In this document: in pieces, positions 1-39,176 of the stretch
Layout: each line of letters starts with the position of its first letter
Numbering within the stretch: the stretch's first letter is position 1
From: Burkholderiaceae bacterium
Lineage (GTDB): Bacteria; Pseudomonadota; Gammaproteobacteria; Burkholderiales; Burkholderiaceae_E
Length of the DNA stretch: 39,176 bases
Assembly (NCBI GenBank): GCA_023384005.1
Contig: JAHDXY010000012.1
Location: forward strand, 1 to 39,176
Direction: 5' to 3'
The notes under the pieces: generated by a model
The model's input: the letters and a program-made list of their open reading frames with translations, nothing else
Databases searched by the model: none
What the model was told of the DNA's origin: nothing
Translations under genes and position numbers: made by a program

Positions 1-801
1 GATCGCCTTGAAGTAGGTCGTCGTGCAGAGATTCCAGGCGATCGTCGCGGCGTCCTGCACCCTGCGGATCGGCTTACCGTCGCTTTTCAGGAACGTGTCC
101 GGCGCGATGGCCGTCTCGCGCACCACCTGGACAACCGCCCGATTCGGCCCTTCGAGCAGCCGCGCCTTGAGCTGGTTGTGGAAATTGACCTCGTAAAGGT
201 ACGGCTCAGCGGCGATGTTGTCGGCTTCGAAAAGCGAAGGCGTCTTCGCGATCGATCGCGCCATCTTGGAGTCCACGAGCACGCCGGACTCCCGGCGAAG
301 CTGCAGCGGCACTACCGACTGCGGCCTGCCGAACGTGTAAATCCGTTCGGGCACCACGACGAACCAGAGCGAGACCGCCGACTCCTCCTCCGACATGTAG
401 CGCGAGATGCGCGACGCGTAGACATCCACCGTTCGATATACCGCCAAGTGGCGATCGGCGATCAGCAGAGCCTGATCGATCTCTTCGTCCTTCACGACGA
501 GCGACGCAACCGGTGACTCCGGCAGGCCCACGCCGAAAACTTCGGCGAAGCCCGGGAAAGGCCGGTGCTGCGCGGAATCCGATGCCATCCCCGGTATGAA
601 TGACCTTACCTGCCTGATCCAGTCTCTGAAAAGCTTCAATCCCGCCTCAGTCCCCACGACGCCGTAACGAACGTCGCCCGGCGTGACCTCGGGAACGAGC
701 GGCCCGAACATGAACAGGCCATCCTTCGGCGATTCCAGCCTTTGCCCGGTCCCGAACGCGAGCGCCGGTTCGGCGAGGAACTCGAGAGGTTGATCAGCCA
801 T
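1..801 (-). CDS. Short prokaryotic Argonaute (SPARTA type), C-terminus beyond window
   Basis: Seen: an open minus-strand frame of 267 codons from ATG at 801 to base 1 without a stop; the ORF track misses it because it is unfinished. The protein starts MADQPLEFLAEPALAFG, continues PKDGLFMFGPL and near the visible end has VQDAATIAWNLCTTTYFK. These fit the MID and early PIWI region of short pAgos (N-terminal FG..., DP/PK-GL..GP, and the D-x-x-T-x-A-W-N-L-x-T PIWI entry). Known: short pAgos are about 450-510 aa, have a catalytically dead PIWI, and bind guide RNA and target DNA with an APAZ partner. Context: the start overlaps the stop of the upstream TIR-APAZ gene by 8 nt (ATGGCTGA), so the two are translationally coupled. 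Roughly 200-240 residues, including the rest of PIWI, lie outside the window, so loss of PIWI catalysis cannot be checked here. Confidence 0.85.
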   Translation of the reverse strand, partial: MADQPLEFLAEPALAFGTGQRLESPKDGLFMFGPLVPEVTPGDVRYGVVGTEAGLKLFRDWIRQVRSFIPGMASDSAQHRPFPGFAEVFGVGLPESPVASLVVKDEEIDQALLIADRHLAVYRTVDVYASRISRYMSEEESAVSLWFVVVPERIYTFGRPQSVVPLQLRRESGVLVDSKMARSIAKTPSLFEADNIAAEPYLYEVNFHNQLKARLLEGPNRAVVQVVRETAIAPDTFLKSDGKPIRRVQDAATIAWNLCTTTYFKAI

Positions 802-2215
802 CGCCGCTGCCTCCATTGCCGGGTTGATCCGCAGGCGCATCGCTTTCGGCGTCTACCCAATCGACCTCAAGGTCGTCGGCTTCGAGCGGCTCGTCGAGTG
901 CCGGCGTGGCGTGCACGCCTTCGGGGCTCGTCACCGGCGCCTCGAAGACCGTCGGGCGTCCCGCCACCTGGACGGAAGGATTCGCCCCGAGCGGAAGGCT
1001 GAAGGTCGGCTCCTGCCGCGCACAGCGCGCCAGGAAGACCAGCAGGAGGTCCCGCCATTGCCACTGCCACCAGTTCTTGCAGAACCCGCGGCGCAGCCGG
1101 TGCATGCGCTTGGGGCTCGTGAGCGGCGTCTTGCCGTCGCTCGTAAAGATGACGTGCAGGCTCATTCCAAGCCGAGGCGCCGGCCCGAGCACCACGTTGG
1201 CCTGCACTGCGAGATGCCAGTAAACCTCGTACTTGTCGCTTCGGCCGATAACCGCCTTCTTCCTCGTCTTCCCGTGCATGTCGACGAAGGGATACCGCTC
1301 GATTCCGCTCGACGGCAACGGCAGGTACCAGCACTTGCGTCCGCTAGCAAGCTCGAACGGCACGAGTCCGCGCTGCTCGCAGAAGCGATCCCACGCCTGC
1401 TGAACGAGATCGACCAGGATGCTCGAGATGTCGTGCTTCGAAAGCTTGGCGAGCAGCGCCGGGTCCCCGCTCTCCTGGAACACATCGAGGCTCACGTCCT
1501 TCGCCAGCACGAGCGGCTGCGAGCCGGGGGCATCGGTCAACTCGTGCGCGGCGGCGAAGGAGAGCAGCAGTTGCGAGCCGAAAGGAACGACCGGCCAGTT
1601 CCAGCTCTGCCGCGCAGTGCTGTGTCCGGGATTGCGCCGATGTATCCGGATCGAGGCCGGCAGCTCGCGCAGTGGAACCCAAGAGGAATACAACTTCTCA
1701 GTGGTGCGGCTGAGCTCGCGCTCGACGCCGAGAAACTCTTTCGACCATGTAGAAAGCTCGTCGTAACGGCCTTCCGCCTTGCGCGGCACGCCGTCCTTCT
1801 CGAGCTTTGTGAGAAGCTTGGCAAGGCCAACTTGCCAGCCCTCGGAAAAATCAATCGTGTTCCGCCGGTGAAGCTGTGCCGGCAGATCGTTGTGCTCCAG
1901 ATCGTCCAGCCGACACGGAATCATGAAGTCCGGCAGACCCGCGGACCGCTCGGTGCCGTGAGCCAGGCTGACCTCATTGAGGAAGCCGTCCCGCGTTACC
2001 GAGGCCCGCGAAGCGAGGAACACGACCTTCGCGGCGTGGTTACGGATCGCGTCCTGGATGTCGTTCCAGAACAGCTCGCCGCCGATAAGTCGGGTCAGAT
2101 CCGACCAGACCTCGTATCCAGCCGCAGCGAGCCTGCTGCAGAGCCAGAGAGTCGCGTAATTATCCTGCGAACCGACCGCGTGGCTGACAAATACGAGGCG
2201 GCGGCTCGCGGGCAT
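794..2215 (-). CDS. TIR-APAZ NADase subunit of a SPARTA system
   Basis: 473 aa. Seen: the N-terminal 110 or so residues form a TIR domain (RRLVFVSHAVGSQDN, GYEVWSDL about residues 33-40, GGELFW, KVVFLASRA), with E81 in FLNEVSLAH a good candidate for the catalytic glutamate. The remaining 330 or so residues have no TIR features and match in length and position the APAZ region that replaces the missing N-PAZ lobe of short Argonautes. Known: in SPARTA, guide-directed target recognition by the Argonaute makes the complex oligomerise and the TIR domain hydrolyse NAD(P), arresting or killing the cell. Context: a short pAgo start overlaps its stop by 8 nt. The gene is separated from the GIY-YIG gene by 92 bp carrying the shared operator-like motif and a -10-like box, so it likely has its own promoter. 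APAZ assignment rests on architecture and partner, not on a profile match. Confidence 0.85.
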   Translation of the reverse strand: MPASRRLVFVSHAVGSQDNYATLWLCSRLAAAGYEVWSDLTRLIGGELFWNDIQDAIRNHAAKVVFLASRASVTRDGFLNEVSLAHGTERSAGLPDFMIPCRLDDLEHNDLPAQLHRRNTIDFSEGWQVGLAKLLTKLEKDGVPRKAEGRYDELSTWSKEFLGVERELSRTTEKLYSSWVPLRELPASIRIHRRNPGHSTARQSWNWPVVPFGSQLLLSFAAAHELTDAPGSQPLVLAKDVSLDVFQESGDPALLAKLSKHDISSILVDLVQQAWDRFCEQRGLVPFELASGRKCWYLPLPSSGIERYPFVDMHGKTRKKAVIGRSDKYEVYWHLAVQANVVLGPAPRLGMSLHVIFTSDGKTPLTSPKRMHRLRRGFCKNWWQWQWRDLLLVFLARCARQEPTFSLPLGANPSVQVAGRPTVFEAPVTSPEGVHATPALDEPLEADDLEVDWVDAESDAPADQPGNGGSGDG

Positions 2216-2247
2216 TTATTGTTCTCTAAGCTGGTTCATGCCCGGCC

Positions 2248-2281
2248 ATCCTACTGAGCCGGGTGTCTCACCAGATGAGCC
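2248..2281 (-). promoter_or_regulatory. Operator/promoter A before TIR-APAZ
   Basis: Minus strand reads GGCTCA-TCTGG-TGAGACA (2264-2281), a CTCA/TGAG dyad with 5-nt spacer. Ten bases further downstream comes TAGGAT (2248-2253), a -10-like hexamer, which puts a start of transcription near 2241, about 26 nt before the ATG. No -35 hexamer is recognisable where expected; the dyad occupies that space. The same arrangement recurs before RmuC, ARPP-1 and DUF2779. Function is inferred. Confidence 0.6.
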
Positions 2282-2302
2282 TGCCGAATTCGCAGCAGGC
2301 TC
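2277..2302. repeat. 8-bp perfect inverted repeat after the GIY-YIG gene
   Basis: GAGCCTGC (2277-2284) and GCAGGCTC (2295-2302) pair perfectly around a 10-nt loop containing GAATTC. It starts 5 nt after the GIY-YIG stop and shares its left arm with operator A. There is no U-run on either strand, so it is not a classical terminator; it could protect the upstream operon's 3' end or extend the operator. Confidence 0.5.
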
Positions 2303-2307
2303 CGATG

Positions 2308-2820
2308 CTAGTGGGTCCGGAACGTGTTCCAGGTCTCGGTGTTCAGCCTCATGGCAGTGAACACCTCGAACAGGTAGAGCTCTAGATCGTTCTGGATCTC
2401 CACCCACGCGACCGTCATCTTGCGGAGGCGGTCCTGTGCGGACAGGAATGCCGCCTTGAATTGCTCGTCTCTCATCGCTTGTTCACGCTTCATCTCATGC
2501 GGATAGTCTTCTGTTGCCATGCGATATACGAGACTCGCGGAATAGTGCGAATCGTAGTTCAGGTGCTGCACAAGACGCTTAAGCACACTTCGAGAAATGC
2601 CCACGTATTCAGGCTTCTCTCGATGAATAAATACATAGCAGCCTGGAAAATCGCCGCGCCGATCGAGCGCCTGCAATAGCTTCTTCGTGACACTCTTATG
2701 CCCGACCAGGATTTCCGCCTTGGTCGCCGACAGCATTGCCAGTTCTAGTTCCTTGTAATGCTTTGGAAGCACGCTTTCCGCGAGCTGCTTGAACGAGTAA
2801 TGACAGTTATCGATCGCCAT
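2308..2820 (-). CDS. GIY-YIG nuclease-like protein
   Basis: 170 aa. Seen: residues 60-90 read GCYVF...EYVGIS followed by R77 and KRLVQH, i.e. the paired G-x-Y and Y-V-G strands of the GIY-YIG fold plus the usual basic helix. An acidic candidate for the metal-binding glutamate lies in LELYLFEVF near residue 150, followed by NTETWNTFRTH, a typical asparagine-rich end. Known: GIY-YIG domains cut DNA using one metal ion. The first 50 residues are not recognised. Context: last gene of the eight-gene run, 15 bp after the HNH gene, so it probably supplies a nuclease activity to that system or was recruited to it. The substrate cannot be told from sequence. The ribosome binding site is weak, suggesting coupling to the gene upstream. 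Confidence 0.72.
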   Translation of the reverse strand: MAIDNCHYSFKQLAESVLPKHYKELELAMLSATKAEILVGHKSVTKKLLQALDRRGDFPGCYVFIHREKPEYVGISRSVLKRLVQHLNYDSHYSASLVYRMATEDYPHEMKREQAMRDEQFKAAFLSAQDRLRKMTVAWVEIQNDLELYLFEVFTAMRLNTETWNTFRTH

Positions 2821-2835
2821 GGCGGGCGGCTCGCA

Positions 2836-3612
2836 TCAGTTTTTGAACACATACTCGCGGTGATAAGCCAGATACCCTTGGTGACTCGATTCGATTCTGC
2901 GCAGACGCAGATCCGGTCGAAGCCCCATCAATTCCGCAGCAGTGGACTTCAGCTTCGGGGATAGCCTCACGCGGCCATCCTCATCGAAGGTAATCCAGCC
3001 GGCGTCGAATGCGGCGTCAAGGCTGGGAGCCAGCAGGAAGCCGTTGTACACGTCTAGGCGCTCCTCGTCCGTGTCGCATTTCGCCCAAGGTTTCGAATGG
3101 GAAGCGCGAAGGAGGGAAACGACGTCGAGTCCGATGACGGCGCACGCACCTTCCCAATACTCGATCAGAGCTTCGCGGAAAACGTCCTGGCCCACGCGCG
3201 CGACAAATACCCGCTCGGCTTCCGTTGCCTTAGGCAACGAACCCGTCTTCGCGAGAAATCGTTGCAACGGTTGCTCGCGACGGTTTCGGGCGGCCCCTGC
3301 AACGATAGCGAGCAGTGCGCCGAGGGCCGCGTCCGAATCCGCTGCCCAGACTTCCCGCATTTCTGTGCCGAAATCGACCGCTGGCTCGGACATAACCTTT
3401 TCTATCCCGGACACCGACGCAGGGCTATGCGGACGAGATCGTTCAGCCAAGGCAACGTCCGTATCCCCGCTCGCTGAGGACGGCTTGAGGAGCACTTCCT
3501 CACCGAAGTGACTTGATCCTACGACCAGCCAAGCGCCATGCCGCTGGGCCTGCCGGTCAAATCCGGCATCGCGAGCGATCTTCTCGAGCAACGCTTGGCG
3601 TATCAGGTCCAT
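2836..3612 (-). CDS. HNH endonuclease (HNH_2-like)
   Basis: 258 aa. Seen: the C-terminal half carries EYWEGACAVIGL, LLRASHSKPW, ERLDVYNGFLLAP and DAAFDAGWITF, the ordered motifs of the HNH_2 family with H172, N190 and D199 as the likely H-N-D/H catalytic triad. C157 begins the motif as in relatives, but the usual C-x-V-T-G is C-A-V-I-G here. The N-terminal 140 residues are not recognised and may be a sensor or targeting part. Known: members of this family occur as stand-alone restriction-type nucleases in defence loci. Context: 9 bp after the Hsp70-like gene and 15 bp before the GIY-YIG gene, so the operon ends with two unrelated nuclease folds. Modification dependence is not readable from sequence. 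Confidence 0.8.
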   Translation of the reverse strand: MDLIRQALLEKIARDAGFDRQAQRHGAWLVVGSSHFGEEVLLKPSSASGDTDVALAERSRPHSPASVSGIEKVMSEPAVDFGTEMREVWAADSDAALGALLAIVAGAARNRREQPLQRFLAKTGSLPKATEAERVFVARVGQDVFREALIEYWEGACAVIGLDVVSLLRASHSKPWAKCDTDEERLDVYNGFLLAPSLDAAFDAGWITFDEDGRVRLSPKLKSTAAELMGLRPDLRLRRIESSHQGYLAYHREYVFKN

Positions 3613-3621
3613 GTGCGGTAG

Positions 3622-5085
3622 CTACATCTGGTCCTTGCTGACGAATCGATCACTCTCTCCGCGTACCGGCAGCGGCGCCATGTCCTCTATCGCAGACGGT
3701 GGTATGAATTCGCCAATGTCCTCGAAGCCGAAGCTCAGGCCGTGCGCTATGCCGAGCCGCTGCCAATCGTCGTCGTTCAGACCAGGAGCACGAAAATCCG
3801 ATGGCCGTGGAATCGGTGCCTCCTGAAACCTGCGTACCCGCAGACCGAGCCCGCCGCCTGGGGCTGCACGCCTGCCTGATTCCTGAACGGCCTCCTGGTA
3901 TAGCGGCAGTCGGATCCCGCCTCCGCTCAGAAGTATCTGAATGGGTTCGCTCGGGGCGCCATCGGATACCGAAATCTCACTAGGCGCCTTCTTCTTCGCT
4001 TGCGTAACGACTTTTCCTAGGGCGATGACGCATCTTTCCGTGAAGCGCCTGTCCAGTGCCTCAATGTCGGATTTAGGTGGAACGCATTCCATAGCGGTTG
4101 GAGGTATCGGCTGAAGAGGATTGGAGGCCGCAAACCGTGCAAGCGCCAACCGACCTAGCTCGTCCGCCCGGAACCGGTGCAGACGAAGAGCGCCAAGGTC
4201 CGTCGCAACATCGGCGGACAGAAAGGCATAGCGCGCGCCTTCCGCCGAGTCGTTCAACAGGAACATGCTCGTGTCGAGTGTCGTAGCTCCCACATCGACG
4301 AACAGATGAGCACCGGCACGACGCTGAGGCGAGCGCGCGTACGTCGTCACACCCGCAGCCACTTCGGGCACAACCTTGATCATTTCCGCCCCGATTCCTT
4401 TGGGGATCAGCTTGCCCTCCCGTGCGAGATCCACCGTGCTAGAAGCCCTGGCCAGATCGATCGCACCCGGAGTCGCCGCGAGCTCCCATGCAGCCATTGC
4501 GGCGGCGAGGAATGCCTCCCTTATCGACGCAGCGTCGAAATCGCGTGCGGGAATGCCGACATTCATTCTCCATGCAATCTCGCCGCCGCCGAGACTCGGA
4601 CGGACTGATCGCTCAGTCCACGCGAGCGCGTTGCGAAGGATGAATGCGAGGTACCCGGTTGCGAAGTCGGCAGGACGCGCGGATATCGCCGCGCCGGCAG
4701 AAATCGGGGCACTCTGCCAGGGAGATTCCATGAGTCGCACTTTCAGGTCTTCAACCCATCCGCCACCGTTATGAGTGGCCAGCGTAAAGGTCCCGTCGAC
4801 TGCGACTGCCAGCCGCGTGGGTGACAAGTAAGGGTGCTCTGCGCTCGCGATGCCTTCGAAAGGCACCCCCCATGCAGGACCGGTTGGCAGGAGTCTCACG
4901 ACTGCCTTTGTCGACGATGTTCCGAAATCCAAGCCAAGGCAGAGGTATCGGAGCGGCGGTGTGGCCACACTCGATCGTGTATCCGCTGCCGAGGTTGCGT
5001 CCGTTCGCCTAGTCTCTGCCGCCGGTTGCGTTTGCCCGGTCAGGCTTCGCTTGATCTCTTTGAGCTTCTCCCTCCAGTCCGCCAT
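3622..5085 (-). CDS. Hsp70/actin-superfamily ATPase
   Basis: 487 aa. Seen: all three nucleotide signatures of the actin/Hsp70 fold: phosphate 1 LGLDFGTSSTKAVV (about 50-63), phosphate 2 HLFVDVGATTLDTS (about 260-273) and adenosine loop ILLSGGGIRLP (about 384-394). There is no Hsp70 substrate-binding domain; a proline- and charge-rich 45-residue leader precedes the fold. Known: such stand-alone Hsp70-like ATPases act as nucleotide switches and are found beside helicases in defence clusters. Context: 15 bp after the RapA-like helicase stop, with a strong ribosome binding site (GGAGGGGGCG before ATG), and 9 bp before the HNH gene. A role in assembling or gating the helicase-nuclease complex is inference. 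This is not DnaK. Confidence 0.78.
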   Translation of the reverse strand: MADWREKLKEIKRSLTGQTQPAAETRRTDATSAADTRSSVATPPLRYLCLGLDFGTSSTKAVVRLLPTGPAWGVPFEGIASAEHPYLSPTRLAVAVDGTFTLATHNGGGWVEDLKVRLMESPWQSAPISAGAAISARPADFATGYLAFILRNALAWTERSVRPSLGGGEIAWRMNVGIPARDFDAASIREAFLAAAMAAWELAATPGAIDLARASSTVDLAREGKLIPKGIGAEMIKVVPEVAAGVTTYARSPQRRAGAHLFVDVGATTLDTSMFLLNDSAEGARYAFLSADVATDLGALRLHRFRADELGRLALARFAASNPLQPIPPTAMECVPPKSDIEALDRRFTERCVIALGKVVTQAKKKAPSEISVSDGAPSEPIQILLSGGGIRLPLYQEAVQESGRRAAPGGGLGLRVRRFQEAPIPRPSDFRAPGLNDDDWQRLGIAHGLSFGFEDIGEFIPPSAIEDMAPLPVRGESDRFVSKDQM

Positions 5086-5100
5086 CGCCCCCTCCGCTGC

Positions 5101-8100
5101 TCAGTGTACTTCTATGATCCCCACACAGATCAGATCCTGCCTCGCCTTCACGTTCCGCCCGCTCTCGATACGTGCCCGCCGAATGTCCACCCGCTCCCGA
5201 AGCTTTGCGATGCGCCCTTCCGTCGCTCGTGCGAGTGACCGGCGCCCCGCGCCCAGCAAGCGCCCGCGTATGTCTTCGAGCTTCTTCAACTGATTCTCAA
5301 GGTGCCTTTCGAGTGCGGCGATCTGGACGTTGACGCGGTCGGTGTTCTCATCAGTGGCGCGTTTGACGAATCCGCTGTAGCGATCATTCCCGGCTGCATA
5401 GAGCCCGACCGCCGCCTCGGCAGCGGCTTCGAGCTTTACCCCGATGCCACTCTTGGCCTCCAGCCATTCCTGCCCATTCGTAATGGCAGCTACGACCAAC
5501 CGTTCCGCGTGATCGTCCGCGAGTACAAGCCCTCCATTCAGCGACACTGCAGCGTAATGCAAATGCTCGCGGGCTTGCAGAGCTTCGACCGACCAGTGCA
5601 GCACGATGAACCCATACTGCCCTTTCCCCACACCTTCTATTGCGGCTGCCGACATCCGAACGCCGACAACCGGCCAGAAAGGACGCTCTCCCCGCTCGGT
5701 TCTGGCGCGAAGCTCCACGCTGACGAAACGAACCAGCGGATGCAGCTGCCCCAAAAGCTCGACTCGCCGGGCACCTGGAGTAGCAACCTTGTTTTCGAAA
5801 CGGCAGCGTTGCGGGCCGCTGGCCGGACGATGCAGTGCCGTGAAACGCTGGAGACGATTACGCTCGACGAAAACACCGAGCTCCGCCTTTGCCCCAGGCG
5901 ACAACTCCACGTCGTAAGTCCTGGTGTTCGTATCCACCAGACTGAAACGGGAGCCTGCATACCTTTCCTGAAGGTAGTCGACGACGTATGCCTCGATGTC
6001 CTGGCCCGTGATTAGTCGTTTGAGTTCACGGGCCGCCTTCACCTCGTTCAGGATGTAATCGCCGTACGCGACCAAATTCGCGGCATTTGCTTCGAGCTGC
6101 TCCTCCTGATGCTTCACTGTCTCGAGTACCTGAGCAGCCCGCTCGATCTCCTCCTCTTCCTGCGCGGGCGTCAGCCGCCCGGCGAGGAGACCCAACGTGA
6201 GCTTCTGGATCTCCTTGCCCAGAATTTCTTCGAGCCCACCCAAAGCGCGCTCGAAAATTTTGAGCCGATCGTACAGACGCAAGTAAATGCGGTCGTCGAT
6301 CGTGCCCCTGTAAAAGAGGTTCCAGATCGAGATCTTTTTCGCCTCCTGGCCGAGACGGTCCAGGCGCCCGATGCGCTGTTCAACCCGCATCGGATTCCAC
6401 GGGAGGTCGTAGTTCACCATCACCCGGCAGAACTGCAAGTCGATGCCTTCGCTGCCCACTTCGGAGGACAGCAACACCCGCGGCCCCGCTGGATCCTTGA
6501 ATCGGTCCAGAACCGCCGCTTTGTCCAGTCCGACGCTCCCCGAAAGAACGATCGCGTCCACGCCCAGCGCCGTCAAACGCTCCGCCAGGTAATCCAGGGT
6601 TGCCCGGAAATACGAGAAGACCACCATCTTCTCCGACTCATGTTCGGTGAGAAAGCGCTTTATGATCGAGCTGAATCTCGCGAACTTGCTGTCATTCTGC
6701 TCAAGCTCATCCAGATCGGCGATCCGGCCCACGCGCCGCACGATTTCGGAAACCAGCGGTCCCGGCCGTTCGTCCTCCTCAGGTTCATAGCCGAGATCCT
6801 CGAACAATTCCTCGTCGTCGAAGCGCGGCGAGTCGGCCATGGCCTTCCAATGCCGAAGTGCCGCCGGCATCGAGCTCGAAATCTGCCGTTGCGGCATGCA
6901 GACTAAAAAGGCTTCTACGCCATCGACCTTAGCTGCGTACTCCCGGACAATCTCAGTAACCTTCCAGTAGAAGCTTTCTTCCGCCGGGGTCATTGGCACG
7001 GCTTCCGGAAATGCCTCGCGCTGGACGACCCATTCGGCTACCTCGCGCTTTCTTGTCCGCGAAACGACATGGCCGAGAAGGTTCAGCGTCTCCAGCCTGT
7101 GCGCTGCATCGGCTCTCGCGCGTCTGTCCAGTAGCAAGTCCTGCGCTTCGAGTTCCTCAATGAGAGCGCGCAACTGCCGGCTGTCATTCAGCAGGTAATG
7201 GGCGCTCGCTTCTTTCAAGAGATCCAGTAGCGCCGCCTTGTTGGGAGAAGGCGCCAGCACCAGATCCCGCGCCTGAACCAGCGGCGCGTTGGCCTCGAGC
7301 ACCTCATCAAAAACGCTCGGATCGTTGAACGTATCCTCGTCCAAGAGGTTGAGCTGGTAGTAAAGGTCATCGCTTCGCAGATGGACTGGTGTGGCGGACA
7401 ACAACAGAACGTGCTCCGACACCGCCTTAACCAGCCGCCCGAGCGCCGCGTTCATGCTTTCCGGATTGCGTAGGTAATGGGCTTCATCAATGATGAGCAG
7501 GTCTAGTAGCGGCTCCGCCTCCGCCTGCGAGCGCAGGAACGTGGCCAAGCGTGTGCCGGCGTGCGTGGCTTCTTCCTCGGACTCGGCCCATCCCCGCCTC
7601 GGCCGCAAGCCTTGCAGACTACCTATGAGCGCAAATCCACGCGCCCGCCCCTCGGTCGCTCCAGCCTGCAATACCTCCAACGTCCGTCTTGCATCCGCAG
7701 CTTCGGCCTCGACCCCAAATCGGTCGTATAGCTCCGCCTTCCACTTCCCTTGCAACACGGCCGGGCACAGCACCAGGAGCCGCTGCGCGTCGTACCGGCT
7801 CCTCAACTCCGTCCAGATCAACCCTGCTTCAATCGTCTTGCCAAGCCCGACCTCGTCCGCGATCAGCAAACCGTTCGCCGGCGAGTTCAGAAACTTCAGT
7901 ACCGGCTTGAACTGATGCGCGTAGAACTCTGTGTTCGTGGTTTCCATGCTGTAGACGACATTCGCCAGGCGCCCGCTCAAGCGCACATGAGTCAGCAGCC
8001 GCCGCAAGGCCGCAGCGCCGGCAAGCTCACCCTTGGAAAGGAGCTCTATTGGATCGGAAGAAGAATCCGCCTCGGGTTCAAGTTGATCCTCCGGAACCCA

Positions 8101-8220
8101 GCTCGGCTGATCTGGAAATCGCACCAGCCATAGGGTAAGCAAACCCGTCTGCCGCGATTTGACGAGTACGCCGCTCCGGCTCGGATCAAGCCTTAGCCTT
8201 ACCTGATCACCGGGTTGCAT
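5101..8220 (-). CDS. RapA-like SNF2 (SF2) helicase
   Basis: 1039 aa. Seen: an N-terminal beta-rich region with a proline/tryptophan 'SWVPEDQLE' element typical of SNF2 helicases of this type, then Walker A ADEVGLGKT (about 121-129), DEAH (245-248), motif III LLSATPVHLRSDD, motif V EVGSEGIDLQFC and motif VI RVEQRIGRLDRLGQ. The RLYDRLKIFERALGG element after motif VI and the coiled, charged C-terminus resemble RapA/HepA-type SNF2 ATPases. Known: these translocate on double-stranded DNA. Context: 21 bp downstream of the Rad50-like ATPase gene and 15 bp upstream of the Hsp70-like gene. It is the second SNF2 protein of the same operon and differs clearly from the DrmD-like one. Start ATG at 8220 has a weak ribosome binding site, consistent with coupling. 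Confidence 0.88.
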   Translation of the reverse strand: MQPGDQVRLRLDPSRSGVLVKSRQTGLLTLWLVRFPDQPSWVPEDQLEPEADSSSDPIELLSKGELAGAAALRRLLTHVRLSGRLANVVYSMETTNTEFYAHQFKPVLKFLNSPANGLLIADEVGLGKTIEAGLIWTELRSRYDAQRLLVLCPAVLQGKWKAELYDRFGVEAEAADARRTLEVLQAGATEGRARGFALIGSLQGLRPRRGWAESEEEATHAGTRLATFLRSQAEAEPLLDLLIIDEAHYLRNPESMNAALGRLVKAVSEHVLLLSATPVHLRSDDLYYQLNLLDEDTFNDPSVFDEVLEANAPLVQARDLVLAPSPNKAALLDLLKEASAHYLLNDSRQLRALIEELEAQDLLLDRRARADAAHRLETLNLLGHVVSRTRKREVAEWVVQREAFPEAVPMTPAEESFYWKVTEIVREYAAKVDGVEAFLVCMPQRQISSSMPAALRHWKAMADSPRFDDEELFEDLGYEPEEDERPGPLVSEIVRRVGRIADLDELEQNDSKFARFSSIIKRFLTEHESEKMVVFSYFRATLDYLAERLTALGVDAIVLSGSVGLDKAAVLDRFKDPAGPRVLLSSEVGSEGIDLQFCRVMVNYDLPWNPMRVEQRIGRLDRLGQEAKKISIWNLFYRGTIDDRIYLRLYDRLKIFERALGGLEEILGKEIQKLTLGLLAGRLTPAQEEEEIERAAQVLETVKHQEEQLEANAANLVAYGDYILNEVKAARELKRLITGQDIEAYVVDYLQERYAGSRFSLVDTNTRTYDVELSPGAKAELGVFVERNRLQRFTALHRPASGPQRCRFENKVATPGARRVELLGQLHPLVRFVSVELRARTERGERPFWPVVGVRMSAAAIEGVGKGQYGFIVLHWSVEALQAREHLHYAAVSLNGGLVLADDHAERLVVAAITNGQEWLEAKSGIGVKLEAAAEAAVGLYAAGNDRYSGFVKRATDENTDRVNVQIAALERHLENQLKKLEDIRGRLLGAGRRSLARATEGRIAKLRERVDIRRARIESGRNVKARQDLICVGIIEVH

Positions 8221-8241
8221 GGCGAACTCGATCAGTAGCCA

Positions 8242-10191
8242 TCAAAGGTCGCATTTGAGGAGGCGTTTTTCCGCGGGTGCGCCCTGGAGCTCAAGCACCA
8301 GCCACGGCTCCTTCGCGACATCTGCGGGCGGAGGTGTGGTTGTCGTGACCACGTACTGGAAGAGCGGCGTCTTGCCGACGCCCTCTAGCCATCGAGCCAA
8401 TGCGAATATCTGGTGATAAATCGAGAGCCCCAAATCGGCCTCGCGTGAACTGTCGTGCAGCAGAAAAGCAGGAACACAGCTAGCGCCCTCGATGCTTCGG
8501 CACAGCGCTGCGATATCGAACGCGACGATTTTCAACGAGTCGATCGCGGGCGTCGACCGATTACCGCCCATCTGTACTTTCAGATCCAGGCCATTCCCTG
8601 TGAGCGTCACAGTTCCAGCGGCGTCAGGACCCAGAAGACGTTTGACAATAGGATCGAACTTCAGCGATATGTCGGAAAACGCACGGGCCTGCTGCTCGAC
8701 AAACGCGCCCAGCCGCTGTCGTTCCTCTTCGATTGCCTTGACGAAGTCAGCGACCTTGGCCTCAGCGCTTGTCTGCTCCTCAGTGAGCTTGGCAAGCTGC
8801 GCCACTTCCTCGATTAACCGCTTGGCTGCATACCAAGCGGCTTCACGTGAATTTCGGGCGGACTGTAGCTTCTTGACGCGTTCCTGCTGCGTTTTTTCCC
8901 GTTGCAGCGCGACGGCCAACTGCTGCTGGACCTGTAGCTTCTCCGCCTTGGCGGACTGAAGGCGCTTGTTCTCCTCGGCGAGTTCGGCTCGAGTCCTCTC
9001 CAAGCGCTCGCCACATGCTTTCAAATCGGGCAACTTGTGCGAAAGCTTGCAGCCCTCCGCCAATACCCGGTCGATCGGAACTTCACAAATTGGGCACGGA
9101 AAGCTGTTTGCCTCCTGAAGGGCGTAAGAAAGCCCTGGAATTTCGCCGGTTATCTTGGGGATGATTCGTTCGCTGGTTTGGATATTGGCCTCTGCGACGC
9201 CCAGTTTCAGCTTGAAGGCGGTGACCTCTTCACGCGCCGCGTCGTAGTCCTGCAGTGCCGCCTCCACCTCGGAAGCGTCCTTGGTGGTTGCGATACCCGT
9301 CTCCTTGGCGAACCGTTCTTGCGCCGCCTCACGCAGTTGGCCCATCGCAATGGAGCTTTCGGCTGGCATGTCTACCGAAACCCCAAGCGTAGAGACAAGT
9401 CGCTTCCTCAGACGCCCTGCTTCCCACCGGCGGTGAGCAAGCTCCTGATCGAGCGCGTGTTTCTTGGCCTCTAGCTCAGCGATTTCCGTTCGCTTCGCCT
9501 GCTCCTCCGGCGTTATAGCGCGTAGGAATGCGCGCAACGCGTCGAGCTTCTCGGTTTGGTTCAAGGCCCGCGCTGGCGACTCCGAATCCGAGGCCGTGGA
9601 GCGCCAGTCGAGTACATGATCGAAGCGGCACTCCTGGTCTCGCGTCAGCCATGCCAGGGCAATCGGCCATCCCCTGTGTTCTTGCCGGTGCCTCGGAATC
9701 AGCCCGGCGACGCTGGATGTAATCAGCGACTTCTCCACCGCATCCAGAAACGCCTCCAGCCCCGTCGAGGGCTCATCCCCTTTCGCGATCTCATCAAGCT
9801 TGCCTTCTCGAATGGCCATCTGACGCCGCCGCACGCCAAGTGGTCGCACGATCCCCCAACATGTGCCGTCGAGCATGACTTCGGCACCTACCAGCCCATC
9901 GGGCAAGACAGCCGCGATTGTTTCTCGCTGCTCATCCGGGGCGAATCGTTCTTCGCCCAAGCAATAGCGCAATAGCCGGCAAAAGAGCGTCTTGCCGCCG
10001 CCGTGTCCTATCCGCTCGTCGTCAGGTGTCCAAACGATGTTCAAACCAGGGCGCAAAGCGATGTCGCGGATCACCTCGCCGCCAGCCGATCGCCAGATCA
10101 CGAGCCGCCGCACCCACAATCGCGGACCTGAAGCGTCAGGCGGCGGCCTAACTACAAGTTGCTCCTGGAAGAATTCATGCTGCTTGGGCAT
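8242..10191 (-). CDS. Rad50/SMC-like ATPase with zinc hook
   Basis: 649 aa. Seen: N-terminal ATPase half with Walker A GHGGGKT (62-68); two long coiled-coil segments (about 215-345 and 380-510, rich in E, A, K, R, Q) separated by FPCPICEVPID, a Rad50-type CxxC zinc hook (C366, C369); and a C-terminal half with FLLHDSSREADLG (576 onward) at the Walker B/D-loop position. That is the SMC/Rad50/DUF2326-like architecture, compact compared with Rad50. Known: such ATPases dimerise on DNA ends and regulate partner nucleases. Context: its start overlaps the end of the methylase gene by 17 nt, so the two products are likely made in fixed ratio. With the DrmD-like helicase upstream this gives a helicase-methylase-ATPase core. 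Partner nuclease is not obvious; HNH or GIY-YIG proteins downstream are candidates. Confidence 0.82.
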   Translation of the reverse strand: MPKQHEFFQEQLVVRPPPDASGPRLWVRRLVIWRSAGGEVIRDIALRPGLNIVWTPDDERIGHGGGKTLFCRLLRYCLGEERFAPDEQRETIAAVLPDGLVGAEVMLDGTCWGIVRPLGVRRRQMAIREGKLDEIAKGDEPSTGLEAFLDAVEKSLITSSVAGLIPRHRQEHRGWPIALAWLTRDQECRFDHVLDWRSTASDSESPARALNQTEKLDALRAFLRAITPEEQAKRTEIAELEAKKHALDQELAHRRWEAGRLRKRLVSTLGVSVDMPAESSIAMGQLREAAQERFAKETGIATTKDASEVEAALQDYDAAREEVTAFKLKLGVAEANIQTSERIIPKITGEIPGLSYALQEANSFPCPICEVPIDRVLAEGCKLSHKLPDLKACGERLERTRAELAEENKRLQSAKAEKLQVQQQLAVALQREKTQQERVKKLQSARNSREAAWYAAKRLIEEVAQLAKLTEEQTSAEAKVADFVKAIEEERQRLGAFVEQQARAFSDISLKFDPIVKRLLGPDAAGTVTLTGNGLDLKVQMGGNRSTPAIDSLKIVAFDIAALCRSIEGASCVPAFLLHDSSREADLGLSIYHQIFALARWLEGVGKTPLFQYVVTTTTPPPADVAKEPWLVLELQGAPAEKRLLKCDL

Positions 10192-13100
10192 CGATCCAGT
10201 CTCTTAGTGGCGCGGGCAGTTCGCGGACAATTGATTCCGTTGCCTGGCGCTCCACTACCGCCAAGACAAATCTCGCCCGACCGTCCGGCCAGCCAGCCGT
10301 TTCGAGGGCATCCAGATTGGCGCCCGGTGCCCACGTCGCGCGACGGGTCTCCTCGACGAGAGATCCGTTTGTGCGCAGAGTGCGCACGGCTGCACCCCAT
10401 GCGCCATCTACCCTCGGAATTACGGTCGATGTTCCCTGTGGAAGCACATCGGCCTCGGGACCGACAAGCCGACGCCAAGTAGTCGCTTCGTCGGCCGTCA
10501 GAAAAGGACGCAAGAGCCGAGGTTGAAGTGCTAGGGTCGCGGTCAGCCTTACCTGTCTAGCCGGCATCGCGCCGGCCATCGCCTTCAGGATCGCGCCAAG
10601 AACTGCGCCACTCTCTGCGCGCTCGTCCGCCATCGGCCGCGCCCAAGCGCCCATTGGAAGTACATCAAGCTTGGGCCCAACCGGTCTTGCAGGAGCGAGC
10701 GTGGGCGCGGCACTTTGTCTCTGCTCAATCCGATCCCAAGCTTCCAGCACTAGGCGGCCGGTGCGGTATTCACCGAACTGCTTTTCCTCACTATTCCGAA
10801 GCACACGAAATGTTTCCGATGGGTAATCGGCGCCCATCACATCAGAAGGATCTAGGATGTAGCGCAGCTCATCTCGTGTGAGCCCATATAGGCGCGCGTA
10901 GTAGGCATCCAGCTCCGACTGCACCAACGCACGTCTATCCGTGTCGAAAGTGAACGGCTGCGCCTCGTGGCTAAGATCCTTTGCCCATGCCATCAGATCG
11001 TGTGCGGTGTACGTCAACTCGAGTACGCGAGGCACGATGAAGTCAAGATCACGTTCCGTGTACCGCTCCGGCCGCAGCACGGGAAGTTGCTTCGCGATAA
11101 AGAAGTTGAGATGGTTTCCGCCTACTTTGTGGCGTGCGACAAAATCAAGAACTAGCGAGCAAAGGTTCCCGATGAATGCAGCGCAAAGCCTTGGGGAAAC
11201 GGATTCACCAAACAACACCAGCGGTAGATTGTTTCCAAATCCGGCGACGGGCAGCACGTTGGCGATGACAGTTCTAAGCACGTGAGCGCTGGTCACGTCC
11301 CTGAACCCTACAAACCATTTTGGCGTTGCGTTTTCCAACCACGTTTCCGCGAACGCAAGCGCATCATCCTCGCTCGCGAGTGAAGCTTCAGGCTCTGGGG
11401 CGCCCACGCTCAGGGTTGGATCTATGAACGCCGTGACAGCGCCCGCGTCGATCGCATACCAGGCAGTCTTCTCACGCCCGTCGCGCTTTACTCTATCCAC
11501 CGGCTCCGCAGGTAGATACGCTGGGCCTCGAGGCTCTAGGCTCGGTGGATTATTTCCGCAGAGGCCTAGCTGAGTAGGCGCAATTACGCTAGCGAATGGA
11601 TGCCGATCCACGAACCGCTTCCATTCCCGAAAGAGCACTAACAGCAGTTGCTGTGCCGTCAATCCTTGCCGTTGAAGTGCTGCGCTGAAAAGGGAATGAG
11701 CGGTCATTAGAACAATCGCGGGCTTGTTCCTCTCCCGTAGCGCGTTCAGGAGCCCCACCGGCAATCTCGCAGCACGAAGCCATACCTCACGAGCTGGCAC
11801 CCAATATCTAGGCCTTACTTGAAAACTCGCGTCCCGTCGTTCTGCTTGGGTTGTATCTCGCGCGTCCTCGTCGCCAGCGTCATATGTAGCCCAACGATGA
11901 TCGAACTGATGCATCATTTTCGCTTCATACAAGGGCAAGCGACCGTCGGAGGACTCGATCTCGAAGAGATTACTGTCATTCGACATGTGAAACATGCTCG
12001 CGAACTTAATGCTCCACGGATTAACTTCCCTGTGTCCGTCCTCGGCTTCACGAAGTAGTACTGGCACACCGGAATAGATTTTCTTGGTCAAATCCGCATC
12101 TGCTCGCGATCTGAACACTGGGCAGGTTCTGGTGTTCGGATTAATCAGCCGAAAGTCTTCCGCTGACAGCATGAACTGCCGGTGCACTTCATGAACCTGC
12201 TCAGGTTGCCTCGCAAAGAACACAAAGCGCGCTGGTCGGCTTACGTCGGTGGCACCTAGCACAAGTAGGCAGAAGCGAAAAGAATGATGAACCGACGGAA
12301 ATATGAACTCCTCGTTCTCGAAAGCGAAGAGCGAGACCAACGAACCTTGTTGCGATATCTCAGAGAAGAAAAGTTTGGTCGAATCATCCGTTGCTATCCC
12401 ACTGGGAACAATTAGGCCGGCACGCCCATCTTTACGGACAAGTCGAAAGAATGTTTCCGCAAAGAGCGCATAGGTATTTACGTCCCCAACGCCGGTCAGC
12501 GGATAGCGGCCCGAATCATGGGCATACAGGCTTGCAGCTTCCGCGAGGCGCTTTGCTTTCTCAAATGACGTGTATAGAGCCTGTTCGAGCGGAGTGCCAT
12601 TGGCGAGTCGCTGTATCAGCCGTACGCGCTCCGCCTTGTTCCGCGCCGTCGCGATGTTTGGACTCCTAGTCGCAAAAAACTCCTCCTCTTGTAGCTTTAT
12701 CCGTTCCCACGGCGGATTCCCGAGAAGCACGTCGAACCCGCCTTGTTGAAAGACATCAGCAAATTCCAAATACCAATGGAATGCACTCGCGGCGCGACTC
12801 GTAGCTTCAACAGCCTCCGCAACCCCCTGGCGAGCTCCAACGTCCCGCAAGACTCTATGGAGATCCTCGGTAGTGGGAGAGGACGAAAACGAGTCCTTAG
12901 TCTTTGGAACAAAGAATGCCGCGACAAAACAGTCCGCAAGCCGCCGTGCCTTGCTCTCCTCCGTTGCGCGATACGCTTGTTGAAATGCTTCGCGTTTCGC
13001 TTCCACCTGTTCGATGCTGTCTTCTGGCATGGAATCCAAAAGGCGCCCACCCTCGGCCTCATAAACCGTTAGCTCCTGCATGACGGCAAGTCGTTCCTTC

Positions 13101-15028
13101 TCTCTTCGGAGTTCCTTGCGAGCTGCTACGTTCTTCTTGCTGATTTCACGGCAAACTACCTTGTCATCACCGGAAAGGGGTTTGAAGGCTTCCTCAGGTA
13201 TCCCGTCTTCCATCACCCTTTGATCTAGCACGCCAATAAGCGCGTCGCCGCAACGGAAGTGATGATCCAAAAACCCGAGTGGACGTCCCGGGCTAAAGCT
13301 CTCCAACCAAAGCGCAGTGCGAGCCAACTCAAGAGCGAGAGGATTTCGATCCACCCCGAAGATGCAGTGGGAGACGATGTCTCGGATTGCACGCTGATAG
13401 TCATCTGATCGAGGCTCACCTTCCACGGCACGAACCTTCGCTAGGTTTTCGGCGAGCTTGCGAGCAGCAGCAAGGAGAAAGTGACCCGAGCCACACGCAG
13501 GGTCGAGCACTTTGATGCTCAGCAATGCTTTTTCTGAATCCTTGGCGTGCCTCAGTCGGTCGGCAATGACAGGTTCAAGCGCACTCTTAATTAGTTCTTG
13601 GACTAGGGTGTCGGGCGTGTAATAGGAGCCCGTAAGTTTCCGCGCGTTTCCCGCTACTGCCCCCTCAGCGGTTGGAGCGTCATCCCCCACGAAACGGAAC
13701 TGCCAAGGCTGCGACGCTGTATCGATCTCAGGAACCAGTTCGAGGAGTGCTTCATAAATGCTGCCTAGCTCTTCGGGTCCCATGTCACGGTAGTTGACTC
13801 GGACAAGGGCGCCGTCCTCAACAAAATAGGCAAGCTTGTAAATCGCCTGAAGAAGGGGGCGATTAGGAAGATCAGCTACATCTAGGTCCGGACATTCGTC
13901 GGCGCGGAAAAGCCCTCCTAGTGCTGGGAGGCCGAGAGCCGGTTGGCCTTTTCCGAGACCAGAAAAGGTAATCGAGAGTGCTTGCCAAAGATCATGGTGC
14001 CGGTCAAAACGTCGCCACTTGGCGGCGAGCGCGCGCAGTTGTGCGAGGCTGTAGCCGTCCCGGTAGAGTTCGATAGCCTCCTTCGAGGCCGTGGGTGGAT
14101 GGATCAAACCGCGCTCTTCGACCGTAAACAGGAACAACAGTCGGTAGATCAGTCGAAGAAGCTGTTGGTAGAACGCCTCGCTCGACAACTCGCCCTTCTC
14201 GATCCGCTCGCGCAGCGCAGTATTTCCGGGAACGGCAAGGAATCCTGTGCCCAACTCGCGAAGCGCATCGGCTACGCCGAAACGGAGGCGCTCTCTTGCC
14301 CTCGTTCCCTCTTGCTGCGCAACGCTCTTCCAGCGTTCCAACGCGCAATCTGACGGTGCTGCGTTGGCGCCACCGAATCGGCTCGCATGACAGGCGAGCC
14401 AGAGCACCGCGAAGTCGGGATAGAGCCGCTCCTCGAACAAGCGCTCGAGATCGAATTCCAGATAGGCGGGGCGCGTAAGGCTCGGGTTGTCCCGAAGGAC
14501 TCTCAGCACCTTGCCGTTGGAGACGATTGCCCATAAGGCGGCTCCGGCGTTGAGATATTCCTGGGCGAGCACAAATGGCGAGCGGCGCCGGTGATCGTCG
14601 CCATAGCGCTCGGTCGGTTCGTCGAGGTCTTCGTCGCGCGCGGCGAGTATCAAGGGGACTCGCCCACCGGTCGCAGCGTGGCCGATGGGGAAGCGCCGCC
14701 CATCACGTTCCATTGTTCCCACGGGAACAAGGTCCTCGAAGCCGAGTACCTGGCGCAGGAAGGGCAGCAGGAATGCTTCTACAGTGATCTTGCGTGCATC
14801 ACGCCCCTTGCCCGTTGGCGCCGAATAGAAGTCCTGCCAGAGTCCCTCGGCAATCCGGAAGTAACGTCCCAACTCGTCGCGCAACCGGAGCTTCTTCGGA
14901 ATCCGGTAGTCGCTCTCGCTTTGCTCGGGCGCTCCGAAATGGGCAATTCGGGCGAGAAAGTCGCCGGGGAATAGCGCGCCCTCGATTCTTACGCTAGGAA
15001 AATCGAGCTCTGTCCGCCGACGTGCCAC
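10175..15028 (-). CDS. Large N6-adenine DNA methylase (Eco57I/DrmMI/PglX-like)
   Basis: 1617 aa. Seen: SAM-binding motif I KVLDPACGSGHF (about 507-517), LTGSYYTPDTLV just before it, IFGVDRNPLALELAR (about 556-570) and catalytic motif IV NPPW (771-774), the N6-adenine type. A long C-terminal part (about 900-1617) is the expected target-recognition and accessory region. The N-terminal 300 residues include a type-IIG-like leader (FLLPFLRQVLGFEDL, then SNGKVLRVLRDN), but the position where active enzymes carry E-x-K reads LILAARDEDLD, so an active N-terminal nuclease is unlikely. Known: such proteins modify self DNA in DISARM, BREX and related systems. GTG start at 15028, 3 nt after the upstream stop; overlap of 17 nt with the ATPase downstream. 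Target sequence not predictable here. Confidence 0.87.
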   Translation of the reverse strand: MARRRTELDFPSVRIEGALFPGDFLARIAHFGAPEQSESDYRIPKKLRLRDELGRYFRIAEGLWQDFYSAPTGKGRDARKITVEAFLLPFLRQVLGFEDLVPVGTMERDGRRFPIGHAATGGRVPLILAARDEDLDEPTERYGDDHRRRSPFVLAQEYLNAGAALWAIVSNGKVLRVLRDNPSLTRPAYLEFDLERLFEERLYPDFAVLWLACHASRFGGANAAPSDCALERWKSVAQQEGTRARERLRFGVADALRELGTGFLAVPGNTALRERIEKGELSSEAFYQQLLRLIYRLLFLFTVEERGLIHPPTASKEAIELYRDGYSLAQLRALAAKWRRFDRHHDLWQALSITFSGLGKGQPALGLPALGGLFRADECPDLDVADLPNRPLLQAIYKLAYFVEDGALVRVNYRDMGPEELGSIYEALLELVPEIDTASQPWQFRFVGDDAPTAEGAVAGNARKLTGSYYTPDTLVQELIKSALEPVIADRLRHAKDSEKALLSIKVLDPACGSGHFLLAAARKLAENLAKVRAVEGEPRSDDYQRAIRDIVSHCIFGVDRNPLALELARTALWLESFSPGRPLGFLDHHFRCGDALIGVLDQRVMEDGIPEEAFKPLSGDDKVVCREISKKNVAARKELRREKERLAVMQELTVYEAEGGRLLDSMPEDSIEQVEAKREAFQQAYRATEESKARRLADCFVAAFFVPKTKDSFSSSPTTEDLHRVLRDVGARQGVAEAVEATSRAASAFHWYLEFADVFQQGGFDVLLGNPPWERIKLQEEEFFATRSPNIATARNKAERVRLIQRLANGTPLEQALYTSFEKAKRLAEAASLYAHDSGRYPLTGVGDVNTYALFAETFFRLVRKDGRAGLIVPSGIATDDSTKLFFSEISQQGSLVSLFAFENEEFIFPSVHHSFRFCLLVLGATDVSRPARFVFFARQPEQVHEVHRQFMLSAEDFRLINPNTRTCPVFRSRADADLTKKIYSGVPVLLREAEDGHREVNPWSIKFASMFHMSNDSNLFEIESSDGRLPLYEAKMMHQFDHRWATYDAGDEDARDTTQAERRDASFQVRPRYWVPAREVWLRAARLPVGLLNALRERNKPAIVLMTAHSLFSAALQRQGLTAQQLLLVLFREWKRFVDRHPFASVIAPTQLGLCGNNPPSLEPRGPAYLPAEPVDRVKRDGREKTAWYAIDAGAVTAFIDPTLSVGAPEPEASLASEDDALAFAETWLENATPKWFVGFRDVTSAHVLRTVIANVLPVAGFGNNLPLVLFGESVSPRLCAAFIGNLCSLVLDFVARHKVGGNHLNFFIAKQLPVLRPERYTERDLDFIVPRVLELTYTAHDLMAWAKDLSHEAQPFTFDTDRRALVQSELDAYYARLYGLTRDELRYILDPSDVMGADYPSETFRVLRNSEEKQFGEYRTGRLVLEAWDRIEQRQSAAPTLAPARPVGPKLDVLPMGAWARPMADERAESGAVLGAILKAMAGAMPARQVRLTATLALQPRLLRPFLTADEATTWRRLVGPEADVLPQGTSTVIPRVDGAWGAAVRTLRTNGSLVEETRRATWAPGANLDALETAGWPDGRARFVLAVVERQATESIVRELPAPLRDWIDAQAA

Positions 15029-15031
15029 GGG

Positions 15032-17875
15032 TCAGGCGCCTTGCGCTGGAACGAGCACATACAGGCCAATTACGTCGATCGGCAGGCTGATCCTTACTGA
15101 GAAACTCCCCTTCGCGCCGCTTGCTTCCCGCACTCGCCGGTGGTCGGCGAGCAGCGCGTCCGCCCGTTCCTTGGCCGCGCCTTCCAGCATGGGCTGCCAG
15201 TCCTGGAGTGAGTCCAACGCCTCCCGGATATGCCGCTCCCGCAGCGCGGCGGGCATGTTCCGTGCGGGCGCAGCTTCGAGCAATGCCTTCGCTCTGTCAG
15301 CGCCAAGGAGGTCCGGCTTGGCGCCCGCGGCTATTGCCCAGGTGACCGCCTCCTCGCATAGATGCAAACGCTCAGCTTTGCGAGTGCTGACCGTGAGCTG
15401 ATGGCGCAGCCGGAGCAGCAGGACGGTCGTTCGCGCTTTTACCGCTTCCGTGAAGACTGCACCGGAACGGTTCACGAGATCGTCTGTGGCGTCCGCTAGG
15501 GCGCGCTCCAGCAGGTAGTCGGCGAGGCTCGCCACCAACGGGTGGGTCCTGTGCACGAACCGAGCGCTACCTTCAGGCGGGTAGCTGAATCCTATGCTCG
15601 TTGTCTTCGCCATTCCTTCGGCGTGAAGCCGCTCTCGCACCGCGGGAGGCGTGTGCTCGACATGCAGGCGCCACTGCTTCCCCACCAGCTCCAGCGGAGC
15701 ATTGAGCTTCACCAGCGCGCGACTCACGAACCGTTCCACATCGTCGTGGCTACCGACCGCATCCACGGTCTTCCGCCATTCGGGCAGCACATCCTTGGGC
15801 GTCAAGCGCCCCTGCGCGAACAGAGTGCGATTCCGTGCCGCCTTCTCCCGAGCGCTCTGCCATGCGCTCTCCATCTCGCGGACCGCATCGCCAAAGTCGA
15901 GGTTGATCTGCGGCGAGCTTCCTGTGCCTTTCCTGAGTAGGACGGCATTTAGAAGAGCCTGCGTGAGCCGTCCCTCGTCATCCGGCAACGGCACTAGAAC
16001 ACCCAGCTCCTTGCGAATGCTCTCGGCCTTGCGCAGGATCACCTGCAGCACGGCCCCGTCCACCGGGTTATCCGTTCCGTACAGCATGGTGGCGCGCACC
16101 TGCCTCGCGCCTTCGCCTTTCGGGTCCACGCCGCGCTGGCCGAAGCGGTCAACCCGTCCTTCCCGCTGCTCATGCCGTGTTGGGTTCCAAGACAGGTCGT
16201 AATGCACCACCGCGGTAAAGAGTTCCTGAAGGTTGACTCCCTCAGACAAGCAATCGGTCGCGACAAGGATTCTTTTCTCGTGATCGCGAAGCTCGCCCAC
16301 CGCCTCCTCGCGCTCGCCGGACGCAAGCTCGCCCGTTACGGCAATGACCCGGCACTTCGCAAAGCGAGCACGTAGGTGCTCAGCGACATAGTGCGCGGTT
16401 GCGATATAGCGGCAGAACACTACGGGCAGGAAGCCGTCTTCCAGCAGCGTCTCCAAATGCTTGCTCAGCGACGCTAACTTGGGATCGTTCTTCTCGCCCA
16501 TCAGCGATTCGGCGGAGACGATCAACTCTTCGAGGCGCGGGACATCCTCGATGCGGCCGGCTGGCTCAATGTCATCGGGCGAGAGCCCAGTCTCGGTTCC
16601 GTCCAACACACGCTCTCGGCCGAGGGTGTCCAACTCCTCTTCCGAAAGCTGCACTTGGCCGGTTTCGACTCCCTGCAAGGGGTTCTGAAGCCGCGTGCGT
16701 AGCGCCATGACGGCGGCGGCTGGCGAGGACGAGACGCAGCGCAGCAGCGCGAGCGCCGCCCACCAGCTCATCCTCTGGCGCTGGCGGGATTCGCCTTCGG
16801 CGCGCTGCACCAACTCGCGCGCGTACGCGAGCACCTCATCGAAGAGCTTCCCCCACTTTCCGGTCAGCCGATATGTCGCCTCGGCGGTGTAGCGTTCCGG
16901 AAAGCCCGCGGCTTCGTGCCACTCATCGATGTCCTTGCGCCGGCGCTGGACGAAGTGCAAGGCCAGCTTCTTGCGCAGGGGGTGCTCCGCGTCGCCCCGG
17001 AACTCCTTGAGCTGAGTGAACGCCGGATCGAGCAATCCGAGAAGGTTGTAAAACGCCTCGTCGTCGCCGCTGTGGGGTGTTGCCGTGAGGAACACCATGT
17101 GGCGGGATGCGTCCTCCGAAAGTCCTTTCAGCAGCCGGTAGCGCTGGTGCCGAACTTGGGCGCCTTGGGCGCAGGTGTGCGCTTCGTCGACGACGACGCA
17201 TTCCGGGCAGGCACGCTGGAATTCGTCCCGGCGCCTGTCCGACTTGATGTAGTCAAGGCTCACGACGGTAAAGGGGTAAGCGTCGAAGAGCGACGCCCCG
17301 GCCGGCAATCCTCGCTCGAGCCTTCCCGCCGTGGAGGTATGGACGATCTCGGCACGGATATGGAACTTGGTGGCCAGTTCTCCCTGCCACTGCTCGCACA
17401 AATGCGGTGGGCAAAGGATCGCGAACCGGGTGATGTCGCCACGGTCGAGCAGCTCGCGAACGATCAGCCCCGCCTCGATCGTTTTGCCGATGCCGACGTC
17501 GTCCGCGATGAGCAAGCGGATGGTCTCGAGCTTGAGCGCCATAAGCAGCGGCACGAGCTGGTATGCCCTGGGCTCGACGGCGATGTTGCCGAAGCTCCGG
17601 AAGGGTCCTGCGCCATTGCGGAGCTTTAGCAGCAGCGCGTCGCGCAGCAGCAGGCCGGCGGCATGGTTGCCGTGCGGGCTCGGTGAGGGCAACGGAAAGC
17701 TTGCGTGCGCTACCGGCTTGCGCTCGAGCGGGAGATAAATGACTGTCGCATCCTCCTCGCCGCTGCCAAGGGGACGGACGTGCAAGGTCGTGTCCGTGGA
17801 TTGCGGCAGCACAATCCACTCCCGGCCTCGCGCAGAGACCAGGCTGCCTGGCTGGAAGCGCGGCAGCGCGCTCAC
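15032..17875 (-). CDS. DrmD-like SNF2 helicase
   Basis: 947 aa. Seen: the opening FQPGSLVSARGREWIVLP is the characteristic N-terminus of SNF2 helicases called DrmD in class 1 DISARM and relatives. Then Walker A DDVGIGKT (125-132), DEAH (230-233), motif III LTATPHSGDDEAFY, motif V ATDCLSEGVNLQ and motif VI RHEQREGRVDRFGQRG. Known: DrmD is the SNF2 subunit of class 1 DISARM, next to the adenine methylase DrmMI; the same neighbour relation is seen here. Context: GTG start overlaps the preceding helicase stop as GTGA (4 nt) and the methylase starts 3 nt after its stop, the tightest packing in the island. Naming it drmD would require the rest of DISARM, which is not present in standard form. Confidence 0.87.
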   Translation of the reverse strand: MSALPRFQPGSLVSARGREWIVLPQSTDTTLHVRPLGSGEEDATVIYLPLERKPVAHASFPLPSPSPHGNHAAGLLLRDALLLKLRNGAGPFRSFGNIAVEPRAYQLVPLLMALKLETIRLLIADDVGIGKTIEAGLIVRELLDRGDITRFAILCPPHLCEQWQGELATKFHIRAEIVHTSTAGRLERGLPAGASLFDAYPFTVVSLDYIKSDRRRDEFQRACPECVVVDEAHTCAQGAQVRHQRYRLLKGLSEDASRHMVFLTATPHSGDDEAFYNLLGLLDPAFTQLKEFRGDAEHPLRKKLALHFVQRRRKDIDEWHEAAGFPERYTAEATYRLTGKWGKLFDEVLAYARELVQRAEGESRQRQRMSWWAALALLRCVSSSPAAAVMALRTRLQNPLQGVETGQVQLSEEELDTLGRERVLDGTETGLSPDDIEPAGRIEDVPRLEELIVSAESLMGEKNDPKLASLSKHLETLLEDGFLPVVFCRYIATAHYVAEHLRARFAKCRVIAVTGELASGEREEAVGELRDHEKRILVATDCLSEGVNLQELFTAVVHYDLSWNPTRHEQREGRVDRFGQRGVDPKGEGARQVRATMLYGTDNPVDGAVLQVILRKAESIRKELGVLVPLPDDEGRLTQALLNAVLLRKGTGSSPQINLDFGDAVREMESAWQSAREKAARNRTLFAQGRLTPKDVLPEWRKTVDAVGSHDDVERFVSRALVKLNAPLELVGKQWRLHVEHTPPAVRERLHAEGMAKTTSIGFSYPPEGSARFVHRTHPLVASLADYLLERALADATDDLVNRSGAVFTEAVKARTTVLLLRLRHQLTVSTRKAERLHLCEEAVTWAIAAGAKPDLLGADRAKALLEAAPARNMPAALRERHIREALDSLQDWQPMLEGAAKERADALLADHRRVREASGAKGSFSVRISLPIDVIGLYVLVPAQGA

Positions 17876-20800
17876 GCAGCGTCCTTCATCTCGCCGAACA
17901 GCTCACGGTGCGCGCCAAAAACCCCGTTCCACGTCTGCTCGTCGTCTGTGAATCGCACTACGACAAAGCCTGCATCGGCAAGCCTGCGATCGAGGCTCTC
18001 CTCCGGCTTCGGCGTGCCCAGCATCACCGCAGCTTGCCAGTCGTCGTAGTAGAAATCGGCTGTCACCTCCGCCGCTTCCAAGCGATGGTCTGCGCGATCC
18101 GGCTCGCGAAGACCGTACGAGCGAAGGGCCGCGATCCATTTCGCACGCAAGCCGTCGAACAGCGGCGCCGGACCGGGTGCCGGCGCCGCCTTGCCTATCG
18201 CAAGCTCTGCGCGCGTCAATCGGCACAGCAAATCCACGGCGCCCGGGTCCTGCCGGTCGATGCGCTCGTGATCGGGTTGGTTGTAGTACGAAAGCAGGCA
18301 TCTGTAGCACCCTGCTTCGCAAACCGGCTTGCCATCCTCACCCAGCTCCTGGTCGACCGCGCCGCTGCTCCACTGTGCGATTCCTGCTTTCTTCCGATAG
18401 TGGGCAATATCGAGCGCCCGTTCGGCGACCGCGCGAAGCGCGCTTGCCTCAGAAACAAGCCGCGTCAGAGCGCCCGCGCCGCCCTCGGATGCCTCGTAGA
18501 GCAGGATCGCCTTGCGATTGTCCGAACGCGGCAGCGGCTCGGCCATCAGCTCGCTTTCTTCAAGTTGAAATACCGCTTCGATGCCTCGCTTCAGTGCGTA
18601 TTGCAGGGCGGTAAGCGTGCTCTCCGGAATCTCCGCAGCCGCTCGGACGATCAACACGTTCCGGCGATCTTCGACATAGGGCACGATTCGCTGCGGCGGC
18701 GTCCGATCGTCGCCGCCTTTTTCATCGTCCTCCTCGCCCGCTTCGTCCACGCCTCCGCGCCAATGCCCAGTGACCGGGTGGATCTTGAAGCCGTGGATGC
18801 TCTTCTCCTTCCGCCTGCGCCAGCCGAGGTTCATGCGCCACACCGTCGCCGCCGGCCCGTATTGAAGCTCGAGCAGCTCTTCGCCGGATTCGGTCACCAG
18901 CGCCAGCGCGCGCTGCAGACGGTTTTCCTTAATGGCGAACTGCAAGGTTGTCTGGGTTTCGTAGCCCTGCCGCAAGCGCTCCTCCTCATTGGCGCTGATC
19001 CGATCCACGCGCCGGGTGCTGACGTTCTCAATGCGATACAGCTCGCGCACTTCGGGTGCGCCCGCGAGCAACGTATTGCACGCCACGCAGCGGTCGGCGC
19101 CCATCTGTTCCTGGAAGTGCCCATAGCCGCACTCGGGACAAACCCTTGCGTGGGTCGTAGCTAACTTGGCCCCCGTCGTTACCTGGTCGTCGGCCCCGAT
19201 GTTGAGGATGGCGCGCGTGACCTTGAAGCGGCTGCCCTCGTGGTAGATGAGGCTGTACGGCCCGAATTCCGAAAGCGCGAGGAAGCGGGGCCTTGAGAGG
19301 AAGCTTTCCTTTCCGCCGCTTCTGCGCCGCGCCGGCACGTACGCCATCAGCGGCAAGCGCGGAAAGTTGTAGCCCGGCAGGAATCCCTGGCTCGCCAGAT
19401 AACGATATGTGTAAAAGTCCGAATTGAGCCTCCGTCCCTCGTCGAGCAGTAGTTCCCGCTGACGGAACGCCTCGTTGTAGCGCTGCATCGCCTCCTTCCG
19501 CTCGCGCTCGGGCGTGGCATGATTGTTCGCGATCTTGTGGTTCAGCTCCATCTGGAGCGAAGTCGCACGGTAAAGCTGGCGCCACCGCTCCAGCGCCCGA
19601 TCGAGGCTCTTGAATGCGTTGTCCGCGACACCTTCGAGCCATCCAGGCACGAACCAAGGCGCATTGCGCCCATCGAGCTCGTCCTTGAGCATGTCGAGCA
19701 CGCGCCCGGAGCGACGCTTGGTCTCCGCCCGTGCCTCGCCACGGTCCATCGCAGTCGCAAGAGGAGGAAAAATGGGAAAGTTCTTCTGCGCCAGATCGAT
19801 CATCGACTTCACGCTGTCCCCGAGCTTGGCGCCCGTCGCAGCGAGCCAGATCGCCTGCACGTGGCTTTCGAGCAGATCCCGATTCGCGAGATCGAGGGTC
19901 GGCGGATTGACCTGTCCGTAAGCCATGCGCGCCGGGTCATGGAAGAAATACTGATCGTGCGGGCTTTGCGACGCGCAGTAGGTAATCACCAGGGCGGGCT
20001 GGCCGGCGCGCCCCGCGCGGCCGCTGCGCTGCGCGTAATTCGCGGGCGTCGGTGGAACGTTCCTTAGATAGACGGTATTGAGGGCTGAGATATCGACACC
20101 AAGCTCCATCGTCGGCGAACAGAAAAGCACCGGCAGTCGCTCGAGATTCGGGACATTCGCTTTGTCACTGTCCTCGAACCGAAAGCGCGCCTCCCGCTCC
20201 AGTCGATCCTCGACCTCTACCTGCGCCGTGTGCTCGCGCGCTTCGAAGTCGAAGAGCTGATGGACCTCCGAACCAAGCATCTCCGCAACGTTTAGATACA
20301 ACGCTCGGAAGAATCGATTGACCTGTGCGCGCTGCTGCTCTTTTTCATCGACAGCTTTCTCACGCCATACCAGCGCCGCCCCGTTTACCTGATAGCCCAT
20401 GAGACCGAAGTCAGTTTCCTCGGCGCTGACAATGCCGTAGGCCTTAGCCGCGGCAAGCACCGCCTCGACGATCAACTGGTGCGACGCTTCGTCGATCCGG
20501 CCGAAATTCGGATTTCCCTTTCCCCAGAGGGATTCGCGCCTTATCTTGCCGCCAAGCCGGGAGCGCGAACCGCCCGGCACCAGCGCCGTTGCTTCTCGCC
20601 CGCGCGCATTCGAAGGCAACCGACGCGTGATGTAGATCCTGGCGGGCTCGGGGTTTTCTCCGTCCTCAGCGAAACCCCACGGCTCCCGCAGGCTGTTGTA
20701 GCTCTGCGAGCGCAGCTGCTCAAGCTTGTAGCGGTCGAGATACTGGGTCTTGATGCACAAGCCCTGGCGCATCTCGTCCAGAACGGTCCGCAGTACCTTG

Positions 20801-23100
20801 GCGCGCACTTCGATTGACGACTCCTTGAGCAACGGCGGTGCTGCCTTCCACAGGTCGGCATCGCGAGCCGCCGAATCAACGTCCAGGTAGTCGACTTCGA
20901 GAAGGCTGAGCTGCTCGAGGTTCGGGTTGTTGAACCGCCATCCCCTCCGCAAGTCGTAGAACAACCGGTACGCCAGCATGTCGCGCATCGTGTCCTGAAC
21001 TTGGCGGCGGCCGGCGCCTCGGATATCGGGGTCCTGCATGAACTCGGCGCGCACTCCCCGGTCGTCACGCCCGAAGCCAATTGCGTCGAAAACAGCCGAT
21101 GCCACGTCTTTCTCCGCCAGCGCCTTGCCGGGAGCGCGCTCGACCGCGAGGAGCAATCCGGCCCGCAGCAGCAGAACGTTCAGGAAATCGTTGAAGTGCC
21201 CTGCCTGGAGCGCCGCGTCCTGACGGTTGTCGGTGAAACCGAGGATCTTCTTCGCCTTTTCCGGAAGCTGGACATCCTTTCCGTGCAGGAAGCGCAACGA
21301 GGCGAGCGTCAGCATCGTGGTGGCGGAGCTCCGCCCCTCTCCACTCAACGCTGTCAGACGCAAGGCATCCTTTCCGGATGCCGTGTAGCTCTCTCCGCAC
21401 TGCAAGCAAAACCTGAAACTGCCGGGGATATACCAGCCGGCAAGCGCCCCGCTTTCGCTCACCTTGCCCTCGGTATCCACCCGCACCCGCTTCGGCACGA
21501 ATGGTTGCATCGAGGTCTTGAGCTTCGGCTCTTTACCGCTGTAATCGAACCATGTCTCCGGAAACCGTTCCAGCGCCTCATTCCAGATACTGCCGTCCAC
21601 GTCCGGCATGAAGAAGCCATTCTCGACAGCTTCCTCCCCGGCAAACCGATCATCGATGTCGCGCACCGTAAGACGCGGCTGACTGCCTTCCAGCTTGCGC
21701 CATATGGGCAGGTACTCCTGCCCGCATTCACGGCAGAAATGCGCGTGGTAGAGCGGACGCGTCCGAGCCCCGGGGACGAATTGCTGGCCGTCGAGCGTGA
21801 GATACCGGGCGCCGGGTGCATCGAGCGAGCTGTACACGCGCCCCGCGCCCGAGATGAACTGATGCAATCTGAACGCGAATACGCCACGTTCGTAACCAAG
21901 CATCAGCAGCTTGGTAAGAAATACGCCGCAAAGCGTCCGATCGGCGCCCGAATCCTCACCCAGCCGCTTGCTCGCTTCCTGAATCGTGATCGGACGAGCG
22001 CGCACCCACTTGTTGTCGGGTTCGCTCCACTTCAATCCCAGTACCAATTCCACCCACACGGCCGCCGGATGCGCCTTCAGGGAGGAACTATCGATGTCGT
22101 CGCTCAAGCCGGAGCCAATGACACCAGCCAACTGCGGCTTGACCGCATCCACGTTCAGCCCGTCCGGAGTCACGCGCTGAAGAGTTTCGGTAATAACGCT
22201 GGCCGGCTTCACCTTCACCCCGAAAATCCGCGTCGCTACCTCGGATACGACCTCGTTCAACTTTCGCTTGCCGTCGTCAGATCCCATCGTGGCGGACGTA
22301 CCAACGCAGACAATTTCCTCGGCAAGTGCCTCGCGCACGCGGCGCACCAGCATCGCCACGTCGGCACCTTGCCGGCCGCGGTAGGTATGCAGCTCATCGA
22401 GCACGAGGAATCGCATGCCTTTCGCGTTCGCAATTACCGCACGATCGCTCTCGTTCTGCCGCGTCATCAGCAGCTCGAGCATCATGAAGTTCGTAAGCAG
22501 GATGTCGGGCGGATTCGAAGCGAGGCGCGCTCGCTCGGTTTCGTCTTCCTGGCCGGTGTACCGCCCGAAGGTGAACGGCGCGGCCTCCGGCGTGTACCCA
22601 GCGAGGAACTTACGCAGCTCCTCCACCTGGCTGTTCGCCAGCGCATTCATCGGGTAGATCACGATGGCGCGGGTGCGAGGCTTCGGGTCCCTCTCCTTCT
22701 CTCGCAGTATGTAGTCGACGATCGGTATGAAGTAGCTGAGCGACTTGCCCGACCCGGTCCCTGTTGTCAGGACATAGCTTTCGCCGCCCTTCGCAAAACC
22801 GATCGCCTCTTGCTGGTGGCGATGCAGCCGAATTGAATTGCCGCCACCGGCTGCCGTCTTTCCCTGGCGGAAGATGCGCGCGCACTCCGCGTGCAAAGCA
22901 CCTTGCGCGACAAGCTCTTCGACCGTATTGCCAGGCTGGAAGCTCGGGTTGATCTGGATGAGCGGCGCCGGCCAGTAGCGCCCGGACCTGTACTGCTCCG
23001 CTACGAACGCGCCTATGTCGCCCGCGAGAATGCGTGTGAAGCTACGCGCAAAGTCAGCGTAGTCCGCGATCAATCGGTCTCGGAATTGGAATACGTTCAT
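17872..23100 (-). CDS. Giant DEAD/DEAH helicase with DUF1998-type C-terminus
   Basis: 1742 aa from ATG 23100 (the track's 23139 start is a TTG; AGGGA precedes the ATG at good spacing). Seen: Q-motif RHQ near 96, Walker A GTGSGKS (114-120), DELH (235-238), GTSATMG, FTDNRQDAALQ, motif V/VI CSPTMELGVDIS and QRSGRAGRAGQ, a CPECGYGH...CVAC zinc cluster, then LLYEASEGGAGAL and EAGCYRCLLSYYNQ, hallmarks of the DUF1998/MrfA-type C-terminus. The last 80 residues look like a Vsr/PD-(D/E)XK fold (ADFYYDDW...GFVVVRF) whose usual DG-x-x-H element reads LGTPKP, so probably inactive. Known: in DISARM the helicase (DrmA) and DUF1998 (DrmB) parts are separate; in Druantia DruE they are fused, as here. First gene of the eight-gene run. 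Confidence 0.88.
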   Translation of the reverse strand: MNVFQFRDRLIADYADFARSFTRILAGDIGAFVAEQYRSGRYWPAPLIQINPSFQPGNTVEELVAQGALHAECARIFRQGKTAAGGGNSIRLHRHQQEAIGFAKGGESYVLTTGTGSGKSLSYFIPIVDYILREKERDPKPRTRAIVIYPMNALANSQVEELRKFLAGYTPEAAPFTFGRYTGQEDETERARLASNPPDILLTNFMMLELLMTRQNESDRAVIANAKGMRFLVLDELHTYRGRQGADVAMLVRRVREALAEEIVCVGTSATMGSDDGKRKLNEVVSEVATRIFGVKVKPASVITETLQRVTPDGLNVDAVKPQLAGVIGSGLSDDIDSSSLKAHPAAVWVELVLGLKWSEPDNKWVRARPITIQEASKRLGEDSGADRTLCGVFLTKLLMLGYERGVFAFRLHQFISGAGRVYSSLDAPGARYLTLDGQQFVPGARTRPLYHAHFCRECGQEYLPIWRKLEGSQPRLTVRDIDDRFAGEEAVENGFFMPDVDGSIWNEALERFPETWFDYSGKEPKLKTSMQPFVPKRVRVDTEGKVSESGALAGWYIPGSFRFCLQCGESYTASGKDALRLTALSGEGRSSATTMLTLASLRFLHGKDVQLPEKAKKILGFTDNRQDAALQAGHFNDFLNVLLLRAGLLLAVERAPGKALAEKDVASAVFDAIGFGRDDRGVRAEFMQDPDIRGAGRRQVQDTMRDMLAYRLFYDLRRGWRFNNPNLEQLSLLEVDYLDVDSAARDADLWKAAPPLLKESSIEVRAKVLRTVLDEMRQGLCIKTQYLDRYKLEQLRSQSYNSLREPWGFAEDGENPEPARIYITRRLPSNARGREATALVPGGSRSRLGGKIRRESLWGKGNPNFGRIDEASHQLIVEAVLAAAKAYGIVSAEETDFGLMGYQVNGAALVWREKAVDEKEQQRAQVNRFFRALYLNVAEMLGSEVHQLFDFEAREHTAQVEVEDRLEREARFRFEDSDKANVPNLERLPVLFCSPTMELGVDISALNTVYLRNVPPTPANYAQRSGRAGRAGQPALVITYCASQSPHDQYFFHDPARMAYGQVNPPTLDLANRDLLESHVQAIWLAATGAKLGDSVKSMIDLAQKNFPIFPPLATAMDRGEARAETKRRSGRVLDMLKDELDGRNAPWFVPGWLEGVADNAFKSLDRALERWRQLYRATSLQMELNHKIANNHATPERERKEAMQRYNEAFRQRELLLDEGRRLNSDFYTYRYLASQGFLPGYNFPRLPLMAYVPARRRSGGKESFLSRPRFLALSEFGPYSLIYHEGSRFKVTRAILNIGADDQVTTGAKLATTHARVCPECGYGHFQEQMGADRCVACNTLLAGAPEVRELYRIENVSTRRVDRISANEEERLRQGYETQTTLQFAIKENRLQRALALVTESGEELLELQYGPAATVWRMNLGWRRRKEKSIHGFKIHPVTGHWRGGVDEAGEEDDEKGGDDRTPPQRIVPYVEDRRNVLIVRAAAEIPESTLTALQYALKRGIEAVFQLEESELMAEPLPRSDNRKAILLYEASEGGAGALTRLVSEASALRAVAERALDIAHYRKKAGIAQWSSGAVDQELGEDGKPVCEAGCYRCLLSYYNQPDHERIDRQDPGAVDLLCRLTRAELAIGKAAPAPGPAPLFDGLRAKWIAALRSYGLREPDRADHRLEAAEVTADFYYDDWQAAVMLGTPKPEESLDRRLADAGFVVVRFTDDEQTWNGVFGAHRELFGEMKDAA

Positions 23101-23157
23101 TTTTTCCCTGCAAAGCCGGTCTGATGACCAGTCGGCCAACGCCTTTTTGTCCCCCGC

Positions 23158-23163
23158 AGTGTA
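23158..23163 (-). promoter_or_regulatory. Possible -10 box for the eight-gene operon
   Basis: Minus strand AAAATACACT contains TACACT, a -10-like hexamer about 58 nt before the proposed ATG at 23100. No convincing -35 partner. Weak call; transcription might instead continue from RmuC, whose stop is 153 bp upstream. Confidence 0.25.
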
Positions 23164-23212
23164 TTTTGCCTTGCAGCCGACAACTAGGCGAGGGCCAATG
23201 GTTTTCGGCGCG

Positions 23213-23225
23213 CTTACCCGCTAAG
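23213..23225. repeat. CTTA-N5-TAAG dyad before the giant helicase
   Basis: GCTTA-CCCGC-TAAGC is a perfect 5+5 dyad in the 153-bp gap between RmuC and the giant helicase. It has the same 5-nt spacer as the CTCA-N5-TGAG sites but different half-sites, and no -10 at the shared distance. It may be a degenerate member of that set or unrelated. The rest of this gap shows nothing else. Confidence 0.3.
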
Positions 23226-23253
23226 CGGGCACCGCGTATTCGGTGTACGACCC

Positions 23254-24783
23254 CTAGCCGGGCTGGACCTCAAGCTCAGGCACCTGGAGCGCTCGCGGCA
23301 ACACCTCGACCTGATCGATCTCGCCGATTTCGCGCCCGTCCGGCACCGCCTTCAGTTCTTTGAAGCGCCTCGCCGAGACCAACACCCGACTTTCGAGCGA
23401 AGCGACCGCCTTGTTGTAGGCGCCCACCGCGTCGCCGAGGTTTTTGCCGACCTTGCTCCAGTGGCCGGCCATGACGGAGATCCGCTCGTGCAGGTCGCGG
23501 CCGAGGTCGCTGATCTCCTGCGCGTTGCGGGCGAGCGCTTCCTGTTTCCAGCCGTAGGCGATGGCGCGCAGCATCGCGATGAGTGTCGTCGGCGTTGCCG
23601 GGATGACCTTTTCGCCGACTCCAAACTCGATCAGCTCCGGGTCCTGCTCCAGCGCGGCGGAGAAGAACATCTCGCCGGGGAGGAAGAGGACTACGAGCTC
23701 AGGCGTCGGGTCGAACTGCTCCTGGTAGGACTTGCGGCCGAGCTTCGTCATGTGGTCGCGCACCTGGCGCGCGTGATCGACGAGCTTTTGCGTGCGCAGC
23801 TCGTCTTTCTCGGTCTCCATCGCTTCGAGGTAAGCGGTGAGCGGCGTCTTCGCGTCCACTACGATGTTGCGCCCGCCCGGAAGGCGCACGACCATGTCCG
23901 GCCGCAGGAGTCCGTCCTCGCTCAAGACGCTCACCTGCTCGATGAAGTCGCAGTGCTCGAGCATCCCGGCCATCTCGACGACCCGGCGCAGTTGCAGCTC
24001 GCCCCAGCGCCCGCGCGCGACCGGCTGGCGCAGGGCACGCACGAGGTTCGAAGTTTCTTTGCGCAGGTCGCCCTGCCCCTCGGCAAGGGAGCGCACCTGC
24101 GTCGTCAGCGCCTGGTAGGCGCCTTCGCGCATCTTTTCGATCTCGTGGATTTGCCCGTCGAGCTTCTCCAGCGACTGCTTCACCGGCCCGACCAGCTCCT
24201 GGATGGCCTGCTGGCGCTTTTCGAGGTCGCCCTGCGCGCCTTGCTGGAACTTGCCGAGGGTTTCCGCCGCGAGGTCCAGAAACGACTGGTTGTTCGCCTG
24301 CAGCGCCTGTGCCGACAACGCGCGAAACGCGCTCGCGAGCTGCTCCTGCGCCTGGTTGAGAACGCCGAGCTTCTCGGCCAGCATCGCCCGCTCCGCCTCC
24401 AGCTCGGCCTTTAGACGGGCGTTCTCGACCTTCAGCTCCGCATTGGCGTCGTCCTTGGCCTCGGCGGCGCGCGCGGCGTCGCTGAGCGCGGCCTCGAGCT
24501 GCGGTACGCGCAGAGCCAGTTGCTCGGCTGCTGCCCGTTTCTGCGTCTCGGCGCGAAGCGCCGCCTCCACCGGTTCGCGCGCCGCTTCAAGTTCCGAGAC
24601 TCTCTTCTCCAACCTCGCAACTTCGGCGTCGCGCCCAGAAAGCCGTTCGATCAGCGCTGCCCGCTCCGATTCCATCCCAGCCCGGCCGCGCTCGAACGCG
24701 CTATTCGCCTGCTGGCGCAGGAGAAACCACGCCCCAACACTACCGAGCAGCAGTCCTGCGGCGATTGCGAGAAGGCTTTCCAC
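23254..24783 (-). CDS. rmuC: DNA recombination protein RmuC
   Basis: 509 aa. Seen: an N-terminal membrane anchor ([19 protein letters not shown]), a long alanine/glutamate-rich coiled coil (about 30-190), then the RmuC core with [37 protein letters not shown] and [12 protein letters not shown]. The VDAKTP element is the PD-(D/E)XK-like nuclease core. Known: RmuC limits inversions at short inverted repeats in E. coli and is membrane-anchored. Here it sits inside a defence island rather than beside its usual chromosomal neighbours and carries its own copy of the shared operator motif, so it is probably part of the island's response. GTG start at 24783 with GAGG eight bases upstream. Confidence 0.9.
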
Positions 24784-24827
24784 GGGGCACCTCGTCGAGT
24801 AAGGCCGCTGGACCGGCCGGTCGACCC

Positions 24828-24860
24828 ACTATAAGGGCCGGGTGTCTCAGAGGATGAGCC
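24828..24860 (-). promoter_or_regulatory. Operator/promoter B before rmuC
   Basis: Minus strand GGCTCA-TCCTC-TGAGACA (24843-24860), identical to site A in both half-sites and in the following ACACCCGGC. Nine bases downstream is TATAGT (24828-24833), the best -10 of the set, giving a predicted start near 24821 and a leader of about 38 nt. No -35 hexamer visible. Confidence 0.65.
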
Positions 24861-24875
24861 TGCGGCCCTCCAGCC

Positions 24876-25154
24876 TCAGTCGCGGGGGATGCGGCGGTAG
24901 CGATGGCCGACGGTAATCACGGCCCCGTCCGACCCGAGGATCGCGTAGGTCCGGCGAAGCCGCTCCGCCTCCCGTGCTGCAGCCGGGCTCTGCCTCGCCA
25001 GCCGCGCCCGGGCGGCCCTGTCCAAGAAGACAATCTCGCGGCCACGATCGACGTGAGCCGTCCTGCCGAAGTCGAGCAGCGCCTCGAGCGCCTCTGCCCG
25101 GATGCCCCGCTGCTGCATCCGGCTGCGCGCGTGCGGCGTGAGGTTGGCGGACAT
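24876..25154 (-). CDS. DUF4258-like small protein
   Basis: 92 aa from ATG 25154 (GCGAGG precedes it); the track start at 25178 is a TTG without a ribosome binding site and would overlap the ARPP-1 stop. Seen: LTPHARSRMQQRGI at the N-terminus and TVGHRYRRIPRD at the end, the pattern of DUF4258-like proteins (H-x-x-x-R-M-x-x-R). Known: this family is distantly related to RelE/BrnT-like folds, but its function is not established. Context: begins 10 bp after the ARPP-1 stop, so the two are co-transcribed; no antitoxin-like partner is seen. It is therefore not called a toxin. Confidence 0.6.
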   Translation of the reverse strand: MSANLTPHARSRMQQRGIRAEALEALLDFGRTAHVDRGREIVFLDRAARARLARQSPAAAREAERLRRTYAILGSDGAVITVGHRYRRIPRD

Positions 25155-25164
25155 CACGGCCTCG

Positions 25165-26094
25165 CTACGCCATCGCAAAACCCGCTAGATGAACGATGCG
25201 GCCGTTGGCGACGAGCGCGCCGCCCGACACCTCGTCTCCCGTCAACCGGATGTCCTCGCCTTCGCCGAGCGCCGGGAAGCGTTCGGCCGCTGCGGCCTGC
25301 ATCGCTTCGAGAAAGCGGTGCACTTCCGCGGCCGACGGTGCGAGCGTCTTTCCAGCCTCCGTCTCGATCGCGTCAAGGGCGTAGCTGCGCACGAGCTTGT
25401 CGAGATAGCGGGCGAATGCAGCCGCAGAATCGAAGAGTTCCATTCCGATCGGCTTGCCATCGACAGCAATGACCGCGCCGCGCTGGCCAGGCTCGGAGCG
25501 GAAGGCAGTGGCATATCCGCTCAGCCGCGGCGCGCTTTCCTCATATACGTCCGCCATGGCGAGCGTGCCGGACTCCACGCGGCAGAACGCCGCCTTGTCG
25601 GCGACGTCCGCCCATACCTGCGACTGATTGGACCGCCGGTCCCGGTTGACGCGCAGGGACTCCGTGACCTGTCGCACCTTCTTCGCGCGCGCCTTCGCGA
25701 ACAGGGATCTTCGCGCCGACCGGAACTCGCGGCTGTGATACGACCAGCGCCCCTGCTCGACGCAGGAAACAGGAATGACCAGCTTCTGCCGGCTGCCCAC
25801 CAGGACGCTGAGATTGAGCACCCGGTTTTGCTTCGCGCCGACCAGCTCGTCGCCATCGACCAGAAGGATTCTCTCCGCCGAGTCGTTCTCGAAGGACAGC
25901 TCCGGCACCCGTCCGTCGGCAGACACTTCGGTCACACGGGCGAGATTCCGCTCCAGGGCATCGTCGAGGAGCAGGTAGTCGGACAGCACCTTCCGTTCGT
26001 CGATAAGCGGGAAAAGCGCGAGGTTGAGGTGAACCTGCGGCGAACCGAGCTTGAGCCCGGTGAATGATTGCTCGATTTCCTGCGCGGTTTGCAT
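25165..26094 (-). CDS. ARPP-1 domain protein
   Basis: 309 aa. Seen: an N-terminal ARPP-1-like pattern, LNLALFPLID near residue 25, then ERILLVDGDELVGAKQNRVLN and IPVSCVEQGRWSY, and a second half with SGYATAFRSEPGQRGAVIAVDG. The family is named for its association with ADP-ribosylglycohydrolase and rhodanese-phosphatase-like proteins; its biochemical activity is unknown. Start ATG at 26094 has a clear ribosome binding site (GAAGG, 6 nt). Context: preceded by operator D and a GATACT box, followed by the DUF4258-like gene. An involvement in ADP-ribose or NAD signalling, and so a link with the NAD-consuming SPARTA module in the same island, is speculation from the family name and the shared operator. 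Confidence 0.75.
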   Translation of the reverse strand: MQTAQEIEQSFTGLKLGSPQVHLNLALFPLIDERKVLSDYLLLDDALERNLARVTEVSADGRVPELSFENDSAERILLVDGDELVGAKQNRVLNLSVLVGSRQKLVIPVSCVEQGRWSYHSREFRSARRSLFAKARAKKVRQVTESLRVNRDRRSNQSQVWADVADKAAFCRVESGTLAMADVYEESAPRLSGYATAFRSEPGQRGAVIAVDGKPIGMELFDSAAAFARYLDKLVRSYALDAIETEAGKTLAPSAAEVHRFLEAMQAAAAERFPALGEGEDIRLTGDEVSGGALVANGRIVHLAGFAMA

Positions 26095-26125
26095 GAACGC
26101 CTTCTTTCAAAAGAGAGAGGCGCCC

Positions 26126-26159
26126 AGTATCGGAGCGCTGGTGGCTCAAGGCGTGAGCC
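26126..26159 (-). promoter_or_regulatory. Operator/promoter D before the ARPP-1 gene
   Basis: Minus strand GGCTCA-CGCCT-TGAGCCA (26142-26159); here the dyad extends to six bases each side (GGCTCA/TGAGCC). Ten bases on is GATACT (26126-26131), a good -10. Predicted start near 26119, 25 nt before the ATG. No -35. Confidence 0.6.
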
Positions 26160-26223
26160 CCCGAAGGAAATCTCGCGCTATGAAACGCCTAATCCGGCCG
26201 CGCTCACCGCATGAACCGTGCTG

Positions 26224-29200
26224 TCACTTCACAGTCGGTGGCTCTAAATTCACATAAAACTCGCGGGACAGCTTCGCCAGCTCGGCGGGCGCCACGGTTC
26301 GCTTGAGATGTTCGAGCAGATCCTCCTGCCGCGGCTGGCCGAAGACCATCCGGTAGACGGCAAGGGACCCGCGCAGCGCAGGCAGCCTCGCCGCCTCCCG
26401 GCTGAGCGGCAACGCAGGCGCATGACGCTCGATGTACGCGCCATCCTCGATCGGGAAGACCCAGTAGGGGACGATTTCGGAGCTGTGCCCGGCATGCTTT
26501 TCCGCATACTCGAACAGTCCGCCCCACGGGTTGACGCCCGGTTTCGCCGCATGTCCGTTCTTGCGGACCAGGCTTGCGACATTTTTCCTGACAGCATGCC
26601 CCTTGTAGCGGTGAACCCTGCCTTCGCGCTGCTCCAGATCGACAGGATTGCTCGGCAGGTTCCAGTGGACAACCGCATGGCAGTAGGGATGGAAGTCGAG
26701 CCCTTCCTGCCCTATGGACGTGGTGACGCAAACGAACGGCCAGAATGGCGAGTTGAAGGCGGCACGCACGCCTTCTTTGCGGAGCAGCGTTTCTTCGCGC
26801 TCCCCGCCGCGCTCATCTCCGTAGCGCATCGCAAATCGCGCTCGCGCCCGCTGATTGTCGATAGTTACGCGTCCATCGCTGGAAGCCCTGACCCAATCGA
26901 CGCCAGGTGTCGCGGCTCGCAGCCCAGCAGAAGAGGCGATCTTGTCCGCGAGCTGCCGCGCGGCTTCTATGGGCGGCGCGTCGGTCAGACCTTCTGACTC
27001 GACCAGAACGTGAACATACTCGTCGAGCACACTCTGCAAGCAGCCGGCCGCGCAATACTCAAGCGCTCGCCTCCAGTACGGTTCCGCGCCGTTCATTCCC
27101 CGAATCAGGGCAATTACCTCGGGAGTGTTGAACAGGCTCCGAAACCCCCATGCAGTCCTGCCAGCCGAATGCCTTAGAGCGGGATCAGTGTGCGCCGCTC
27201 CCAACGTATGCCCCAGCGCGCGAAGGGCGCAATTCGCCGGTCCTGCGATTGCGATGAGCGCTAGAAGCTCGGGCAAATCCTCGGGCACGCGACCCTCCGG
27301 TTTCGCCTTCCCGAGCGCAAATTCGGCCGCGTAGCCGACGTGTTCCAGCCAGCCTTTTCTCTCTTCCGGATCTGAGGACCACGCATCGGCCAGCGACGCA
27401 GGATTTGCAAACCATCCCTCCGTCGCTTCCCGATCGTTATGGCGATCGAGCATGATCGGCGCGGCCCAATACCACGCCTCGTCTTCTGGCCCGGTACGTC
27501 GTGCGCCGGCCGTCAGGGGCGATAGCAGCTTCCGAATTCCGCCGGCAACCTTCTTGATGACTGCTTCGAGGGTCTCAGTCGCCACTGTCGGTACGGCTCC
27601 GAGCGGATCGCCCAGGCCAGCGAGCCTCGTACTCGGATACAGCAGTGAAAGGACCGGCATGCCCGTAAGACGGCCTTCCGACCGCGTGAACATGAGGAGC
27701 GGTCGCCGCCGTTCCCGAGCTTCGAGCGTATTGGTGGCCGCGGCATCAAGGCTTTTCATCATGCGCCGCTCCACTTCGTAACTGAGCAGCACGGAGACAG
27801 CGCGCGGAACCACGTTCCAACTCGAAAAGATGAGCCGCTTCGTCATTACCTTTGCGGCCACGCCGCTGAAAGGCTGGCCGAGCCGGTAGTACGGGAATGA
27901 AGGCGGCATCCACAGCAGCCGCCACCATCCTTCTCCAATTGTCTGTTCGGCCAGCCGCTCCAGCGCTGCATGGCGCGGGTCAATCTCCTCGTAAGCGCGC
28001 CAGGCCGAGGCGTCGAGCAGCGCGCTCCGGGACGCAGCGATGGCGCGCGAAACAGCTTCGCCACCGCCGTTCTGCGCGACATCCCGAAGCAGGCCCTTAA
28101 GCTGGTAGTTGTCCGGCTCCATGAAGTTCAAGAGATATGGGCTGGCCTTCCAGTACTCGGTCACGTCGGTATGGCCAAGCGCGTCCGCCAGCCGGCGTGT
28201 AGCGAGGTAGCTCTCGATATGCTTGGGAAGCACTTGAACCGCGGGCGTCGCGACCTCGCGAAGCATCCCGCTTCGATCGGCCGTGACCGCCAGCTTCTCC
28301 GTCCGGCACATCACTCGTCGCAGCTCGGCTTCGAGCTTCTGCTTTATCTCGCGAACCGGTTCTACGCCGTCCTGACCTACCCGTGCGCAAGCCCTGCCAT
28401 ATGCAGCCAGAAGCTCCTTGCTCGCTTCGGTCTCCTTCTCATCGACTTGCAAGAATCGCAACGTCTCCACGAAATCCTTGTAGTGGTCGTCGGACTCCGC
28501 TTCCTGACCAAGTGTGTACATCTTGTACGGCGTCGCCGAGAGAAGCAGGACCCGCGCGTCCTCCCAGGCGAACAGGTGCCGCGCCAGGTCACCTGCCGGA
28601 TTGTCCGGACGAAGAAGATCTTTGAAGCGCTGGAACTCGTCCAGGATGATGAGATCGGGTTCGAGAGCGCGTACGCACACGGCGGCAAGCAGCGACCGCA
28701 TGTCGCCAATGAAGGCGTTGCGGGCCTCCCTGTCCTCGGCGGGAATGTGCTTTTTGCTCCACGCGAACCTGGCGCACAGATCACGGAAATTGCTCTCGTG
28801 AGTTGGTTTGCCGGCCTCCCGTGCACGCGCGCCCTCCTGGCGGAGCTGCTCGCTGAACGCCTTCGCCAGATCGCGGTCGATCGGCGCGTCTCGCTCGCAC
28901 TGCCGAAGCCAGTCGCGGAACTTATCCTTATCCGTAACGCCGCCCTGCATCAGGTTCTTGGCCCCCGTACCCTGCGCAATCGACGGCCACGTCCACCGCA
29001 GCAGCCAGTACAAAAGGAGCCGCTCGTCCACCAGCCCGCCACGGTTCCCCAGATGGAACGACGTTTGCGGCGTGAATGAGACGAAGTTGAGACGATTCGC
29101 CGAGAGCTCCTGGACCTGCTGGGGCAACAAAGTAATGCGAGAGGCGAACTGAAAGTCTGGTTTGCCCGTTACATTAAGGCGGCTGATGTTCTGCCGGGCG

Positions 29201-29451
29201 ATGTCGGCGTTCGAGCAGATGTATATCACGTCGATGCGCTTCTTCCCGGCTTTGCGCAGCCGTTCTATCGCCCTGGCGATAACGCCGCGTGCTACGAGCG
29301 TCTTGCCCAGTCCGACTTCGTCGGCCAGCAGGAATCGGCGCGTCGCGCCTTTGCCGTACAGGCGCTCGTAGACGTATGCCACCGACTTGCGTTGAAATCC
29401 TTTGAGCGCACCGAGAACGCGCTCGGCGTCAACGGCATCAGGCTGCGACAC
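26224..29451 (-). CDS. SF2 (SNF2-like) helicase of the DUF6361-PLD cassette
   Basis: 1075 aa. Seen: Walker A LLADEVGLGKT (41-51), a Walker B read as DEFQ (271-274) rather than DEAH, motif III LLLSATPYKMYTL, and late in the protein TTSIGQEGLDFHPYC and LEQREGRVHRYKG, motifs V and VI. Between motif III and V lies an insertion of some 550 residues, much larger than in typical SNF2 helicases. Known: helicases of this shape accompany PLD-like proteins in defence clusters. GTG start at 29451 overlaps the PLD gene stop by 14 nt, with GCAGGGCGGAC just upstream. It is the fourth SF2 helicase of the island and the only one with DEFQ. Substrate unknown. Confidence 0.85.
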   Translation of the reverse strand: MSQPDAVDAERVLGALKGFQRKSVAYVYERLYGKGATRRFLLADEVGLGKTLVARGVIARAIERLRKAGKKRIDVIYICSNADIARQNISRLNVTGKPDFQFASRITLLPQQVQELSANRLNFVSFTPQTSFHLGNRGGLVDERLLLYWLLRWTWPSIAQGTGAKNLMQGGVTDKDKFRDWLRQCERDAPIDRDLAKAFSEQLRQEGARAREAGKPTHESNFRDLCARFAWSKKHIPAEDREARNAFIGDMRSLLAAVCVRALEPDLIILDEFQRFKDLLRPDNPAGDLARHLFAWEDARVLLLSATPYKMYTLGQEAESDDHYKDFVETLRFLQVDEKETEASKELLAAYGRACARVGQDGVEPVREIKQKLEAELRRVMCRTEKLAVTADRSGMLREVATPAVQVLPKHIESYLATRRLADALGHTDVTEYWKASPYLLNFMEPDNYQLKGLLRDVAQNGGGEAVSRAIAASRSALLDASAWRAYEEIDPRHAALERLAEQTIGEGWWRLLWMPPSFPYYRLGQPFSGVAAKVMTKRLIFSSWNVVPRAVSVLLSYEVERRMMKSLDAAATNTLEARERRRPLLMFTRSEGRLTGMPVLSLLYPSTRLAGLGDPLGAVPTVATETLEAVIKKVAGGIRKLLSPLTAGARRTGPEDEAWYWAAPIMLDRHNDREATEGWFANPASLADAWSSDPEERKGWLEHVGYAAEFALGKAKPEGRVPEDLPELLALIAIAGPANCALRALGHTLGAAHTDPALRHSAGRTAWGFRSLFNTPEVIALIRGMNGAEPYWRRALEYCAAGCLQSVLDEYVHVLVESEGLTDAPPIEAARQLADKIASSAGLRAATPGVDWVRASSDGRVTIDNQRARARFAMRYGDERGGEREETLLRKEGVRAAFNSPFWPFVCVTTSIGQEGLDFHPYCHAVVHWNLPSNPVDLEQREGRVHRYKGHAVRKNVASLVRKNGHAAKPGVNPWGGLFEYAEKHAGHSSEIVPYWVFPIEDGAYIERHAPALPLSREAARLPALRGSLAVYRMVFGQPRQEDLLEHLKRTVAPAELAKLSREFYVNLEPPTVK

Positions 29452-31438
29452 GTCCGCCCTGCTTCCGAAGGTTTGCGTCCGCGCCCCGCGCGGCGCGGAT
29501 GGCGCTCCAGAGCATTACAAGCTCTTCTGGAAGAAGTTGCCTGCCCTCCTCCGTCTTTTCGAGGTCTTGCACCAGCCGCTCGATGTGATCGAGGCGCGAA
29601 GGATCTTCGGCCAGCGTCCGAAGCAGCGGTTCGAGGAGCGGTATGCCGAACGAGCCGAGCGAATTCCAGTCGCCCCAGCTTCCTCCTTTTCCCTGTCCGT
29701 CGCCTCGCAGGTCAAGATCAGCGCCCTCCAGCAGCATCAACAGATAGCGCAGAAGCCGTTCGCGATTCGAGAGCATCGCGAGCAGCAGCCGCGCGTCGCG
29801 ATCCGCCGGTGCGCCATCCAACGGCAGCTTGAGCACGAACTCCTGCGTCAATTTTCGGCTTTTCTCGCTGGCAGTAACGGTGACCGCAAAGAAAGCCGTC
29901 AGAGATTCGAACGCGAGCGATTTGAAAGAGGCGAGTTGCCCGCTTATGCGCGTGAATCGCACCCCGTTGTCAGGTGCAAATGACACCGGGCGGATCGCGC
30001 ACTCGACGCCTGCCGGAAGTGGCGCAGCCGCAGCTTCGGCCGATTCGACGCGCACTCTGAACGTCCGTCCTTCGGCATCGGCTTGGCAGTAAGCGATCAG
30101 GCGTGCGTCAACGAGCTGACGGCGGACTTGATCGATTGTCCGTTCCAGCCTCTTCTCGACCTCGTCGGGCTTGCGCTCGATTTCCGCACGCCTGTATGGA
30201 ACGAGCATGTCGATCAGGCGGACCCGCTTGTCCTGCTGGCCCTTCTGAGCATCCTGGCGGAGCAGCGAATCGATCCCAATGTCGGCTCGCTTGCCACGCA
30301 GTTCCACCAGGAATTCGACATTCGCGGAGAACGCCGCTTCCGTGGCGTTGGCTGAGCCGGTCCAGAGTCGCGCGTCCCAGCCACAATCCGCTACGTAGAA
30401 CTTTGCGTGCAGACCACGCAAGGATACCGCGGACGGCTCCACCGTGATCTCACCGTCGGAGTTCTCCGCTGGACCTGAAGCAGTTTGCGACTGAGCTGCC
30501 TCGTCTTCGCGCAAGTCCGACTCCGCCGCATCTGAGAGTACGTAGCATGACTCGATATCCTCGAACGCAGCCGCCGCCAAGAAGTCCAGCTCCTCCGGCC
30601 GCGAAACGAGCGCACATACGTTGCTCTGTTCCTTCACCCAGTCCAGAAACGTCTTGTCTGCGAAGGGTGACATGACGAGCAGTCGATCCGTGCGCCCCTC
30701 GAACGGCCACACGTCTTTCGCATCCACACCGATCGGCCAGAACACGAGGTCGTCGGCGTAGTTGCTGAAGCCCGGTGGAACCTGGAACTGGACTCGCAGC
30801 AGTTCTTCCGAAATCTGCACGATGTCTTTCGCTCGACGCGCGTCTACTGGCCGGCATGCAAGGTCGGGCAGAGCCCGAACGAATGCAGCCAAGGGCCGAT
30901 TGCTGCGGATGACTTGCGGTCGATCGCGTATCAGCTCGCCATCGAGGGCGAGCATGGTGTCCCAGGAGCGGTCGAACGTGAGGTTTCTCGTCCCGCACAA
31001 GAGGCGATACTTCACCGCATTGGGGTCCGGCCGCTCGTGATCCTCCGCCGCCCGCGGATCGCGCAGGTCCGCAGAGTACCGGACGACCGCAACCTTCGGA
31101 TGGAATACGCCTCCATTCCTGCGCGCCTTGGCCTCGATTACCGATTCCTCCAGGTATCCGAAAAGTAATTGCCCTCTTCGTGGCGCCGCGATGCAGCCTC
31201 CTTGGCAGAAGACGCTGATGCGGCCTGCGTGTCTGCGAAGGGCTTCGAGCAGGGCAACAGGGTCCACCCGCCCTGCCTCGTTGATTCCGTCGCCGGACGC
31301 CAACGTGAACGACAGCGGCAGCGTCAACAACGCGACCAGATCGAGGGTGTACGTCGTCGCAATGACTTGATCGAGCCGAAAGCCGGCGGGGGCGCGCAGC
31401 GCCTCGGTAAAAACGGTGCGATCGGCGGCATCGAGCAT
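29438..31438 (-). CDS. Phospholipase-D-like (PLD) family protein, probable nuclease
   Basis: 666 aa. Seen: two PLD half-sites. The first is VFHPKVAVVRY (H113, K115) followed by LCGTRNLTFDRSWD (about 147-160); the second is LHAKFYVADC (H344, K346) followed by WTGSANATEAAF (about 359-370). Both H-x-K motifs and the downstream N residues are intact, so a complete two-site active centre is possible. Known: bacterial PLD-fold proteins in defence loci, for example DrmC in DISARM, act as nucleases or accessory factors. Context: ATG starts one base after the DUF6361 stop (TGA-A-ATG) and its end overlaps the helicase. It is larger than DrmC and lies in another operon than the methylase, so it is not called DrmC. 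Confidence 0.82.
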   Translation of the reverse strand: MLDAADRTVFTEALRAPAGFRLDQVIATTYTLDLVALLTLPLSFTLASGDGINEAGRVDPVALLEALRRHAGRISVFCQGGCIAAPRRGQLLFGYLEESVIEAKARRNGGVFHPKVAVVRYSADLRDPRAAEDHERPDPNAVKYRLLCGTRNLTFDRSWDTMLALDGELIRDRPQVIRSNRPLAAFVRALPDLACRPVDARRAKDIVQISEELLRVQFQVPPGFSNYADDLVFWPIGVDAKDVWPFEGRTDRLLVMSPFADKTFLDWVKEQSNVCALVSRPEELDFLAAAAFEDIESCYVLSDAAESDLREDEAAQSQTASGPAENSDGEITVEPSAVSLRGLHAKFYVADCGWDARLWTGSANATEAAFSANVEFLVELRGKRADIGIDSLLRQDAQKGQQDKRVRLIDMLVPYRRAEIERKPDEVEKRLERTIDQVRRQLVDARLIAYCQADAEGRTFRVRVESAEAAAAPLPAGVECAIRPVSFAPDNGVRFTRISGQLASFKSLAFESLTAFFAVTVTASEKSRKLTQEFVLKLPLDGAPADRDARLLLAMLSNRERLLRYLLMLLEGADLDLRGDGQGKGGSWGDWNSLGSFGIPLLEPLLRTLAEDPSRLDHIERLVQDLEKTEEGRQLLPEELVMLWSAIRAARGADANLRKQGGRVAA

Positions 31439-31439
31439 T

Positions 31440-32645
31440 TCAGGTCGCCTTCGCAGGTTTGCGGATCAGGTCCTCGAGGATCTGTCGCACGGGTCTGCCC
31501 CATCGGTAGTCAAGTTGCCCCGCCCCGGATCGCCCGTTCCACAGGTCGAGCGCCCTCGGATTTCCGAGCCGCGCCCGCCCCCGCTTCAGGAATGACTCAC
31601 GCAATCGGATCAGTTCGTGCAGGCTGCGGTCGGAAAGGATGCTTTCAATCCGGCGCGCTGTGCCGATCGCGCCCTGCCATGTTTCAACGAAGGAATAACT
31701 TGGCGGCGGTACCCTTGCCCGCCATGCGGCGAGCAACGCCCAGAAGCGCGGGCGGTTCCATTTCGCGAATCCGTCCGCCCGTTGCTTCAGCGCCTCCCAC
31801 CATTCGGCGAGCCACTCTTCATATTCCTCGACCAGGTCCTCCAAATCCTTTTCTTGCGCGAGCATCAGGTTATAGAGCAGCGAGGCCCCGTGCATGGACT
31901 CGGAGAAGTTGCGCGCGTGCTCGAGCTCCTCGCTGAGCGCTTTGGGCAATTCCGCGGGTGGCACGTGTTCCCACGGAAAATCCGTGCCATTCGGCCGCCT
32001 CCCTACATGAATCAGGTGAGCAAGCAGCGAATCCGGAGCGGCGAAGTTCATCCGATCGGACAGGTATCTCGCTTCCTCGCTAGTGATCGCGAAGTCGGTG
32101 GCATCCAGCCATCCCTCAGGCGGTTGTGGGAGCTCGGCGTCCCACAGCACCCGGCTCGCGTTTCCGACCGGCTCCCCGTCATCGTTTCGCTGCGCTTCCG
32201 ACGTGGTTCGCAGCTCCCTCGCGTAATCGGCCTCCGAGCCGTCGAACCGCAAAACCCCCAAGCGCCGCAAGCCCTGCCAGTACACGCTGCTCGGCAGGCG
32301 CTGGACGTTTCCGCCAGCCCTGTAGCCAATTACGCCGAGCGCTTCGCCGCCTTTCATGAGGCTTTTACGGAGCTGGTCCTGCATCTGCCGCATCCGCTGT
32401 CCGAAGCGTTCTGGATCGCGATCCGCCGGCTTCAACATGCGGAACAGCCAGGGAACGAAAAGGAAATAGCGTACCCGGGTTTGAATCGTGCTCGTGCCCG
32501 GGAACAGCCGGTCGGCGAACGCATCACGGATCACGCCAAGACCAAGCTCGTCTCGCGTATCGTCTTCGCGGAATAGGTCGACGGCGTCGAGCGCCCGCTT
32601 GCGGTCGCGGTCCGAATAGTCGAGCCAAGCGAAAGTAGACGCCAC
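31440..32645 (-). CDS. DUF6361 family protein
   Basis: 401 aa from the GTG at 32645. Seen: FAWLDYSDRDRKRALDAV at the N-terminus and LGLGVIRDAFADRLFPG followed by TIQTRVRYFLFVPWLF, strongly characteristic of DUF6361. Family members begin close to the F-x-W-L-D-Y element, so the track's GTG at 32717, which adds 24 unrelated residues, is probably too early; GGGG lies about nine bases before the 32645 GTG. No known catalytic motif. Function unknown; it is found with PLD-like and helicase genes. Context: first gene of a three-gene cassette. The 57-128 bp upstream to the DUF2779 stop show no copy of the shared operator motif; a CTTACTACTGAG element with GATAAAGT nearby is at most a loose relative. 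Confidence 0.78.
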   Translation of the reverse strand: MASTFAWLDYSDRDRKRALDAVDLFREDDTRDELGLGVIRDAFADRLFPGTSTIQTRVRYFLFVPWLFRMLKPADRDPERFGQRMRQMQDQLRKSLMKGGEALGVIGYRAGGNVQRLPSSVYWQGLRRLGVLRFDGSEADYARELRTTSEAQRNDDGEPVGNASRVLWDAELPQPPEGWLDATDFAITSEEARYLSDRMNFAAPDSLLAHLIHVGRRPNGTDFPWEHVPPAELPKALSEELEHARNFSESMHGASLLYNLMLAQEKDLEDLVEEYEEWLAEWWEALKQRADGFAKWNRPRFWALLAAWRARVPPPSYSFVETWQGAIGTARRIESILSDRSLHELIRLRESFLKRGRARLGNPRALDLWNGRSGAGQLDYRWGRPVRQILEDLIRKPAKAT

Positions 32646-32773
32646 AGTTGTGTACCCCGGTGGCAGCGGAAACTTCCCCGCGCTAGTCAATGCTGGACCA
32701 TGCGCGGCCCCCTGCACACCGAACTTTATCCCCTCAGTAGTAAGACCACCAATTGCTGTTCATTCTCTGGGCG

Positions 32774-34219
32774 TCAGCACTGCTCCATCAGGAACCGCGC
32801 AAGTCGCACCATTGCGAGCGTATCGCGCGCGCAATACGCCGTGAGATCACGCTCGATGCTTTGCCGGCGCTCCGGGAGCGTATTCGGGTGAATTGCTTCA
32901 AGGTAAGCAACCTGTGCCTGCCCTCCCTCCTGGACTTCCCCGAGGGCAGCGTAGTCCAGCTCGGGCGCAATCGTCGGGATGACGGACTTGATCGACCACG
33001 AACCCATCATCTGCGGGTGGTAGTAGCTGCGTTCCGCCAACGGTCGCAAGTCAACAATGCGGTTCATGATCCTGCCGATGCTCTCCGCAAGATCGGGAAA
33101 ACGCACCACGGACTGCGCAAGAATCGTCCGCTCGAAGCTGCTGTAGGAGAATACTGGCCCGCTCGTTCCGAGACAGCCGATCAGCGATTCCGCGAAAGTG
33201 CGCATCGGCGGCCGGCCGGAAAGGTCCAGGAAGCCGCGTTGCTCGAGCGACCCATCCGACTTCTCCAGGTGGCAGGACCATTGGAAGGGAAGCTGTTCGT
33301 AGGGGCGCGTGCCCGCCCAAATCGGCACCGCCATCTGAGCGGTCTCGAAATCCACGTAGTACCGCGGGTAAGGAAGCGCTGCGACCTCAGCCCCCGCGCC
33401 CCTGACGATGTCCGCCTGCCCGCTGATGGTCGCCCGCCACACTCGCAGGTGATTGGCGGACTTCAGCATTCCCTCCGGCACCTCGCGCAGGTCCCGATGC
33501 CCCGCCTCGCGCAAGGCCACGACCGTCTTCCCGCCTCGCGGCAGAATCTCCACCGGAAACGCCGGTCTGCCAGCCGAGCAATGCCCCTGAAACGGGCACT
33601 CGAACGGATCGGTGCAATGGGCGCCCATTTCGACGGCTGGCATGGCACCGTCGAGCACGCGCGAGAACTGCTCCACCCAGCCCGGCACCTTGCCCACATC
33701 TGGTCCGACGGCCACGGACACATCCGTGTCGCGCAGCAGCCCTCCGTACTGCCCTTCGCCCTGGTACACGAACGCGTTGTCGATGTGCGTGACGAAGGAT
33801 CGAGACAACCGCACGCCCGCGCCGCGCAGCGTCCACACTTGGACCGCCACGTCGGGCTGGTGGTAGTCCTTCACCGAGGTCGACGATTTCACTTCCCGCA
33901 GCTCTGCGTCGCCCGCGCGCCGCGACAAGATGTCCGCGCGAATCAGAACGCCTCCATGAGCGACAGCGGCTTCGAACAACACCTTGTCGCCCGGCATGGC
34001 AAGTTCCCGCTCGGTCGCCGCGAGCGCCGCGTTCAGATCGTCGTCGGCCATGAGCTTCCCGCCGGGCTGCAGCGTGCGGGCAACGTCTCCAACCTCATGC
34101 CCGACCTGGAAGCGATGCTCCGTCGCGGCATCGACTTCGGCGAGATCCGGCCGGTGCACCTGGAGGTACAACCGCTTCGGGCATTGCAACCCGTTCAGAA
34201 TGCGGGACTTGGAGAGCAT
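32774..34219 (-). CDS. DUF2779 protein: Cas4-like nuclease plus DEDD exonuclease-like domain
   Basis: 481 aa. Seen: N-terminal LNGLQCPKRLYLQ with C13, a PD-(D/E)XK core with D96 in RADIL and E109-V-K111, and a later cysteine cluster C202, C208, C214 in HCTDPFECPFQGHC. Four cysteines in this order suggest the Cas4/AddB-type iron-sulphur cluster. The C-terminal half starts YYVDFETAQ (D290, E292) and ends YCARDTLAMV, the first and last acidic motifs of a DnaQ/RNase H-like DEDD exonuclease. Known: this fused family is widespread in mobile elements, its role unclear. Context: follows the WYL gene by 44 bp, and that gap holds operator C. The predicted transcript would start at or next to the ATG, and no ribosome binding site is visible, so a leaderless message is possible. 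Confidence 0.8.
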   Translation of the reverse strand: MLSKSRILNGLQCPKRLYLQVHRPDLAEVDAATEHRFQVGHEVGDVARTLQPGGKLMADDDLNAALAATERELAMPGDKVLFEAAVAHGGVLIRADILSRRAGDAELREVKSSTSVKDYHQPDVAVQVWTLRGAGVRLSRSFVTHIDNAFVYQGEGQYGGLLRDTDVSVAVGPDVGKVPGWVEQFSRVLDGAMPAVEMGAHCTDPFECPFQGHCSAGRPAFPVEILPRGGKTVVALREAGHRDLREVPEGMLKSANHLRVWRATISGQADIVRGAGAEVAALPYPRYYVDFETAQMAVPIWAGTRPYEQLPFQWSCHLEKSDGSLEQRGFLDLSGRPPMRTFAESLIGCLGTSGPVFSYSSFERTILAQSVVRFPDLAESIGRIMNRIVDLRPLAERSYYHPQMMGSWSIKSVIPTIAPELDYAALGEVQEGGQAQVAYLEAIHPNTLPERRQSIERDLTAYCARDTLAMVRLARFLMEQC

Positions 34220-34225
34220 CGATCT

Positions 34226-34259
34226 ATTTTGCGGGGCTCACTGACTCACAGCGTGAGCC
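34226..34259 (-). promoter_or_regulatory. Operator/promoter C before the DUF2779 gene
   Basis: Minus strand GGCTCA-CGCTG-TGAGTCA (34242-34259). A second GTGAG follows directly (TCAGTGAGCC), so the site may be doubled. Ten bases downstream is CAAAAT (34226-34231), a poor -10, placing the start near 34219, the first base of the ATG. Confidence 0.5.
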
Positions 34260-34263
34260 TGCG

Positions 34264-35232
34264 CTAGCTGTAGCGCTCGGCTGCTTGCCTGTGCAGCTCC
34301 CTAACGCGCGCTCGCAACGCGGCCGGCTCGACGACTTCAGCATCCGGTCCGAACTTCAATATCTCCATGACCAGCTCGCGGTCGTCGGAATATGGGATCT
34401 CCAGGATGTAGGTGCCATCCTTCTCGACGCGCGCGCGCTGCTTGGGGTGCCATATCTGCGCGGACACCCACCGTGCCGATTGCGGCGTGAACTTCAGCGT
34501 CGCCCACTGGACGTTGCGGCCTGCGAAGATGCCGTATCCGCTCGCCAGGTGCTCATCGAGCTCGGCCTTCGCTATTTCCTTCGCGCGAGCATCGCGAAGC
34601 ATGGCATCGCGGATCGCGTCCACCGCGAAGCTGCGCAATCCCTCGCGCATATGGCAGTACGCATCCACGTACCAGTTTTCGCGGTAGTGAATAAGTCGTT
34701 GCGGCGATATCTCCCGCTCCGTCTCGCGATCGTCGGCGCGGTTGTAGTGGCGAATCCACACTCGGTTTCGTTTGAGCACGGCTGCGGCAATGACACTGAA
34801 ATGCGCGGTCTTCGACTCCCGCCGCCCCGGCTGAAAGATGCGGATTCGCTTTTCGACTTCCTCCCAGGAATGATCGCCTCGGCCAAGGATCGCGCGCAGC
34901 CGCTCAACCAGCGGTGTCACCTGTCCGTCGAGCAGTCCAGGCTGCAAATTGCCCAGAAGCTGCAGCGTGCTGAGCAACGCATGAATCTCTGCCGCGCTGA
35001 ACCACAAGCCCGGCAGCTCGTAGCGAGGACCCGAGCGCGGCTTCCCGAAGCGATACCCGTTGACATCGCGGTCGTAGTCGATCGGCGCGTGCAGCCGGTC
35101 GCGCATGTAGTCGAGATCGCGTCTGAGCGTCGCGCGCGATACGCCTATCGCCTCCCTAAGCGCCGCGAACGACACGACCTTGCGCTCCTTCAAGAGCTGG
35201 TCGATTTTGTAAAACCGCTCCGTCCTGTCCAC
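34264..35232 (-). CDS. WYL-domain transcriptional regulator
   Basis: 322 aa. Seen: an N-terminal winged helix-turn-helix (DQLLKERKVVSFAALREAIGVSRATLRRDL is the region; the recognition helix is VSRATLRRDLDYMR, about 31-44), YELPGLWFSAAEIHALL about 71-87, the WYL core around ENWYVDAYCH and RSFAVDAI, and a C-terminal WCX-like part ending ADAVVEPAALR-like. Known: proteins of this build, such as BrxR and CapW, regulate defence islands and are thought to sense a ligand through the WYL domain. GTG start at 35232 with AAGGGGGG a few bases upstream. Context: first gene of the island, directly before operator C. It is the natural candidate to bind the four CTCA-N5-TGAG sites, though no such site is seen before its own gene. 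Confidence 0.85.
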   Translation of the reverse strand: MDRTERFYKIDQLLKERKVVSFAALREAIGVSRATLRRDLDYMRDRLHAPIDYDRDVNGYRFGKPRSGPRYELPGLWFSAAEIHALLSTLQLLGNLQPGLLDGQVTPLVERLRAILGRGDHSWEEVEKRIRIFQPGRRESKTAHFSVIAAAVLKRNRVWIRHYNRADDRETEREISPQRLIHYRENWYVDAYCHMREGLRSFAVDAIRDAMLRDARAKEIAKAELDEHLASGYGIFAGRNVQWATLKFTPQSARWVSAQIWHPKQRARVEKDGTYILEIPYSDDRELVMEILKFGPDAEVVEPAALRARVRELHRQAAERYS

Positions 35233-35497
35233 CCCGCCCCCCTTGGCCGGTCCATCTTACTCGTATGGTGCCCGTACCGTGCTTCCGTTGCCACGATTCC
35301 CCTTTCGTTCCGCCGCGATCCAACGCTGCCTCTCATGATGGAACTTAGCCGCCCTGCCGCCTGATGGCTGCAAGAGGCGCGCGGCGCCTCTCCTCCTCTT
35401 GGTTGCGGCCCAAGGGTGCGGCCAGCGCCGAGCCGACATTGAGACGTCCATCGAGGCTGCGATTGGCGCGGCTGAGATAATCGAATTGAGACTTCAC
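35233..35497. other. Non-coding junction between island and ICE-like flank
   Basis: No convincing gene. A minus-strand TAAGAT (35254-35259) may be the -10 box of the WYL gene, about 21 bases before its GTG. A perfect 8-bp hairpin, AGAGGCGC-GCG-GCGCCTCT, lies at 35373-35391 without a U-run. Nothing identifiable as an attachment site or integrase remnant was seen here. Confidence 0.4.
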
Positions 35498-35697
35498 ATG
35501 GCAACCATTGGCGCTTTCACGAAGACCAAACGCGGGCTTCATCGGCACGATCTAGACCGACGGCCTCAAAGCCAAGGTCGCGATCGCGTGGGTCGAGAAG
35601 CGCGGCGATTCCGCTCCGGACTATCGCGCGTCTGTCGGCAAAGTGGAGATTGGCACAGTTGGTCCCGCAGAAGTCTTGCTGCGAATCTCATTAGCGT
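35498..35697 (+). pseudogene. DUF736 gene remnant
   Basis: Translation from ATG 35498 gives MATIGAFTKTKRG, the typical DUF736 opening. One extra G in the CGCGGG run near 35533 shifts the frame. Reading on in the +1 frame gives FIGTI, then an in-frame TAG near 35552, then TDGLKAKVAIAWVEKRG and SAPDYRASVGKVEIG, the conserved DUF736 middle. The frame ends at TAA near 35697, short of the family's usual C-terminus (family about 100-115 aa). DUF736 proteins are typical of proteobacterial ICEs and plasmids. Frameshift plus stop make the gene dead. Alternatives such as a sequencing error would not explain both lesions. Confidence 0.85.
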
Positions 35698-35701
35698 AAA
35701 G

Positions 35702-35767
35702 GTCTTATGCACGGGCGCGCGGGCGGCGCTTATCACGCACGCAACGCGCGGCGGTGGATAAGCCCGC
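35702..35767. repeat. ICE-flank repeat, copy 1
   Basis: About 65 bp starting GTCTTATGCACGGGCGCGCG and ending GCGGTGGATAAGC. It recurs at 36412-36476 with about ten differences. Within each copy CTTATxCACxGxCGCGCG at the left mirrors CGCGCGGCGGTGGxTAAG at the right (15-16 of 18 paired), so each copy is itself an imperfect dyad with about 23 bases between arms. TTATGCAC and TTATCCAC resemble DnaA boxes. Confidence 0.75.
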
Positions 35768-35779
35768 ACGCGGCGGGCT
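35761..35779 (-). terminator. Hairpin after the small minus-strand operon
   Basis: AGCCCGC (35761-35767) and GCGGGCT (35773-35779) form a perfect 7-bp stem with a 5-nt loop, 11 bases after the stop of the 65-aa ORF. On the minus strand it is followed only by TATCC, so termination would be weak. It shares its left arm with repeat copy 1. Confidence 0.35.
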
Positions 35780-35789
35780 GTGAAGATGA

Positions 35790-35987
35790 CTACGGATTCA
35801 TTCGCTGAGTGAACTTTCCGAACGTTAGCGCGGCCTCGGCGAGATTCCGGGTCGCAAAATACTCGGCAGACTCGCGCGAAAATGGAACACCTCGGTCTTC
35901 GGTACCCAGGTAAAAGCCCGCCTGTGATTCGAGGACTGTCACGGGTAATTCGACTCCGCAGATTTCCTTGGCCAATTTGCCGATCAT
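35790..35987 (-). CDS. Small ICE-type protein, unknown function
   Basis: 65 aa. Seen: VLESQAGFYLGTEDRG, PFSRESAEYF and a C-terminal FTQRMNP. From memory, this pattern (GFY-x-GT, SRES-x-EY, WTQR-x-x-P) is shared by small uncharacterised proteins of proteobacterial ICEs and plasmids; no function is known. Its ATG overlaps the preceding ORF's stop as ATGA, so the two are coupled, which supports both being genuine. No transmembrane segment or known motif. Confidence 0.6.
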   Translation of the reverse strand: MIGKLAKEICGVELPVTVLESQAGFYLGTEDRGVPFSRESAEYFATRNLAEAALTFGKFTQRMNP

Positions 35988-36136
35988 GGTTTCGCTCCCA
36001 ACGGATTAAGGCTTGTGAAATGGCCGTGCCAACTCGCACGGGCAGGATCGCCGCTAGAGCTGCTACCTGCTATAGCGACGGAATCGACGCCTTTGACGTG
36101 CAGATCGAAAAACGCAGGTTGAGCTTGTTTCGACAT
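35984..36136 (-). CDS. Small protein (50 aa), upstream partner of the 65-aa ORF
   Basis: 50 aa from ATG 36136, which has an excellent ribosome binding site (AAGAGGAGACCATC). The track's upstream start at 36172 lies in the leader and is unlikely. Seen: MSKQAQPAFFDLHVKGVDS; the FFDLH-x-x-G element is reminiscent of the start of DUF3577/STY4534-type ICE proteins, but the rest does not continue that family. It may therefore be a truncated or diverged copy. ATGA overlap with the next ORF. Function unknown. Confidence 0.55.
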   Translation of the reverse strand: MSKQAQPAFFDLHVKGVDSVAIAGSSSSGDPARASWHGHFTSLNPLGAKP

Positions 36137-36155
36137 GATGGTCTCCTCTTGAATG

Positions 36156-36197
36156 AAAAATGGGGAGACCACCCCCTTGCCGGGGATGGAACTCCCC
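36156..36197 (-). terminator. Terminator- or attenuator-like hairpin in the leader
   Basis: On the minus strand GGGGAG (36197-36192) pairs with CUCCCC (36167-36162) and, inside it, CCAUCCCC pairs with GGGGGUGG (one G-U) around a GGCAA loop; AUUUUU follows. This has the shape of an intrinsic terminator but lies 20 bases before the ribosome binding site of the 50-aa ORF. An alternative pairing, GGGGA with UCCCC of the first half, would break it, so attenuation is possible. Confidence 0.5.
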
Positions 36198-36411
36198 GAT
36201 AGGGATGAAGCTACTTACAACTACCTCCAAACCTTGCGGTCACCGGCTCCCAGGAGATCAGACCGGTTTCAGTTAATCATTGGCGCTCGGGCGCATTTCG
36301 TTGGCGCGAGCAGTACGGATTGCATCTATATTACGTGACAGCGCTTGCCACATTTTGGTTCCAGGTCAGCGCGTCGATCCTGACCGAATAACACGATCAC
36401 GATCGGAACAA

Positions 36412-36476
36412 GTCTTATCCACGGTCGCGCGGGCGGCGCCTCTCACGCACGAACGCGCGGCGGTGGGTAAGCTGCC
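36412..36476. repeat. ICE-flank repeat, copy 2
   Basis: Second copy of the repeat at 35702-35767, same orientation, 710 bp away. It starts GTCTTATCCACGGTCGCGCG and contains CGGTGGGTAAGC at the right. The dyad is slightly better here (16 of 18 arm positions). Repeats enclose the two small ORFs and their leader. Confidence 0.75.
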
Positions 36477-37018
36477 CGCGTCAACCCTTGCGGTGCAAGG
36501 TCGTTAGCAGTGCTGACAGGCACTTTCCATGTCTGCGGAACTTGCGCGATGATCCGGTGGTCACATGCACATCGCGGCGATCGCCGCAGTACGCGCGTTA
36601 TGAGTTCGCCACAATGCGCAGGATCGCCGGAGATTGGAAATCGGTTTACGCTGGCTGAGTCAGCCCGGTTGATGCCCGTAATCGCATCGCCCTTGCTCGC
36701 AAAGACGAGCGTGAAAGCCGGTCTCATCTCCTGAAAACCGGCAGCCGCAAGGCTCGGGGATACGTGTCAGACCGCAGTAAACATCCAGGCAGCGAGCGCC
36801 GCTCTGCCGCAGCAAGGCTTCGCCCGCATTCGCGTACGACAGCCCTACTCCACTGCCCTAGCGGCACCATCTGTTTCAATCGGCAATGTTCTGCGCCAGT
36901 CGCGGCGCCGTGCGACATGCACGCGGCAGCTTCAGGCCGGCGGATCGTAGCGGGACCAGTCAATACGGGTGCTGCTGCAATCCTGGCTGCGTAACTGCGG
37001 CAGCATCTCTGCGCCAAC
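36477..37018. other. No convincing gene
   Basis: Several short ORFs overlap on both strands (for example 36443-36727 minus, 36764-36994 plus, 36724-37143 minus) but none has family motifs, good ribosome binding sites or coupling. The 36727 ATG is immediately preceded by AGGAG with no spacer. I see no gene that I can support here. Confidence 0.5.
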
Positions 37019-37138
37019 CGCATCGTCACTACAAAGGCGCCAGCCGGTAGTGACGATGCGCACGATGCCCCAGCCATCAAGGACTTATCGATGGCTGGCG
37101 CAAGTGACAACCCCACGTGACGGGCTCCCTGACCCGTC
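37019..37138. repeat. Three consecutive perfect inverted repeats upstream of the integrase
   Basis: IR1: CGCATCGTCACTAC (37019-37032) and GTAGTGACGATGCG (37047-37060), 14 bp, loop 14. IR2: CCAGCCATC (37070-37078) and GATGGCTGG (37090-37098), 9 bp, loop 11. IR3: GACGGG (37119-37124) and CCCGTC (37133-37138), 6 bp, loop 8. None has a U-run. They lie 350-470 bp upstream of the integrase start. Possible roles are recombination, transfer or replication structures, or regulator binding. Confidence 0.75.
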
Positions 37139-37490
37139 GTCATTCACGGCCGCGCAATGCGGTCCGTCCTCACGCCCGCTCCCCGCGGGCTCAGTGCAAT
37201 GCCGCGCTGAAGAAGCGCCCCTCCGAGCCCTGGGTCAATGGCTCAGATCGATGAATCGACTTCCCACAGGAAGCTGCATCGACGCCAATGCCGCGTGCCG
37301 CGGCGGCAAGCAGCAAAGAAACGGCACGAAACGGGAGTGGTGTCCCGAGTCCCTTGTAGATCCCGATACGCCAAGCGTTCGGGACGGACAGAAACACTAA
37401 CCGGACAGGTTTCACACACCAGCAGCAGCGTAAAGGGCGGAAGGAAAGGGGCAACAAAGGGAAAAAGGGAATGAACCTGGCGAGGAGCGG
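37139..37490. other. Upstream region of the integrase gene
   Basis: No gene seen. The last 60 bases are purine-rich (AAGGAAAGGGG, GGGAAAAAGGG) and end in GAGGAGCGG before the GTG at 37491, a strong ribosome binding site. No promoter hexamers stand out. Confidence 0.4.
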
Positions 37491-38357
37491 GTGCGGGACC
37501 TGAACTACGAGCTGAAGCAACTCTGCCGTCGAAATCGAGACGGCAGCTTCGCCACGCAGCGCGACCGCGAGCGCGTGCTGGACCAGATCGCCAACCAGCT
37601 CCACGACTGGGGCTATCGGCACATGGGTGCAGCGAGCCTGAAGTCAAAGCACGTCGAGCGCCTGGTCGAGAGCTGGAAGGCAGCGGGTCTGGCCGTTGGG
37701 ACAATCAAGAATCGCATGGCGGAGCTTCGATGGTGGGCCGAGAAGATCGGCAAGGAAAAAGTCGTCGCCGGCGACAACTCGCACTATGGGATTGGCAAGC
37801 GACAGTACGTCAGCAACGTCAGCAAGGCGCGCGAGCTGACGGCAGGCGATCTGTCGAAGATCAGCGACCCCTACACGCGGATGTCGCTGCAGCTGCAGGC
37901 TGCGTTCGGATTGCGGCGCGGGGAGTCGATCAAGATCCGCCCCGAGTGGGCCGATCGCGGCGACAAGCTCGTGCTGAAAGACACCTGGACCAAAGGCGGG
38001 CGGGCGCGGGAAATCCCGATTCGCAACGAGGAGCAGCGCCGGGTGCTGGACGAGGCGAAGCGCTTCGCCGGCAGGGGCAGCCTCATTCCGGCCGACCAGC
38101 GCTACGTGGAGCAGCTCCGGCGCTTCGAGCACCACTGCGATAAGGCGGGCATCAACGGCGTGCACGGACACCGCCACCACTACGCGCAGACGCGCTACCG
38201 GGAAATCACCGGCTGGGCCGCGCCCGCTGCCGGCGGGCCGCGGTCGAGGGCACTGACGCCGGCGCAGCGGGAGCTCGACCGCGAGGCACGGCTCACTATC
38301 AGCATGGAGCTGGGTCATGAGCGCGAGCAAATTACCGCGGTTTACCTTGGTCGATAA
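37491..38357 (+). CDS. Tyrosine recombinase, ICE 'integrase domain-containing' family
   Basis: 288 aa. Seen: N-terminal SAM-like core-binding part (DLNYELKQLC, GTIKNRMAELRWWAEK) and catalytic domain with R142 in AAFGLRRGES, H225-x-x-R228 in HGHRHHYAQ, H276 in ELGHERE and Y285 in TAVYLG. All key tyrosine-recombinase residues are present. The length and the WTKGGR, IPIRN and GWAAPAAGGP elements fit the compact family found inside ICEs and plasmids rather than the main 400-aa ICE integrase. GTG start at 37491 is preceded by GAGGAG; an ATG at 37471 is in another frame. Context: transcribed away from the three hairpins, convergent with the DUF932 gene. It may resolve or invert elements rather than integrate the ICE. 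Confidence 0.88.
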   Translation: MRDLNYELKQLCRRNRDGSFATQRDRERVLDQIANQLHDWGYRHMGAASLKSKHVERLVESWKAAGLAVGTIKNRMAELRWWAEKIGKEKVVAGDNSHYGIGKRQYVSNVSKARELTAGDLSKISDPYTRMSLQLQAAFGLRRGESIKIRPEWADRGDKLVLKDTWTKGGRAREIPIRNEEQRRVLDEAKRFAGRGSLIPADQRYVEQLRRFEHHCDKAGINGVHGHRHHYAQTRYREITGWAAPAAGGPRSRALTPAQRELDREARLTISMELGHEREQITAVYLGR

Positions 38358-38418
38358 ATAGACGCCGGGAGGGACGCCGACGCGGCTGTGAGCACTGCTA
38401 ACAGCGAAGACGAGGCGC

Positions 38419-38453
38419 AAAAAAAATCGGTACGGCTTTTGGCCGCACCGATT
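38419..38453 (-). terminator. Intrinsic terminator after the DUF932 gene
   Basis: AATCGGTACGGC (38425-38436) and GCCGCACCGATT (38442-38453) pair over 12 bp with one mismatch and a 5-nt loop. On the minus strand the stem is followed by a run of eight Ts (38426-38419). This is a textbook Rho-independent terminator for the leftward DUF932 transcript. Confidence 0.88.
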
Positions 38454-38489
38454 GAGAAACCGCCCTGACAGACGATTGATGGACACTGG

Positions 38490-38510
38490 AACCGGATCGG
38501 GGATCCGGTT
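38490..38510. repeat. 9-bp perfect hairpin just after the DUF932 stop
   Basis: AACCGGATC and GATCCGGTT around a GGG loop, 7 bases beyond the stop codon and upstream of the intrinsic terminator. No U-run. Possibly a 3'-end stabiliser. Confidence 0.55.
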
Positions 38511-38517
38511 GCGGCGA

Positions 38518-39176
38518 TCACGCTGCTTCCGCAAGTTCCTGCCATTCGCTGGATGGAAGCTCGATCAGCTTGCCGCCCAGCGCTTCGAACTCCGTCGCCC
38601 TGTCGTAGTCCTCGACGTCATGCGAGAAGTGCGTGACGGCGTTGACAAGACCATAGGCGGAGAGGTCGCCTTGCACAATGAGCTGCCGCAGCACGCCGGC
38701 ACGCTCAGACTCGTTGAGCGTGTAGCGGTTGGCGAGCACCTCGACGGTCTTGACCGGATCGCCAGTGAGCTTGATGTCGAGCGTTTTCTGCATCTTCTGC
38801 GCCACCTGGCGAAACGTCGCTTCTGAAACCGCTGCCTCAACCACGTCTCGAACCTTCAGGAAGAAGGCCTTGTCGTCCGCGGCCAGGGTATCGGCCCTGA
38901 ACACGGTCACCGCCTCGTCCTCCGAATACAGCGAGCGCCCGACGTGCGTCTTGCGCAACGCGCGGTCCGATGCGATCAGGCCGTTTCGGCACACCAGCCG
39001 GTAGACCAGTGGCTGCACCGACAGCGTGCCGTGACCGACTTCCGAGTTGGTGATCACGATGCCGGCCTGCACGACATCGCCGGGAGCGATCTCGTACTCG
39101 ACGCGCGGCGTGACGACCTTGAGGTACATCTTCGTCTCGGTCAGCTCGACCGATTCGAAGCGGGCACCTTCCAGCC
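38518..39176 (-). CDS. DUF932 phage/plasmid-type protein, N-terminus beyond window
   Basis: The frame stays open from the stop at 38518 to the right edge, so the track's ATG at 39129 is internal; translation before it reads EGARFESVELTETK. Seen: ITNSEVGHGTLSVQPLVYRLVCRNG, LYSEDEAVTVFRADT and LTGDPVKTVEVLANRY, typical of the C-terminal two thirds of DUF932 proteins. The family is about 300-400 aa, so 100 or more residues are missing. Known: DUF932 genes are common on ICEs, plasmids and phages; function is uncertain. The gene ends in two hairpins, the second a strong terminator. Confidence 0.85.
   Translation of the reverse strand, partial: LEGARFESVELTETKMYLKVVTPRVEYEIAPGDVVQAGIVITNSEVGHGTLSVQPLVYRLVCRNGLIASDRALRKTHVGRSLYSEDEAVTVFRADTLAADDKAFFLKVRDVVEAAVSEATFRQVAQKMQKTLDIKLTGDPVKTVEVLANRYTLNESERAGVLRQLIVQGDLSAYGLVNAVTHFSHDVEDYDRATEFEALGGKLIELPSSEWQELAEAA

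Follow-up and report, generated by a model that had tools for sequence, protein, structure and literature searches.

The four 18-bp sites GGCTCA-N5-TGAG-N-CA that head gene units of this defence island are a real shared operator and not a product of chance. The operator very probably belongs to a whole subfamily of WYL regulators and stands at DNA-repair and defence genes of Beta- and Gammaproteobacteria. The explanation that we infer for it, in binding, activation, ligand and cross-talk alike, is in our judgement the best and a likely one: a WYL dimer at GCTCA-N5-TGAGC would activate the -35-less promoters of the four units in the manner of DriD, with overlapping regulons in island and host.

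An exact search of the window, which here means the whole 39,176-nt stretch of DNA, returned four matches, all on the minus strand, and no match beyond these. As a sequence-only reading had claimed, with exact coordinates, all four are intergenic and lie upstream of the minus-strand genes for TIR-APAZ, rmuC, ARPP-1 and DUF2779. It had also placed a -10-like hexamer 9-10 bp past each 18-mer, and one is found at all four sites (10, 9, 10 and 10 nt). Offsets of 11-12 nt to the -10 are counted from the 15-bp core GCTCA-N5-TGAGC. The sites and hexamers are as follows:

2264..2281, minus strand: operator 1, GGCTCATCTGGTGAGACA, heading TIR-APAZ (SPARTA); exact match, score 20.3 and rank 2 with an independently trained matrix
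2248..2253, minus strand: -10-like hexamer TAGGAT, 10 nt after the 18-mer and 12 nt after the 15-bp core; 4/6 of TATAAT
24843..24860, minus strand: operator 2, GGCTCATCCTCTGAGACA, heading rmuC; exact match, matrix score 16.9, rank 4
24828..24833, minus strand: -10-like hexamer TATAGT, 9 nt after the 18-mer and 11 nt after the core; 5/6 of TATAAT
26142..26159, minus strand: operator 3, GGCTCACGCCTTGAGCCA, heading ARPP-1; exact match, among the matrix top four
26126..26131, minus strand: -10-like hexamer GATACT, 10 nt after the 18-mer and 12 nt after the core; 4/6 of TATAAT
34242..34259, minus strand: operator 4, GGCTCACGCTGTGAGTCA, between wyl and DUF2779; exact match, among the matrix top four
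34226..34231, minus strand: -10-like hexamer CAAAAT, 10 nt after the 18-mer and 12 nt after the core; 4/6 of TATAAT

When a matrix was built from 47 sites, all of them outside this genome, the four sites took ranks 1-4 in the window. The fifth-best hit (16.0, at 3731) lies in coding DNA and falls below the weakest of the four (16.9), so that the window holds no equal-scoring site in coding DNA. At a score of at least 16.9, 0.03 hits are expected per shuffled window, which agrees with the earlier claim that chance was very unlikely. All four sites lie in one island and on one strand, as they would if a single promoter cassette had recently been copied there with no regulatory meaning. We regard such duplication, or chance, as extremely improbable, given the shuffled-window expectation, the differing N5 spacers and flanks of the four sites, and the same motif with the same spacing in other genomes. 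Its conservation in relatives refutes both.

The genes of the island that bear on the argument are:

34264..35232, minus strand: WYL regulator of 322 aa with HTH_11, predicted helical linker, WYL and WCX; candidate binder (from Pfam, fold search and motif co-occurrence)
32774..34219, minus strand: DUF2779 nuclease-like protein, followed by ZacA-B-C; target unit
26224..32717, minus strand: ZacC-ZacB-ZacA (PADLOC names), downstream of DUF2779
25165..26094, minus strand: ARPP-1, target unit, followed by a DUF4258-like protein (24876-25178)
23254..24783, minus strand: RmuC, target unit, with helicase and methylase genes downstream
794..2215, minus strand: TIR-APAZ, target unit, overlapped by ORF 1-840

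The ORF at 1-840, which is cut by the contig end and overlaps TIR-APAZ, is taken to be the putative Ago subunit. Read along the minus strand, the genes follow each other as WYL regulator, DUF2779, ZacA-B-C, ARPP-1, DUF4258-like protein, RmuC, DruE-like helicase, DpdE-like helicase, DrmMI-like methylase, LmuB-like protein, DrmD-like helicase, a protein of no assigned family, HNH, GIY-YIG, TIR-APAZ and the partial putative Ago ORF. The wyl gene of the window has no operator of its own. A scan of the gene junctions in 22900-35300 and 1-6000, including the RmuC/helicase/methylase junction, found no strong terminator, and the four promoters together could therefore drive most of the island. A tyrosine integrase is encoded at 37491 on the plus strand.

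HTH_11, WYL and WCX all score above their Pfam cut-offs, which identifies the protein as a WYL transcriptional regulator. A profile built from 31 members gave its better matches to PafBC (4e-24) and DriD (3e-12) and its poorer ones to BrxR (5e-9) and CapW (1e-8 or weaker), and Foldseek gave the same ranking with a model of pTM 0.50, in which the domain arrangement is uncertain. Helices are predicted between HTH and WYL at residues 80-94, 102-116 and 123-129, where pLDDT is only about 65. Among the 31 aligned members, R173, Y188 and R200 of the groove are invariant and R196 nearly so; these residues align with PafB residues important for ssDNA binding (PMC11804915). The ssDNA-binding arginine pair of PafBC is absent from the same 31 members, which carry Ala or Ser at positions 203 and 206 (A203 and A206 here). 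Because this essential pair is replaced, the family may bind another ligand than DriD does, and the groove residues suggest that this may be a different nucleic acid. Literature searches, with thin coverage of subscription journals, returned no account of the operator motif, and as far as they show, the WYL subfamily has not previously been described.

The association of the operator with this subfamily extends well beyond the island. A search with the WYL protein yielded 80 loci from Beta- and Gammaproteobacteria (50-74% identity, 1.2 Mb in total), in which the core GCTCA-N5-TGAGC occurs 59 times, compared with 0-4 copies for any other spacer of 0-12. A homologous wyl gene is also present in a Rhodocyclus strain. 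According to the gene calls of a home-made codon-score caller, 59 of 68 core-like sites in these loci are intergenic, while 88% of the DNA is coding. The conservation in homologous loci that the sequence-only reading had asked for is present, with the same spacing, across WYL-bearing relatives, and the full form of the operator is the symmetric CTRGCTCA-N5-TGAGCYAG. We further examined the host together with 60 relatives; of these 61 genomes, 31 encode this WYL family at E < 1e-50 and 30 do not. Genome-wide counts of the 10-base core by itself were noisy (212 vs 99 sites, with 80 vs 50 for the control), and the extended palindrome WRGCTCA-N5-TGAGCYW was therefore chosen. It occurs in 54 copies in the 31 WYL-positive genomes and in 3 copies in the 30 WYL-negative ones (p = 3e-7, a value not from independent samples, since the two sets of genomes are related), and its reversed control in about zero copies across the 61 genomes.

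Within the 4.8-Mb host genome, one exact 18-mer is present besides the four, and the 10-base core occurs 15 times as opposed to 2 for the reversed control pattern; several of the 15 lie in coding DNA and are probably chance matches. The host also encodes two other WYL paralogues. A core site precedes the first by 28 bp, and the second is followed by one at a distance of 14 bp. An operator confined to the island is thus rejected: the earlier description of it as island-wide does not hold in the sense of island-specific, as the sites are found genome-wide, family-wide and beside both chromosomal paralogues.

The sites in the WYL loci, the contrast between genomes with and without the protein, and the sites beside the host paralogues tie the motif to the WYL protein, and we infer that the island's WYL protein very probably binds the operators. 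This co-occurrence across genomes supports the protein as the likely binder, as first proposed. A different protein might instead bind the dyad and merely co-occur with the WYL gene. We consider this very unlikely: in many relatives sites adjoin the wyl gene, which in 19 loci they precede; related genomes that lack this WYL family hardly contain the motif; and the recognition-helix region S-x-A-x-x-K/R-R-D is conserved along with the motif.

The geometry of the promoters points to activation at the target genes. Among 72 oriented sites, 41 have a hexamer with at least 4/6 matches to TATAAT at 11 or 12 nt past the core, and TAnnnT occurs at these two offsets in 26 of the 72, compared with a mean of 0.44 per other offset. 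Matches to a -35 element were at chance level among the same 72 sites, which bears out the earlier remark that no -35 is visible. Relative to the predicted start, the core covers roughly -38 to -24, and the dyad centre lies at approximately -31/-32. The -10-like hexamer at 11-12 nt is found at 38 of 55 sites at non-wyl targets and at only 3 of 17 at wyl's own gene, where in 8 instances the start codon is 9-30 nt away from the site. This position nearer the start codon, without a fixed -10, suggests autorepression of wyl, and the geometry therefore speaks for activation at targets and, at the wyl gene, perhaps for repression. Of the two options first offered, activator-dependent or repressor-blocked, it favours the former and disfavours the latter.

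A repressor could nevertheless work from the same operator, with the WYL dimer blocking RNA polymerase at the -35 and being released upon infection. The defence-island WYL regulators BrxR and CapW are repressors (PMC9122601, PMC9122588), a dyad over the -35 is compatible with repression, and so is the geometry at wyl's own gene. We consider this alternative unlikely, though less so than those above. With a -35 no better than chance, the promoters should show hardly any basal activity for a repressor to act on. The sites here are centred at -31, in contrast to those of CapW, which overlap the -10 (PMC9122588), and to R-BOX1 of BrxR, which is found immediately past the promoter; the nearest structures are those of PafBC and DriD.

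Activation by a WYL dimer, the reading that we prefer, finds its closest model in DriD, the homodimeric WYL activator of Caulobacter crescentus. Both proteins share the order HTH, helical linker (predicted here), WYL and WCX. The centre of a DriD site falls on a poor -35, with constant spacing to a weak -10, and DriD activates several promoters, including those of DNA-repair and replication genes such as dnaG and recJ (PMC12340889). The two systems differ in the site (ATACGAC-N7-GTCGTAT for DriD, GCTCA-N5-TGAGC here), in the RLDR arginines, which DriD keeps and the island family replaces with Ala/Ser, and in the targets, which here include whole defence units. PafBC, the actinobacterial activator of the DNA damage response, is the best profile and fold match and similar in WYL-WCX; it activates promoters by sigma adaptation (PMC11804915), but it is a heterodimer, and its arginine pair is replaced in the island family. 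BrxR (BREX) and CapW (CBASS) resemble our system in being WYL regulators encoded in defence islands with dyad operators, in the case of BrxR more than one per island, but they match less well in sequence and fold and repress from operators that lie on the -10 or immediately past it. RptR of Escherichia coli likewise combines one regulator and a conserved operator in a defence island, but it is a non-WYL protein that represses through TAGCTA repeats in the island promoter (PMC12255303).

We posit the following course of events only as a model. The WYL protein at 34264-35232 and its paralogues would use the 15-bp dyad as their operator, and a dimer on it, centred at about -31/-32, would take the place of the -35 element. 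Promoters with a recognisable -10 but without a -35 would make RNA polymerase dependent on the WYL protein, which would hold it there as DriD does in Caulobacter. The trigger may be DNA damage or an infection signal, sensed probably as a fragment of nucleic acid in the WYL groove. The switched-on protein would then raise TIR-APAZ/Ago, RmuC and its downstream genes, ARPP-1/DUF4258 and DUF2779/Zac together, and a site at wyl genes would serve autorepression.

The genes directly downstream of the sites in relatives show what such a regulon may comprise. They are most often wyl (19), DUF4258-like (8) and ARPP-1 (6, including two found later), besides SbcD-like, RecC-like (4 loci), PD-(D/E)XK and ADP-ribosylglycohydrolase genes and, in one locus, Cas1; RmuC and SbcCD-like genes also recur. 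The operator before ARPP-1 is kept in loci L006, L007, L014, L153 and L155. A search for ARPP-1 in 399 genomes of the order, made without reference to WYL, turned up two additional families in which the site precedes the start codon by 46 and 59 nt, with the -10 at offsets 11 and 12, as well as three other ARPP-1 loci without an operator. Two TIR-APAZ homologues elsewhere (31-34% identity) have no operator either. The link to SPARTA is thus known only from this island: the proposed tie between SPARTA and nuclease genes stands here, and SPARTA as a general target is unsupported.

Since the island's regulator has relatives that presumably control host RecC, SbcCD-like, RmuC and PD-(D/E)XK genes, the island and host regulons probably overlap, which would amount to cross-talk. 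More tentatively, and with somewhat less than even confidence, we suggest that a subfamily of nucleic-acid-sensing WYL activators with an altered groove runs a stress regulon in Beta- and Gammaproteobacteria, consisting of these host DNA-end-processing enzymes and defence genes. Mobile islands would arrive with a copy of the regulator and with operators to match, and SPARTA, Zac and other systems would thereby rise with the host damage response. If true, this would mean a WYL regulon of the activator type, in contrast to the repressors BrxR and CapW, with one operator code for several defence units and host nuclease or repair genes, and it would allow one to ask directly when SPARTA and the nuclease defences are switched on. 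The core followed by 11-12 nt to the -10 would also provide a sequence handle for co-regulated, perhaps novel, defence genes in many genomes. Among the relatives, L006, L007, L010 and L012 have the site at the head of an ARPP-1 or DUF4258-like gene with an RmuC gene behind it (RmuC checked with Pfam in L006 and L010), and a protein of about 1120 aa comes next in L006, L010 and L012, with RNase-H-like and helicase domains in L006. L014 represents a second island, in which three sites, at SbcD-like, PD-(D/E)XK and ARPP-1 genes, surround the WYL gene.

In L060, L080, L127 and L145, four separate genomes, an operator also precedes a recC-like gene, the recC-like identity having been checked against Pfam in L060 alone; RecBCD would thereby belong to the regulon. 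At one of the loci compared, L033, the wyl gene is flanked by a predicted operator on each side:

L033:10996, predicted operator, about 90 bp before a Cas1 gene
L033:9514, predicted operator, before an ADP-ribosylglycohydrolase gene

The host genome (G000) holds one further exact copy of the 18-mer, the only one outside the window, at G000:C17:6114-6131 (L001 1501-1518). It is bordered by an IS1595-like transposase ORF and, on the other side, a TRAP-transporter-like ORF, both labels being taken from translations read by eye, without a family search.

Within the window, transcription from the predicted -10 box of operator 4 (34231-34226) would begin roughly at position 34219, the A of DUF2779's start codon, and the DUF2779 mRNA from this promoter may therefore be leaderless. 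Near operator 3, a weaker operator-like match, GCGCTCACCGCATGAACCG, was seen 58 bp upstream at 26200-26218, in the same intergenic gap.

The arginine pair of the known WYL activators PafBC and DriD is absent from the WYL groove (positions 203 and 206 of the window's protein, as aligned with the other WYL-family members in alignment A1), and the neighbouring groove residues are retained in the family. Judging from these sequences, the ligand of the island's WYL family may be unusual.

A second palindrome, CTCGA-N5-TCGAG, is present in 26 copies in the WYL loci (L006-L085), compared with a mean of about 3 for palindromes of the same composition.

Follow-up and report, generated by a model that had tools for sequence, protein, structure and literature searches.

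A WYL-domain protein as the likely PafBC/DriD-like activator of a four-unit defence island fronted by GGCTCA-N5-TGAGCC promoter cassettes

The window, i.e., the whole stretch of DNA analysed here, covers 39,176 nucleotides of a Burkholderiaceae bacterium contig, and its features are listed in Table 1. The WYL gene encodes a 322-AA product from a GTG start codon and is the 5′-most gene of a co-directional minus-strand array. The N-terminus of the product is VDRTERFYKIDQ, for which alignment with relatives gave MDRTERFYKIDQ as the counterpart. The Pfam models HTH_11 (28.5 bits), WYL (69 bits) and WCX (71.3 bits) were all matched above their cut-offs, and the protein is a transcription factor of the wHTH-WYL-WCX type. 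No other regulator domain was found among the remaining window ORFs scanned, in agreement with an earlier note on this DNA, which had called the gene the first and only regulator in 35 kb. The ORF itself is real.

Table 1. Coordinates of the units, operators, promoter elements and WYL gene in the window, with the parts of the WYL protein in residues.
Feature	Position	Strand	Remarks
Unit A	1..2215	-	TIR-PNTD (Aga) and prokaryotic Argonaute; truncated by window edge
-10 hexamer TAGGAT	2248..2253	-	offset 12 from operator A
Operator A	2265..2281	-	GGCTCATCTGGTGAGAC
Unit B	2308..24783	-	first part RmuC, YprA/DruE-like helicase, DpdE-like helicase, DrmMI-like methylase, LmuB-like ATPase; rest DrmD, unknown, HNH, GIY-YIG
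-10 hexamer TATAGT	24828..24833	-	offset 11 from operator B
Operator B	24844..24860	-	GGCTCATCCTCTGAGAC
Unit C	24876..26094	-	ARPP-1 gene and small DUF4258-like gene; Pfam
-10 hexamer GATACT	26126..26131	-	offset 12 from operator C
Operator C	26143..26159	-	GGCTCACGCCTTGAGCC, 12/12
Weak second site	26201..26217	-	GGTTCATGCGGTGAGCG, 10/12; function doubtful
Unit D	26224..34219	-	DUF2779 (Cas4-like match), DUF6361 (PADLOC ZacA), PLD-like, DEAD helicase
-10 hexamer CAAAAT	34226..34231	-	offset 12 from operator D
Operator D	34243..34259	-	GGCTCACGCTGTGAGTC; serves DUF2779/DUF6361/PLD/helicase operon
WYL regulator gene	34264..35232	-	ORF, Pfam, AF2 model
WYL protein parts	res. 1-62; 80-129; ~140-210; 242-318		wHTH; linker and three-helix bundle; WYL; WCX

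The AF2 model of the WYL protein has a mean pLDDT of 77.9 and a pTM of only 0.45. In the model, HTH helices (residues 3-16, 22-29 and 33-45) are followed by a wing, by a three-helix bundle, as in DriD, and by the WYL and WCX domains. Foldseek ranked DriD first for this model and PafBC next, with CapW and BrxR after them. In the family profile search PafBC was matched at 6e-23 across residues 6-322 and DriD at 9e-11; the matches to BrxR (2e-8) and CapW (2e-6) covered shorter stretches around the WYL domain. A phmmer search of PDB chains with the single sequence returned no BrxR chain at E <= 1e-3, in a set-up that differs from the published BLASTP one, where BrxR family membership is given by similarity to BrxR at E < 1e-5 (PMC9122601). 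The closest matches by sequence and fold are activators, and the window protein has the three-helix bundle between its HTH and WYL domains.

Residues R173, W187, Y188, R196 and R200 are nearly invariant. The Arg pair that PafBC and SiwR require to bind ssDNA (R201/R204 in PafC) aligns with A203/A206 of the window protein, and most family members have Ala or Ser at these positions, with the nearby R173, R196 and R200 kept. Because the Arg pair is replaced by A203/A206, the ligand may differ from ssDNA, and for the same reason we filed the protein as one that works like PafBC, DriD and SiwR but stands outside the ssDNA-sensing group.

Exact copies of the pattern GGCTCANNNNNTGAG are located at 2267-2281, 24846-24860, 26143-26159 and 34245-34259, once before each of the four units, and the same operator-promoter cassette is common to all of them. 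The WYL gene adjoins one of these sites, as stated before: operator D lies 8 bp past its stop codon and upstream of the DUF2779 gene. Across the 4.8-Mb genome the relaxed 17-mer GGYTCAN5TGARNC gave 21 matches (both strands counted) vs. 1 for the reversed pattern. A scan of the window with two mismatches allowed was not enriched, the counts being below chance and uninformative, which leaves exact matches and their context as the basis of the case. The weak second site has no recognisable -10 where one would be expected. In the 600 bp before the WYL gene, no match to the palindrome reaches 9/12, and 8/12 matches are not in excess (2 found vs. 2.5 expected); autorepression of the window WYL gene via such an upstream site was therefore rejected. 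The earlier claim that the gene lacks the motif upstream of itself thus stands, and the WYL protein does not appear to control its own gene; the clade closest to it likewise has downstream sites only.

A fixed arrangement was seen downstream of the palindromes. A sigma70-type -10 hexamer begins 11-12 nt past the 17-bp site in 69 of the 92 unique sites (either orientation), vs. 9.3 +/- 2.9 (max 18) for offset 11/12 in a shuffled-flank control and a mean of 7.9 (max 17) for other offset pairs in the same sites; the -10 elements are weak, and the scoring matrix was generic. Of the 79 oriented promoters, no more than 3 carry a -35 that matches at 4/6 or better with 16-18 nt spacing, and 11 carry a TGn extension. 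The operator occupies the -35 position, from about -40 to -24 if the hexamer is set at -12 to -7; the -10 is kept and a genuine -35 is almost always missing. A site that takes the place of the -35 in constant register with the -10 usually marks an activator. Overlap of the palindrome with the target -10, as in CapW, was not observed, the -10 sitting 11-12 nt beyond the site. These counts support the cassette geometry well as a feature of the sequences, and by analogy with PafBC, SiwR and DriD it is probably of the activator type.

Most of the sites located before a WYL gene belong to the divergent neighbour, and their geometry is unchanged. We considered whether such sites in relatives could be autorepressor sites, given -10-like hexamers 17-18 nt before the site; this was rejected, as the hexamers are mostly the -10 elements of the divergent operons, at offset 11-12 on the opposite strand. 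The activator geometry therefore also explains the upstream sites of relatives, where autorepression is a possible addition. In the genome studied, a WYL paralogue shares its operator with a divergent FAD-dependent monooxygenase-like gene (L102:9448-11969), so that the WYL family is not confined to defence; at the site of paralogue C357, the divergent gene of this kind opposite the paralogue has a weaker hexamer, TAGCCT, at 12.

Pairing of the WYL family with the palindrome was followed across genomes, with 80 relatives (50-74% identity) from a scan of GTDB species genomes and loci read around ~100 relatives (41-74% identity). A matching palindrome lies beside the WYL gene in 62 of the 101 labelled relatives (33 downstream, 21 upstream, 8 both). 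These [AG]GCTCAN5TGAGC[CT]-like sites are found 5-60 bp past the WYL stop, <=200 bp before the start or slightly further, and the reversed motif yielded about ten weak matches in total over the ~100 loci. The window and its closest relatives (L018, L019) share exactly the same site position, +8 from the end of the WYL gene. The expected pairing of the WYL protein with GGCTCA-N5-TGAG sites is thus strongly supported. About 30 Rhodocyclales/Sulfuritalea relatives mostly have no site near the WYL gene. A recognition-helix change accounting for this site-poor clade was sought and not found, the helix being nearly the same. Identical AGCTCACTGGATGAGCC sites do occur in the Sulfuritalea-type clade at L065:18504 and L076:14812; they have TAGATT at offset 11 and stand before a conserved pair of small genes, several kb from the WYL gene.

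The genome of the window encodes two further WYL paralogues, C357 (49% identity) and C304 (41%), with recognition helices like that of the window protein and same-class sites beside both genes (27 bp before the WYL start for C357). Of 274 genomes of the class that were surveyed without selection, 72 had WYL homologues, and strict sites fell within about 1.4 kb of them in a dozen places. Sites located independently of WYL were found beside homologues in G087, G247 (twice), G061, G119, G265 and G021, and further ones in G120, G223, G055, G267 and G083. WYL-positive genomes had 0.83 sites per genome vs. 0.20 for WYL-negative ones, and the reversed control gave 0.19 vs. 0.08; at least one strict copy was present in 38 WYL-negative genomes. 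Genome-level co-occurrence alone is weak, because the two groups differ in the reversed control as well; the argument is carried by the phasing of the -10 and by how far the sites lie from the WYL gene. Taken at the level of sequence, the family-operator pairing is well supported. A literature search for the GGCTCA palindrome motif returned nothing relevant.

Motif copies in elements without this WYL gene had been named in the earlier note as an outcome that would speak against its proposal. In a sample of 399 genomes of the phylum, four bear ARPP-1; the two of these without the WYL gene have no strict motif at all, and the third non-window genome has both the WYL gene and the motif, with the motif not adjacent to ARPP-1 in the stretch read. 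Among 20 sampled sites of WYL-negative genomes, 15 lack the promoter geometry, many lying inside genes, and 5 have a -10 and look promoter-like. For distal sites in WYL-positive genomes the count was 9/20, with a background of about 10%.

The genes behind the operator in other genomes overlap with those of the window. ARPP-1 directly follows the WYL gene and operator in L018 and L019 and is found by an operator also in L026, L110, L111 and L128; DUF4258 and RmuC follow it in L024, L040 and L022, and type I-F Cas1/Cas3 in L045. Tallies of targets further include ADP-ribosylglycohydrolase, Exonuc_V_gamma/RecC, Csy1, Csd1/Cas5, Cas3, AAA_27 with metallophosphoesterase (SbcCD-like) and RNase_H_2/AAA helicases. 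In G112 the gene behind the operator encodes a C5 cytosine methylase. The operator also precedes repair genes: in G025, which has a WYL homologue of the same family, it is followed by TAAAAT at 12 and the start of recA (once; L190:2030-3126), and in G147 it stands with TACACT at 12 directly before recC (L198:1512-4862). In the window these modules stand in a different order, each under its own copy of the cassette, which fits a modular assembly of the regulon.

Comparison with known WYL regulators places the window protein closest to activators. PafBC, from the mycobacterial DNA damage response (PMC6789036), activates with its motif near -26 in place of a -35 (PMC11804915). This actinobacterial regulator shares the wHTH-WYL-WCX order and, among solved structures, matches best in sequence, with the match spanning the whole protein; it is, however, a heterodimer or fusion, whereas the window gene probably encodes a single homodimer-type protein with a 17-bp palindrome, lacks the WYL-pocket Arg pair and has mainly defence operons as its type of target. 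In DriD of Caulobacter crescentus, the top fold match, the domain boundaries nearly coincide with those of the window protein, also for the three-helix bundle. The DriD bundle contacts RNA polymerase, and DriD activates promoters with poor -35/-10 elements (PMC12340889). It differs in its site (ATACGAC-N7-GTCGTAT), in keeping the ssDNA-contacting WYL residues and in having a small DNA damage regulon. SiwR of Mycobacterium smegmatis is a homodimeric activator whose palindrome lies between -35 and -10, between the WYL gene and the target operon (PMC10693628), and SiwR and PafBC use a -26 element much as the sites described here would be used (PMC10693628, PMC11804915). The probable homodimer, the position of the palindrome directly between WYL gene and target operon, and the probable activation are the points of likeness, whereas SiwR has DinB-like targets and a R204/R207 pair that is present and essential.

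BrxR and CapW resemble the window protein in standing beside defence systems and binding palindromes, but they are repressors and weaker matches in sequence and fold; BrxR is autoregulated, an inverted repeat upstream of the regulator's own gene being a mark of its family, and the CapW site overlaps the -10. RptR is likewise a single regulator of a phage defence island but is described as a repressor (PMC12255303).

From the family-operator pairing, the promoter geometry and the profile and fold matches, the window protein most likely acts on the whole island as an activator of the PafBC/DriD-like kind. The WYL gene product would be a homodimer-type wHTH-3HB-WYL-WCX transcription activator that binds GGCTCA-N5-TGAGCC through the recognition helix RATLRRDLDYMRD. 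The bound palindrome would replace the missing -35 and leave the -10 hexamer 11-12 nt downstream. The WYL domain may receive a signal, probably tied to DNA damage or infection, upon which the protein would keep RNA polymerase at the otherwise poor promoters, jointly switching on TIR-pAgo, RmuC with the YprA/DISARM-like cluster, ARPP-1 and DUF2779/DUF6361/PLD/helicase. We consider this mechanism as a whole likely; activation, dimer binding, the signal and the window protein, not the other two paralogues, as the actor are inferred. Counting against it are the two paralogues with same-type sites, A203/A206, the site-poor clade of ~30 relatives, the 5/20 sites with a -10 in WYL-negative genomes, the weak -10 elements and the low pTM.

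The same observations bear on other explanations. A repressor of the BrxR/CapW type, blocking RNA polymerase at the operators until a ligand releases it during infection, would agree with the known defence-associated WYL regulators, which repress (PMC9122601, PMC9122588), and with the wHTH-WYL-WCX fold common to both; the site 27-57 bp before the WYL start in some relatives could also shut off the WYL gene. We regard such a repressor as unlikely, since the fixed 11-12 nt spacing and the near-absence of a -35 leave little intrinsic promoter to repress, CapW represses from sites overlapping the -10 (PMC9122588), which window-type sites do not, and BrxR and CapW match less well. The filing of the protein with these repressors in the earlier note is thus probably wrong. 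Control of the four operators in trans by one of the paralogues, the window protein being minor or redundant, draws on their similar recognition helices and their flanking sites of the same class; it is unlikely in view of the operator at +8 right after the window gene, as in its closest relatives, and of ARPP-1, RmuC and DUF4258 following the operator in its own clade. The proposed role as master regulator of the island needs qualifying, because two paralogous WYL proteins of the same genome carry same-class sites. The pairing of the window protein with the motif holds, and its control of all four units is probable.

Two readings would remove the WYL protein from the picture. The palindrome could be the LexA (SOS) box of the lineage or the site of another global regulator, as its presence at recA and recC in some genomes might suggest. 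Yet upstream of lexA in this genome stands a canonical CTGTATAAAAATACAG box, and a GGCTCA palindrome was not found there, which rules out the LexA box, and the sites track WYL genes; this explanation is highly unlikely. That the palindromes arose by chance or from repeats would suit the loose two-mismatch scan and the strict copies in 38 WYL-negative genomes, but is very improbable given the near-empty reversed control, the conserved positions and the -10 phasing.

If the PafBC/DriD-like activator holds, the window protein appears to differ from the defence-associated WYL regulators in the literature searched, all repressors. With one operator-promoter cassette in front of systems of several kinds, a new module could enter the response by gaining this short stretch. 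The cassette also offers a rule, open to testing, by which co-regulated and unknown defence operons may be sought across many genomes, and it ties such operons to recombination and repair genes. A further possibility, somewhat less likely than not, is an SOS-independent WYL activator regulon of beta/gamma-proteobacteria on GGCTCA-N5-TGAGCC promoters, which would join recombination and repair genes with anti-phage genes (recA, recC and SbcCD-like with CRISPR-Cas, pAgo, DISARM/Druantia-like, RmuC and ARPP-1) and respond through a WYL pocket unlike the ssDNA-binding one.

Several further observations concern the gene content. Unit B, with its YprA/DruE-like and DpdE/BrxHII-like helicases, PglX/DrmMI-like methylase, LmuB-like ATPase and DrmD, resembles the gene content of ARMADA type I (PMC12458937), with RmuC leading the unit and the HNH and GIY-YIG genes ending it. 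The DEAD helicase of unit D is divergent, and in L110, too, homologues of DUF6361, the PLD-like protein and the helicase are grouped (11399-14999), with an ARPP-1 operon that carries the same operator upstream of them. A DUF932 gene (38518-39129) beyond the WYL end of the island is possibly a mobile-element boundary marker. Elsewhere in the same genome, a perfect operator (L099:9943-9959) stands between a MerR-type gene and a metallophosphoesterase and AAA_27 (SbcCD-like) pair.
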